Shown here: piece after piece, positions 1 to 64,000 of the stretch
Numbering within the stretch: position 1 is the first letter of the stretch
Layout of the letters: each line of letters begins with the position of its first letter
DNA from: Heterotrichella gracilis
Taxonomy: Eukaryota; Sar; Xanthophyceae; Tribonematales; Xanthonemataceae
Direction of reading: 5' to 3'
Assembly: GCA_032358255.1 (NCBI GenBank)
Contig: JAULBX010004444.1
Location: forward strand, 1 to 64,000
DNA length: 64,000 nucleotides
Program-made: the position numbers and the translations under genes
Notes under the pieces: model-generated
Told to the model about the DNA's origin: nothing
The model's input: the letters and a program-made list of their open reading frames with translations, nothing else
Database searches by the model: none

Positions 1-282
1 AGTAAGCGGGGTGACTTTTTCAAGCACCCCCAACAGTCTTGTGAGCCCGGGTTGGCTCCCTGAATGTGACTGTCAAAAAAAATCTTGTAATCTTGTAACA
101 TGGACTTTGGTGTGGAAGTATAGCTCTGCCGCAAAATGGTAGGGACCAGTGCAAATTTACTACATTGCAAAGTCATTGCAGGGCCTAATTATTGCCAAGC
201 CAATGCGGCAATGACACTGTGACAGGGCAGACTATTGGCAAGCTAGAGCAATACCAAACACGCTGGTCTGCTAATTGGGGTG
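1..282. other. Left-edge sequence without a gene
   Basis: This stretch lies downstream of the minus-strand F-box gene and should contain its 3' untranslated region. I see no coding similarity, RNA gene or clear repeat. A poly(A) signal could not be assigned. Confidence 0.4.
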
Positions 283-1592
283 CTAGTACCGCTTGGCGGC
301 CGCCGTGTGCAGCCAGGCACAGCACCACTCTCGCTCCCTCGTGGCCTTGGACACTTGTTCGGCGTCTGGTAAAGCATCCGGATCTGCCTCTGGAGGCAGG
401 CGCAGCTCTGCGTGCACCACAACGCAGTCATCCCCATCAACGGTCATGCTGTAGTCCCCATACCGCCCCTTGATGGTGACCCCCTCGCCGTGGGTTGCTG
501 TGTGCCACCCGCCCGCCGGCAGAATGCGCAGGTTGGGGTTGAAGGGCAGTTGCAGCTGCACGCCACGGCCACAGGATGTCTCGACTTCCAGGAGGTTGGA
601 CTTCGGTGGCAGCACCAGCGTCTCTACCAGATTGAAGGCTACTATCCATTTAAGGCTGGTGAGGCTGACCAGGGCAGACGACAAGTCCTGCATGCCTCCA
701 TACTGCACATAGAGATATGTGAGCTGCAAAAGGTTTGCAAGGACCGCCACGGCATTCACAGCAGGGCAAGCATCACCATCCTCCTCCTGTTCGATGATAA
801 GCTCGTGTAGGGACCTAGGAAATCTGCCGGGTTGTACATCCTGGATGCACCCCCTCACAATCAGACTTTTCAGCTGAGTGAGCTGGCCCAGCGATGTACC
901 AACTGTTGCGCTTCCATATCCGCCATCAATGACCAACTGCTTGCTAAGTGCAGGCTGGTTGGCCAACATGGGGACAAAGTCCGCTCCATTCAATATCGCT
1001 CTTGCCTCCCTTAGTTTGGGAAGGCATGGAAGCTCTGGCCACCAGGGCTGGCTGCCCGGGGCTCTGTTCCTGACAGAAACAAATAACTTCTGGAGTTCAA
1101 CCAGAGCTGACAAGCCAGGCATACAGGGTGCCACCTCCTCGGTGGGCAAATCAGCCACAGGTCTAATGAAACCAGGGAGGTGAGGCGGCAGGCGGCCTGA
1201 AGTAGCTGCCCTTGACCTGGCCTGACAAACATGGGCAGCGATATGAGGAGAGCTGGGTTGAGGCTGTTGAGCAGGAACAGCACGTCTTGCGCATTGCCAC
1301 CCAGTTCAGTGATGGCCCTGGTAGATCCCAGCCTGGGGCACAGCCAGGCAAGGGGTGGCGTGCAGGACTCTGAATAGATGACCTGCTCCCAAGCCGCACT
1401 GGGGCCTGCGAGGGCCTGGCGCCAGCGCCTGCACACCACCTGCAGCCGCGCCCTGTGCTTGAAATCTTCGGGCGTGCATATCAGCCGTGCCCCAAAGATG
1501 CGCTGCAGCAGGTGGTCGGGGAGAGAGTGGATTGGGCTTTCCTCACCCTGCTGATCAGTTACCGCTAGGTGGTCGGCCATGGCTGCTGACAA
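283..1592 (-). pseudogene. F-box / leucine-rich-repeat-like protein with a frame break
   Basis: The first part reads from an ATG at 1592 (a second ATG is at 1580). It contains an F-box-like segment at about residues 21-62, with LPDHLLQRIF and the typical VCRRWRQAL end. F-box proteins usually link a substrate-binding domain to Skp1 in SCF ubiquitin ligases. The second part (about 1158 down to the stop at 283) is rich in irregular Leu repeats such as LTQLKSL and LTSLKW, as expected for the substrate-binding half. The two halves are in different frames. The join falls near 1150-1190 after the phrase LTSLVSLDL, and no GT-AG intron there restores the frame. Both halves are otherwise open and coherent, so this is either a recent one-base indel (pseudogene) or an assembly error. 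Family confidence is good; functional status is open. Confidence 0.6.
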
Positions 1593-3285
1593 TAGTTGAG
1601 GTTGAGCTGAGGTGGTGGGTTATAACTGCAATGCAGTGGGAAGGTCAACATGTGCTTAAAACACCTGAATCTGAAACCTAAGAAGCCGTTGGGCGCAGGT
1701 AAAACCATGGGGAGTGGCACTGGTGCATTTATGCTGTGCTGTGCACTGAACTTTAAACTGCGCTGCCTGTAAGTACCAAGCCTGCCACACCAATCTGGAC
1801 AACCTGCCATACAAGACCAGAACCTGCTGTCATATACTGCCGCAGTGCTTGGAAACCAAGGAGGGCTCCACTGAAAGTAGCCATCGAAACAAAGCCATCG
1901 ACTGCAGTCAGTTGTAAACACTAATCGCAGCCGGTTCCCAACTGGGTCACAGTGATGACATAAAACAAGATACCCATTTGATACGTGATAAAGGTGGACC
2001 ACACCAAGCACCCACACCTTCCCACTCTCGCTATCACCGCCAGGTTGGTCATGGCATGCACCTTGCCCACCCCTAAGCGCAACAACAACCAAACAACATG
2101 GCTGTCAACCACCTAAAGGGTGACTCCGAAACATTCTTACTTGGCAAATACACAGACCAGCAGTGTGACACATTTGGTTAGTGACAGCGACACACCCCTC
2201 ACTCTCCAGCAGGTAGTTGCACAATGCCACATGCACGCACATGCCACCCACCTGCTGATGGGGGCCAACAACTCCCGCAAAATAAGCGTTGCACGACGGA
2301 GTGAGACTGGTTGCCAAAATCCACCAACGAGACGCCTGGCAGCTTGTATTGGTTACGGTGGAAACTCTGATACCTCAAAATGTTCAAACTGGCGAAACCG
2401 GCGTATTGAGCAAGTGGGTGACAGTGAGTGGATCAGAGTTGGCACGAAACGCTTGCGTTGCAGGAGCTCGAATTGAGTGATAAGGAAGCAACAGCCCTGT
2501 TAAAAGCGCAAGCAAGCTGGAGGCCTGACCGAACTCCAAGCTTGCTTAAAGCCAGGCCCTGCTGCACAGAAACTTTCAGGGGCCATTGACCCCCAAAAAA
2601 GTCCCTTGGCAAGGGTGTCTGAAAAAGTGGATCACATGGAACCCACATGATGCAAAATCTGCAAGATCTGCGGCTGCTATCTGCTGCAACTCCCGCCAAC
2701 TTGTTCTGAACTTTTGCGGGTTTACAGCAGTAAAACGCTGCGCATTGTTTCCTCTTCTAACATCTACCTCGCGAATTCAACAACCATTCAGCGTATCTAG
2801 AAGCTGGGACCACTCCAGGTGCGTTAGTCGAGGGCAAGAGGATAGCATGCCTCTCCACAGTAACCCTTGGTGGCTAGCTAGCTTGGCAGGTCTGCAACAG
2901 GTTCAGCAGAACTTCATTGCGTTTGATTTGCTTCTTCATCTTTGCTTAATATGTCGCACTGGTTGCTGGGTGTTCACTCCTGGTGTAATTTGCCTTGCTG
3001 TGGCAACAGCGGGTTTGCTGGGCTGTATGCCGTTTGCTCCCCAGATCATAGAGATTACCCTGCTCTGCAAGCCAGCTGCCAGTCACACCTGTAAAAACAG
3101 CGCTGTTTGGCGCAATGTGCCACACTCCTTCAGCACACGTTGTGCTGGTACCTAGCTTGGCCCTAACCACACCCACCCATCCTTGTGCACAGCCCAGAAC
3201 ACACTCACACTGTGTTGGGCTCAAAACGAACGACCTAGTATCAAGTAGGCTTTGTGACTGCAGATCAGAGCTCCAAGCTGCCACC
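1593..3285. promoter_or_regulatory. Divergent intergenic region between the F-box gene and the plastid aldolase
   Basis: About 1.7 kb separates the divergent starts at 1592 (-) and 3286 (+), so it should contain both promoters and 5' leaders. The open frames here have no recognisable domain or continuity and look random. I cannot place a TATA box or transcription start with confidence. Confidence 0.4.
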
Positions 3286-6200
3286 ATGGCGAGCACCATG
3301 ACTCACGCTGGTGAGTACACGCCACCAGCGCATGTCCACTCACCGTGGATTACACCCAGCCAGGTGGCTATTGCACTGTCTATCAAGGGTGGTAGTGGTC
3401 TTGACTGTGCACTAATACCAAGGGTTGACAGATCGTGGCCGTGCTTATGCCGGCTACCAGCATGCAAACGGACAGACCACGCGAAGTATGCCTGTGTTCC
3501 ATGTACCAAAGAAAGTACAAACTGAGCAAAGGGAGCGTGTGCTACCCGTGCTTTCCTCCACACCCTCAGTGTCTGTTATTACTGCAGGCCTGTCAGCACG
3601 CAGCACTGCCTTTGCTGGCGCCCGCCTGTCCAGCGCCCAAGCAAAGGTGGGTGGGTGGGTATTGGCTCAACTCTTGACACGCACGTGCATTGCCATGAAG
3701 CACCTCACCCGCCGTGAACAACATAGCTAATGTAGGGCTGACGGTGTAAGATGGGGCAGTTGGGCTGAAGGTGTAGGGTGAGGTATTAGGGCTTATGGTG
3801 CAGGGCGTGCACTGATGTCATGCCTCAGCACTAGTGTGTGTCAACAGAAAGGATCAGGGAGGAGCAGTCAGCAGGCACTGGGATATTGGGCATATCCCTG
3901 CACGGCATGTGAGCAAGCCAAGTTCTATGAACTGTGCAGCCGCTTCACCGCCAACAGGGGGTCTCCGCAATAGCTCACCCCACCTTACACGTTATACCTG
4001 GCATGTAAAAGTACTTCATTTACAATTACCGATTGATATAAGTTGTTCCAGTCCCACTGTGCCTGCAGGCTCCCCGTGTGGCGGCAGGCAATGGAGTTGT
4101 TGTCATGACCTCCAACGCCGAGAAGGTCAACCCCTATGTGGAGGAGCTCAAGGCGACAGCAAAGTACATCTCAAACCGCGGCAAGGGCATCCTGGTGAGG
4201 CCGTAGGGAATTTGCAGCCTAGTTTGTGGAGCACCTGACTGCTCAATGCCTGAAAAGCCAGGGAAATTTTGATACCATTAAGGCATCAGCAAAGTACAAG
4301 TCGCACCATGGCAGGGGTATCCTGGTTATACCCTAGGGTAATAGATAGGGATTTGCTCGTGAGATCTCGCAGTCTCACTGCAGGTTGTTGTTGTCTGCAG
4401 ATGTACCTCAATCTGCTCATCTCTCAATGCTCAATGCCCAATCACCCTTTCGCTGGTATAGGCATCTGCTTAAATGCATATGGGCGATGCTCAGGCGTCC
4501 ATGAATCGAGCATTACCCCTTGCAACATTCAGCATTTTAACGGCCAAATGCTATCCATATAGCACACCCCACCTGGACTCCTGCACCCTAAACCACCAAA
4601 CTCGTCGCTGATCATTACATGTTGCTGATCATTACATGTTGCTGATCATTACCATGGCGCTGATCATTGCCATGTTGCTGATCATTACATGTTGCTGATC
4701 ATTACATGTCGCTGATCATTACATGTTGCTGATCATTGCCATGTTGCTGATCATTACAGGTCGCTGATCATTACATGTCGCTGATCATTACATGTTGCTG
4801 ATCATTACATGTCGCTGATCACCACCATGTTGCACCCCGTCAGGCCTCAGATGAGTCCAACACCACCACCGGCAAGCGCCTCAACTCAGTGGGCATTGAG
4901 AACACAGAGACCAACAGGAGGGACTGGCGCCAGCTGCTGTACACAGCGCCAGGTAGGATGATGGCAGGGAACCTTTAAGTAGGGTAATTGAGGCATCCAA
5001 GGGAGCTTGGCTAGCATTGGAGAACTGGCGGGCAGCCGCATAGAGGTTGGACTTTGGCTGCGCGAGGGTGGAAAACCCTTTGCGAGGCTGCTATGCGAGG
5101 CCTGGATGGGGTTGTTTAGAAAACTTGTCTGGGTCTCAGCCAGACCCCTGCAACTCATGAAATCCTAAGATCTTGGTATAAGATTGTACCACTGCAACTT
5201 GTACAGGCCTTGTCAGCTATTGACAGAGTTATCGAGAGAACGTTTCAGTGTTTTAGAGACGCTGCATCGCAAGGTACTCAAAACCTTAGCATCACATTTA
5301 ACACCTCCGGAAACCTAACCCAAAACCTTGTCCCTTCAGGCGTTGGATAGTACATCAGCAGCGCCATCATGTTTGAGGAGGCGCTGTTGCAAAAACCACA
5401 TAGACACTAGAATTCACTTCAAAACCCTAACCCAAAACCCTTGCTCCTCTCAGGCCTTGGCCAGTACATCAGCGGTGCCATCATGTTTGAAGAGACCCTG
5501 TATCAGGCACCTTAAACCCTACAACTCTCAAATTTTGTGCCCATGGTTGTCTGAGCCGCGGCGGGTGCTCATTACTATTCGTACCCTACCCCTACCCCTA
5601 CCGTCCAATCCAAACACCCCCGCATTCTTGAAATAACATCTCCAACCCTATCACTTTTGACACCCTTGCAAACCCTTCAGGCCTTGGCCAGTACATCAGC
5701 GGTGCCATCATGTTTGAGGAGACCCTGTACCAGAAGGCGGAGAATGGCGAGCAGTTTGTGGACATCCTCAAGGCGCAGGGCATCCTCCCGGGGATCAAGG
5801 TGGACACAGGGCTGCAGGTGGGGATGCGAGAATTAAACAGGGAGATGGGGCGTCTTTTTGCATCAAATTTGAGGCAAAGAATATGAACGCAGATGCTCTT
5901 GCACATGGGGATCTGTTAGTCACCCATTTTTGGAACCCCTGGTTCCGCCTGACGCATGTGATCATCATCTGCCAATTTCCACAGCCGGGGCCCCTCCTTG
6001 CATCCAAGACCAGCAGGTGGGTGATAGACAGCCTGGGGCACACTGCGCAGCCTGCTACAAATATGTATCTAACTGATAAAACAAGGCGCATCTAAGTACC
6101 GTTAGCACCTGATATCCAGTATTCAAATATACCCAGACCTTCTGAATCGTGTGTGCCCATCCTCGCAGCCTCTTCCCGGCTCAGATGGTGAGACCAGCAC

Positions 6201-8860
6201 CCAGGGATTGGACAACCTGGGCCAGCGCTGCGCGGCATACTACAAGCAGGGCGCGCGCTTTGCAAAGTGGCGGGCGGTGCTCAAGGTTGGATCATCCACC
6301 ACCGCTATCCTGGAGAACGCGCATGGCCTTGCCAGATACGCGCAGATCGCACAGGTGGGTGACCGTGGCGACCCTGCTTATACCCTACTTTAGGGTAAGG
6401 TTGTAGCATAGTACCACCACCACTATCCTGGAGAACGCACACGGCTTGGCCAGATATGCGCAGATCGCACAGGTGGGTGGGTCCCGGCAGTAATAAAGTT
6501 TAGGGTAATACCAGTCACATATATATTCAAATTTCTGGGAAGGACGCAAAGGTTGGGTTCGATTTGTTGCACGTGAACTTAACGTGAAGTACCATTGGCA
6601 CGTCGTACAAAAGGTACAGGGCTGACCACAACCGCCATTATGAAAAGTGCGCATGGCCTGGCCAGATGTGCGAGGCAACTTGCACAGGTACCTGTCGGCC
6701 GTACCTTAAAATTTATGGCTGCACGTGTTGGGGTCGGCGCGCTGTACCTTTCTCCGAGTACTGAGATAAAATTAGGACCTATTGTTATCCTAATTACCCT
6801 TGCTCCGAGTCTAGGGTATTGCCAAGTGGGTGAGGTGCTCAACGGATCCCACAGGCGTTACCGCTTTTTGCTTTGAGGTTTGGGGGCCGTTGGATGTGCA
6901 TGGGGCTGCAGAAAATGCCACGTGGAAACAAAACACGCATGGCGCACAATCCAAACCCTGAACCCTAAAACAATGCTGTGGCTGTCAGCAAACCATGCAT
7001 GCGTGCCTCAGGCCCAAATACTTAATTCCCAACCCCAATTCTGCCCAAAAACACACCTTTCTTGAATCCCCGCAGGAGAATGGCCTGGTCCCCATCGTGG
7101 AGCCCGAGGTCACTCTTGGTCCCGGGGACTACACCATTGAGGAGACTGCGTACTGGAGCGAGAAGGTGTACTCGCACGTGTTCAGGCTGCTGAATGAGTA
7201 TGACGTGGTCCTGGAGGGTATTCTGCTCAAGCCCAACATGTGCCTGCCAGGTAATTATTGACTGCAACAGATGCCTGTGTGGGATCTGGCGGCATTTTGA
7301 AGGTGGTTGGGTTGGGTTGGGTTTATTTTGTGGATTTAGAGCGAGAAGTGTACTCGCACGTGTTCAGGCTGCCGCACGAGTACGATGTGGTCCTGGAGGG
7401 TATCCTGCTGAAGCCAAACATGTGCCTGCCAGGTAATTTGATGGCAAAAGATGTCTGTGTGAAAATCTGTGCATGAGGGCGACATTTTGAAAATGGTTAT
7501 AGGGGTAGGGTAGGGATTTCTGTGAGTGAGGAGATTTACTTGCATGTCTGCCAATTGCTGAATGAGTATGATGTGGTACCAAATGGCATCCTGCTCAAGC
7601 CAAATATGTGCCTGCCAGGTAATGGGACCATCAGCAGACACATGTTTATGCCTTTCGGCGACGGGTTGTCAGCCAGAATTGAACCGAAGTCAAAACCTTG
7701 CACTTGTACAGGTCTGGGCGTGCGCAACTCCGTCTGCATCCGCACATAAGACGTCAACAACCACACATATGGCACACCATGCAGCATGCAGCCCTCAAAC
7801 TCAACTCTAAACCCACAACCTTTTAGGCCATGGCCAACACCACCCCCCAAGCAGAACCTTAACCCTGACCAAAACCCTACTCCGCGTGCAGGCCTGGACG
7901 TCCCCACCCCTGCCCCCAAGGACGTGGCTAGGTTGACCGTGCGCACCATGAAGCGCTGCATCCCCCCAGCGGTCCCGGGGATCCACTTCCTGTCAGGGGG
8001 GATGGCGGAGGAGGAGGCAACGCTCAACCTGCAGGCGCTGCAGGTAGGAAAATGTGGAGTAGCTACTTCTCTTATACTTTTTAATTGGTTTGGCATATGC
8101 TTTACTGCGGTGCCTGTGCAGCGATTGGAGAGGGTGGTGGGGGGTGGAGGTGGCGTATGTGACGGGAGTGAATGGGGAGTGTCTTTAGTAGAAGGGAGGA
8201 TGCCAAAGATATTATTTGCTATTCAGGTTTTCTGCAGATCGGAAGCTGGCAATTCCCACTGGCAGAAGTAACATAATGCTCAATGGTCCCTCACCTGCAC
8301 TGTATTGAGAGTGTAGAATTGGTTTTGCTGACCGCTAGGGTTTCCCGCTTGCAGGAGGAGTACCCTAACGCCCCCTGGTCCCTCACCTTCTCATACGGGC
8401 GCGCACTGCAGTCAAGCACCCTCAAGGTGAGAAGCCTAAACCCTACATCCTGAACCCTAAACCCTAGCAATTCTCCTGCAGACGCGCACTGCAATCTACA
8501 TAATGCGGCAGCAATACCAGTCAGCTCACTGCCCACACATGGCTGCAGCTTGCCAACATGCCCTTGTTTTGCCTATTGAGTACTGCAAACGATTGCAAAG
8601 ATTCGTATATAACAGGTAAAAAACGAGGTATTTTGGCGCAATGCAACGCACACCAAATGTTTTTTATACTAATTCTTCCCATCCCCACCTTGCAGACCTG
8701 GAAGGGCGAGAAGGAGAACTGGGACTCAGCTCAAGAGATCCTTGTCAAGCTGGCCAAGGCCAACAGCGAGGCGCAGCTGGGCAAGTTCAAGGGGCCACAC
8801 CCGGTGCCAGGGGGTGAGCGCATCCTGCAGGCGCTGCGCCTGGGCGGGCCCGGCTCCTAG
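3286..8860 (+). CDS. FBA: Class I fructose-bisphosphate aldolase, plastid type (10 exons)
   Basis: Catalyses reversible cleavage of fructose 1,6-bisphosphate (and sedoheptulose bisphosphate) in the Calvin cycle and glycolysis. Exons: 3286-3310, 3588-3646, 4069-4194, 4844-4952, 5681-5817, 6169-6354, 7076-7250, 7892-8043, 8355-8426, 8696-8860. All phases join to give 401 aa, the usual plastid length. The start has a strong context (CCACCATGG). The first ~35 residues are rich in Ala, Ser and Arg ([14 protein letters not shown]), as in a chloroplast transit peptide. Family landmarks in order: [18 protein letters not shown] near residues 67-83, VPIVEPEV near 219, the Schiff-base lysine in EGILLKPN (Lys266), and [15 protein letters not shown] before the C-terminal part. 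Several introns contain decayed copies of neighbouring exon ends (listed separately), and intron 3 holds a minisatellite. This is the most certain gene in the window. Confidence 0.95.
4283..4330 (+). repeat. Echo of the end of aldolase exon 3 inside intron 3
   Basis: The sequence gcaaagtacaagtcgcacca continues as a mutated copy of the last ~40 bases of exon 3 ([12 protein letters not shown] plus donor), about 125 bases downstream. The frame is broken and the copy cannot encode the exon. It is colinear and on the same strand. Confidence 0.75.
4607..4831. repeat. 17-18 bp minisatellite in aldolase intron 3
   Basis: About 13 tandem copies of a unit close to GCTGATCATTACATGTT, with variants (TTGCCATGTT, TTACAGGTC). 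Each unit carries the palindrome TGATCA. The array ends about 12 bases before the acceptor of exon 4, so the pyrimidine tract of that acceptor directly abuts the array. Confidence 0.95.
5331..5520 (+). repeat. Two acceptor-side echoes of aldolase exon 5
   Basis: Two copies of the start of exon 5, each with its own CAG acceptor (AG at 5338-5339 and at 5452-5453), precede the coding copy (AG at 5679-5680). The second echo is nearly identical for about 55 bases and encodes [16 protein letters not shown] before running into a stop. The first is more diverged. CCCTAA-like tracts lie before the acceptors. Confidence 0.9.
6405..6700 (+). repeat. Two donor-side echoes of aldolase exon 6
   Basis: The end of exon 6 ([19 protein letters not shown] plus GTGGGT donor) is repeated at about 6411-6480 with few changes and, more decayed, at about 6615-6692. 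Both lie downstream of the coding exon in intron 6. Confidence 0.9.
7140..7690 (+). repeat. ~185 bp tandem triplication spanning the exon 7 donor
   Basis: The segment holding the end of exon 7 (including the codons around the Schiff-base lysine), its donor (GT at 7251) and the first ~80 bases of intron is present three times, with donors at 7251, 7433 and 7619. The second and third copies have frame changes upstream of a well kept [10 protein letters not shown]-encoding stretch. Intron sequence such as GGCGACATTTTGAA is copied too, which shows the unit spans the splice junction rather than being exon alone. Confidence 0.93.
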
Positions 8861-9910
8861 GGACTTTGATGTCGCATGGAGGAGTACCTAGGGTCCTGGG
8901 TGGATGAGACAGCAAGGAAACCCTTGGCTAGGGTTGGAGGGCCATTACGTATGGCGAGGAGTGCTAAGGGTTCTTGGCGTGTTTTAGAAACGCATGGCTA
9001 GGGTTCGAGGGCCATGGCCATGATGATGGAGGAGGGTGTTCAGAAGCTGGCTGGGTGGGCTGAAGCCAGGGGGAATGCACTTCTGTGCCGGCGCCGTGAT
9101 GCGGTGGGAAGCCTGCCGCATGAAGGCTGATTAGGGTTTAGGTGACCCTTCATGCGCTAACCAGCTTTGAACAGCCATGCATGGCGCGAGTGCCACGTTA
9201 CAAGCTTATGCATGTGCATACGTAAGTGCATGTGCATAGGCAACGTTGCCTCAACATAATGCGTCAGCATCTGGTCCAGGATAGCATGGTGCTAGCCAAA
9301 AAGCGCTGCCGTCACTGGAGCCTCCGGAGTGTTTGAGCTGTGCTGTACGCATTGCCTTATTGCAAGGCTTGGTCCCATGATGGGAATAGACACCGGGAGT
9401 GGTGACAGCTGTAGGTTACAATTGGGCATATGCCATAATATGGGGCTGGCCAGCCCTGAGGGTGCGCCAGCCTGGGTTGTGGGCCGCCGGGACAATGACA
9501 TGGATTGTACAATGACATTGTAGAATTGCCCATTGGGTCATGGCTCCAGTGCCACGTGACAGGCTGGTTGAGTTTATCACTGTGGTCGCTGACAAGCAGT
9601 GTTTGACAAGCAAGGTTTAACCACGATTCAGAAACTACTATTCCTATTCAATTGATCACTGTGACAGTAATTTGAAAACCACTTTTCGGCAATCCTGCTG
9701 TAAAAAATGCTCCGACATGTCATGGCGATACTCTTCACTGTAGCATGGCTGAGCCTATATCAAATTGCAGGCGCATGAGCCAAACCCAAATGCTTTCTAC
9801 TCCAATCACCCAAACCGGTCAGCTAAAAGTGAAATTCCCCCACTGGGTTGAACTGTTGGGGCGCCGCGCCCTTCAACCCCACCTCAAGCAACTGCCAGTG
9901 CATGCTGAGC
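8861..9910. other. Convergent intergenic region
   Basis: It lies between the aldolase stop and the stop of the minus-strand membrane protein and presumably holds both 3' untranslated regions. It contains scattered AGGGTT tracts and a CATGTGCATA-type dinucleotide-rich patch near 9205-9240. No gene or RNA is recognised. Confidence 0.35.
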
Positions 9911-12900
9911 TCACCACAAGTCCCAGCGCCGGAACTTCTCCACGAAAAACCCAAACAGCAAATTCGCAACCCCCTGCGCCAGCACCGCGGGTCCCAGGGA
10001 TTGGAACATCACCACCGGGGCCTGGAGGGCGGCAAAGGTGGCAATCGCCACCACGAAATCTGCTTCCGCCAACAGGTGTGAGCATGCGTAAATGAAGGAG
10101 GTGAGGAGCAGGGCTGAGGGGTCCAGCGTGGTGATGTTGACTGCGGCAAACGGGGGGGAAGGGTTAAACGATTTAAAAAAAAAGGCAATTATTTGGGCCC
10201 GTCAATCTAATGAACTCCGCCAGCAGGTGTGAGCATGCATAGATGGAGGAGGTGAGGGGCAGCGCGGAGGGGTCCAGCGTGGCGATGTTGACTGCGGTGA
10301 AGGAGGGGGGGAATTGTAAATAAATTAAATAAACTAGGTAATTATTTGGGCCAGTTATTCAATACATTCCGCCACAGCCAGCAGGGTCCAGCATGCAAAT
10401 ATGATGGAGGTGAGCAGCGGGGCGGAGGGGGCAAGCGTGGTGATGTTGCCGGCGAGGTAGGTGGGGGGTAAACTGAGTAAAAGACAGGGTAGCCCATTAG
10501 GTCAGACCACTTCAACAGAATCTGTCTCTGTCAACAGGCTCGAGGAAGCGAATATGAATAAGGTGAACAGCAGGGCAGAGGGGCCCAGCGCGGTGATGTT
10601 GACTGTGGTGACGGAGACACTCAATTCGTGTATTCCAATGATATGTACTGATTACACAGTCAGATGGAAAACATCTGGGGGCATTCTATTAACGTGGTGT
10701 CGTGCTTGTAGATGGTCTCCTGTGGGCGTTCCTATTCTTCATTCTTTGTGCCATACCTGTTGTGAGCGAAGGGTAGTCTGCTGGGTTGAGGTACTTGACG
10801 ATCATGCGGTACACGTAGCCGCGGTAGTACACCTGGAGCCACAAGAATTAAATAAATCAATGAAAACGCGTGATTTATTTGCTTACTTCTCAAAATGTGC
10901 GGCAACATCCCGCAAAACATTTGCCGTGAGATTTTGGCACCCGAAGGTGCTGTGCTGTAGCATTGCACATAGACTACCGGTATGTGACATATCTCAATAT
11001 CGTGGAGTTCACCGTCATGTTGTGTATGGAGCCCCCCCTGAACACAAGACTTAGCAATGGCTACAATAGCAGCACCACCCTCAGAGTCACTGTGGTCCGC
11101 ACCATGGCCTGGTCCTCCACAATATATATCGTATAAATGCCTAAATTGGTTGCCATTTTGGTGACCCACCTGGTCCCAGAAGGCTGTGGCTGTGGCTGAC
11201 TGCACCACCCTCAGAAACACCCACCCTTTCCCGGTGCCCCCCATCATGGCGGGATCCCATCTGCCCAGGGACGCCCACCATGATCCATCCTTTGCTTATG
11301 GACAAATCCCTCGTACACATGCCCAACATGGCAACCCACCTGGTCCCAGAAGGCAGCGGCTGTGGCTGACTGCACCAACCGCAGGAAAACCCACCACCGG
11401 GCTTTCACTGGGTCTTCGCTGTACTTGGTGTAGGGGTTCCAAGCCTTCTTGTCATCTGCAGTGGATACAAAGAGGCACTGTCCTCATTAATGTGGAAATG
11501 GCAGCAAAATATCCAAGAACAAAGCAACAACAGAGGGTTTGAGGTTCACAGCACTGTGTCAGGCTCACCAATAATACATTCAAAGGTACAAATGGCCCGG
11601 TTGGCCTGACGAAAGAGGAGTTTTCATGCGTCACGTGGTTACAGAAAATTAATATGTAAGATATTCTGCTGAACATTATCACAACGCACGGCGCTCAGGA
11701 AAGAGATGTAACCACTAATTACCTGAGCCGTATTTCCGCGCCGCTCGGGTGACGATTAATATCCGGAGCAATGCCAGGAGCGCCCCGCCCGCCACCGCCG
11801 CCAGGGCGGATGTGGATGTGATGCCCATGCGGAAGCCTATGAGGGCGAATGAGGCGAATTGGCCCCACACCAACAGACCCACCAGGCTCAGGAAGCATCT
11901 GCAGGAATTGAATTTTGGTTTACGTTTTTGCCCTTGCAAACTTTCAAGAATAAATCCAGCATTTCCTTATATGACTGAATCCAAGTGCAGATGGAGCACT
12001 TTGATGTTTTGTTTGTTTGATGCGGCTGCGGAAGCCTATGCGTGCAAAGGAAGCAAACTGACCCTTCGTGTTTACCATTCGAGAAATGGGCCCTAGGGTT
12101 TAGCGTTTGGGGCGGTACCTGATTGGCAGCAGGTCGTACGAGTCCCACTTGGTCATGTGCTCGATGACTTTTCCCTTGGCGTACAACAGGTGCCCCACGC
12201 AGTGGAGCGCAGGTTCGTAGGACTCCCCCTTTGAGATGAGCATGAAGCACACGGTTTGCAGGGGGACGAACAGCGACACTCCGTTGTGCACCTGCGGCGT
12301 AAACAGGATGTATAGTTTAGGGTTTGCAAGGGGACAAAGAGCTATACGGCCCTGTGCGCCTGAGCCACCAATGGGGTGTAGGGTTTAGGGTTTGCAGGCC
12401 AAGAGAAAAAGTGGTAAAAGAGCTCACACAGGCAGCGGTGGTGCAACCCAGGCCACATTGTGGGTCCCAGGAATACCGGCTGTCGGGTATGTATAAGCGC
12501 ATCAGAAGGCCATCTGAGAGACCCAGCCTTGGCCCTCTCAGAACCAAGTACCATTGTAGTTGACCGATTTTCCAGTGCAAGGTGGTAGTTGTCTGCTGAA
12601 CAAGAGGTTCACTGCAACCTCTAACCAGCTAAGTATCCAACAATCTGCAGGAGGGTTTTCCCTCAGTGTACCAGGCCTAGAGTGTGGGAGCGCATCAGGA
12701 GGCTCTTTTGCCTCCTGGCGCAGGTCTCTCTGTAACCAGTCACCTAACGATATAAAACGCAACTGCATCGTTACCTGCTGGCGAAAGTGCGTGAGCGCAT
12801 CAGGAGGCCGTTTCGCCTGTGCTTCCTCGTCCAGTGCTGCCTGGGATTTTGGGGGCTTGAGCTCTCTCTTACGGGGGAGCGGCTTGTGCCGTGCTTCCGG

Positions 12901-12930
12901 CTCCTCCTTCACCGCACGTTTCTTTCCCAT
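9911..12930 (-). CDS. Polytopic membrane protein, possibly CPBP (CAAX-protease-like) family, 6 exons
   Basis: Exons in coding order: 12930-12775, 12291-12119, 11898-11723, 11455-11340, 10832-10757, 10140-9911. Phases join to 308 aa. The start is a very basic, presumably cytosolic tail (MGKKRAVKEEPEARHKPLPR). Four or more hydrophobic segments follow, including a region rich in Val, Leu and Ala at about 111-165. Around residues 203-217 the phrase AAAFWDQVYYRGYVYR, followed by a hydrophobic ALLLTSFIYACSHLL, has the layout of CPBP motifs 1 and 2 (EExxxR, then a helix with His). If it belongs there, the catalytic Glu pair is replaced by Trp-Asp, so it may not be a protease. The family call is tentative; the gene model is strong because all six phases agree. 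It starts 1.1 kb from a divergent F-box gene. Confidence 0.75.
10185..10615 (-). repeat. Three acceptor-side echoes of the last exon of the membrane protein
   Basis: Three copies of the exon 6 start (encoding variants of VNITTLDPSALLLTSFIYAC) lie at about 10610-10525, 10450-10365 and 10300-10205, upstream of the coding copy in transcription order. The first and third retain a CAG acceptor in the same phase, whereas the middle one has lost it. The copies stay largely open, for example VNIATLDPSALPLTSSIYAC, but none has a following donor. Confidence 0.9.
11155..11225 (-). repeat. Donor-side echo of exon 4 of the membrane protein
   Basis: About 60 bases encoding GWVFLRVVQSATATAFWDQ and a GTGGGT donor repeat the end of exon 4 (11340 side), about 175 bases further into the intron. 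Only a few substitutions separate the copies. Confidence 0.9.
12005..12740 (-). repeat. Decayed echoes of exons 1 and 3 of the membrane protein, with telomere-like tracts
   Basis: At 12005-12060 a fragment matches the middle of exon 3 (GCGGAAGCCTATGCGTGC). At about 12685-12730 and 12490-12535 fragments match the end of exon 1 (GGAGCGCATCAGGAGGC). TTTAGGG tracts occur at 12305-12330 and 12375-12392. All copies are on the gene's own strand. Confidence 0.7.
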
Positions 12931-14013
12931 CACGAAGGGCTAGGAGGGTAAGCTTGCTGGGGACTACAGGAAGCTTGATGTAGGTACTAGGGTTTGTACT
13001 AGCTTGACACCAGCGTTATCAGCAGAGTCAGATGATGCGGGCGTGCGCTGAGGGTTTCAAGATCAAAGTATTTCAGTTAAGAGTTGCCAGTAAAGAGGTT
13101 GGTTGCTGCAACCTCGGTGCAGGTCAACCTCTGCTAGGCAAGAGTGTTCCAGTTAGGCAACTTGACTTATGCTATTTGCCACCAATATAGTGCGTGTTCC
13201 ACAAACCAGTATATCACGGGCGATAGGAAAGGTTGGAATTGGCCGAAGAGTGGCAAGAACACGAGCTGACCGGGTAGGGCAATGTTTTGCATGCATGCAT
13301 TGATGGATGATGCATGCACTCAACCCCGTGGCAATTGCGGTGCGGGAAAGAGCGTCACGAGCGCCTCCCCATTGAACAGTTGCAAAAAGCAAGCCTCTGT
13401 TGCTTTAGAGCATTTTGATCCCCGGTTGACCCGGTGCAATCCACTGCCGGAAGGGGATATAATATGAATGGCACAAGAAAAACGTCAGCCACTGCTTTCT
13501 CATTCTCCCACCTCAACACGATGCACACAACCAATGCTTCGTTACAGTTTAAAAGCTTGAAAGGTTTCGGGCGTTGCAACAAATGCAACTTGGTGCGTGC
13601 GTCGGTCCTTTTGTAACGCAATTGTGCTGGTTGGATGCTGTTGCGGCGTTGCATCATATCGACACCTTATCTGACTGATTGATTTGGTTTATCTTCAACC
13701 ATTTCGAGCAAGCTTGTCGCCGCGAGTGGAGACAACTCGTTCTGTTGCTCCTGGCGTACTTTCTGCACTGCTGTAGTTGTCTGCCGCCACCCACAAAACG
13801 CTGCTTGTGGAAACGTGCCCGGTAAGCAGGATACCCATGCCTCGCACATCCAAGTGAGAATCCGCAATCCAACGCCGAATGCAACGGGATTCCCCCCTGT
13901 AGTTGTCCTTGTTGCACCTGTCTCTGCGCATCCTTGCTGCTGTGCCTGGTTTTGCCGTCTCCAAACGGTCGAAAAAGCCACTTGTAACTGACAACGTGGC
14001 GGTGTCCTTAGGG
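12931..14013. promoter_or_regulatory. Divergent promoter region, membrane-protein gene / F-box gene
   Basis: Starts at 12930 (-) and 14014 (+) face away from each other across about 1.1 kb. GCATGCATGCATTGATGGATG at 13280-13305 is a small purine/pyrimidine-alternating patch. Long antisense frames over the 3' part (13667-14228) overlap the F-box exon and have no domain, so I treat them as chance. Confidence 0.4.
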
Positions 14014-16722
14014 ATGGGTAGACCGAAGAAGGCTGCACTTGGGTTGTACCCCCACCACGAGGCGCCCACCTGCGACTGGACCAGGCTCCCAAGCCAGGCT
14101 CTGGTGAACATCCTCTCCAGGATCGAGCCCGCGGATGAGCGCGCACGCCTGGCGCTGGTATGCAGACGGTGGCGCACCCTCCTGGCAGACCCCATCGCTT
14201 GGGCCCACATCGCCCTGGAGCCACCCATCGAGCCGCCGACCGCCAGCTGGCGTTTCGGCCTGCCCGTCGGCTCGCTCAGGTCCTACAGCCTCGCCAACTG
14301 GCTGACCTCCAAGCTGGGTAGCGCCAGGAGCATCACGGGCATCACCCCAGACATCCTGCTGCGTGCGATGGCAATGACCCATTCCCGGCCCTGCCCGCTT
14401 TTGGAGAACCTCACTCTTGCCGCCGAGCACCGCCCCACCTCCTCCGCCACTGTCAGCCAACTGGCAGGGCTCTCAAAGCTGACCAGCCTGTCCAACCTCC
14501 ACATAGAGGTGGTGTCAGACCAGTGCTTCACCCCACCCAACCTGGGCACCCTCGCCGCGCTCCCCAGCCTCCAATCCCTGGGACTCACCCTCCACGAGCG
14601 CCCCTCCCCCTTCAAATTCAGTCCGGTGTTCCTCCCCTCCTTCACCTCCATAACAGACCTCCACCTGGCCCTCAACTGCGGTCTGGACCGCCTCCAGCCC
14701 TGGCTCGACTCCCTCCTCAACCTCAGGTCCCTCTACCTTACCCTCCTGGACCCTCTCCAAGGGTCTTGCACCTTCCCCACGGCGGGGGCGCAAACCCTAG
14801 CGAGGGTAACCAGCCTCACCCTCTCGGCGACGGTGTGTCCATGCTTCCAGCTGCATCTGCCTCCGCGCATCACCGCAGCTATGCGCACGCTACGTCACTT
14901 GGGCATATCGCTCACCCCCTTGCCGGTGGGGGCACCCCTCCCGGTAGCTTGCCAGGTACGGATACAGCTGTTGGAGTAGGGATTCTAAGGTTTAGGATAG
15001 GGATTAGGGTATTTCTAGAGCACAAGTGTTCGTGTCCTTTCTCCCGTCATCACTGCCGCGATGCGCGCGCTGCGTCACCTGGGCATATCGCTCACCCTCC
15101 TGCCGGTGGGGGCGCCACTCCCGGTAGCATGCCAGGTACGGGGGACAGTAGAGATTTGAGGGTTTTAGGGCATAGGGTGTAGGGTGTAGGGTTCAGGATT
15201 TGCGCAAGAGCACAAAGGCATGTTCCCCCCTCCCAGCATCACTTTCTCACTGCGCATAGCTCGCCACTCAGGAATATCGCTCATTCCACTTGTTAAATCA
15301 GGATGGTCAGTATATGCGCCTGTAATGGCGATCTGGGTAGCTTGTTGCTTATCGATTTGCTTGTGTTTTTCCAGGAGCAGCGTCTGGCGACTCCCCCTTG
15401 GAAGTTGATGACCAGCATCCCCCCTGAGGACCAGGGCTTCTCCCCTGACCCAGTGGAAATACCCTCTGGGGTTTCAGATCTCACAGGGCTGGAGTGCCTG
15501 GAGCTGGAGGGACTGCTGCCCTCTGCCCAGGTATGGATTTATCTGTTCATTCACGCATTTACCTGCATCTTCTGAATTTATATATTTTCACTGCAATGAG
15601 TGTGCGGTCAATAAGGTGTGATCAAATGCCATCGATATGTTGTCGTAGCATCATCCCGCTTGGGCCAGTTGTCCATGGCTTGCCAGGTCCTGTCCTCCCT
15701 CACCCAGTAAGTTGTCAAACTGCACAGCCACATACATATTATTTTCGTCATTGGTGTGTCCTATTTTTTCAATTAACATGTTTATGTGCTTTTTAGGTCC
15801 TGTCCCACCTCACCGCCCTCACCGCGCTCAAGCTGGCAAACTGCGCAGCCACCGCAGAGCGCCACATGCCCTGGCTGGCACACCTGCCCCGCCTCGTACA
15901 CATTGATGTCTCCCACAACAGGATGTCAACCATACTCCCCTACGATCTGGCATCCCGCTCCCCCCCTGTGCATGTCAGTGGCTGGTCCGCCTGGCGCCCA
16001 GGTTAGTGTTGCCTTTAAAAACATGTTATTTTATAACGCTACAGAGATGCATGTCATTGGTGGTCTGCCTGGCGCCCGGAGGGGTAGTATTCGTCATCAT
16101 TATGTCATATTGCATTCGAGATTGCACATTATTACTCTGTTAATCTAGGTCAGGGCATGCCTTTCTCTGCGCTCTCTCGTCTTCCACCATAAATGCGCCT
16201 GTCAATTGACAGGGTTGTGCAGTAACGCCTTTATTTGTGCTGATTTACCTCTTCTACATTAACGCGCCCGTCCATTGGCAGGCTGCCGATGTGTCCCTTA
16301 CCCACTTGAAATGGGACCAATATACAAAAATAAAAAATATTCATGTGTTTGTTTGTCTGCCATCCAGGTCAGGAGCGGGCCCTGGCCCTCCTCCACCCTG
16401 TCACCGGCATGGCATTGTGTAATTCCTGTTTATATAATACTTTTAGGTATGTATTATATGACTAAATCATGGTGTTTGGCCCTCAGGTCAGGAGCGGGCC
16501 CTGGCCCTCCACCACCCCGTCAGCGGCATGGCGTACACCATGACGTCGATCGCCGGCCAAAGGGGGGTAATGTACTTCTCAGACGCGGTGGAGCTGGGGT
16601 GCGCCCAGGGGGAAAAGGCTGCGCGCAAAAAGGGGTGGGGCAAGCCCGGGAGCGCCAGGGAGCAGGAGGCTGCATTTTCCTTTCTGCAGCGGTTCGAGGC
16701 GCAGCATGAAACAGCGGGGTGA
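14014..16722 (+). CDS. F-box / leucine-rich-repeat protein (4 exons)
   Basis: Exons 14014-14955, 15375-15530, 15797-16001, 16487-16722 join in phase to 512 aa. The first residues (MGRPKKAALGLYP) are basic. An F-box lies at about residues 23-68 (WTRLPSQALVNIL, then ALVCRRWRTLLADPIAW). Irregular leucine-rich repeats follow (LTSLSNLHI, LPSLQSLGLTL, LLNLRSLYLTL) and continue through exons 2 and 3 (LTGLECLELEG, LTALTALKLANC). The last exon, rich in Lys, Gly and Ala, is less repeat-like. The likely role is substrate selection in an SCF ubiquitin ligase; the substrate cannot be guessed. The frame is open upstream to 13903, but the ATG at 14014 directly precedes the basic leader and the F-box and is preferred. 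Confidence 0.88.
15030..15290 (+). repeat. Two donor-side echoes of F-box exon 1
   Basis: The end of exon 1 (MRTLRHLGISLTPLPVGAP region plus GTACGG donor) recurs almost intact at about 15048-15140 and in a more decayed form at 15228-15295. AGGGTTTAGGATAGGG-type tracts lie between the copies. Confidence 0.92.
15640..16440 (+). repeat. Echoes of F-box exon 3 start and end and of exon 4 start
   Basis: A copy of the exon 3 start with CAG acceptor lies at about 15685-15735 (AGGTCCTGTCCTCCCTCACC). A fragment of the exon 3 end is at about 16045-16085 (GTCTGCCTGGCGCCCGGAGG). A copy of the exon 4 start is at 16365-16420 with intact CAG acceptor and about 45 nearly identical bases (GGTCAGGAGCGGGCCCTGGC). 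The coding acceptors come last. Confidence 0.88.
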
Positions 16723-16734
16723 GAATGCTCCTCC

Positions 16735-17165
16735 ATTGGCGCCTGCATGTTGTACGCCATGGCACTCAGCTGCCTGCCAAGGGGGTTTCATGTTAGTCAG
16801 ATGCCTGCCAAGGGGAGGTGATGTGTTTCATGGCGTACTTCTCCAATGAGGGGAGCAGGGAGGGTGGGGCCAAGGCCGTGCGGGGAAAAGGGGTGGCGCC
16901 ACTGGCAGCCAGCGTGAAGCGGGGCAGGAGGCAGCCTTCTGCTTTCTGCGGCGGGGATTGCGGCGCAGCATTGAATCGCGGGCCTCGGGGCAGGATTTTA
17001 GGATGTTTGGAATGGCGCCGGGGCTGGCAAAGCGGGGTTGGGGTCCTATGCAGGTGGGGCTGGTTGTCAGGATCAGGCTGGTTGGCAAGGCGGGTGCGGG
17101 TGACCAGCCGGGGTGCATGAGTTGGAGGCGCTTCGGTCCCTGAGGAGGTTTGAAGCGCAGCATGT
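16735..17165 (+). repeat. Post-stop echoes of the terminal F-box exon
   Basis: After the stop at 16722, decayed copies of the last exon continue: about 16828-16985 (ATGGCGTACTTCTCCAATGA, a GGGGAAAAGGGGTGG core, and GGCGCAGCATTGAA), then about 17020-17165 (ending TTTGAAGCGCAGCATGTAAG). They contain many indels, so there is no coding continuation. Confidence 0.8.
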
Positions 17166-18270
17166 AAGGGAGAACACCGTTGTGCACAGTTGTGCACAGT
17201 GTTCCCTTTCTTCTCAGAGGGAACAGTGGCGTCACAGCCGGGGTTGTGGGTTGTTATTCTTGTTGCTGCACAGCCGGCATTGAGCAGGCACGGGGTTGGT
17301 CACCATCCCGGAACTGGGTCACTTGGCGTTTGCACACTGCACCACCTTGACCTAGTCAGTAGTCCAAGTGGGGTATTGACATTAGCACTTATTTGTATCA
17401 CGTAATGCCAACTGTCGCAGCCGATTGTGTCTTTTTAGGTGTGGGGCAAGCCTGGGGCTTCCACATTAACAGCCTATCTTTTTTGTTTTATGTTTGCATC
17501 ACTGGCGGTGGGATGTGGCAGCTATGCATTACTGCCGCCATGCGCGCCTGTTTTTTTCTTTGAGTTTGCATCACTGATGGTGGGATGTGGCAGCTATGCA
17601 TGGCTGCCACCATGCCTGCAGCATGCCTGTGTGCATGCTTGGCACCCCCAATTGCGGCGTATAGCCAGTTCTTTCCTTGGTGAAATGGGCACATCATTTG
17701 GTCTTATTTGTAGTCTACAAGCCAGCAATATTATCTCACCATTTGCACATAACGGGTAACTGTATTAACTGCAAACGAGTACTGCCCAGGGCTCATGAGC
17801 TCACAGTAATTTGATCTCATAGCCAGTTGCTGCGTGAATGCGCAGTTTAAACTTAAATGTCGTATCGCCTACAATTTTGCGTGCGCTGTGTTCACAACTT
17901 TTTCACCCTGTGGCTCATCCAGTCTTAGACTAGGATTTGACAAGAAACCTAAAGGGCTCTTGCTTTTTGCTTGTGTTATCAGCTGTAACGACACTACTGG
18001 CCAGCCAATCAATGGAAGCATTATGGGGGAAAAATGAAAAGATAAATACGCTGCTATGGCGGCTGACAAAACTGTTCTTGTAAGGAATTCACTGTTTAAC
18101 TCTCTGAGTGTTTTACCAAAATTTGCAAGAGCATGGCGCGTATAGTCATCTGACTTGCATTGCGCAGCATCCCAAGCTGCACACATCGCCGCATCTTTCA
18201 CAATCGGTGCGCACCACTACTTCCAAAATCGTGCTGGGTGAGCCATGCTCCTGATTCATTGCAGCGCCCC
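17166..18270. other. Convergent intergenic region with a short tandem duplication
   Basis: It lies between the F-box 3' echoes and the ABHD18 3' echoes. Around 17488-17610 a ~75-base unit, with core GGTGGGATGTGGCAGCTATG, occurs twice in tandem. No gene is recognised. Confidence 0.5.
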
Positions 18271-18868
18271 TTCTATTCCTCCAGCCTGGCCAGCGCATGG
18301 CCAAATATCAGCAACAAAGGTTCTTTGTTGCAACACAGCGGGCTGACACCTGTCCTCGCCCGGGTACCCACTTGGATGTGCACATGACACGAGTATACCC
18401 CAGGAAGTCACGCCACCCGTCCCATGTCATTGCCCTGCCCCCCGCCACCCCAGTCGATAACCCCCTCCAGCCTGGCCAGCGCATCCCGGATGGCAGCAAC
18501 AAAGGTGGCCTGGTGCAGGACGAAGGCCGACACCCACCCACCCACCCACCGCAGCTCGCACCCTTGCCAGTGCGCATGTGACACACGCCTCACACCAGGA
18601 AGGTCTGCCAGCCATCCGCGCATCGCCGCCTCCTCCCCTCTAGCCAACCCGTGTCATTGCACCACCCCTTCTACCCCCTCATGCCTGGCCAGCGCATCCC
18701 GGATTGTCGCAACAAAGGTGGCCTGGTGCAGAACGAAGGCCGACACATGGTCCCCTCCAACCCAACGTAGCTCGCACCCCTGAAAGTGCATGTGACACAC
18801 GCCTCACCCCAGGAAGGTCTGCCAGCCATCCGCGCATCGCCGCCGCCTCCCCTCTAGCCAACCACGTG
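18270..18868 (-). repeat. Three post-stop tandem echoes of the last ABHD18 exon (~200 bp unit)
   Basis: The end of the last ABHD18 exon and its flanking 3' sequence is repeated at about 18670-18868, 18460-18650 and, partially, 18270-18330. Shared words include CCAGCGCATCCCGGAT, CAACAAAGGTGGCCTGGTGC and GAAGGCCGACAC. Neighbouring echoes also share 3'-flank sequence (AGGAAGGTCTGCCAGCCATC), so the unit spans the stop codon. Confidence 0.93.
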
Positions 18869-21800
18869 TCATTGCACCACCCCGCCCATCCCCTCTAGCC
18901 TCGCCAGCGCATCCTGAATGGCCGCAACAAAGGTTGCTTGGTGCAAAACGAAGGCCGACACGTGCCCCCCGCCCACCCACCGCAGCTCACACCCCTGCCA
19001 GTGCGCGGCCAGCTCCTCAACAGATCGCTTTGCCACGTAGGCGTCGTCCCGAGCGCCCACCAGGATCGCGGCCCCGGGGCAGGCGGGGGTGGGGAAGTTG
19101 GTCACATCTGCGGGGAATGAGAGGGGCAGGAGGAAGGAAATAGGGAGGCGGATGGCTAAAGGGAGGCAACAGCTTCACCCCCCTTTAAAAGGTGAAGCAG
19201 TTAGAGTAGGGAGAGTGTGGGTCACGAATACAACCCACACCCACCCCACCCTATACTAAGAACTCGTCAACAGGTGAGTTTTTAAGTGGGAGACACAAGT
19301 GCCTACACGTCGAGGCAGTGCCCGTGGTTGAATCATCGCCAAATTGGTCACATCTGCGGGATTTAGGGGGCGTTACAGAGTTGTGTGGTTGAGCTATGCA
19401 AGTCCGCTGCAGTTCCTCACGCCCATCCAACCTATGCATGTAGAAGAATAAATATGGAACTGAAAACTTTTAAATACGAGTTCCTACCCCCCGTCCCCCA
19501 CCCACACCCCACCTGTGTATGTATCCAGCACTTGCGCCAGCGCCTGGCATGCCCTGTCCTGCTCCTGCGGCTCAAGCCGACGCATCCTCAGGGCGCGTTT
19601 CACCAGACCCTGCAAATGGGTTTGACCTTCAGAGTTAGAAGCGCTTCACCAGGCCCTGCAAATGTTCCAGGGTTTATGACGAGATTTGGGGATTAGGCTT
19701 TAGGGTGTTGTTTACCAGGCCCTGCAAGTGGAACAGGGTTCCAAGGGTTCAGGGATGGCGCTCAATGCATGGCATGGTACTGAGAAGACGGGGGGATTCA
19801 CTGGGTGCCAAACGATGCAACTCGGGAACTTATTTGCATCCCCAAAGGGTGAAAGTGCACACAGTTGGACACTCATAATTGCATCCCCACCCACCTGGAG
19901 ATTGAATGCCACGGCTTGAGCGCGCGCAGCCCTCCCAGGCGATATTGCATCCCCAGCCGACGCCTCGTCCATCCCCAAACCCCCGCCCTCATCCCCAGAC
20001 CCCAAGCTTTCCGTCCCGTGAACCGCATCAGCATCCCCGTGTGGGGAAGACAGGAGCGCAGTCCAGGAGGTGGCTGGTTTCAGAGCGCCCTGGCAATATG
20101 CCACTGTAGCTGATCTGGGGGCCAGGAGGGGTGTGCAAGCGACGGGGTGGGGGTAGAGTGAGGCAACCATGCAGCTGTGCACCCCACCCATGGAAAATCC
20201 AGACATGCCTGCAAGGGGGAAGATTGTGGGTGGAACAATCACCCTCAACCCATGGGAAAAACCGGCAAATGTGGGGGAATCGTACGAGATCAAAATTGCA
20301 AAAAAGAAGAATCCAATCCAGACATGCCTGCAAGAGCAGGTTACCATATGGGTGAGAAGCAACAATTTAGGGTTTAGGGTTTATGACTGCTTGTATATTG
20401 CACCGCCTTGATCCTGTGCAAATGGATGTGTGTGACGTAGGTCACAAGCAAGTGGCTACCAACAACATACGAACCAGCCATCACCAAGGGTTTCCTCAGC
20501 ATTCTAGCTTTGCTCGTGGTTTTGCTTAAGAGTCCCACTCACCTAGCTGGGAGGTCTCCTGCTGCTGCAACCAATACAACAACCCCAGGGACTCCTCCAC
20601 GGTGGCCCTCCCCAGCATGATCAAATCTGAAACGCATTGCAGTTTCGCCCCCTTTTGCTGCAGGGGCCTCCTTGCACCATAGAAGGGGCTCTCAAGTACC
20701 ATGCTACTCACCCCCTGCAATGCGCAAATACCATACCGTCATCAATTAAAGGGTTCCAATATGTTAAGTTCTGAGTGACATTGCAATTGTGTAGTCCCCC
20801 CCCACTGCTTTAGGGGCTCTCCAACACACGTGACATGGCGGTGGGGTTTAGGCTAGGGTTTAGTCCACAATCTCCCCCGCACCTGCTGTAGTAAGGAGTA
20901 CCCTAGGTTGAGCCTGCGGTCAAACTTGTGGTCTCCGGTGCCTGCCAGGTGGATGACACATGGCGCGCTGCCAGTGGCCGAGGGGCCGGAGGGTCTCAGC
21001 CACCTCACCCTGGCGGTGCGACACTCCTCTGGTAGCGCATCAAACACTCTCCCATAACACATGGTCCTGCGCAAGGGGAGGGGTTAGGACCACTTGGTTG
21101 GGGGTTTGGGGTTTCCGGTATTGCATAGTAGGTTCAAGGGCCGGTGGGTATCAGCCACCTCACCCTTGAAGTTGCCTACACAGGACATGTGCGTGTGGTC
21201 AGGGTTTAGGTAAAAGACGAGGTTGCTCCTCTAAGCGCATGGTCTCATACCTTTGATAAGAGTTTCAGATTAGGGTTTTGGATAAGGGTTTAGGGCATTC
21301 TGCTGGCAGCGCACTGAACACCCGCTTCATGCGTACGGTCCTGCATGCACACAAACCCTCACCCTGAGACCCTACCTGAACGAGGCCTCCAGCAGCTGAT
21401 ATTGCACGCCGTTGTGCTTGCCAGTGCGCAGAATGGTCCAATCAAACTGCAGCAGGGACAGGACGAGTCAATCGTATAATCTGGACAAGATCACCGTACC
21501 TTGTAAGACCATTAGGTGTCGAAGTGCCCTTTTAATGCTGCAAGCATGCATGACTGGGCGTGAGCAGAGGGGATTGGGTAATGTATAAAGGCCAGCTCAT
21601 GCCTTGAGCTATCCCAACCTGCTTATAAAACCTGAACCCAGGTGCCCTTCTTTGGAGAATGATATGCACGTGAAGGTACGGGGCCTAAATGTTAACGTGC
21701 CCTACCTTGAGGTCCTCGGAATGCGGCGAGGGCCAGGAGGACCTCAATGCTATCACGCCAGCCACCAGATTCACCACCCCAAAATCGCCCCACCCATGCG

Positions 21801-22261
21801 AGAAGATCCAAACCCTCTCGCGCATGAATGCCTCAACCCAAAAAACACCCAAAATCCTAATCATGCAACCCCAAAACCCCCCAAAAATGGCCCTACCTGG
21901 AGGTCCTCACAATGCGGCTGGGGTCACGTCGTACGACCGCCACCTTCACAACTCCCAGGTCATTGCGAGAAAACCCCACTTCAACCCTAAACCCTACAGG
22001 TACTTTGAACACCTAAACCCGCAAATTTCACCCTACCTTGAGGTCCTCGAAATGTGGCGGGGGCCAGGAGGACCGGAATGCCGCCACATCCGCCTGCAGA
22101 TCAACCACCCCCAGATCGCCCCAGCCGCGCGAGAAAAACAGCCCATTTGGCCCCAGCTTGTGCACCAAGGTGGCGTATAATATATCCACCGCCCTCCCCA
22201 GGCTGAGGCGTGATGCCAGGGATTGGAACGCCAGGCGGGGTTTCAGGGCCCGGAGGATCAT
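18869..22261 (-). CDS. ABHD18: ABHD18-family alpha/beta hydrolase (7 exons)
   Basis: Exons in coding order: 22261-22037, 21446-21376, 21066-20883, 20714-20543, 20208-19895, 19609-19513, 19107-18869. They give 433 aa in consistent phase. The order of family signatures matches animal and plant ABHD18 (DUF2048) proteins: a basic amphipathic start; CVIHLAGTGDHKFDRR near 140; LESPFYGARRP near 167; SDLIMLGRATVEESLGLLYW near 189-208; the nucleophile elbow MSGFSMGG with Ser223; VGARDDAYV with candidate Asp375/376; and GGGHVSAF with candidate His403. ABHD18 members are putative serine hydrolases, and recent animal work links the family to mitochondrial (lyso)cardiolipin metabolism; I cannot judge substrate or targeting here. 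The segment at about 265-320 is low complexity (Gly, Asp, Ala). The start ATG directly begins the conserved N-terminus, though an upstream exon cannot be excluded. Confidence 0.92.
19340..19740 (-). repeat. Acceptor-side echoes of ABHD18 exons 6 and 7
   Basis: Short copies of the exon 6 acceptor (TTCACCAGGCCCTGCAAATG on the + strand) lie near 19639-19662 and 19707-19730, upstream of exon 6 in transcription order. A copy of the exon 7 acceptor (GGTCACATCTGCGGGATT) lies near 19345-19363. Confidence 0.75.
20740..21345 (-). repeat. Echoes of ABHD18 exons 3 and 4
   Basis: A fragment of the exon 4 start region (TTTAGGGGCTCTCCAACACA on the + strand) lies near 20810-20830. Fragments of exon 3 lie near 21132-21175 (GGGTATCAGCCACCTCACCC) and 21295-21345 (CTGGCAGCGCACTGAACACC then TACGGTCCTGCATGC). 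TTTAGGG tracts are mixed in. Confidence 0.7.
21690..21960 (-). repeat. Two donor-side echoes of ABHD18 exon 1
   Basis: The end of exon 1 with its GTAGGG donor (CCCTACCTTGAGGTCCTCG on the + strand) recurs at about 21699-21810 and, shorter, at 21890-21950. Both are downstream in transcription order of the coding copy (22031-22140). TAGGGTTTAGGG tracts on the coding strand separate them. Confidence 0.9.
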
Positions 22262-23836
22262 GTGGAATCCCTATGGCAGGGTTTCCGAGGGCCGTGGTTG
22301 CCGTGGCTCTGTGGGAGGGTGTAGGGTTTCCCCTAGGGTGTAGGAGGTGCTCAAGGGCAGGGGGAGTGCGCCTGGAGGGGGATGGCAGGTGGGTGGACGG
22401 GCTGCGAAGGTAACATGCCCCTCGGCACGCGGTACCACTACCAGTGCTTCTGTGCTGCTGCCCCACTGCTGCTCAAAACGCTGTGTAGGGTTTCCACGGT
22501 AGGATTCTACTGCTGCCTACTTTGATTCTATCTTCCAGACCATTGCCGGCCAAGTAGTGCTGAACATCGCCTGACTGTGATAAGTACAGAGACTGTGAGC
22601 TGCGCTGCGGCAATTGGCTGGCAATGCTCGCCTGGTGGGTGGGTTTGTGAAGGGGTCTCAGGTCACCAGCCCTCGCCTGCGAGTTTGTGAGCAGCATTAG
22701 CAGATTCGCAGTGGGCATGCCCGTGACTTGGGAGATGATCATATTTGCCGGGGAGGCAGTTGTTCTCCGCGAATGGGTGGCGCAAGCTTGTGTTAGGCTG
22801 ATCTGGCTTTACCGGAATGCATGTAATATATAATTTATTACATCATATATATGTCCCACCAGGAGGAACATTTTTTTCTCAAGGTCTGTCATAATTTATA
22901 TCGGCGCTTGCTAAAAATGGCTATATGCATGCATACTATTGTCAAAAGGCACGCATGTGTGCGGGCAATGGTGTGGTGCAGTGGGCAAATGTGGTACATT
23001 TCCGCACATATACAGTACAGCACATGTTATAGTGGCCCAATGGGCATGCACACAATGCCCACACACCCATGCCCACACGCATGTGCATGCATATGAACGC
23101 CGTATGGGGATTGTGGCAGCAGTGCCGCCGTGTAGAACCACTGATACATGTGGCAGGTGATGTAGCAAGGTACCAGAGTTTGTGTCTGGAATTGGCAAGT
23201 GCTTTGCGCTAACACACCAAGCCGGTACATCGCTATGCGCACGCCACCAAGCGGGCGACCGTATGCGCATAAGGACCCACCTTGGCAGCAGCGAATCCGC
23301 TATTCAGCCTCTATCTTGAAGGCGTTTGCCAACGAGTCACGCAACGTAGAGCTTCACAAGCATAGCAGTTTATTGCGGGCACACGGCATGCATGGCGAAA
23401 CAGGCATTAACAGAGGGCCCCAGCACACAGCGGCCTCTAGCCAGTACCTCGCAACGAACAAAGGGATGGTGTTGTGGCCTCTCTTGTGATATCGATAGCT
23501 GAGCTCTTGCCACCGTGCGTCCAGTCTCACAAACTTGGCGTTGACTTGAGCCGCTCAGCCACGTGGCACTTCTTTCCCGCCATGTTTTCGCAAGTTGGCC
23601 CAACCCGGGTAGTTACCTTTGTCGAAGGTTTCAAACCCAACAGGTCGTCGTTGCACAAATACGGTGCAAGAACCACTCCGCAAGCAGCTATTGTTGTCAT
23701 CAAATAGCCCTAACCAACCCAGCAGCCGTCGCTGCTGTGCCCACCTCTCCTTGCGCTACACACTCGCAACACCCTGGGGCACACCCATCACCGTACCTTA
23801 CCCGAGCACGGTACTCGAGCTGGACCATCCCCTGTG
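22262..23836. promoter_or_regulatory. Divergent intergenic region, ABHD18 / HRGP-cupredoxin
   Basis: About 1.6 kb lies between the start codons at 22261 (-) and 23837 (+). It contains a CATGCACACAATGCCCACAC-type simple region at 22925-23100 and TGCATGC palindromes. No gene is supported. Confidence 0.45.
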
Positions 23837-26800
23837 ATGGTGGGCAAAGCACTGGTTTCCTTTTGTTGTTTGGTTGCTTTGGTGGCCGGTGCTGAGGCGC
23901 AAGGGACAGGGGAGCAGCTCAGGTACAAAGATGCACGAAAATGCATGCTCAAAAGTCGCTTTTAGGTGTCGGTGGCCTCTGGCGATACAGGGCGCTCCCC
24001 ATCTCCTGTATACCATCTCCTGAATGGGCCGTTTCTTGTGGTTTGTCTTGCCATTTACCTTGCAACGTGTGGTGCCATACATCTATCGCTAGGGATAGTG
24101 CCACTGCCAGGTTGTGCAACCCCTCTCCTGGGCTGCAGTCTTCTCTCGTACTGCATTTTCCTCCTTGATGACTGGGACGGTCTGCACAGCTGTTCCGGAA
24201 CTTTACTGCGGTTTGGGTCGATTGGGCTCAGGTCTATGCCATGTGTTGCATGCCTGTTCATGCCACGCACCCTGTTGCAAAGCACAGTGCACCACTCACA
24301 CAGCCCCAGTGGGGTGTTCCTACCCTCAAACCCAGGTCATGGGTAAAGTACCACACTTCCTAGCAAGACCCTGCGTTTCCCACCCTACAACACCTCAGTG
24401 CTTACCTACCTGCACAAACCTGTCAATAGTCTTTGGGTCACCGCCAGAAAGCGGCAGGGTGGTGAGCTGTAGTGTAGTGGCAGCAGCAGCAAATATTAAG
24501 GGTGTTTTGTGGCAAAACCTTGCAGTACAGGTGGTAACATTCGCGTAAGCGCCCTGGGGCACAGTGTCACCCGCTCTTGTTACTAGCCAACAAATATTTC
24601 CCATTTCCATGAACCTGGTCAGACTAGTCCTTCTGACACGCCCTGTGCTTCCAATACAACGAAACCCTAAAACCCTTTCACTGAACCCCACCAGACCTCT
24701 GACACACCTTGTGTCTGCGCGTCAGGCAGCGGCAGGCACCCCATCACATCTGCACATAGTGCAATAAACAAATAAACAGCTTTGGTGCCGTTGGTGCAAC
24801 TGGTTATTGCAGCTGTACTGGGTGGTGGCACAAATGCAAACATATTACTTGCCCCGGTCACATAGTCCTTGCATTTTCAGGCCTCCTGACACACCCTGTG
24901 CGTACGCAGCATTGACAAGGGGGGCAGCCGCAAGCTGAAGCAGATAGGGTTTCCAGGGGGCCTCCCGGACCCCAATGACCCTGCCACACACCTTCACTTG
25001 GGGTCGCCGCCTCCCAAGGCCTCGCCAAAACTATCCCCCAAGCCCTCTCCCAAGCCCTCTCCCAGGCCCTCGCCAAAACCTTCCCCCAAGGCGTCGCCCA
25101 AACCATCTCCCAAGGCGTCGCCAAAACCATCTCCCAAGGCGTCACCCAAGCCCTCCCCAAAATCCTCCCCCAAACCCTCCCCCAAGGCGTCGCCAAAACC
25201 ATCACCCAAGCCATCACCCAAGGCATCGCCAAAGCCATCGCCGAAGGCCTCACCAAAGCCCTCTCCTAAGCCCTCCCCCAAGCCCTCACCCAAGCCTTCA
25301 CCCAAGCCCTCTCCCAAAGCAAAACCTCCACCTAAGCCCCCATCGCCATCCCCATCCCCACCCCCATCCCCGCCGCCCGCGACAGGTGAGCTCCCGCACA
25401 AGGATAAAAAAAACATAGATATAGGAATGAGGAATAGGAGTAAAATTTAAAAAATAATAATGAGTACCCAGGGGCTGCAACAGGGTGTGCCCCGCATGCC
25501 ATGCCATGCCATGCCACGGCACTTTGGCGGGCCATAAATTTGGTATTATATGGCCATAATAATCATATATGGTTTGGGGACCTGTGCAGCAATTTGTGCA
25601 TAATATCACCCATGACCATCATCATCACCTGTCATCCCCATCTCACTATTGTACCCAACACCCCCTCACCCCCTTGCCAGCCCTGCCCACTGCAAGTGAA
25701 CCACCCAACTGACCATCCACCTTCCCCTGCAATGCAGTGCAAGACATCATCGTGGACCCCTGGAAACTCACCATCAGCCCCCCAGCCCAGTTCTATGAGA
25801 CGGGCGCGACAACCTTTAGGGTTGCGGTAGGGTCCACAATCAAGTTCAGCTGGAGTGACCAGCACAGCGTGATTCGCCACGAAAATGTCTCCCCCTGCGA
25901 TGTCGCCGGCTATGTGATAATAGCCTTTGGGAGCACAAACGGGCAGGTCACCACCCCCCTCGACAAGGCTGGCACGGTGGGTTGCGGCAAAACCCTAAAC
26001 TCTAAACCCTAAATCCCAAACCCTACCGTAATGGCCTTTGGGAGCTAAAACGGGCAGGTCACCACCCCCCTCGACAAGGCTGGCACGGAAGGTGACGGCA
26101 ACCCTAAACCCTGAACCCAAACCCTAAGGTCCTTTGCAACTCTAGGGGGGCATGTCCCCACTCCACGGTGGCTGGCAGTCTGGCACAGTAGGATGATGGA
26201 TACCCTAAACCCTAGCCTATGGTTGTGCTTGGTAGGCAGGGTCAGCACTGTGCGCCATGCACCTAACGGCAGTCATAGTGATGCCCGTTGAAACCCTAAA
26301 CCCTAAACCCCAAACGCGCCCTGAAACCCTAAGGAACAACTTGAGAGCTGAGCCCAGATGCCAGCGCTGTGTGACATGCACCTATGGCAGACGTGGCAAC
26401 GCGCCCTATCAGTTAGCATGCATCCCAGCTGTATAGCCAGTTAGCAGTCAGCCTTGCAACAAGCTTGCACCATCCCACTCTGGCCTGGCACTGCTGACCG
26501 TATACAACATTATGGTCCGGCTGCAAGGATAAAACCCTAAACCCTACACGTGTTCTGGCATTGCTTAAGCATCAATCTGGACGCGTCCTGTGCAGTGCTG
26601 CCAAGGCCGCTCACCACCTGCACGATCAGACTAAGGCAAAACCCTTTCCAAAACCCTAAACCCTAAACAGCCTGCGCGGCCAGGTTGCGAGAGCCCTTCG
26701 CCCTAAAAACATGTGTCGATGCTGCCCAGATGTGAGCCCTTGTGGCTTCACGTGTGCAACCTAACCCTGCCTGTGTGCATTCCCTCTACTTTTCTTGATC

Positions 26801-27277
26801 AAACTGACCGCTGCCAACATGACAAAATGCTGAACCCTTACCCCTCGAAGACATGCATTGGGATACTGCTGCCAATCTGACCGCTCGTTCCGACTCCATG
26901 CAGTTTTGGTTCACCTGCGCAGTCGGTTTTGGCACCGCCGCGGAGCACTGCGCCGGTAAGTCAAACTTTAACAACCCTGAACCCTAAACCAAGGTAGATC
27001 ACTGCACCCAGTAAGGCAAAGCTCCTGGGCCACCTGTCAGATCTCGGCCTTTTGGAACTGAAACTATTGTCCATTTCCAAATGCACAATCACTTGTCAAG
27101 GAATGTGCACATCACGCAGCTCGGCCTGGCTCTGCATTGCCTGGCACTGGTGTGGGGTTCACATGATGCACTCACGCAAGGTGCTGTGATCGATCTTCTG
27201 ATTGTCCTTCTGATTGGCCTGTTGATCGTGTCCCTTCCCCTGCAGGTGGCATGTATGTCAAGGTCATAGTGGAGTGA
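23837..27277 (+). CDS. Secreted hydroxyproline-rich protein fused to a blue-copper cupredoxin (5 exons)
   Basis: Exons 23837-23922, 24910-25385, 25738-25976, 26904-26955, 27246-27277 join to 294 aa. Residues 1-22 ([20 protein letters not shown]) are a signal peptide. A short spacer ([15 protein letters not shown]) is followed by about 110 residues of Pro-Ser-Pro-Lys / Ala-Ser-Pro-Lys repeats and a Pro-Ser run, typical of hydroxyproline-rich wall glycoproteins. The C-terminal ~105 residues are a phytocyanin-like cupredoxin. Likely copper ligands are His230 (SDQHSVIRH), Cys272 (FWFTCAVG), His282 (AAEHC) and Met287 (GGMYVKV). Cys241 and Cys283 sit where phytocyanins form their disulfide. A likely role is an extracellular electron-transfer or wall protein. 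There is no GPI-type tail; the protein ends in VKVIVE. The two tiny last exons were placed by phase and by restoring the copper site. Confidence 0.85.
24640..24730 (+). repeat. Acceptor-side echoes of HRGP-cupredoxin exon 2
   Basis: The sequence just before and at the exon 2 acceptor (CCTCCTGACACACCCTGTGC) recurs in decayed form near 24630-24652 and 24695-24725, upstream of the coding acceptor at 24909. Confidence 0.65.
25014..25380 (+). repeat. Pro-Ser-Pro-Lys coding minisatellite
   Basis: Degenerate 12-15 base units of the type CCCAAGCCCTCTCCCAAG encode PSPK/ASPK repeats in exon 2 of the HRGP-cupredoxin. Synonymous variation between units suggests it is maintained as protein. The opposite strand is open throughout (Gly-Glu-Gly-Leu type) only because of the composition. 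Confidence 0.95.
25977..26903 (+). repeat. Intron of the cupredoxin gene filled with telomere-like tracts and a donor echo
   Basis: A copy of the exon 3 end (GGGCAGGTCACCACCCCCCT...GGCACG) lies at 26041-26090. CCCTAAA tracts recur along the intron at about 25989-26022, 26099-26130, 26207-26218, 26291-26312, 26531-26548, 26639-26668 and 26970-26990 (the last just past exon 4, in the next intron). The spacing is irregular at roughly 80-220 bases. Confidence 0.9.
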
Positions 27278-28991
27278 AGAACAATTGCTGCACCCATCAC
27301 CAGCGCATGTGCAGATGTGACCTGGTGAGCAAGGCATGCGGAATGGTTTTCTTGACCCAGGAATTTTTGTACTGCATCGCTGCCGCGGTTTCCCCCTCCC
27401 CGTGATGGTTTTCCCGACCCGATTTCGAACGTGGGGGCTGTGCGTTGCTGCTACGCCGCCTTTCTTGTATTTCCCCTTCCTTTTGGTGGTATTAGTGCCC
27501 CTTGGCAGTACGCCACAGTTGCTGAGCTGGGAGCCAGCAGGGGTGTGCATGCGAGGTTGAACCTAGGTGCTCAGGGTTTCGCCTGCCCTAGCCGCAAGGT
27601 CCCTTGCGACTGCAGCCAGTACAGCAACCCCCGGGACCTCTCAACAGCAACAGTGCCCTCCAGGTGTGGGCAGTGAACAGTGCACTGCATTGCTATGGGC
27701 CCCATCTTGTTCAATCACTGCAATTTTGTCTGCAGCAGGGGTCCTGTTGCGTCAAAAATAATAGGAAGGTCTTGTTGTTTTATTGCCCTTTCAAGTGCTG
27801 TTGATTTCTTTTCCCTCTCAAATGTTGTTTACTTTCATGACCCTCCCAAGTTCTATTCGTTTATTGTATTCACTTCACTCTTGGTAGGACTCTTGGTAGA
27901 AGGGGCAGTCACGGGGCACCATGGGTGTAGGAAAGTCTAAATCCGCTGCAATGCCGCAGATACATGAATAAGACTTGCAGTTCCAATGTGTAAATGCAAT
28001 GAATCAGAAGTCTGCCCTGCAGTCAGTGCCATTTTGCGCGCAGTGGGCATTGATTGGAGAAAGGCATCCTGTGCGCTTCCAACTTTTCAATGCCCACTGC
28101 AATGCTGATTGCAATGCCCATTCCGACTTTTCAATGCCCAATTGGGGGTGCATTGTCCATTGGGGCCGCATCTGATGGGGTGCAGGGGGCCTTCAGTAAC
28201 AAGGACACATAACCCAGTATGCCCAGAGTAAAGACCTATGTGGTAGCCCAGTATGTCCAAAAATAGAAGTCCCACGTCATTGCTTTGGCGATGGCGAAGA
28301 TGAAGCGTTCAGTGACACGTGTAAAAGCTGTGCACTTTTGCAGGTGTGCTGGACCGCATGACGCACTGCTTGTTGACCGACAGTCGCTAGAAGCTTGACG
28401 TATCTCTGGCTGACTCCCGACAGGCTTAAATTTGATACCACAAGGGGTATCCCTTCTATGTACCCCTTACCACTTTTGTGCGTGACCGTACACGTCCAAC
28501 TTGTCTTAGTCAAGCTTTGACTATAGAGTTGCCAGGTGGCCAATCTCGCCTGTGAAACGGTCTAACTGGCGTTCTGTCTGACCAGCTAACGTGCAGTCTG
28601 CACAGCACCAGATCACCCAAAGTCTATGGCCTACTTGAGTTCTCCCTTTGCACCTTATTTGGGTGTAACGGCCTTCGCAGGATGACAAGATAAGTGGGCG
28701 GTTTTGAGTTACATCGACATCGTGCGGTGCGAACTCATTGCATGCATTGATCTAGTTGCAGTTCTTGCTCGGGCCGACAAGAGGACCCACAGTAGTGCCC
28801 CTCCGAGGTACTAGACGTCGCACGGTGTGTACCGTCCGTATATATATAGTCTCCGCTGGCTACAGCAACCTCCTTGCAACGTGCCTGGCATTGTAAAAGT
28901 ACTGGCAGGAACTGCAGTACTGGCAGGAACACAACAGGAACTTCCAGTGTGCGACATACGAGCACAAGCCATCTGGGCAACAAATAGTACT
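27278..28991. other. Intergenic region between the cupredoxin gene and CAP gene A
   Basis: No coding similarity is seen. A 15-base direct repeat (ACTTTTCAATGCCCA) occurs at about 28083 and 28127. The 16-base word AGTACTGGCAGGAACT/A occurs twice at 28899-28931, shortly before the CAP start. The promoter of CAP gene A should be in the last few hundred bases. Confidence 0.4.
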
Positions 28992-31900
28992 ATGGACTCA
29001 TCCGCAGTTTCCAGACGTGTGCATCCTAAGCGCCGTACAAGCTGTTCCGCCTCACTAGCCCTAATCGTATACCTGGCATGCGCAGCATCGGTGCACGTGC
29101 AGGCGGCGAACCCTAGCTACATCGTAGGTGAGTATCTCAGGGTTGCCCACTGCTTAATAAACCGACCCACCTGCCCATTGTTTTGGGCACTTGAGACCAC
29201 GATTATAGCAGCAGGACGGCACTGCTGCAGTCATGCGCGTGCCACGCGCGCACGTGACATTCCAGCGTGGTGTGAAATTCCAGCAGGCATGCTGTCCCCC
29301 CCTAGCTTTGTTGGTAGAGGTGCTGAGGAAAACATGTTTGCAGGTAGATGCACGGATAAAGACGCGGTCTTGAGGGCGCACAACAGCTACAGGAAACTGC
29401 ACGGGTGAGGCGAAACCCCTTGTTGCATTGCCAAACCCTATCAACCAACCCTAGGTCTAGACCCTAAACCTTCTTCTGTTGTTTCTGCGTGGCGCTTGAA
29501 CGCAGCACTACACACCAAACCCACTCCTGAACCCAAAACCGTTTTGCCATATTTTCAGGGCCAATCCCTTGAGTGTGGACGAGTCACTGCAGGGCGCCCT
29601 AACCATGCCACCACTAAACCCTGAAACCTGGCAAGACATAAATAAAGTAAGAAAGGGGACGCGCAAAGGCGGAGTAAAACCTTGGAACCTAAAGCCTAAC
29701 CCGAACCCTTTTGCTTTTCCTCCAGGTCCAAACCCCTGACCTGGGACGAGTCACTAGTGCGGAGCGCATCATCCTATGCCAAGTCGCTTGCCTGGCGCTA
29801 CCAGTGTCGGAAGATAATCCACGAGACAGCAGCAAAAAGGAATGGCCAGGGGGAGAACCTTGCAAGCAGGTAGGGTTAGGGTTTAGGGTATAGGGTTTGC
29901 TTTAGGGTTTTAGCATTACTGCCACATGGAGCGACGTGGTATCTGAATTGTCAACACTGTCTGGCTTAAAACGGACACAAAACCCTAATTGGAACCCTTC
30001 ACCATAAAATTTAGGCAACAGGCACACAACGTATAGGCCCGCAGGTCCCCTTCTCTCGAGAGCAGATGTGATGAGCGCAATTTTCCTAAACCCTATTCCA
30101 CAAAACCCTAAACCCTTGGCTGCAGGTACAGCACCCAAAAGACCTGCAGCTTCCCCATCAAGAGCTGGTACGATGAGGTGAAGCTGTACAAGTTCTCATC
30201 CAGGCCCTACGATGACAACCTGAAGCACAACCTGGCAAAGGTCGGGCACTTCACGCAGGTGGTGTGGCGGTCAACCACCCGGGTGGGGTGTGCGTTTGCA
30301 AGGGTAAGTGCAAACCCTACAACTAAACCCTAAAACAGATGCGATTGCTTGGCGCTTCCATTGCAATGTTGGTTGCTAACCTGGCTGTTCACTGGAATGC
30401 ATGTATATCTGTATGGCTGCGGATGCAGTGAAAAGTTAGGAGGCTTGCAAGCGTTACTTACTCCATGAATGCGCCCTGGTTTGACGTACTGGTTCTCCCT
30501 TACTTGAGAAGCCAGCAACTCACGTTGCACACTCACCCTCCACTGTAGTGCTCCAACGGCATCGTGGTTGTGACCTGCCGCTACAAGTCCCCAGGCAACA
30601 TCGTGCCAGGCAACGCCATCGTGCTGGCTAATGTTGTCCCCAGGGGGGGCAGGGGCCCGGTGGTCAAGCGTGCACGCGCCAAGCTGACACCCACCAATTG
30701 TCTGGACAGGGATGGCTTGTTGGCTAGCCTCAACGCCATGCGCAGGGCGCACGGGTGAGTGGGGAAACCCTAGTAGGAGTTTTCATAAGCCCTCCAACTG
30801 CCTGGACAAGGATGGCTTGGTAGTCAGCCTCATCGCCGTGCGCAAGGCGCATGTGTGAGAACGGGAAACCCTGTTAGGGTAGTAAGGTTTTGTTAACCGG
30901 TGGCCAGAGTAGGTGGCCATTTGCTTGCACCCCACGATGCTTGAACCCAAACCCTCATTCCCCATGGAATCCTTGTGTGCCACCCTGCTCCCAAACCCTA
31001 AACCCTGATCCCTAGTGCCCACTGCCCAAAAAGGGCTAAGCGCATGGAACACGCAAGCAGCCAGCCAAGTGGATGAAGACCACCAACTGCCAGTGGAGCC
31101 TCCCCTTCATCCCTGGACCCTACATCCTAAGCCCTAAACACCCTGTGAACCCACCCTGCCCGCAATTACCTAGAGCCCACCCTCAAGGTCTCACCTACCC
31201 CCAAACCAGGGCTAAGGCGATCACATGGAATGCGCAAGCAGCCAGCCTAGCAGCCAATTGGGTGAAGACCACTGGCTGCAGAGGACTCTCCCCTCATTCC
31301 TAACCCCAGATCCTAAACCCTAAACACCCTGTGCAGCACCCTGCCCCCAATTCCCTAGCGCCCACCCACAAGGTCTCACCTACCCATGGTTTTAACCCTG
31401 CAGGGCCAAGGCGATCACCTGGAACGCGCAAGCGGCCAGCCAAGCAGCCAAGTGGGTGAAGACCACCGGCTGCCAGTGGAACTTCCCCTCTGTGCCGGGG
31501 TCCTTCGTGTGGATGTGGAAGACGCAGCAGCCCTCGGGGACCAAGGGAGGGTTTTTGTGCAACCGGGCAGGTGGGTGGGTGGGTACTGGAGGGTTTTTTG
31601 TAGGGTTTGGGTTTAGGGTTTAGGGTGGGCACCATGGGAGGGTTCTTGTTTTTCTTGTGCAACCGGGCAGGTGGGTTGTCAAGCAGTTTTAGGGGTTTTA
31701 CTGGCTTGGCTGACTTTGGCGCGTGCTTGGAAGGGTGTGGCGGGGTCCCGGCACCTGTGTGAAGGTTTTTTGTGGGGAGTGGGCTGGTGGGTTGTTAGGG
31801 TTTCCACGGTGCACATGTGTGTGGATGACCCCCTCCCCCTCACTTCCACACCCGTCATACTACTCAAACTCCAGACTCCATTCCATACATGTACTGAATC

Positions 31901-32189
31901 CCCCACCCCCCCACCCGCAGCCTCATGGACCAGGCCCGGCACCACCTACACCTGGTCCACCCACCCCGCCACCTCCAACCCCCAAGACACCTACCAAGGC
32001 TTCACCCTCGCGATGTGGAAGACTGTAACCTCCATCGGGTGCGCTGCCGCGGCCTGCCCCACTCAAACCGGGGGTGGGGTCCGGCAGTACATGATACAGT
32101 GCAACTGGGGGTATGGGGGGGGCGATTTCCCAAACACGTGGACCAATGCAGCGCTCAAGGCGAATGTGCTGGCTGTCAAGGGGGGATAA
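28992..32189 (+). CDS. Secreted tandem-CAP (PR-1-like) protein A (7 exons)
   Basis: Exons 28992-29127, 29344-29404, 29726-29869, 30126-30303, 30549-30754, 31404-31570, 31921-32189 give 386 aa in consistent phase. A basic leader and hydrophobic stretch (residues ~18-38, LALIVYLACAASVHVQA) form a signal peptide or anchor. The first CAP domain (about 50-190) has the classic set: AHNSYRKLHG (His58), LTWDESL, GQGENLAS (Glu109), YDE near 131, GHFTQVVWRSTTRVGCAFA (His155) and a CSNGIVVVTCRY core. A second CAP-like module follows (about 225-386): MRRAHG, ITWNAQAASQAAKWV, GFTLAMWKTVTSIGCAAAAC and MIQCNWGY. Both motif histidines are missing there. PR-1 proteins are secreted sterol/lipid-binding defence proteins. 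An AATAAA lies about 105 bases after the stop. Gene B (41249-45968) has the same seven-exon plan. Confidence 0.92.
29555..29610 (+). repeat. Acceptor-side echo of CAP-A exon 3
   Basis: TTTTCAG followed by GGCCAATCCCTTGAGTGTGG and ACGAGTCACTGCAG is a copy of the exon 3 start, about 165 bases before the coding acceptor at 29725. Its sequence resembles gene B exon 3 (GGCCAACCCCTTGACC) as closely as its own gene's exon. Confidence 0.88.
29870..30125 (+). repeat. Intron with complementary telomere-like ends (CAP-A intron 3)
   Basis: The intron opens with GTAGGGTTAGGGTTTAGGGT, continuing with further TTTAGGG units, and ends with AAAACCCTAAACCCTTGGCT then GCAG. The G-rich start and C-rich end are complementary over at least 11 bases (GGGTTTAGGGT with ACCCTAAACCC), so donor and acceptor could be brought together in the transcript. 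Confidence 0.8.
30786..31300 (+). repeat. Echoes of CAP-A exon 5 end and exon 6 start
   Basis: A donor-side echo of exon 5 (CCAACTGCCTGGACAAGGAT onward, to GCGCATGTGTGAG) lies at 30790-30860. Two acceptor-side echoes of exon 6 lie at about 31037-31115 and 31208-31300 (GCGATCACATGGAATGCGCA and on through CTGGCTGCAG). The coding exon 6 begins at 31404. CCCTAAA tracts separate the copies. Confidence 0.92.
31606..31680 (+). repeat. Donor-side echo of CAP-A exon 6
   Basis: After GGGTTTAGGGTTTAGGG, the exon 6 end recurs (ACCATGGGAGGGTTCTTG, then TTGTGCAACCGGGCAGGTGG) about 105 bases downstream of the coding donor at 31571. Confidence 0.9.
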
Positions 32190-33047
32190 CAGGTGGATGG
32201 TGCTCAGGAGGGGAGGACGTACACATATATAGTCAGCATTGTGCATTGCAGTGCAGCAAGGGGGGATGCATAGGCGCATTGTGGTACATTTGGGGGAATA
32301 AAGCTGACCTGGACCAGAGCTCCTGGCAGGGGAGGCTCTCAGCAATAATGTGACCTATTTTATCTAATAATTTTATCCTTGCCGTTAGTTGGGGGTTTGA
32401 GCAGTACTGCACTAGTGCTGCAGCCATGCTGGGAAGACAGCGTGGCGTTTCCTTGCTGCATGGCATGGCTGTCTGGTACTGCCTTTATTCTTACCAGGGT
32501 TGTTTTAGAATTTGATACGCCCTGGCATAAAGAAGGTCAACAGCTTAATCGCTGGCATGCAAACATTTTAAGTCCATGCATTGAACATTATTGTCAGTTC
32601 ATTGTTTTGGTGTCGTGGGTGGCGCACTACTGTACTTGCTGGCAACATATTGTTTATGCCCCAGCCCTTGGCCTTTTGAGGTGAGGCTTTTTTTTGGGGG
32701 ACTCGACCCTAGTACCCTTTGAGAGGGTACTGGAGCACCAACTTGGATTCCAGTGACTTACGTACTGCGCCCTGTCATATTGCTGTCACCAGAGGCATAG
32801 AGACGTGTGCAGAACGCACTGCACGTCTCCCACCGCAGCTGTGCTATACAGCGTTGTGGTGCGCAACGTATTGCTAGCTGACAGCGACACCTAAGAGTCT
32901 GGGTGCATATGCATGCATTGGGTTTGCATGCATCTTGGCAGAAGGACAAAGTTGTCGCCAGGCCTCGTATCTGAGCCCTAGAAGCCTTACAACGTCTTTG
33001 TGTCAGACGTAACATCGTATCCCATTCCAGTTTTGCTATTTAAAACA
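32190..33047. other. CAP-A 3' region and promoter of the next F-box gene
   Basis: AATAAA near 32298 is a plausible poly(A) signal for CAP-A. A perfect 8-bp inverted repeat (AGTACCCT / AGGGTACT, 5-base loop) lies at 32711-32731. No gene is recognised. Confidence 0.45.
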
Positions 33048-36000
33048 ATGGAAGCAGCAGTTGCTGATATACAATGGTCTGAACTTCCAATTGGGGTGCT
33101 GGTGCAATGCTTTTCCGCTTTGGAGAGCAGGGCAAGCCAAGTTACTGCACGAGCAGTGTGTCGTCGCTGGAGAACCGTAATGGACGAGACCGTGGTTGCT
33201 TGGGACTCGTCAAAAGTGGAGGTATGCATGACTGGGACTGCCACACACGGGCCTCCTTCCGACACAATGGGTGGGGTCTCCCCCTCTCTGTTCATTGGTA
33301 TTGCAATAGCTTTAAGAACCGTTCTTTGTATTATAGTATGACAACCCACTGTTCTTGGCGCCAAGCTACTGTATTGCATTGGGTAGTGCCATATTCCCAG
33401 CTACAGCACAGATTCCTGCACCACCACCACCAAGCCTGCGTCCTCGTATAGGCAGAGGTCTCCATATCGCCCCTGCAACAGCTCATATCCTAACTGGCCA
33501 GTTAAAGCTGCTGTCTTGCCTCTAAATTCTTAGTTTCAAAAGCCATGTAGACATCTGCACTCGAAGTGCTTGTTCAACTGACCCTGCTCACTATCTTCTT
33601 CCAGGTTGCCGCCATCCTGCAGCAACACCAAGCCTGCGTGAAACTAGAGGTGTGCATAAAGCACCTGCAGCAACCCGTCTCCCTCCTGACCCAGTTGGAG
33701 CAGCTGCCCTGCCTGCAGAGCCTAACAGTGGAGGAGGGCGCATACGATAGCAATGACGTGGTGCAAGCCGTTAGCACCCTCCCACACTTGACCCAGCTGT
33801 GCCTGCATCGCATCACTGTAAGTCAGCGTTGCATCCGTGTACAGTGCAGGGTCGTGGTATCCTTGATTCACGGCAGGGAATGGGGTTTGGGTAGGGTTTT
33901 GAGTAGGGTTTTGCAGCTGCATCTGTAGCAATGACGTAGTGCAAGCCATCAGCAGCCTCACTCGCTTGACCCGAGTGTGCCTGCATCGGATCACGGTAAG
34001 TCTGCCCTGCATCCTCGTTTATTGCAGGCCACGGTGTCCTTGACCCACGGTATTGAACGGGGTTTGGGTAGGGTTTTGGGTAGGTTTTTGGGTAGGGTTT
34101 TGGAGCTGCATTTGTAACAATGCTGTGCGTGCATCGGATCACGGTAAGGGTTGACGCGCACACCCCTGGGTCATGCCTGGTCCTGCGGCTCCCGTGAGGC
34201 AGGGTTTTTGTAGGGTTTTGGGGCAGCTCCCTTGCTTGACAGTGGAAGCCCTTAACGCAATAGCGAATGGAGGCCAGCACGCATGAAATGCTTCATCAGT
34301 GAAATGCCCATTAACCCTTGCGTAGGGTATCAACGCGGAGGGGCGCAACGGGCTGAGCACACTTACCTGCCTGCGGCACCTGCAGCTGTGCACCAGGGGG
34401 GCGCGCAACATGGAGGAAATGGACCTGGGGGCGCTGGGCGCGCTGACGCAGCTCACGGTAGGGTTTTAGGGTATTGTTTTAGGGTTTTGTGGTTCGGACT
34501 TGGAAAAAATCTGGAGGAAATGGAACTGGGTGCACCGGGCATGCATGCTGACGCAGCTCACGGTGGGGTTTTAAGCTTCAGGGTATAGGGTTTTAGGTTT
34601 GAGACATAGGGCACTGGGCGTGATGTTGCAGTTCATGGTAGGGGCTTAGGGTTTTTGAAATAGGGGATAGGGTTTTGCCTGAAGGGTGTTTGTAGGAAAT
34701 GGACCTGGGGGCGCTGGGCGTGCTGATGCAGCTCACGTTGGGGTTTTGGGGTCGAACTTGAGCCCCCCATCTGCATCTCGACCCCAAAAGTTGAGATTTG
34801 GAGGTAAAATGCAATCCCCGTATGCTAACTCAGTCCCCGCATTGCAGGCCCTGGAGCTGGTGGGATTTCGCTCTGTGAAAGGGTCCAATGGGGAGTACCA
34901 CTCCTCAACAGACGCCCTGTGCAGGGCAATTATGCAGATGGGGGGGCTCAAGGTGAAACCCTAGCAGAAACCCTAGACCCTGGGCCGCAAACCCTTGCCT
35001 ACAGGGAAATCAGTGGTGTGTAGCAGTTAGGGGCCTTCAGGGCAAATCCCTTGGACCCTAAAGCCACCAATGCATCCATTTGAAACCCTTTGGCTGTCGA
35101 AAGGAGGTTTCATGCCCCATGATCCCCTTGCATGCATACTCCTACATTTTCACCTTGCCGCATGCTCCCCACCCACCTCTTTTTGCACCCTTTGTCCAAA
35201 GGGTGTTTTCACTCCCTCCTCTCTCCTCCCCTCCCTTTACTCCTGTTCAATATTCCACCCTCCCACTCCTAGGTTCCCCTGCAGGTCCTTGTTCTGTGTG
35301 GTCCCCATCCTCTATCTCACCGCCATGCTCCTACACAAGCACAAGCTAGCACAAACCCTAAAAAAAGTGTTGTCACCTCAACGCCCTCACCTGCATGCAA
35401 GGGATATACATAGCAGGGCTTAGAACGTGCGAGGGGGGTTGTTTGGTCGGTTTATTCCGCTGCAGGTGCTGATTCTGTGTGGTCCCATGCTCCCCCCCCT
35501 CCACCTCACTGCCATGCTCCTACACAAGCACAAAGTAGAATACTTGAGCCTGACTGCGCACGAGCTGACAGAGGGGTTGATCAAGCTGATTGGAAGGGAG
35601 CTGACAACCCTGAGGAGCCTGGAGCTGGGTGCGTAGGGTTTTATTAGGGTTTGGGGTTTGCGCTAGGGCGCAGAAGGATTTTCCGGGGGCTTTAGGGTAT
35701 GCGCCACCTGGATTGTGCCGTGCCCCGCCCCCTTTTCTCCCCACCACACACACACGCCACCCCCACTCCACCCACCAGCGTCACTCCCCTCTGCAGGTTT
35801 CCTCCCCAGGGAGTGGCAGGACACCTCCTGCACTCCCCCCCTTGCCTTGCTGGCCCCCCTCGCCCGCCTCACATGCCTGGCGCTGGTCTCACCTGCCATC
35901 CCCTCCCCACCGCTGGACCTGCAGCCACTCACAGCCCTCCACAGCCTGCTGGTAGGGTATTGGCTGCTTCTTAGGGTATTGGCGGCGTAATTGTTGGAGA

Positions 36001-39000
36001 AGCCTAGTTAGGGTGTGTGTACTATGAAGAGTATGGGGGAGGTTCAGGGTAGATAGGCGCGAAAGAGTAGATTGAATCACACCCACTCTGTCGCTTCCTC
36101 AACCATGTACCTTCTCACTTACCACCAGACGCATGGTGGTGTTCAAAGTGTTTATTACAACTCAAAGCGCAGATCAGAGTAAGCACTCAACAAAGAAAGC
36201 ATGCATATTCTTTATTAAGTAACACATTAACAATGCAGGAACTCTCCATCAGGTTGGGCGCACCAATGGGAGGTTTCGCCTCGCGGAGCATGGCAGCAGA
36301 ATGGGTGGCCTGGCGGGTCCTGGGCAGGGATGGGCAGGGAAAGGTGGTAATGGATGCGAATGCGCAAGGGGAGGCGGCCCTGGCGAGCTACCGCAGCATC
36401 GGGCAGATTGGTGGGTGGCATGCGCAATCTAGGGCCGTGGGTTGGCCACTATGGCTGATGTAAATTTACCTCGCCTGGATGCGGCGTTTGAAGTATGCAG
36501 GAAATGCAAATACAACTATCCTTATGACTAGGAACGAGATAGAGTACGTGCTTTTTTCTGACTTTTTGGACCAATAATAATTGTAAAAAGGATAGAAGTG
36601 ATACATTAATAGAACCATCAGCATGCCTTTCTCGTCCGTTCGAAGGATCCTGGTGTCAATCTGTCATCTAAAATGAGGTTCCGTCCCCTGCAATCACCCA
36701 GGGGGGTTGCAAGCATGCCACCTGGCGCAGCAGAGCCCCCAAGGCCAGCTGGCGTTCCTCCCCGGGTGCCTCGACCACCTCCTCCCCTTGGCACCCACCC
36801 TGCACTCCCTGAGCCTACCACTGGGCGAGGGTGAGGTCACATTGGCGCATGTGGAGGCGATCACTGGACTGACTGGCCTCACCGAGCTGCAGCTGACTGG
36901 GTGCGTGGCAGCAAAACCCTTGGAAACCGTGGGATAGGTTCGTGCACCATAGGGTTTAGCCCTTGCCTCGACCACCTCCTTCCCCTGGCACCAACGCTTG
37001 AATCCCTGAGCATGCCGCTGGGTGAAGGGGAGGTCACATGGGCGCATGTGGGGGCAATCATGGGGCTGACGTGCATGACCAAGCTGCAGCTGACTGGGTA
37101 CGTGGCAGCAAAAACCCTAGAAAACCCCTAAGATTTCAGGGTTGGAACGCCCTAGGTTTAGGGTTTGCCTCCACTGCCTGCTCCCCCTGGCACCCACCCT
37201 GCAATCCCTGAGCCTACCACTCTTGAGGGTGAGGTCACGTGGACGCATGTGGAGGCGATCACTGGACTGACATGCGTGAATAAGCTGTAGCTGACGGAGA
37301 TGGGGAGCAGGGTGTATGGCACTGTAATTTGATTCTACAAGACCTGGCTTTGAGCAAGTCAGGGCACCAAACGGCCGCAGCGCATGTGTGCATCACTTGT
37401 GCCCATTCGCTCAAACACAGTTTGAGATGGCTGCAACCACTCATGCTTGCGCGAGGGCAAAGACAAGACTGGTTATTCAGTAACGTCCATCAGAGCCACA
37501 CGTCAGAATGATAGAACAACAGCAAAATGATGTGTGTCCGCCACAGCAATTTCTTGCCATAGGCTAGGTCAAACGTCACCCAGCGCTTGGACCCCCAAGA
37601 GTGCAAGAAGTACACACTCAGTGCATGTCTCCGCCTTCTTGCAGCGGCGCCAGGTGGCAGGCAGCAGCGTGGTCGGCCGTGGCATCACTCACCTGCCTGC
37701 GTGCCCTGCGCATGGTGGGCTGCCAGGTGGCGGGCTGTGGTTGGGCGCAGCTGGAGGGGTGCAGGGGGCTGACCAGGCTGCACGTGGAAGACCCAATGGA
37801 CAACATGGTACGGGAAATGTTCCATTATTGTAGGAATAAAACTTAGTTAGTACTTACTTAGTAACATGCATTCCAGCAATACATCAAGATCAGTCTGCCT
37901 TGCGCATGCGGCGCCACGCAGCTCTTTCCGGGCACTGTTTGACCCACTTACAAAACCCACGCGATTTGAGGTGCTGCTGGAGTAGGTCAGCCCACGTGGC
38001 CCTTGGCTTACCTACCCCCTTGCCCTTTACATTCGCTGTATTCTACACACAATATGAGAAATCTTTGTGTTTTTTCATGTGCAGGAGGGGGGGAAGGAGG
38101 GTAAGGTGATCGATGTGACGGGGATGGCAGCATTGACTGGGCTGGAGTGCCTGCACCTGGCAAGCTACCACTGGCAGGTGCGAAACCCTAAACCCTAAAC
38201 CCTAAACACTGGCAGGTGCAAACACCCTTTGCCAAAGGCTTTGGCACCTCCATCCCTGTCCTTAAAACCCTGGACAAAACCCTTGTGGAGGCGCAGCTGG
38301 TGAGGTGCAGGGGCTCCACAAGGGTACTGGTGGGGCACGTGCTAAATCTGACAGGAAAGGAAGGGGAGCTGTAATGCAAGGCATGTAAGACGCGCTGGTT
38401 ATGTAGCATCAGGATTGTGATGAAACCCTCCACAGCCCGGGTGGTATGAGGACATTACCTCCCACCCTGAAGTGCCCACCCTCACCCGCCTGGTGCTGAG
38501 CGCCGCACACACGAAACCCTTGCCAGTCTGGGGCACTAGGCCCCATAACATTTGTCGACAACCACTGAGAAAATCCACACCAATTATATCGGCTAGCCAG
38601 TGGCAAGTTGCTCCAATTTTCCTCCCCTGTGCCATTTTTCCTCCCCTGTCGCATGACATTACATCCCATCTCGAGGTGGTATCCCGCCTCACCCGACTGA
38701 CAAGCCTGCTGCTGGCAGGCGCCCACTTGGAGCTCAACGCCGTAACCCCCAAAGCCCCTGCCATTTGCAAAAAAGAAAACGGGAGCTATGGCAAGTCGCA
38801 CCTCGCACGTGGTTTCAGCGTTCCCTCCCCTCTTGCAGGAGATTGCTTCCCACCCTGAGGAGGTGTCCCGCCTCACATGCCTGACCCACTTGGTGCTGGC
38901 GGGCGCCCGCTTGGCGCCATGCCAGCTCAGCGCACTGGCGCCACTCACCCGACTGGCGTGCTTTGAGGTCCAGCTGGCAAGGGGGTTAGGGAAGGGGGAT

Positions 39001-39759
39001 CCGGAGGTGAAGGAAGGTGGGTGGGTGGATTGGGTGGGAGGTTGATCAGGGTGGGTGGTCGGGGTTGTTGGGGTTGCTGTGGGGAGTTGGGTTTGTTCTC
39101 GCTGCGCGATGCACGTGGTTGCTCCTACTGGGATTGGGAATAATAGCGTATCATTAATACTACATCCATCTATTTTCACTTGTAACCTGGTAGTACATAA
39201 AGTGTGTAATCTTTCTTATTGTTCGCTTCATCGAGGGTGCAATTTGATCCCTAACTCTTGTTTCCAGGCTACCCTGCGCCATCTGATCAACGGGCGTGCG
39301 CGCCTTTCCATCAATATACCATTCATATATTGCGTTTCTATTTTCTTTTGGGCCCAGACTTTGCCACACTGCGCCACCTGACGGGCATACGCGTGTTTTT
39401 CGTGAATACGCACCCTTACATCAATCGATTTCCTTTTGTAACTTAAGGCGCAGGCTTTACCACGCTGCGCCACCTGACGGGCGTGCGCGCCTTCTCAACA
39501 AACAATTATTTATCCCATTAATCAGAATGTTTTATTTTTGGGCGCAGGCTTAACCACGCTGCGCCACCTGACGGGCGTGCGCACCTTCCAACTGGGGAAA
39601 TCCAATCAGATTAACGCCAGCCCAGGGGAGTATTTGGACATATTGGAGAGGGAGGGCACCCTGCCGGTGCGCCCGCAGCGCAAAAGCGCCAAGGAGTTGG
39701 CAGTGCGGGTGCGGCGGCAGCCGGCAGCTAGGGCGGGCAACGGCGCGGGTGGGCAATAG
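33048..39759 (+). CDS. F-box / leucine-rich-repeat protein (11 exons)
   Basis: Exons 33048-33221, 33605-33817, 34326-34457, 34848-34952, 35466-35628, 35797-35951, 36731-36900, 37645-37807, 38085-38177, 38839-39016, 39548-39759 give about 585 aa in consistent phase. The exon 7 start is the least certain; an acceptor near 36701 would break phase, so CAG at 36728-36730 was chosen. The F-box lies at about residues 8-53 (WSELPIGVLVQCF, then RAVCRRWRTVMDETVVAW). Irregular Leu repeats follow in nearly every exon: LEQLPCLQSLTVE, LTCLRHLQLC, LTTLRSLELG, LARLTCLALV, LTGLTELQLTG, LTGLECLHLA, LTCLTHLVLAGA, LTTLRHLTGVRTF. The C-terminus is basic. The likely role is an SCF substrate receptor. It sits between the two CAP paralogues. 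Most introns carry exon echoes. Confidence 0.83.
33920..34150 (+). repeat. Donor-side echoes of F-box exon 2
   Basis: A near-complete copy of the exon 2 end (AGCAATGACGTAGTGCAAGC to CGGATCACG plus GTAAGT) lies at 33927-34000. A shorter copy lies at about 34117-34146. GGGTAGGGTTTTGG tracts sit between them. Inclusion would hit a stop in the coding phase, so these are not extra exons. Confidence 0.92.
34505..34745 (+). repeat. Three donor-side echoes of F-box exon 3
   Basis: Copies of GAGGAAATGGACCTGGGGGC...CAGCTCACG with GTGGGG or similar donors lie at about 34510-34570, 34606-34645 (short) and 34692-34745, after the coding donor at 34458. TTTTAGGGT-rich tracts lie between them. Confidence 0.92.
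35278..35345 (+). repeat. Acceptor-side echo of F-box exon 5
   Basis: CTGCAGGTCCTTGTTCTGTG onward to TCCTACACAAGCACAAGCTA copies the first ~65 bases of exon 5, about 185 bases before the coding acceptor (35465). Confidence 0.92.
36233..36463 (+). other. Unassigned open frame in an intron of the F-box gene
   Basis: A 76-codon open frame has protein-like composition (for example VVMDANAQGEAALASYRSIG). It has no recognised domain and no clear splice partners. It lies within the long intron 6 (35952-36730) of the F-box gene. It could be chance, a relic, or a missed exon. Confidence 0.2.
36940..37300 (+). repeat. Two donor-side echoes of F-box exon 7
   Basis: The exon 7 end (CTCGACCACCTCCTCCCCTT to CAGCTGACTGG plus donor) recurs at about 36965-37110 and 37168-37300, each about 200 bases on. 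The first echo stays open for 40+ codons; the second has a stop and lost bases. Confidence 0.92.
38433..38770 (+). repeat. Two acceptor-side echoes of F-box exon 10
   Basis: Copies of the exon 10 start (TCCCACCCTGAGGAGGTGTC...CTGGTGCTGGCGGGCGC) occur at about 38455-38510 and 38660-38745, before the coding exon at 38839. The spacing is about 190-200 bases. Confidence 0.9.
39262..39500 (+). repeat. Three acceptor-side echoes of F-box exon 11
   Basis: Acceptor AGs at 39266-39267, 39356-39357 and 39452-39453 are each followed by a copy of GCTTTACCACGCTGCGCCAC...GGGCGTGCGC. The coding acceptor is at 39546-39547. The repeat period is about 90-96 bases, and identity increases toward the coding copy. 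Confidence 0.95.
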
Positions 39760-41248
39760 CGGGTTTATTGGTTTTATAGGGTTAAGAATTTAGGGCAGTA
39801 ACACTGTGGAGGTCACAATGACGGTTTTATAGGGTTCAGGGTTTTGGCCAGGGCACAATGTAGTCAACAGCCAGCCTGGCCAGGCTCTGCTGGCAGGGTC
39901 TGAACCACATCCCTAGGGTCTGCTAAGCAACCCTAGGGTCTGGGGCTCCCCACAAGCCTTGCTCCGGCTGGCATAGCACGTGACTGACAGGTGTATATGT
40001 ATCTTTAGGGCTTCAGTAGGGACTCTACCTTTTCCCCATACCGCTGTCCATGCTGTAAAACCAGAGTTGCAGAGTTGCAGCAGCACAGGTGTTCACAAGT
40101 GGGTGCTGTTCCTTGTTGGCACCGTTGTGTTGTGAAAGCACAGTCAGCTCTGTCTTGCCAAGCTGGCACTGAGGTCTACCCAAACACGCTGAGGCTTGCA
40201 CTGCGGCACTGTGGTGGCACAGGCCAGGGTGTGGCAGCCCTTGAGCGGATTTGTCTCCATGGTTGGAGCGTACGTCATGCCATCACGCGATCTTGTGCCC
40301 TGAGCGTGGCCGCCAAGTTGTGACGGCAGGAATGCTGCATGGGGACTTCAGACTGCCGCTGAAGGCACAACGGTACCAGGCAGAAGGCTAGCCCGTCCCT
40401 GCTGTGCAGCTGTTTGGCCTATGCCACTGCTCAGCGAGGTCTGAGACTCTTGACTCACGCCTCCCTGAGTCAAGAGAGTGGATGAGCAAGCAGGCTGGTT
40501 GGATGTGCAAGCAGGTCGGTTGGATGAGCAAGCATGCCGGTTGAATGAGCAAGCAGGCTCCGGGCGGGTGATACGTGGCAAGAAGCTTCAGAGTTGGCAA
40601 GTGCCCGGACCGCAGGCCGCCGTCGCCAACTGGTGCATGACGCTAGATCATCCCATAACATGACAGATCTGCCGTTTCAGCTTGATTACTCACTCCATCC
40701 CACGTAATTAATGGACATTGGGGCTCCGAGCGTGGAGCGTTCGAGATGGTGGATCCCTAATGAGGTTGTATTACACCAAGTTGCGGTACAGTACAGCCGC
40801 CGACCGCCGTTAAAAGTACCACGTGCGCAGCCCAAAAGGCGCGCTGCAGGTCTTTGCCAGGACAGCTAAATGCGGCATCCTGCCTCTAACACAGCAGAAG
40901 CAACGCTACCTGGCCTACTCGACGTCTTTCTGGGCCACCTCTTGCTTGTCAAACGCGTCACAAGAGTCTGGGTGGTTGTGGCTTGTGTTGGAGGCTGTGA
41001 TTCAGCGCTGGTTGCTGCTCGGTTGCTCGGGAGGCCCGGTGCCCTTACCCACATGTGCCTTGCCTACGCTCAGCGGCTATAGGACGCCGTGTGACGCGGT
41101 ACTTGAATAGATCAAGGCTTTTTCATCCTTGCTAGCTGCAGCCCTCTTGTTTTGTACCTGCTTGGCCGATCTCTCCCGAGTCAGCGACTGCGACATCCAA
41201 GTGGCGAGACGTAGGGGCACAGCTGCACGGGCAGCACTCCGCACAGCT
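39760..41248. other. Intergenic region with a hairpin and a minisatellite
   Basis: A perfect 11-bp inverted repeat (CTCTTGACTCA / TGAGTCAAGAG, 8-base loop) lies at 40447-40476. Immediately after it are four tandem ~21-base units (GGATGAGCAAGCAGGCTGGT type) at about 40482-40560. No gene is recognised; the promoter of CAP gene B should be near 41000-41248. Confidence 0.6.
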
Positions 41249-44200
41249 ATGGGCGTCCCCACAGGACCCAGACGGGTGGATTCAGGGCGCCGTGCAAGCT
41301 GGTTGACATCGTTGGCTGTACTGGTACACCTATTATGCGCAGCATCGGTGCAGGCGGCGAGCCCCAATTATGTCGTAGGTATGTACCTCAGATGCGCCCA
41401 CTGCCCAAGAACCGAACCACCAGCTCGCTTATCGGGCTCCAACACGACCGATGCAGCCATGAATAGCGCAGCAATAGTTCTTGTTGCACCCTTGGGCTTG
41501 TATTGCTGGTACCAATAGCATGCTCGCATATTTGTTTGCCTCCATATTGCTCGGCCTCCAACCTGCCCACCTTGGCCAAGCACAAGGTTGCTTGTAGATG
41601 CCACGGCCAGCCAGTCGTGCACACCAGATCGTTTCGCGTTGGCAAAAAGGTCCCTTATAGTGTGCCAACATTTTCAAACGGTGCGCCTCGCTTGCCGTGG
41701 CTGGAACGCGCTGTCCTAGCTGGCGATACTCTATGGGTGTGTGTTGAGCCACTGGGGAGGTTTTCGAGGGTCGGCATAAACTAGTTCTATACACTAGTGC
41801 TATGGGCTTGTGGTGTGCCTCAAACACTTCGATCCTCGAGGGTTTCGTTCGCTTCCCAGTTGGGAATGTACATCAAGGGATCCTAACGGCCTGACATAGC
41901 GCACAGGCTGGGGGCAGCGCTGGCCATCCCCCATGCCAGCTCCTGCCTTCAAAGAAAACGTGTCCGCGTTTGCAGGTGAATGCACGGACAAAGCCGCGGT
42001 CTTGAAGGCGCACAACACCTACCGGGCAGCGCACGGGTGAGGCGCAGTGCCATGGTGCATGCAACAAGTATTTGGCATGCTTTAAAGCAACCTGCTGTTT
42101 GTTGGGTTCAAACTGGGCTCTTGACGATTGGACAGCTGTTGGGTCGTTGCCATATCTGCAGCAAGCTGCTCTTTTGAGAGGCACACTGCACACAGACATG
42201 TAGTCCAACCCCTACCGCCATACCTTGACCTATTGGTATAGCTTGGGGTCCGTCGAAGGGACTCCCTCCACCCGCGTTGCACAGACATCACACAGTCCCC
42301 ACAGCCTGCAACCAGTAGTCACTCCACATGTACACGTACACAGTGTCCTTATCCAGTCTCAAATCCAGAAGATCATTGCTTACTGTTCTCCACAACACTG
42401 GCTGTTTGGGCACACCCAAACCCCCCTCATTCACACCCTGCACCCTTGCTGCAAGCCCTGAGTTCCTTGCTACAATACAACTTTGAGACCAATACCAACA
42501 CGAATGCTGCCCCAAACCATTTAAACCTTAGCCATACCTTGCCTGCTTTGTCCTAGAGCCGCTGCAACCCCTTTCACTACAGATATACCCTCCGCACGCA
42601 CCCGAAACCATACACCTTTTGCCCAAAACCCTAAACCTTTTGCTGTACCTGCAGGGCCAACCCCTTGACCTGGGACCAGTCACTGGTCAACAGCGCAACA
42701 TCCTATGTCAAATCACTTGCGCTGCGCTACCAGTGCCAGCAGCTGATCCACGAGACGGTGAAAAACAGGAAGGGCCAGGGGGAGAACCTGGGCAGCAGGT
42801 AGGGTTTTGGCTGTAGAAGTTTAGGGTATTGCTGTAGGGTTGCGCTACCAGTGCCAGTGCAAAACAGGAAGGGCCAAGGGGAGAACCTTGGCAGCAGGTA
42901 GGGCTTTGGCTGTAGGGTGTAGGGTTTGCTGTAGGGTTGTGAACCAAGTTTCGGAAGCCGATCCACGACGCAGCAGCAAACTGGGTTGGTTAATAGGGGG
43001 GCCTGGGCAGCAGGTAAGTTTAGGGTTTTGGGTTTCATGTCCAGCGGCCGTATGAGCCACCCATAAAACCTGCAGGTTCCTGCTGAACACCCAAAATACC
43101 TACACCCCTGATCCCTTGGCTGCAGGTACAGCGTCCAGAAGACTGCAATTTCCCGCTCAAGTCCTGCATGACGATCCCAACTTCCCTAACTCTAAACCCC
43201 TCGCTGCAGGTCCAATACCCAGAAAACCTGCAGCTTCTCTCTAAAAACCCAAAGCCCTAAATCCTGACCCCTAAAGCCTTCACTGCAGATCCAGGACCCA
43301 GAAGATCTGCAGCTTCCTGCTCAAGTCCTAGTATGACGAGGTCAACTTCCCTACCCAGAACCCTAAGTAAAAACCCTAAACCCTTGGCTGTAGGTCCAGC
43401 ACCCAGAGGACCTGCAGCTTCCCGCGGAAACCTTAGTATGACGAGCTCTACTCCATAAAACATTAACCCCTAAATTATAATCGCTAAACCCTTGGCTGCA
43501 GGTCCAGCACCCAGAGGACCTGCAGCTTCCCGCTCAAATCCTGGAATGACGTGGTCAACTTCCCAAAACCCGAACTAAAACCCCCTAAACCCTTTGGCTG
43601 TAGGTCCAGCACCCAAAAGACCTGCAGCTTTCTGCTCAAGGGCTGGTATGACGAAATCAAGAACTACAAGTTCTCGACCACACCCTACGACGACAACCTG
43701 AAGACCAACCTGGCAAGGGTTGCCCACTTTACGCAGATTGTGTGGCAGTCAACCACCAGGGTGGGGTGCGCCTTTGCAAGGGTAGGTGCAAACCCTAAAC
43801 CCTAGACCCTTGCCAGTTTAATTTTGGGATCGCAAGGGCAGACTGCTTGCTGCTCCCCCCTCGATGATGTCAACCTGAAAATTTATATAAATATTTGATT
43901 TCATTTGGGGGCACTCGATACAGATGGTGTGGCAGTTTTAACCACTCATGGGGGTGGGCGCCTTTGCTTGGGTAGATGCACAACCTAAATCCTAGAACCT
44001 CAACTCTGTACAGCTGCGTCCACAACGGAAAGCGGAGGCCAGGGCAGCATGTGCTGCCATGAAAGCGGAGGTACTGTCATGAAAATGGGATGCAAAATGG
44101 TGGTGCTGCCATTAAAGCCGGACGCAAAATGCTTCCCACCTTGTTGAACTTCTTTGTTTGTTTGTTTCCCCCCCCAATGGATGAAAGGAAGCCACTCATG

Positions 44201-45968
44201 TTGCACACAATGGCAGTGCCCCAACGGCATCGTGGTGGTGGACTGCCGGACAAGATTGGGGGCAACATTGTGCCAGCCAGATCCATGTGATTAAGGACTG
44301 CCCTGCACTAGGCTAGGACACCTGTCGGCACATCCCAACCCCTCGCCTCCCCTCCCCTCTCTCCCCACCCCCCTTGCTGCACCCTCCCGCAAACCCCCCC
44401 GATCCCAAACCCTCCCGCAAACCCCCCACTGCAGTGCTCCAACGGCATAGTGATTGTGGACTGCCGGTACAAGCCTGGGGGCAACATCGTGCCCAACAAC
44501 GCCATTGTCCTGGCAAATGTGCTGCCCAAGGGGAGCAGGGTGGGCCCTATTCTGGGCTCAGGCGCACCCGGCAGTGGGCTCACACCCACAAACTGCCTGG
44601 ACAAAGATGGCTTGTTGGCCAACATCAATGCCATGCGGACGGCGCGCGGGTGAGTGCGGAAAGCCTGTGCCAAATGCCCTAGTGGAGGTGTTTAGCTGGC
44701 AAGTGTGGTAATAACAGGGGTGGGCCCGGCCCTGTGGTGGGCTCAGGCAACCCCACGGCAGCGTCCTCACACCCACCATCTGCCTGGAGAAGGATGGTTT
44801 GTTGGTCAACATCAACATCGATGCGATGCGGGCGGCGCGCGGGTGAATACTTGTTAGGAAAGCCTGTGCAGCATACCCCAGTAGGGTTCTTTAGCTGGCA
44901 AATGTGGTGATGAAGGGGGTGGGACACAAGGCCCTCTTCTGGGGCAAGGTTCACCCGGTGAGTTGGGAACGCCTGGCCAGGGTATATTAGAAGGGCACTT
45001 TGTGCAGACGTGGGTGCAACCTCAGCGACCGGCATGGGGGGGGTTTAGGAGACTTCTTGGGAGCTACGTTGGGTCCCTTGGAGCACTATGGGAACTTATA
45101 ACAATGCGTGTGTGCCGGCCTGACCCCAAACCCTAGCATGTAGACCCTAAACCCTAAATTTCCACCTTGTTATCAGGCAACTGGGGTGAAACCCATTGGC
45201 TGACAGTGGAACCTAAACCCTAAGCCCTAAACTCCTTGAGCCACCACCCACCCAGCCTCCAGTCCCTAACTCGAACTCCCGCCTCTCGATCAGGGTGAAG
45301 CCGCTCACGTGGGATTTGGCAGCAGCCAGCAAGGCAGCCAATTGGGTGAAGACCGTCGGCTGCCAGTGGCAATTCGACTCAGTGCCGGGGTTCTTTGTGT
45401 GGATGTGGAAATCGGGGCAGCCCTCGAGCACCACGGGAGGGTTTATGTGCGACCGGTCAGGTGGGTGGCTAGGGTTTTTGTGGGGTTTGGGGGCTAGGGT
45501 TTAGGGTGGGGCACCAAGAGGGTTTTTGTGCGACCGGTCATCACCACCCTCCTCCCCATCACTCACACCCCACACCCCACCACGACCATCTGGCATTATT
45601 CGATTCCACACGCACCCCCCACCCCACCCCTGCACCTCGTATTCCCCCCCCCACCACCCCCACGCCTCACCCTCCATCCCCACCTACCCCCCGCAGCCTC
45701 ATGGACATCCTCCGGCGCCACCTACACCTTCTCCAACACCCCCGCCACCTCCAACGCCCAAAACACCTACCAAGGGTTCACCCTGGCGGTGTGGAAGGCA
45801 GGAACCACCATCGGCTGCGCAGCCGCGGCCTGCCCCGTTCAACCCGGGGATGGGAACCAGCTGTACATGATCCAGTGCAACTGGGGGTACTCGGGGGGCG
45901 ACTTCCCCAACACGTGGACCAATGCAGCGCTCAAGGCCAACGTTCTGCCTGTCAAGGGGGGAAAATAG
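41249..45968 (+). CDS. Secreted tandem-CAP (PR-1-like) protein B (7 exons)
   Basis: Exons 41249-41378, 41976-42036, 42655-42798, 43604-43781, 44435-44649, 45294-45460, 45697-45968 give 388 aa. The splice phases and the lengths of exons 2, 3, 4 and 6 (61, 144, 178 and 167 bases) are identical to gene A, so the two are paralogues. The signal segment is LTSLAVLVHLLCAASVQA. The first CAP domain has AHNTYRAAHG, LTWDQSL, GQGENLGS and AHFTQIVWQSTTRVGCAFA. The second module has MRTARG, LTWDLAAASKAANWV, GFTLAVWKAGTTIGCAAAAC and MIQCNWGYSGGDFPNTW, again without the motif histidines. A CAP protein with two modules of unequal integrity is unusual; conservation of the altered second module in both paralogues implies it is functional. 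AATAAA lies about 190 bases after the stop. Confidence 0.92.
42840..43020 (+). repeat. Two donor-side echoes of CAP-B exon 3
   Basis: The exon 3 end (CGCTACCAGTGCCAG...GGGGAGAACCTTGGCAGCAG plus GTAGGG) recurs at about 42840-42905 with an internal deletion, and more decayed at 42950-43015. TAGGGTGTAGGGTTT tracts lie between. Confidence 0.92.
43110..43603 (+). repeat. Five-copy acceptor array before CAP-B exon 4
   Basis: Five copies of the exon 4 start, each with its own AG (43124-43125, 43208-43209, 43287-43288, 43392-43393, 43500-43501), precede the coding acceptor at 43602-43603. The copies share TTGGCTGCAGGTCCAGCACC, then CCTGCAGCTTCCCGCTCAA. Spacing is 79-108 bases. AACCCTAAA tracts precede most of the acceptors. 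None of the five has a downstream copy of the exon 4 donor. Confidence 0.95.
43905..44290 (+). repeat. Echoes of CAP-B exon 4 end and exon 5 start
   Basis: At about 43915-43985 a decayed copy of the exon 4 end occurs (CAGATGGTGTGGCAG, GGGGTGGGCGCCTTTGC). At 44205-44285 a copy of the exon 5 start occurs (TGCCCCAACGGCATCGTGGT to GGCAACATTGTGCC). Confidence 0.88.
44700..44990 (+). repeat. Donor-side echoes of CAP-B exon 5
   Basis: A long copy of the exon 5 end (GGGCCCGGCCCTGTGGTGGG to GCGGCGCGCGGGTGAATAC) lies at 44718-44848, with a more decayed copy of the same region near 44915-44960. Flanking intron sequence (AAGCCTGTGC..CCC.AGT.GG) is repeated too. Confidence 0.9.
45160..45560 (+). repeat. 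Echoes around CAP-B exon 6
   Basis: A decayed copy of the exon 6 middle lies at about 45178-45215 (CAACTGGGGTGAAACCCATT). A donor-side copy of the exon 6 end (AGGGTTTTTGTGCGACCGGT) lies at 45515-45545. Confidence 0.75.
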
Positions 45969-46004
45969 GAGTAGGTGTGCATGGCGCTCAGGAGGGGAGG
46001 GGAG

Positions 46005-46095
46005 GGAATGCAGCACGCACGGCCAACGTTCTGCCTGTCAAGGGGAAATCAGGCGTGGATGCATGGCGCTCAGGAGGGGAGGGGAGGGGGGGGAT
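46005..46095 (+). repeat. Post-stop echo of the last CAP-B exon
   Basis: GGCCAACGTTCTGCCTGTCA followed by AGGGG, GCATGGCGCTCAGGAGGGGA repeats the last codons, stop region and 3' flank of CAP-B, about 75 bases downstream. Confidence 0.9.
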
Positions 46096-46659
46096 TTTAT
46101 CATAACAGGGTAGGAAATTGTGGTTTTGAGCTCAGGCAGCCTGTGCACCTGAGCTACAATAAACAAGGGGAGTGGGTGCCTGGTGGTGGGTTTTCAAATT
46201 TCATATCCACTCAAGGGCCAAAGGGAACAATCTAGGTACTTTAGGGTTTCAGCAATGCTGAGACAGCAAGGGTGGCCCTTCCTGTGGCATGGCTACCGAA
46301 TATATTCTGATGTTTCTGCTTTTTTTTTAATCATAGACACACCAATGAGGCCCTGGGCCCAGGGGGTTGGTGCTAAGTCCTTTCATGTGCTGTTTGCTTT
46401 TTATTAGTAAGTGTTTACCATTACCAGGCAGCCTAATATGGGTGCAATATACGGGTTAACCCCACTTTCAAACCTGGATATTATCACCGCAGTATGTCAC
46501 AGGCTACCCCTTACCCACAATCGTAGGGACCTGCAGCAAATTCTTTCACGTTTACGCTGCATCCGGTGCAGTACCGCAGTAAGCCTACAAGCGTAGCTAC
46601 GTCCATACACGTGCGAATCGTTTACGTTGTATCTTGCTGTTACTGCTAGGATCTAACTA

Positions 46660-46735
46660 CCCTAGCTTAGGTTGTTGAGCTGCCCTTTGCAGCAAACTAC
46701 AGCAACTAGTCTAGCTTAGGTTGTTGAGCTGCCCG
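46660..46735. repeat. 24-bp direct repeat
   Basis: CTAGCTTAGGTTGTTGAGCT followed by GCCC occurs twice, at 46662-46685 and 46711-46734. I see no counterpart of the pair in copy 2 of the segmental duplication. Confidence 0.85.
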
Positions 46736-47741
46736 TGCTATGCACGCGGCACTTCCGTGCTCAGCCCATGGTGCCATCAGCCGTTTGACCGTGTTATTAC
46801 TTGAAAAACAATTTTGCTCTTACTGACAAGACAAATTATATTGAACGCAAATGTCCAAAGTGCTGGCCATGCATGCATGCTCTTGGACCACCCCGGTGGA
46901 ACAACTGTAACAGCTTGGCAATTGATATTGTAATCAGTGATTTGTGTCACAGTGTCACTGTGCCATGCGTGCTAAGCGATCGCCTATGCTATAGCTGTTG
47001 CAATACAGGTGCTCAAACAATGCAACCTTTCAATTTACCCAGTAGCTCAGTGGGCCAACCCAAAACCTGTGTATTTACGCTCCCTCATTTACCCTTACTG
47101 CGCACAACTTGTCTGAGGCGGAATCAAGGGCCCAGGGCTATAGCAGCTTCAAGGATTTGCAATAACTGGATCAGTTGCCTTCTCAATATCGCCGAGTTTG
47201 TTGATGATCAACAAACTCGTTCCCTAGGAGCTGCAAAACTACAATTTACAATACATTGTACAACTGAATCAAGTCTAGTTCAACGTAAACTGTACCGGTA
47301 TAGCACGCTAGGTCTAGGACGTATCATAGTTCAACAAACACTGTCAGGGTGTTACCATGCCCCATGCAACTGGCAGTAGCAGCACACACCCTGGTGACCA
47401 ACTAAAGAATGGCATTGCAATGTCAACCATAGTGTGCAAAAATACATACATTGTAATAGAATCGCAAGTGTTGTTAGGCTGCCAGCTGCTAGGCACGTGA
47501 CATTGTTGATATACTGATGTATATGCGATACGCAGAAATCAATCACAAATCATCAGATGGGAACGAGAATGGTGACGGTGGGAAAGCATTCTGAACTTTC
47601 ATTTTTTTGCAACGCATAGCCGGTGTTTGCCTTTTTAAAGATGTTGGTACTCAGAGCTCATCCCCGGGAGCAGTGGATTGAGCACCTTGCCACTAAGTGT
47701 GCCAACACCCCGTTTCCCCAAAGTGGCAGCCAACGTCTTGG

Positions 47742-50472
47742 CTACTGCTTGACCAGCTTGCCCTCCAGGGCCTTGGCCAGCAGCTCTTCAGACAACTGCG
47801 AAGTGAGCAGCAAGGCATGGGGTCAGCACTGAGAAGCAAAATGGCAGTTGGCACATCCAGAACTGCCGGGCTAGCAGCTCTTCAGACAAGTGCACATGGA
47901 GCGGCAGGGCGAGGCCAGCCTGGGCCATACCATGCACACTGCGGTTGAAAATGAATGCAATCCCCGGGGGATCCTACTAGGGTTTACTTTGCCCGTTACA
48001 TGATAACAGCCGCTCCGAATCAGACCTGCTTAGCGTTTACAGTTTAGGGGTTTTAAGGGTCCAGTAGCACCCTCACCTCCCAGAACTTCTTGGCTTTCTC
48101 GGCATCCTGCGCCTCCTTGTTTGGCGTCACCACCTGGCAGTCCGAGAGGTACGCGCCAGACTGCGCCTCCAGCGCCGGGTCCACGCACGCCACTATGGTG
48201 GTGGCGGCCCCCGCGGGGATGCTCTTTGCAAAGAGCGGGGCAAGCATGCCCCACACCACAGTAACAACCCACCCCGTGTGGCGAGCCAGGTTGGTGTTGA
48301 TTGCGCCGGGGTGCAGGCTGTAGGCGGTGATGGGGGCACCCTCCTCCTTCATCCTACGTGCGGGAATGGGGGTTGTAAAGCTTGGCTAAACAAGCTTTGG
48401 GCTCAGCAAGAGCCTTGTTGGTGATTACTCTGGTGATTACTTTAAATTTGTAAATTTTAGAGTTTTGATGAGTGGGGAGCCACGGCCCACAGAGTGCTGA
48501 TGACCCAACCCATGTGGCGGCCAGGTTGGTGGTAAACCCTAAACTCTAAGCCCTAATCACCCGCAGGCTGAAGGCGCCCTCCTCCTTCAGCTTGGGCTGG
48601 CCGTCTGCCAACGACTTGTTGTATTTGTGCTTCTCCCAGTTGACACCATCCACTAGCCACCAGAAGTGCCCCATCGTAATAAGAACCCTCAACCCTAAAC
48701 CCTTAACCCATAACCCTTGACACTGGTGGTGACATGATTCGCCGCGAACGCACCACCCACCTCCTGGAAAGCTCCTTGGTAAACAAGATGTTGGCCAGCT
48801 TGGACTGGCCATATGCTTTCCACGTGTTGTACTTGCGCTTCTCCCAGTTGAGGTCATCCAGGTCCACGGTGCCCCAGTCATGGGCGAGGGAGGACACGGC
48901 AACCACGCGCGACTTGATGCCCTGGGGCGCGCCGGTATCACAGTTGGTAAGTTATCAAACCACATATGTCGGGTCATGATATGGGTTTCTCGCGCATATT
49001 TGTGCAATGCGACCATTGGATACAAGCTATATTATTTAGCACATTGACATCTCACTGTCAAGTATCAATCAAATCAAGACCCTTTTAACGATAACGGCTG
49101 CGGTGCGAAAATATTTCAAGGTTTTCAGGAGGAGGGAGCCAGCCCACGCTCACAAGACTGCAATTTAAACATGCACAAGATAATATATTTGTGATGTGAG
49201 ACAATTGTTTTAAGAAAACCAGCTTGTGCAACTTTGTGGATGACCCGGCGGAACTGCGCGCCAGGTACAATAAACGCCCTGCCACTTGTACACACCCTAA
49301 TCTAGGGTTCATCGATTCACAGGGTCCCCACCTGTGCTTTGAGCTTGGGCAGCAGGAGCTTGGTCAGGTAAAAGTGGCCAAAGTGGTTTGTGCCTGTATG
49401 TAGAGGGGCGTCATGTGGCAAGGATCCATGGGCTTAGACTGGGCCAGGACTGGGCAGGGGTTGTGGTGTTTGAGAAAATGGTGGGTGGAAGGGATAGACT
49501 TGTAGGATGTGACCATTGCGCAGTTCTAAAACCAGATTAATTTCGGTGGAAGAGTATGCGGCCGCGGACAAGGCGGGGCTGCTGGCGCGTGTGAGTTGGG
49601 GGCTGAAGAGCTGAGGGCCAGGCAAGACTAAAAAAGAAATGGCATAAATGGCACCCGTGGGTACAGGTGCACCGCTGTTACACCGTGGCGTTGTAAGCGT
49701 TAATAGTAGGGGAAACAGTGGACAGATGTGGCAATGCCTTCCCTTCGACCTATCCTTATCCTTAACCAACGCGCCTGTTCAAGGACAGGCTGCGCAGACA
49801 TATAGTTATTTGTTTATTTTGTTGTGAGCGTACCAGTTTGGAGCTCAAACCCGTCTTTGGTGTACGACTTGGGGCAGGCCATGACTCCGGCGTTCAACAC
49901 CAGGAGGTCCAGCTGTCTTCCAGAGGTCAAGAACTTGTCTGCAAAGGTCTTTACGCTGGAAAGGTCTGCCAGGTCTAGCTGCGCCACCTCCAAGGTGCCC
50001 TAAATCGCAAGATGTGTTTTTTGTAAGGCACAGTGGTCTTAGCTGGGTTGTTGCTGCCATCTTCAGACCTTCTCAAACCAAATTGGAAGGCAGGAAGTGT
50101 TACAAAATGCTTTCCAAGGTGAGGAGTGCCTATCATGGTCAGAACTGGGCTCAGAGAATATGTGTGGCTGCAGAGGCACCCACCACAGATGCGGCGGCAC
50201 GCACCCAACAAACGGGTGTTCAACCCACGGGCACTGGCTGTGCAACCCACCTTGACACCTGAGTCCTTCAGCTCCTGAGCCACCTTCTCGCCCGCGTCCA
50301 CTTTCCTGCTTGTCAAGACGACGTGGGCTCCTGCACTAGACAGGGCCCTGCACGTCTCCACGCCGATCCCGCTATTCCCTCCTGTCACAATGGCCACTTT
50401 CCCAGTAAGATCCGCCCCACTGAGTGCTTCTAGCGCAGTAGTGCGAGACCCAAACTTCTTGTTCGTCGTCAT
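47742..50472 (-). CDS. Short-chain dehydrogenase/reductase, retinol-dehydrogenase/WWOX-like (6 exons)
   Basis: Exons in coding order: 50472-50251, 49999-49834, 49393-49332, 48921-48761, 48353-48077, 47795-47742; they give 313 aa. It is a classical SDR: TGGNSGIG nucleotide-binding motif at residues 30-37, NAGVM at 110-114, SS near 160, and catalytic Tyr187/Lys191 in WKAYGQSKLAN. NHFGHFYLT and YSLHPGAINTNLARH are typical of the retinol dehydrogenase / WWOX / Tic32-like subgroup, which reduces varied carbonyl substrates with NADP(H). The substrate is unknown. The last small exon encodes LSEELLAKALEGKLVKQ and is conserved in the duplicate copy. A read-through of exon 5 would end at 48053; the spliced version is preferred because the extra exon is maintained in both copies. 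No targeting signal is evident. Confidence 0.9.
48545..48655 (-). repeat. Chimeric echo of dehydrogenase exons 4 and 5 without the intron
   Basis: Read on the minus strand this encodes NWEKHKYNKSLADGQPKLKE followed by EGAFSLR. It joins part of exon 4 (NWEKRKYN...YGQSKL) directly to part of exon 5 (KEEGAPITAYSL). It lies in the intron between those two exons. The intervening intron and exon ends are absent, so a deletion within an echo, or an RNA-templated copy, is possible. Confidence 0.8.
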
Positions 50473-51684
50473 CTTGGCTCCTTGTTTGGGTGGTGATGTG
50501 TGAGGGCAAGGTGGCACTTAGCTTTGAGTATGTGGGTAGCTGCCGGAAGCAACACAAGCACCGTCGCTTTCTTCAGATAGATAAAGGGAGAAAGCAGAGG
50601 AAACAAAAGGGCAGCGTTAAGTTCGCGCACGAGGAAATCCGAGGTGGTTTATGCGTGGACGCCACCAATAGTATATATGGGTGGATGTGAAAGGTGCCTG
50701 CTCTATATAGGACACTGCAGAGGGCTCCTTGACTTTGACAGAGACTCGCTGTCTCTGAGGTGCAAAGGGGCTTATGCAACTAGCCACAGGAAGGTTGCAG
50801 AACCGGTTGCGGCACCAGTTATGAGACCACCAATGTGGGGTTGTCACCGCTTACGTCACCACTCATCACATGGGACCCACATGGGGTGCACGTGTAACGG
50901 CGGCTTGAAAGGGAGCCATCTTTTCTTTGAGCTTTCATGCGATTCTCAGGAGTATGCAAGGCACACCTGTAGCAGGTACGACGTTGGGTTTGGAGGGCAT
51001 TAATTTCGGAAGCGCGTTGCTGGTTTCGTCGGTGCTTCTCTTCAGGCAAGCCCAATGCCTAGGCATGCTTCATGTATTCCAAGACAGGTCTGTCAGGTTG
51101 AGTAGGGACATCACTGCGTCCAGGGCGTTCACAACCGACTGGGTACAAGGCAATTGAGTTCTTCGCTCAGGAGTTGATATCAATAGCTGGGTACAAAAGC
51201 TGCGTCGTTACCACAAGTACTGCACACGGCCTTGTCTTGTCGTGACATTCAATGCCATGCTGCACAAACTTCAGAGTAACCGTTCTCGACGTCAATGTGA
51301 GCGTTTCCCACCAGAGATTGATGTTTCGAACATCTGGTAGTTACAGCAGGTGTCAAAGCGACCAGTGTGCTATGCATGCATCGGACACAGTATGCATGCA
51401 TTGCCCACGCGGCAGTAGCTTTGTTGCCGATATAATATTGAATATTATGTTGAATATGGTGTTGTTGATTTGGAAGACAAGTGCGCATTTTTCCACACAA
51501 TTTTGCACAAAGAACATTCTGCCTAGTAGTGGCACCCAGCACAGTCTTGGCTTGGTGGCAGGCTTGGTGGCAAATGCGCCTCTAGTTTCAGTTCATCACA
51601 AGCTGAAACCCAACTCCAACACCCAGGCACAGGCAGGCTCTTGGAGCACCCAGCACTGAAACCAGAAAACAGAACCACCCCACC
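50473..51684. promoter_or_regulatory. Upstream region of the dehydrogenase and duplicated MYND 5' flank
   Basis: The left part is the dehydrogenase promoter. From about 51040 the sequence is homologous to 54895-55511, the flank immediately upstream of the MYND gene, so it represents a second, now orphaned, copy of the MYND promoter region. Confidence 0.7.
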
Positions 51685-51702
51685 ATGGCCAGCCCTGCAC
51701 CC
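51685..51702 (+). pseudogene. Orphan first six codons of a MYND gene copy
   Basis: ATGGCCAGCCCTGCACCC, preceded by a kept leader (AACCACCCCACC), encodes MASPAP and matches MATPAP at the start of the MYND gene at 55512. Homology ends right after codon 6 and the sequence turns into the left end of duplication copy 2. This marks the duplication junction. Confidence 0.88.
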
Positions 51703-53126
51703 ATAATTTATTTCGTTGGCGTCCACCATGGGCCAAAGTGGAAATTCTACTAGAGGGTACTGGAGGGTTTGAGCAATGCTGAGATAACAAGCGTCGAGTT
51801 TTCTGTGACACGGCTGCCGAGTTTTTTCTGTTGTTTGTGCTTTTTGCTTTTTCTTTGTTGACACACCAACGAGGCCCTGGGCGCAGGGGGTTGGTGACAA
51901 GTCGTTTCATATGCTGTTTGCTTTTGTTTTACTGAGTGTTCACCATTATCACGCAGCCTCACATGGGCGCAATATACGGGTCAACCCCTCTTTCAAGACT
52001 GGCTATTATTTCACCGCAGTATTTTGCATGCTACCCCTTTCCTACATAATTAGGGTACTGCAACGTATTGTTTCATCTTTACGCTGCATCAAGTACGGTA
52101 TTGCAGTGCATCCACAACCGTAACTACGTCCGTACGAGTGCAAACCATCTATAGTGTATCATGCAATAACTGCAAGTTGGGCTGCGTTTGCGACGCGGCA
52201 CTACTGTGCTCAGTCCACATGGGATGATGGCGCCATCATCCGTACATTTGCGTTTTGGACAAGCTAGATTACAAATGATAGTATGCAAAATGTAATTGAA
52301 CGACCTGTGCCCCAGACTGGCAGACACCTCATTGCAATGGGACAGCTGTAACAGTTGTACGCCGCTTCATTCCTTGGTGTGCACACCAACACTCAAGTTG
52401 CAGCAGTTGCCGCAATTGTTATCAGTTGCCTTTTCAACTGCCAACTTAGATATCAATGAGCTGACCAAGTACGCCTTTGTGCATCCCTTTTTTTTCTTTC
52501 TGAACAATATCTTACAGTGAACATCACGGCAACAAACATAAAAATAACACACTAGGTCCAGGACCAAGGTTCTGTGAAGTTCAACAAAACAGTGGCACGT
52601 CAATCATTGTGTTGCCTTACTCAGTCTCTGTGCGTCCCCTTTCTTTCTTTTCTTTCTTGCCAATTATCATATAGTAAGCATTGCATCTTGCAGCTGGGTA
52701 CCACAGTAGTAGCAGACACCTCCTAAACATGTCAACACTTTGGCTCACACCTTTGTCAATTACAATACGAAAAGAAACCTGCAATGGAGTTGCTATTGCT
52801 AGAAGGGCTGCCACCTGCATAAACACGGTTAGACTGCCAGCAGTCTTTGCTGGCCAGCTGCTACATGCATCTATTTGAACGCATGCGATAATATCAATAC
52901 TATGTGGTAGCCAAAACCGATCACGTGTTTAGCGTCATGATTCATAGGGTAGGAAAGGTGAAGATGAGGAAAGCATGAAAAAAATTCCTTTATTTGAAAC
53001 AAGTAGCCGTTTTTTGCCTTTTTGAAAGTTGTGCCTATCCCCGGGTGCTGTGGTTGGAGTTACTTGCTCGGAGTGCGCCAACCTGCCATTGCGCCGACTC
53101 GAAGCCCACACATTGCTGATAATTCG

Positions 53127-54890
53127 CTACTGCTTGGCCAGCTTGCCCTCCAGGGCCTTGGCCAGCAGCTCTTCAGACAGCTGCGCAATGAGCACAAGGG
53201 CATGGGGTCAGCCCCAGGAAGCAAAATGGCAATTCGCACATCCACAACTGTCGGGCTGGGGACTCTTCAGACAAGTGTGCATGGAGCGGCAGTCGAGGCT
53301 TTGATATTTTGTTATTGTTACATAATAACATGGAGCGGCTTGGCAAGGTCAGCCTAGGCCATACCATGCACAGTGCGGCTTAAAATTAACGCAATCCCCG
53401 GGGGGATCCTAGTAGGGTTTACTTTGCTCGTTAAATGATGACAGCCGCTCCGAGGAAGACCTGTTTAGGGTGTACGGGTAAGGGGTTTAGGGATCCTGAT
53501 CCACCCCTCACCTCCCAGAATTTCTTAGCTTTCTCCACATCCTGCGCCTCCTTGTTGGGAGTCACCACCTGGCAGTCTGACAGGTAAGCCCCTGACTGTG
53601 CCTCAAGTGCTGGGTCCACACATGCAACTATGGTGGTGGCGGCGCCGGCGGGAATGCTCTTTGCAAACAGCGGGGCGGCCATGGCCCATACAGCCCTGAA
53701 AACGCTGCCCATGTGGCGGGCCGCGTTGGTTTTGATTGCGCCTGGGTGCAGGCTGTAGGCGGTGACAGGGGCGCCCTCCTCCTTCATCCTGCAATGGATT
53801 AAGGGTTTTCGGGTTTTTTTTAGGGTTTAGAGTTATCGTGTAGGGAAGATGTGCAGAGGCAGTGGCGGGGACACAAACGTGTTCTCCCTGTGCTATCCTC
53901 CAGGATACATGGGTGTGCATCTGTGCTGCGCTGCACGCAGGCAGGCTTGATCACAATCGCGCACTTTAGTTTGCAAAGCGTCCAGGTGCATGCAGGGGGC
54001 GACCATCATGGTGCAGCAGGGGGCGACCATCGCAGTGCGGCAGTCAGGCACCTGGATGCAGCACATGGATGCGGCACTGGCTACCGCATGTGCCCCACCC
54101 TACAAACACTGCTGTTCATGAAGATTATTGGCACCCACCTCCTGGAAAGGTCATTTGCAAACAGCACGTGGCCAGCTTGGACTTGCCCATACGCATGCCA
54201 CTGAATGCCCTTGCGCTTCTCCCAGTTGACATCAGCCACCGGCCACAGGATGTGCCCCGCCGCTGTGAGCAACCCTAAACCCTTCATGCAGTTGATGATA
54301 TTGGTTCACCAGGAATGCACCACCCACCTCCTGGAAAGCTCCTTGGCAAACAAGACGTTGGCCAGCTTGGACTGGCCGTATGCTTTCCACTTGTTGTACT
54401 TGCGCTTCTCCCAGTTGAGGTCATCAAGGTCAATGGGGCCCTAGGCGTGGGCAAGGGAGGACACAGCTACCACGCGCGACTTGATGCCCTGTGCGCGCCA
54501 GCAACAAAGTTAATTGATCTTTTTAATATGTCATGTCAAGTTCATTTTATGAACTTCTTTATATGAATTTGTTTCTCCTCTGCATTGAATTTATTTCTCC
54601 TCTGCGATTACACACACACAATCGAGTCTTGTGAGACCGCCAAAAAAAATTATTGTGAATTTTGTATTGTTTTAAATCATGCCCATCAACTAAATAACTC
54701 ATGATATCGCAAGGAGCACGATTGCGGTGCGCCCATATTGACTCGACGAGCGCGACTTGCACTTGACGTGGCTCACATTAACGCCGGATACAACAATGCC
54801 CGATCAAGGCGTTTGGCAACACAGTAAGTCAGGGTCATTGTGTCAGGGTTTAAGACTGGTTCATGGGTCCCCACCTGTGCCTTCAAATTG
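53127..54890 (-). pseudogene. Truncated duplicate of the short-chain dehydrogenase
   Basis: Exon copies: exon 4 at 54488-54328, exon 5 at 53788-53512 and exon 6 at 53180-53127. They have exactly the lengths of the intact gene's exons (161, 277 and 54 bases) and retain splice sites. Exons 1 and 2 and most of exon 3 are deleted; only the last ~12 bases of exon 3 and its donor remain near 54868-54885. Exon 4 has an in-frame TAG at 54443-54441 in place of TGG (Trp166 of the intact protein). Exons 5 and 6 are fully open and differ mostly by scattered substitutions, so decay is recent. An extra decayed exon 4 copy lies at about 54125-54260. Confidence 0.92.
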
Positions 54891-55511
54891 CGCATGTCAT
54901 TGCCTAGGCATGCCTTATCTACTCCAAGACAGGTCTATCAGATAGAGAAGCTAGGCACATCACAGCGCCCAGGGCGTTAGCAAGCGACTTGAAAGACAAA
55001 GTGGCTTAGTTCCTTCGGTCAGGAGCTGATATTTGGATACAAACGGTATGCCGTACCACAACTACTGCACAAGGCTATGTCTTGTCGTAAACCCATACTG
55101 CACGCACATCAGTGCAAACGTTTATCCTCGATACTGAAGTCAGTATTTTACCGTTACTGAGTCAAGGTTGGAACGTCTGGCAGCGTGAGCAGGTGTCACA
55201 TTGACCAATGTGGTATGCATGCACTGGAAACGCACAGTATGCATGCAGTGCACATGGCAGCAGCTGTGCTGCCACTATCGCATGGTATATTGGTGTACTT
55301 GATTTGGAAGACACGTGGTTGCTGTTTGCGCTTTTCTACACACAACCTTCCACACAGAAAAATACCCAGCAGTGTCATGCTACCACCCAGCACGATCTTG
55401 ACTAGGTGGCAATGCATCTCTGGATTCAATGCATCACAAGCTGAAACCCACTCCATCACCCCTACACAGGCATCCTAAAGCACACACCATTACAAAGAGA
55501 ACCAAGCCACC
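54891..55511. promoter_or_regulatory. Promoter and leader region of the MYND gene
   Basis: It lies upstream of the start at 55512 and is conserved with 51040-51684. Words kept in both copies, such as GATTTGGAAGACA, CACCCAGCAC and TCACAAGCTGAAACCCA, make this a useful two-sequence footprint. A TATA-like GGTATATTGG lies near 55283. Confidence 0.5.
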
Positions 55512-58500
55512 ATGGCCACTCCTGCACCCCCACAAGACCCTCACTCTGACGATGACGCCCCCTCAAAGTGCTGCGCATGCTGCGGCACCTCCTCCTCTGC
55601 CAAGTTCTACACCTGTGCAAAGTGCTCAAGCGTGGTCTACTGCTCAAAGGTGGGTGTAGGGGTGGCACAAAAATGCCGCTCACCTTGCCGGCATGCAAAT
55701 CGTTTAGGCAGGCAGGCGCATTGCAGCATTGCCAGGTTAGGAGCCAGCAAAGCACCTAGCATTGCACCTATAAACTGCCGTATATTCTCCCAGTTTTTTG
55801 TACAGAGTTATGTAGCTGACTGTAGTGTAGACAGTGTAAGGAACCTGGTTGGCTCCCTCACTTGACTGTTCTCGGATAATCTTCTATGTTCATACCAGTA
55901 TCGCCCTTTCAGAATCACCAACTCTTCACTTCTAACCAACTGATGATGTCCCACCCAGGACTGCCAAAAAAAGGACTGGAAGACCCACAAAAAGCAGTGC
56001 AGCGCCCTGTTCAAGCAGAAGGTGCAGCAGACCAGCGAGCAGGAGGCGGACCGCACCTCGATGAAGTGGCAGGCCAAAGGCAACCTGCTGCACCTGTTTC
56101 GGATACAGGACAACCAGAAGGGGACTGTGGCGCTGGTGTCACGCCCCAATGGGCCCATCCCCGACCAGCTGCGGGTGTGCTGGTGCGCGGGGGAGGAGCT
56201 GCAAGGGCAGCGCGTGTTCGGGTGCGGTGAAGGGAGAAGGGACATGGTTTAGGGCTTTGGTAATGGTGTAACACGGGTTCCATTAGAGCAGTCGATGAAC
56301 AGTCATCTGCTGCAAAGCTTGCACCAGGATGCAAAGTTTACGCCGCATCTTAGTGTGTGTATAGTCTCATTTTGGAATAACATACCGAGTTGTAGACATC
56401 AATACTTCCTATTTCTTTGGATGTAAATAATACTTTTAACGTTGGTTGGAGTCACGCCACTGCACAATCTCCTCAAAACCAAATATTTGTTGGAAATCAC
56501 GCGACCACACATGCAGGTTCCTTCACCCAGAGATGAAGGTCGTGTGCGTGCCGCTCAGCACCCTGCAAGCGCTCAAGGTGGCCCCGGCAGCCACCCAGGA
56601 AGCCAAGTTTGGCCCCAAGTATGATGTCTTCTCGGAGCCCTTTGGCTTTTCAGACACCCGCAGCACCATGCTGAACGAGTTCAAGTGGAGGCTGCACATG
56701 CACAGGGTGGACAAGGAGCTGTGGGTGAGTGCGTTAGCCTGTTGGTCCTGCAGCATCACCGATTGACCAGCTTATTTTTCTTTTGCTTGGATGCACATTG
56801 TCTCGTGGGCATTGATGGGGGGATTGCATGGCCCTAAATCACATGTGCCTTGCCAGCGGTGATCATGATACGTTGTAATACTCACTGAGGGGGAGGGGGA
56901 AGGTGCACTTGCACAGGGTGGAGCTGTGGGCGAGATGGATAGCCTCCCAGTACATTGTAGTACAGCTTGGAAAGGAAGGATAGCGCCTCCACAAGGGTCT
57001 ACTCTACCATCATGCCATGCATGCAATCATGGGTATATATAGGCTTTGGAGTCACAGTGGCTGTCCTCAGACATGCCTTGGCCTCCACAGGCGAGCATGG
57101 TAAATGTGACCCTCCTACTTCAGCATGACACCACAGCTTAGAGAAAACTATAAGATCAAATCCTTCAGTAACGAACTTGAAGAATGAGAAGAGAATTAAG
57201 CAAAAAAAACAAAGCCAAAACCATCCTCCTGACCACGTTTACTGATCTTTTAGGCGAGCATGGACAATGTGGCCTGCCTGGATGACTACAGCTCGGTGCA
57301 GGGCGTGGAGGTCAACGCATGTGGCTTCCTGCTGCAAGCATCCGAGGGGTCCAATGGCGAGCCTGTGGAGAACGACATGGGCGAGGTGCAGCTGCCCCCC
57401 GCCACCCCCAAGGCCACCATCTGCTCCAAGCTGACCAGCTGTGGCCTGGGAGAGACCAATGGCTTTTTGTACCTGCAGTATGCCGGGCTGGAGGCATGCT
57501 CCCTGACTAGGTAAGTGAAGAGTTGGCCACCAGGTGCATTCACTGGTTAGGGTAATTTTTCGCCTGCCAGGTGCTAGGGTTTTGTGGATGATGGTATGGT
57601 TGAGCTACAGCCCCTTCGAGGCCACCATCTGCTCAAGCTGACCAGCTGTGGCCTGGGGGAAACAAACGGATTCCTGTACCTGCAGTACGCGGGGCTCGAG
57701 GCATGCACGCTGACAGGTGGGTGAAACAAATGGCCACCAGGTGCCAATAGGTACCTTCATGGTTAGGGTAATTTGGAGGCATCCACGCTGACCCAGTAGC
57801 CTAGCAATAATTATGACTTTATTGAAAAACAGCCAGTGCTCCTGGCAGCCGCCACTGCATAATCCTCACTCGCTCATTTGTGATTCCCTGCCCATTATTT
57901 AGGAGGCAAATCGACACCATCCGCTCCAACCTGGCAGCCGCCAGCGCCATGGACCAGGATGTTGCGGACCAGGCGGCTGCGCTGGGGCTGGACGATGACC
58001 TGGAGGAGGAGGCTGACTCGCCTGGCGTGGTGCCCTCCTCGCACTTGCTCAGCACAACCAAGAGGATCTCGCCGCTGCCAACAGGTACTTTTAAATACCC
58101 TAAACCCTAAATATTAAACCCTAAATATTAAACCCTAAATTCGCCTGGCGTGGTGCCCTCCTCGCACCTGCTCAGCACAGCCAAGAGGATCTCGCCGCTG
58201 GCTACAGGTAGGGGTGAAATGTAAAACCCTAAACCCTATATATCCAAGCCTGCACCCTGCTTGCATGTGCTCAAATAAGCAAGGTCAATGGGTGCATAAA
58301 ACCTTAAGAGGAGGCTGACTTGCCTGGGAGTGGTGCCCTCCTCGCACTTGCTCAGCACAACCAAGAGGATCTCGCCGCTGCCAACAGGTACTTGGTTTAA
58401 AACCTAAACCCTTGATCTCAAACCCTAAACTCTCTTCGCACCTGCTCAGCACAACCAAGGGAACCTCGCCGCTGCCAACAGGTACGGGTGCGTTTTGAAA

Positions 58501-59180
58501 CCCTAAACCCTACGTATAAAACCCTAACCCCTCCTCACGTGTGCTTCAAACAACCAAGAAGAAATGCTCGCTGCCGACAGGTACTAACGCCAAGGTATGT
58601 CACCAGATACTTATGTCACCAGCCCTGCGTGGGGAATTCTGTACCTGTGCGTTGTCCATAGACCCTCGTCATGAACCCAATACCCTAGCGTCCCTAACCA
58701 TTACCCTCCCCTCTGCCACCAGTCGCCGAAGAGGGAGCAGCACCCGAGTCGCACCCACCACAGGAACAGGCTGCTGCTGAGACAGCAACCAAAGGAGCAG
58801 CATCCGACCCACACCAAGCCCTTGAACAGAGCTCACAGGAGCAACCTCCAGCTGCTGACTCAGCGCAAGCAGATGCAATTGCCATGTCACCAGACCCTGC
58901 TCCAGACTCAGACCAGCCCAGCCAATCCTCGTCAATCCCTGGGACGCACCCTGGCCCAGACCCAGATGAGAAATTCGTGTGCCTGGCGGTGCTCATGGAC
59001 GCCCGCAGCGAGTTTGACAACCTGTACGATTTCGAGGTGGTGGTGTTCAAGTCGCGGCTGCACAGGATGCATGTGGACCAGGTGCCGGAGGCGCTGGTAC
59101 CCTATTGGATGGATAAGTTGGTTGGCACCGATCTGTATCAGATCAACCAGTTTGCGCCGGTGACGTTTGTTGGCCTGTGA
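55512..59180 (+). CDS. MYND-type zinc-finger protein (6 exons)
   Basis: Exons 55512-55649, 55959-56221, 56517-56724, 57254-57510, 57903-58084, 58723-59180 give 501 aa. An N-terminal MYND finger spans residues 21-60 with the full ligand set: Cys21, Cys24, Cys35, Cys38, Cys44, Cys48, His56 and Cys60 (core VVYCSKDCQKKDWKTHKKQC). MYND fingers bind proline-rich peptides and recruit transcriptional or chromatin partners. The rest (for example KWQAKGNLLHLFRIQD, FGPKYDVFSEPFGF, KFVCLAVLMDARSEFDNLYD) does not match a SET or other domain I know. A Glu/Asp-rich and Pro/Ser/Gln-rich linker lies at about 330-435. The exon 2 donor was set at 56222 (GTGCGG) rather than 56227 because only it keeps phase with exon 3. 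Kozak context is CCACCATGG. Confidence 0.88.
57605..57730 (+). repeat. Donor-side echo of MYND exon 4
   Basis: About 110 bases (GAGGCCACCATCTGCTCAAG to GAGGCATGCACGCTGACAGG) copy the exon 4 end. Flanking intron bases (GTGGGTGAA...GGCCACCAGGTGC) are repeated too. A one-base loss breaks the frame. Confidence 0.94.
58085..58600 (+). repeat. Four-copy donor array with telomere-like spacers after MYND exon 5
   Basis: The coding donor (GT at 58085) is followed by copies of the exon 5 end with donors at 58208, 58388, 58482 and 58581. The copies share CTCAGCACAACCAAGAGGAT and CGCCGCTGCCAACAGGTAC. After each donor comes a CCCTAAA tract (58098-58139, 58223-58240, 58404-58430, 58498-58530). Copies shorten and decay downstream. 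Confidence 0.95.
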
Positions 59181-59214
59181 GAGTGCCACCCTGAAGCTTT
59201 GTTGTTATTTGAGA

Positions 59215-59480
59215 ATTTCACTTTGACTGCCAATGGTGGCAGCCTCGTGGCAGTGGGAGCTTGCAGCATAGATTGTAAAGTGGGGTGAAATTATGCCAAT
59301 GGGATGCATGTGGATCAGGTGCCAGAAGCGGTGGTACCCTACTGGATGGAGACTCTCTGAACTGAGTAGGTGGGCACCGATCTGTATCAGATCAACCAGT
59401 TTGCGCCGGAGTCTTTCCTTGGCCTGTGAGAGTGCCACCATGGCAGCTTGATTTTATTTTTAAACAGCTAATGGGGGCAG
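59215..59480 (+). repeat. Post-stop echo of the last MYND exon
   Basis: GGGATGCATGTGGATCAGGT to TTTCCTTGGCCTGTGAGAGT (59298-59432) repeats the last ~45 codons, stop and 3' flank of the gene. The further flank (GGCAGCCTCGTGGCAGTGGG) occurs at about 59239 and 59479. A frame-breaking insertion lies in the echo. Confidence 0.94.
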
Positions 59481-60445
59481 CCTCATGGCAGTGGGAGTGT
59501 TTAGCATTATGCATATGGGATTTCAAACCATGCGCCTTGCGCCCATGTGGAGCTGGTTTGCCTGCCAGACTGCGTATGCCCACAGATCCTGCTGCACATT
59601 TTGCGATGGTTTATTTTAAAGCCATTGCATGCGCCACCGCATCGCTGCAGGGCGACTTGCAAGTGACTGGTGGGTGGAAGTTTTGACGCCCTGGTGACTA
59701 CGGAACCACAGTGATGCAGGGCAGGGGATGCATAAAAGAAGTAATAAAATGCTATTTGTGGCACACTGGAGGCTTTACAGGGTTAAGCACTTCTAAGTGG
59801 GCCCTTCCAAAAGCACCAGACGATGTCACATACGATAAACGGCAGTTGGAGCAGCAGCACTTCAGAGAAAGCACCTCCTGCGCTTTTGACAACGAACGAT
59901 AAGTTACAACAGCGCATAATGCGCAACTATTGGACAATCATAGGGCTACGCTCATCAGTCCATAACCTGCCTGCGTTTACAGCAACTTCACAGCGGCAGC
60001 AGCAGTGCTGTGAGATGGAGTGCTTTGCACTGGCTTTGCCACAAACAGACATGATGTCCTTGGCAGCCGCTGGGTGAATGTAACATGTAATGAGCGCTCA
60101 TTACACGCTGCTCAGCCAGAGGCCAGGTGGCGGAGCGGCAGCTGGCCGCCGCAAGGGGTTGAGTTTAGTGCGTGGCCGAGGGTTGAGTTTAGTGCATGGC
60201 GAAGTGGGGAGGCTGGCCGCTGCAGTAAATGCTAGGGCGTAGGGTCGAGGGCAAGGCAAGCTACGGGGGCTGGCTGCTGCGACTGGAAGAAGGCCCATCA
60301 AGGGGTCCATCTAGGAGTCCATGTAGGAGTGTCCATCTAGAGGTGTCCATCTAGGGGTGTCAACCTAGGGCCGATAAGGGTCCACTAGGGTTCCCGTAAG
60401 CTCCATCTAGGGTGCCGCTCTGTGCATGGACCGCATGCAGGCTCC
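59481..60445. other. Convergent intergenic region between the MYND and PRA1 genes
   Basis: AATAAA at 59745 may serve the MYND transcript. A short direct repeat (GGGTTGAGTTTAGTGC) occurs at 60158 and 60181. At 60302-60372 lies a minisatellite of ~15-base units (GTCCATCTAGGAGTG type) that would fall in the PRA1 3' untranslated region. No gene is seen. Confidence 0.5.
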
Positions 60446-62777
60446 TCAAAGCGTGTAGTCGTGGTAGTTGGACTGCTGGTAACCCCGCCTGCAACAAAAC
60501 GAAGCAACGTGAGAATGCACATGCCCAAATGCGGGATTCGGAGCAGGAATAGGGAACAGGCTGTTTTAACCCCTAACGCTGAACAGCTGCGGAAGCGTGT
60601 GAGGATGCAGGGTGAGGATGGCGCACGTATGGCGGATACATGTACCCCTTCACCCTGGGATCCATCCAGGACCACGTCATGCAATGGCTCAGCAGGGGAT
60701 TGCCAATGTCCAGCAGGGGTTGGTGCGCACCATACTGCCCTGAACTCCTCCCGTGCGCTTGCGATGCGGGCCTTGAGGTTGGGTGAGCGCAGGCTGGCGT
60801 GCACCAGCACAAGGCCCCAACCTGCAAATGCGGGACACACACACCAAGGTCAGGATCCAGGGTGCTTGAGTTACGTTCATTATGGTGACTGGGCCTCACT
60901 CCAGTGTAGATCAGGCTCTAGGGTTCCTGGTCGTTTGAGCCGACACCCAGGCACCCTATACCTGAGCCCAATCCGTTCAATGGCCCACAGCCCACTCCCC
61001 GCACTGGCGCCAATCCCGCCACTGACACCGTGGACATCCTGTGCACCTATCCCGCATCCATGCAGCTATGCTTCCTCCAAACCACGCACCAATCCCTGCA
61101 CTGCATCGATCCCCCACAATACACCCATCCGGCTGGCACCCCATAATATCCCCCACCAATCCCCACACATTCCACACACCTGTGCCCAACGCCCATGCCA
61201 ATGTAAGCAGCGCCCCGTGCGGTACAGCATACACAGTTGCGCCAGCCCTGGCACTCATTAGGGTATTGTGGCCAGCTGCAGCAAACCCCCTCTCCGCCCA
61301 CCCCACCCCGTTGCATTCCCCCTGCCCCCCATATTTTTGTTCACCCACCTGCGCCCAGCGCCCATGCCAGTTTGAACATCGCCCGCGTGCGGTAGAGCAT
61401 GTACAAGGAGCACAGCCCCAGCACCGCCACCAGAAGCTTCCGCTTCACCCCACCCACGGTCAGGTCCTTGGTGCGGACGGTGGCGCCGGGCGGCCTGCAG
61501 GGAGGCGGGGGGCACAGTTTAGGGTTGGGGGTTAGGGTGGGGTTCTATTATACCGGGTCCGCAGCTTGGCGGTACGGCGCCCATAACTATTGCCTTTCAT
61601 GGAGGTAATTATGTCCTTAACTCAACACATGATGTCTGGTGGGCTGCACGGGGGCGCAGCTGGCCATGCACGGATGAGACCGACCTCCTTGCGCCAACCC
61701 CAATAACACACCAGGCTGTTGTGCGATGGCAATTGAGAGGGCGTTCAGGCGGATTGCGCTGACGGTCAAGGGTGGAGCTAGTGGTGGTCAAGGGTGTTAG
61801 GTTTCGGCCCTTACCCTAAGCTGCTGCCTGCGTTTGACTTGGCTCTCAGCTTGAGTGCCAGGGAGGGGCTGACCTTCCGCATGGCCTTGAGGAAGGCGTC
61901 ACTGGGGAAGGGCGCCACAAGGGGGTATGTCAGCAGTCGGGCCAGAAACCCTAAACCCTAAACAGGAAAACGGGTCCTATAGATGCCTCTTGTATGGACC
62001 ACTACACATGGTAAACATGCGGCTTGAGGGACTGTAATGATATACTCAACAATCACGAGGAAAATAGTAGAATTTTGGTAAGTGTTTATTCTGTAAAATT
62101 GCGTTGCGGCAGGTCACACCGCCATGACTCGTGCATAAAAAGTCATCCAATGCAAGACTGGAGCGCCAGCAGTCTGCAGGTGCGCATTAGGGTATGCTGC
62201 AATTCACATAGGCCACCCAGTGGAGCATGTCTGCGCGCGTTGCTGTGCCCTTGGGGAACCCTATACCCTACACCCTCAACCCTAAGCACTCACTTGATGA
62301 AGGTTGCGAACGAGTCGTTGAGCAGCAGTGAGGCAAACACCGACAGGGCCAGGGCAAGGAATGCCAGCGGTCTTCGGAAGAAAAAGAGCACAAAGCTTGC
62401 CAGGACGATGAGCACGTAGTTGGTGCGGTAGTAGTAGATGTTGCACTTTAGCCTCGAGCTCCACTTCTTGTGGTCCTTGGGGATGGTGAACTTTTGGATG
62501 AACTCAAAGACTGGGCGGGGGGCTTGCCTCCACTCAACCTGCGGGCCAAGCACTTCTTTTAGGTCGTGTCCTATACCTGGAGGGCTGCACCCCTTCCAAC
62601 CACTGAGCTTGTGCCATACTATTGAGTAGAGCATAGTGTTAGCAACAATAAACTTGTTCATGAGAGTGATATTGCTAACGTGGGATTTTGGACCCTTCAG
62701 TTCCAAGAGTCAACAAGTGGACCCACCTCTTGGAGGGCAGAGGCAAGCTCATCTGCTGTGACATGGGACCAGTCCAT
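60446..62777 (-). CDS. PRA1-family protein (prenylated Rab acceptor), 6 exons
   Basis: Exons in coding order: 62777-62727, 62538-62294, 61901-61815, 61494-61349, 60821-60731, 60488-60446; they give 220 aa in consistent phase. The PRA1 pattern is clear: a short start (MDWSHVTADELASALQEVEW), RPVFEFIQKFTIPK, NIYYYRTNYVLIVLASFV, then two long hydrophobic hairpins (about 57-95 and 135-180) separated by a basic linker, and a tail with NLKARIASAREEFRAVWRGY. PRA1 proteins are four-helix membrane proteins of the ER, Golgi and endosomes that bind prenylated Rab GTPases and promote vesicle traffic. The length is typical. Exon 1 is only 17 codons and was placed from the conserved start; the frame open on the other strand there has no domain. 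Confidence 0.92.
61188..61262 (-). repeat. Donor-side echo of PRA1 exon 4
   Basis: On the + strand, GCCCAACGCCCATGCCAATG to CGTGCGGTACAGCATACACA copies the end of exon 4 (61349-61420), about 160 bases further into the intron in transcription order. Confidence 0.88.
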
Positions 62778-64000
62778 CACGCTCGCTTCACCAGAGGTCC
62801 GTCACCTGCATTTTGATGACAGGAATAAACCTCCTCTCCAACCAAGTATTGTCGTGTGCTGGGTGACACGAGCAAACCCAGTGAATGGAGACACCCATGA
62901 CAATGATGGGTTGCTTATGCATGCATTGTGCATTTGCAGTGTGCTGAACCGCTTACCTCCCAGATCGCCAAGGTCTGCTGTGCAACCCACGATATATAGA
63001 GGAGGAGCGTCAAAGAAACTCCTGCAGTGCTGGGGAAGATACGCCCCTCTCCAACTGCCACAGAGTTGCAACTCTACAACTGATCCCTTTTGCAAAGCTA
63101 CGGCTGTTCACGATCCAGTCAAGATATGCTCCTTAGCCTCCAAGAATGAACGTCGTGTCGTTGTGCACATAGGGCGACGGCCCAGTTGGGTCCGTTTTCA
63201 AGTCAACCAGTGGCTGATGTGCATCAGAACCGGTCTACAGGTTGTGCAGCAGCTGGGCCTAAAATGCAGATGCCAAGTGGGTCACGTTGTAAAGCAAACA
63301 ACAACAGTTTTTGCCAGAGATCCTGGTGCTTTGGTCAGGTTAATTCATCGCAAAGTCTGTGTGACTCTATAATATGTGCTACATCTCCCTTGGCAACTCT
63401 CTGACTCAGCGAGTGTGAGTTTGAGCCAGCATGCCGATACTGTGGCCACAACTATATTTCTATGTAAATCACCACATCGTTTTTAAGTGTATGTTAATTA
63501 AGCAGGATGCAACTCCCCAAAGTGCACCAGGATTTAATTCCCAAGGTGGGAAGTGGCTCCAAATGGCATGCGAGAGGTCAAGGCTGTCAATTGAAGTCAC
63601 GCCCACTGAACGCCTGTGGTGTATCAGCCTAGAAGTCAGGGTGCCGGCAGGCCTGCTGCTTGCCAATGGCTAGGCATCATATCAAATTGAGGTTACTGTC
63701 ACTGTCCCCACCCACTCGGAGGATGTTCCCACCGTTTGCCAAGCATGAGCATTGCCATAGACAAGCTCGAGGTGTGCCAACGGTAAGAATTACATATTAT
63801 TTGACAGTCATACTCAAGGTTCAAAATCACTGTCCCCCTTTGCCGTGAAGTTCTTTGTGCACTAACCCTGGCGAGGAACCAACCTACACTGTAACAGAAA
63901 TCCCTGTTCCAATACCCCTAAATAAGGGTTTATCAGAACCCTCGAGAGAGAGGCTGGTCTCTGGAAGCCCCTAGAACCCTGATACTGTAGCTGTATAGCA
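62778..64000. other. Right-edge region upstream of PRA1
   Basis: It contains the PRA1 promoter. A 230-codon open frame (62680-63372, +) overlaps PRA1 exon 1 on the other strand and has no recognisable domain, signal or splice context, so I do not call a gene. The remaining ~600 bases show nothing recognisable. Confidence 0.4.

Follow-up and report, generated by a model that had tools for sequence, protein, structure and literature searches.

The 64-kb stretch of Heterotrichella gracilis DNA analysed here, referred to as the window, carries 11 predicted genes (g1 to g11), among them an aldolase gene, an ABHD18 gene, a CAP gene, SDR paralogues and a PRA1 gene. The gene models were independently trained, ab initio and RNA-free, with genes of fewer than 150 coding bases left out. 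By self-alignment, we found 37 local clusters of same-strand repeats, distributed over g1 to g11 as 0, 5, 3, 3, 4, 4, 12, 1, 1, 3 and 1, so that 10 of the 11 genes carry a cluster; an earlier note had described exon-border copies in at least 10 of 11 multi-exon genes. Same-strand pairs 50-1000 bp apart were plentiful, and none of the 36 inverted pairs detected in the window at E ≤ 1 had copies less than 3 kb apart, in agreement with the copies having been read as same-strand. By inspection of the repeat list, the typical partner of a border copy sits in an intron, and we refer to such partners as echoes (Table 1). In some regions, within gene bodies, the duplicated segments comprise about 30-150 bp of exon edge with a few to many intron bases and are placed in the adjacent intron; the copied exon is partial in 40 of 57 comparisons. 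A minority of the repeats are plain minisatellites lying within an exon or intron (25011-25321, 4604-4833). Unit length was 170-200 bp in 16 of 61 clusters, with a peak at about 180 bp; nucleosome spacing is perhaps relevant, the numbers being too small for a claim.

Table 1. Exon borders and their echoes in the window
Feature	Positions	Strand	Remark
Aldolase exon end and donor 4150-4208 (donor after 4194), echo 4280-4338	4150..4338	+	
Acceptor series: echoes 5311-5387 and 5423-5506, real copy 5662-5733 (exon start 5681)	5311..5733	+	Real exon marked by profile
Exon end and donor 6283-6361 (donor after 6354), echo 6397-6479; telomere-like sequence between	6283..6479	+	Echo superfluous to aldolase
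Donor series: real 7156-7255, echoes 7339-7437 and 7524-7623	7156..7623	+	
Aldolase exon 8355-8426 donor, then telomere-like run (~8435-8467)	8427..8470	+	Sequence read
Acceptor series of exon 9911-10140, further copies to 10608	10057..10608	-	
Exon 11340-11455 donor end, echo 11164-11225	11164..11395	-	
Exon end and donor 14868-14961, echo 15048-15141	14868..15141	+	Copies end 6 bp into intron
Acceptor echo 16365-16413 of exon start 16487	16365..16532	+	Copy starts 3 bp upstream of exon
ABHD18 gene: several exon end/donor and acceptor copies	18256..19006	-	ABHD18 profile match 18899-19108
Donor-side copies 21700-21804 and 22031-22135	21700..22135	-	
Donor copy 25918-26012, echo 26029-26121	25918..26121	+	Intron part telomere-like
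Donor copy 30690-30777, echo 30790-30878	30690..30878	+	
Acceptor series, last at exon 31404-31570	31025..31490	+	
Exon 33605-33817 donor copy and echo	33748..34122	+	
Exon 34326-34457 donor copy, echoes 34512-34573 and 34691-34752	34411..34752	+	
Exon 35466-35628 acceptor echo 35274-35344	35274..35533	+	
Exon end and donor after 36900, ~3 copies	36767..37295	+	Spacing ~197
Exon 38839-39016 acceptor echo	38637..38917	+	
Exon 39548-39748 acceptor echoes	39271..39592	+	
CAP-gene exon 42655-42798 donor copy, echo 42857-42939	42758..42939	+	Matching stretch single in paralogue g6
Acceptor array, several copies, last at exon 43502-43781	43059..43660	+	Matching stretch single in paralogue g6
Exon 43502-43781 donor copy and echo	43734..44000	+	
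Exon 44435-44649 acceptor echo 44213-44274	44213..44493	+	Copy starts 4 bp upstream of exon
Exon 44435-44649 donor copy and echo	44543..44923	+	
SDR exon 54328-54440 donor echo	54132..54418	-	Apparently collinear echo in paralogue g8 (48588-48652)
Exon 57254-57510 donor copy and echo	57411..57774	+	
Exon 57903-58084 donor array	58006..58584	+	Telomere-like runs
Exon 58723-59159 donor copy and echo	59065..59497	+	
PRA1 exon 61349-61494 donor echo 61173-61230	61173..61400	-	

A copy spans a predicted splice junction in 30 of the 37 clusters, compared with a null of 0.44 (s.d. 0.07) from circular shifts, and this share was never attained in 2000 shifts; exons below 30 bp and targets below 150 bp were left out of the test. 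In nine of the 37 clusters (null 0.04) one edge of a copy is found within the intron, 2-8 bp from a junction. The excess appears in the window under scoring of the kind that had been proposed, self-alignment against random positions, and it supports the description of the units as junction-spanning and nearly restricted to borders. A more sensitive scan of the window together with loci L007 and L008 gave 84 events, comprising 55 junction-spanning, 13 exon-containing, 7 intron-only, 4 intergenic and 5 exon-only. The circular-shift test is insufficient on its own because it ignores visibility, and many of our tests were chosen post hoc, on data already inspected. In simulations of uniform duplication with selection and decay, scored on true exon coordinates, the junction share reached 28-50% overall, below that observed, so that visibility bias alone is insufficient. 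An initial simulation scored by the gene finder (junction share 0.17-0.27) was dropped, as simulated drift erodes codon bias.

Echoes are regional: they occur at 57 of 245 junctions in echo-rich loci and at 7 of 574 elsewhere, and at this density the feature is not genome-wide. The rich loci were picked after cluster density had been seen. L037, a later-fetched stretch next to a rich locus, has echoes at 7 of its 23 junctions and served to recheck density, junction share and polarity, the telomere tests being exploratory. L002 (33% GC) was left out of all statistics, and L001, which lies in the window, and L034, which overlaps L033, were likewise dropped. The telomere-motif count tracks the cluster count across 30 10-kb pieces (Spearman 0.67). 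Greater recurrence in rich loci was not seen, clusters with more than one offset making up 34% there and 30% in poor loci, and CpG loss, considered as a sign of exon methylation, was equal in the two. A mixed assembly of two species behind the rich and poor regions is not favoured, given similar codon usage (RSCU correlation 0.985) and the location of all 4 ABHD18 matches on the contig that holds the window.

The copies had also been described as tandem, which stands for the pairs that adjoin but not for the many that are gapped. The gap is 5 bp or less in 17 of 61 clusters (28%), compared with 51-66% in pure-tandem simulations, and the median ratio of copy to spacing is 0.59; the copies do not, as a rule, adjoin head to tail as uniform tandem duplication would have it. 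The non-matching filler between them is rich in TTTAGGG/CCCTAAA heptamers. Of 31 gapped junction echoes, 17 have a heptamer in the gap, compared with 6 of 31 mirrored flanks (discordant cases 13 vs 2; sign test, p = 0.007). Each end of the gap has a heptamer no more than 40 bp away in 13 of the 31, whereas random sampling of introns from these loci predicts 4.2. Heptamers also occur at +15 to +30 of the donor in 42 of 137 introns (75 per kb, compared with 8-17 per kb beyond 80 bp) and at this position in 16 of 75 introns with no detected repeats. Around acceptors, enrichment of the motif over the remaining intron sequence is only modest (14-27 vs 9-18 per kb). In the gaps of acceptor echoes, all heptamers are of the C strand (17 to 0, in 5 of 11 gaps), the corresponding figures for donor gaps being 31 to 39; removal of the AG-containing G-strand copies ahead of acceptors would be expected to leave such a bias. 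Genome-wide, AAACCCTA occurs close behind donor-like sites 352 times, compared with 233 at 151-181 bp, a 1.5-fold difference with overlapping matches counted. Right at the exon-side seam of the echo, the telomere motif is not enriched (21 vs 19 of 40 at 20 bp further off, in 5-mers). Contigs C70 and C140 start with CCCTAAA arrays, and telomere-type repeats are also present inside chromosomes. Regional confinement and telomere-like filler both go beyond the earlier note.

Intron homology runs past the splice signal in 33 of 45 well-matched echoes (those with more than 6 unaligned junction bases excluded), so that not all copies are cut at the splice consensus; among 11 cases picked by hand, most of which have copies that stop close to the junction, it reached p < 0.01 in 3. 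Because of this homology and the 17 adjoining pairs, plain tandem duplication explains a share of the echoes. Copy ends fall 2-7 bp into the intron in 21 of 92 copies, which are not independent, and at 8-9 bp in none; the simulated shares are 0.06-0.12 and 0.02-0.04, respectively, an excess of 2-4 times at 2-7 bp.

Paired copies have a mean identity of 82%. Echoes that are not predicted exons differ from the real exon at 12.8, 12.5 and 22.0% of codon positions 1, 2 and 3 (55 comparisons, some from one array); positions 1 and 2 differ equally and position 3 more, the pattern that the real exon alone would give. GT/AG is retained in 19 of 28 echoes, with 22.5 expected from identity (echoes with more than 3 unaligned junction bases were excluded from this and other sub-counts). 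Judged from the sequence, the echoes look like dead copies decaying free of visible constraint, as the neutral origin proposed earlier would have it, with no sign of use in splicing. The aldolase gene offers an independent anchor. The gene finder accepted two echo exons there; compared with a solved aldolase, one falls on an insertion of 10 residues, and the other repeats the match to residues 214-231. When the whole genome was searched with the Pfam aldolase profile, six exons of the gene were marked and neither echo exon, which is weak evidence because two further predicted exons, 4069-4194 and 8355-8426, were missed as well. In practical terms, echoes lose their reading frames and splice motifs slowly enough to mislead gene prediction, as happened in this gene. 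The proposed polarity rule, with the coding copy first at donors and last at acceptors, fits the window clusters (19 right, 0 wrong) but adds no separate clue, because simulations requiring only survival of the real frame already yield about 5:1 to 15:1 (observed, 31:1) and the rule follows largely from selection.

Short tandem duplications might fall evenly, with exonic ones lost and exon-containing ones visible for longer because one copy is conserved, giving an apparent junction preference. Neutral decay, the expected polarity and the frequent intron homology agree with such a source, and echo-poor loci roughly match its simulation (junction 0.35, intron-only 0.25, n=20). Moreover, 50-base windows of introns have a nearby match almost as frequently (0.195 of 742) as those of exons (0.244 of 390), with 8 of the 18 poor loci used for this count, though many of the matches are echoes matching exons. 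In rich loci, however, placement is not independent of exon borders: the junction share is 0.80 and the intron-only share 0.06 (n=54), compared with 0.37-0.50 and 0.28-0.38 in a simulation that left L016 out of its base loci. Across 61 clusters, junctions account for 0.80 (simulated 0.28-0.39) and introns alone for 0.066 (0.33-0.43), and intergenic sequence is spared (0 vs 0.15-0.19). Under uniform neutral tandem duplication, the source put forward, intron-only and intergenic repeats should be far more numerous than observed. An intron of the SDR paralogues is still 85% identical (7 gaps), although the exon beside it differs at 33 of its 93 third positions. Old repeats in introns should therefore still be recognisable, a yardstick that is weak because the terminal exon has 0 of 18 third-position differences and conversion is possible. 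On balance we consider even duplication unlikely, if far from negligible, as the sole source.

Reverse transcription of pre-mRNA fragments near splice sites, with reinsertion near their own gene, would suit copies that span junctions and end by the splice consensus edge, as well as the sparing of intergenic sequence; it is nevertheless improbable, since random pasting would not give copies placed, as those found are, on one strand and in the intron flanking the border they come from, and intron homology often runs on. A mobile element with telomere-like ends, targeting splice sites and bringing exon edges with it, could explain the telomere-like sequence just inside donors, but the fillers, compared by eye, have little in common beyond heptamers, and we give this quite a small chance. 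Retention of the copies or motifs for splicing, as spare exons, decoy sites or intronic enhancers, draws on the same donor-side heptamers, on echoes with open frames that the gene finder took as exons, and on pairs with both copies predicted as exons, in which the third-position share is 0.64 (40 comparisons, counted from both sides in a gene-finder-chosen set that includes an in-exon SPKP repeat). We find it hard to credit, given that non-exon echoes are free of codon-position constraint, that GT/AG falls below expectation and that the motif seldom occupies this position in poor loci (12 of 284) and occurs in both orientations at donors. An assembly artefact is the most far-fetched possibility: paired copies differ by about 18%, copies are present on several contigs, and one echo is apparently collinear in both SDR paralogues.

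Nick-interval duplications are not known to be tied to exon-intron borders or telomeric filler. As here, they are both local and direct, and in the excerpted text of PMC7464560 such duplications are thought to mirror the internick interval (Vaughn and Bennetzen 2014, cited therein). Interstitial telomeric sequences of mammals are attributed to staggered-break repair in the part of PMC7215372 consulted, which reports break-repair telomeric insertions with direct flank duplication in horse, plain duplication at 3 of 66 horse loci and a human intron share as random. Those insertions resemble ours as short telomeric stretches inside chromosomes, sometimes with the flank duplicated, and differ in that heptamers and duplications here concentrate at splice borders. 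Intron gain by tandem duplication of AGGT segments, described alongside gain in break repair (PMC3443670, in extract), shares with our case the duplication of splice-like sites and the presence of direct repeats at introns; here, by contrast, existing introns seem to lengthen, and the typical pair is a border and its intronic echo. Tandem exon duplication (PMC9013439) shares the local same-strand exon copies, which here are mostly partial, decaying and apparently unused. Junction-tied echoes were not described among the matches listed from the open PMC literature, most subscription papers lying outside its scope.

The reading we favour, tentatively, is that the echoes are scars of break repair at exon edges, with duplication of the flank and telomeric filler. 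Each echo would originate in a DNA break whose ends are staggered across the exon-intron border; fill-in of the overhangs would duplicate the border segment, a telomeric stretch added at an exposed 3' end would supply the filler, and the gap would be sealed by end joining. Wholly exonic events would be removed by selection, and events reaching the intron would persist because splicing at the first donor or last acceptor leaves the mRNA unchanged, which would account for the polarity. Repeated events at one border would produce arrays and longer introns. We know of no source of staggered breaks favouring exon edges, and a link between breakage and transcription or splicing is a guess. The wider proposal, that in certain chromosomal domains borders are recurrent breakage sites tied to transcription or splicing and healed with telomeric repeats and exon-edge copies, with splice sites driving intron growth, may hold, though we lean against it. 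If break repair at exon edges is the source, each step of intron lengthening would be traceable and could be timed against the real exon as an internal clock, and duplications and telomere-type insertions would both flag exon borders. Whether DNA at exon edges is laid open to breaks by transcription or splicing could then be tested directly.

An ab initio gene finder, with the window, 50 kb of contig C24 and 19 of the 20 sampled loci of 10 kb as its training set, reached the splice consensus CAG/GTGGGT at donors and TGCAG/G at acceptors and predicted 11 genes in the window, the first 64 kb of contig C47 (137,828 bases; eukaryote assembly of 68.5 Mb, 903 contigs). Seven of the predicted proteins were compared with libraries and six found matches. 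The DNA probably comes from a green alga. All results rest on these gene models and a single genome, and the tests were mostly exploratory. Self-BLAST found 37 local direct-repeat clusters across the window; a copy spanned a predicted junction in 30 (shift null 0.44), and a copy edge lay 2-8 bp intron-side of the junction in 9 (null 0.04), with no local inverted pairs in the window by self-alignment. The echoes that the earlier note described, decaying same-strand copies of exon-intron borders in the adjacent intron, thus exist at predicted junctions. The aldolase gene is their clearest anchor: two extra exon-like copies duplicate stretches that are single in a solved aldolase, and a profile search marked six real exons and neither echo, but it failed to mark two predicted exons as well.

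Features of the window and of other places in this genome (G000)
Feature	Location	Observation
Class I fructose-bisphosphate aldolase	window gene	matched a solved aldolase
ABHD18, CAP, short-chain dehydrogenase, MYND, PRA1	window genes	library match, 5 of 6 proteins in second comparison
Minisatellite in aldolase intron	window 4604-4833	17-bp unit, ~13 copies; plain intron-only array
Aldolase exon-like copies	window 6434-6472, 7340-7432
Aldolase donor	window, after 8426	telomere-like run behind it
Repeat in gene g6	window 25011-25321	in-frame, encodes SPKP units
Gene g7	window 33180-45968	one predicted model spanning a leucine-rich-repeat-like gene (judged by eye from translation) and a CAP gene paralogous to g6; probably a fusion by prediction
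SDR paralogues	window 47567-48355, 52953-53790
Donor-plus-AAACCCTA recurrences	C32:110439-110574, C41:138031-138178, C93:31832-32146	string matches
Third further aldolase locus	C447:612-1877	main match 858 bases, without intron interruption, unlike others
Sampled locus L002	C1:100001-110000	33% GC, unlike other sampled loci; contig of 894 kb; possibly a contaminant or other replicon

Echoes are regional within the genome. With exon sequence alone as query and a reach of 800 bp, the window and two sampled loci, L007 (C15) and L008 (C18), together showed echoes at 57 of their 245 junctions, versus 7 of 574 elsewhere (Fisher p ~7e-25, junctions of one gene being non-independent); reversed targets gave zero matches. 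Window, L007 and L008 contributed 43/174, 11/37 and 3/34, so L008 is milder. Because these rich loci were selected after their density was seen, the next 10 kb of C15 was fetched as a check, and it held 7 clusters, 6 of them junction-spanning, with polarity 4 to 0 and echoes at 7 of 23 junctions. Repeats cover 12-24% of introns, 14-22% of exons and 0-2% of intergenic sequence in rich loci, the last as low as elsewhere, and rich loci do not differ from poor ones in codon usage. Cluster count correlates with telomere-motif count over 30 10-kb pieces (Spearman 0.67); where telomere-like arrays lie, 9 loci of 3 kb carried 4.0 clusters per 10 kb. Contigs C70 and C140 both open with arrays of CCCTAAA. 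In the window and sampled loci pooled, interstitial AAACCCT-type words were the top over-represented 8-mers; ATGCATGC was over-represented too (174 vs 46 expected). Among about the first hundred of 352 matches listed, donor-plus-AAACCCTA strings are repeated every 92-111 bp on three contigs, which suggests further echo arrays there. Over the whole genome AAACCCTA is in excess near donors by just 352 to 233, a weak signal, though one that confinement to certain regions would predict. Two of three further aldolase loci (C431 and C717; introns 89-406 bp) lack AAACCCT. Their single repeat cluster lies where a C431 exon meets its donor and fell short of the cutoff used in the junction test, in which 0 of their 22 junctions had an echo.

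Conservation of one copy keeps repeats that include exon sequence visible for longer, and repeats confined to exons are lost; selection and visibility bias were simulated accordingly. Uniform tandem duplication gave fractions of 0.37-0.50 junction, 0.28-0.38 intron-only and 0.09-0.16 intergenic; adding non-matching filler gave 0.28-0.39, 0.33-0.43 and 0.16-0.19, and permitting breaks right at the splice consensus 0.31-0.35, 0.36-0.40 and 0.15-0.18. Rich loci (n=61) showed 0.80, 0.066 and 0, which upholds the near restriction to junctions claimed earlier. Poor loci (n=20) lay near simulation at 0.35, 0.25 and 0.05, apart from their larger share of in-exon repeats (0.20), a class that the simulation does not allow. 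A scan of higher sensitivity agrees: 84 events in rich loci comprised 55 junction, 13 exon-containing, 7 intron-only, 4 intergenic and 5 exon-only, and 57 in poor loci 18, 5, 14, 3 and 17, respectively. A cruder, less sharp test, which pools echoes of exons with intron-only repeats, found nearby matches in rich loci for 0.195 of 742 intron windows vs 0.244 of 390 exon windows.

Neutral decay of the copies, as first proposed, is borne out. Across 55 comparisons with echoes not predicted as exons, some from one array, differences numbered 146/1138, 144/1153 and 252/1147 at codon positions 1, 2 and 3; the echoes look dead, since positions 1 and 2 are equal and the real exon alone can supply the position-3 excess. 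GT or AG was retained in 19 of 28 non-exon echoes vs 22.5 expected from identity, with 27 more overlapping predicted exons set aside. Third-position bias is also present where both copies are predicted as exons, a set that includes the in-frame SPKP repeat and whose members the gene finder picks for openness. The polarity rule, by which the coding copy comes transcriptionally first in donor series and last in acceptor series, holds 31 to 1, but is no mystery: requiring only that the real reading frame survive yields about 5-15 to 1 in simulation.

Paralogues offer a further view. One intron of the SDR pair aligns at 85% with 7 gaps vs 53 required for the echo-bearing intron, a sign that introns with echoes may be local hot spots. 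The exon beside the 85% intron differs at 33 of 93 third positions and the terminal exon at 0 of 18; patchy conversion is one possible reason. The CAP paralogues g6 and g7 bear differing echo sets, so events, or losses, continued after their split.

Plain tandem copying does not account for all echoes, as the two copies lie no more than 5 bp apart in only 17 of 61 pairs vs 51-66% in pure-tandem simulations of similar decay; median copy length/spacing is 0.59. Intron homology nevertheless persists past the splice signal in 33 of 45 good echoes, and many events are therefore near ordinary tandem duplications; among hand-picked cases it did so at p<0.01 in 3 of 11. Of 92 copies, not all independent, 21 ended 2-7 bp inside the intron (simulation 6-12%) and none 8-9 bp inside it (2-4%). 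The telomere heptamer (TTTAGGG/CCCTAAA type) lies in the gap of 17 of 31 gapped junction echoes vs 6 of 31 mirrored flanks, and the echo seam itself is not marked by the motif. Heptamers number 17.4 per kb in rich introns (32.6 inside repeats vs 14.1 outside), 2.5 in rich intergenic sequence and 4.9 in poor introns, with reversed heptamers, a composition control, at 0-6. They crowd at donor +15 to +30 (75 per kb, 42/137 introns; 8-17 per kb beyond 80 bp), also in introns without a detected repeat (16/75); in poor loci 12 of 284 introns have one there. The rise near acceptors is modest (14-27 per kb at -6 to -45, nearly all C-rich strand; 9-18 further in).

This anatomy points to break repair, in which a break with staggered ends would be repaired with duplication of the overhang. 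The intron homology that persists past the splice signal, the unmarked seam and the small genome-wide excess near donors speak against this reading. In plants, neighbouring nicks are known to give rise to duplications (cited in PMC7464560). The exon-border preference might stem from nucleosomes at exon edges, from R-loops or from nicking coupled to splicing, all of them guesses; CpG depletion gave no hint toward its cause. Telomeric insertions accompanied by flank duplication have been reported in horse (PMC7215372). In this genome the scars of such repair would gather at exon borders.
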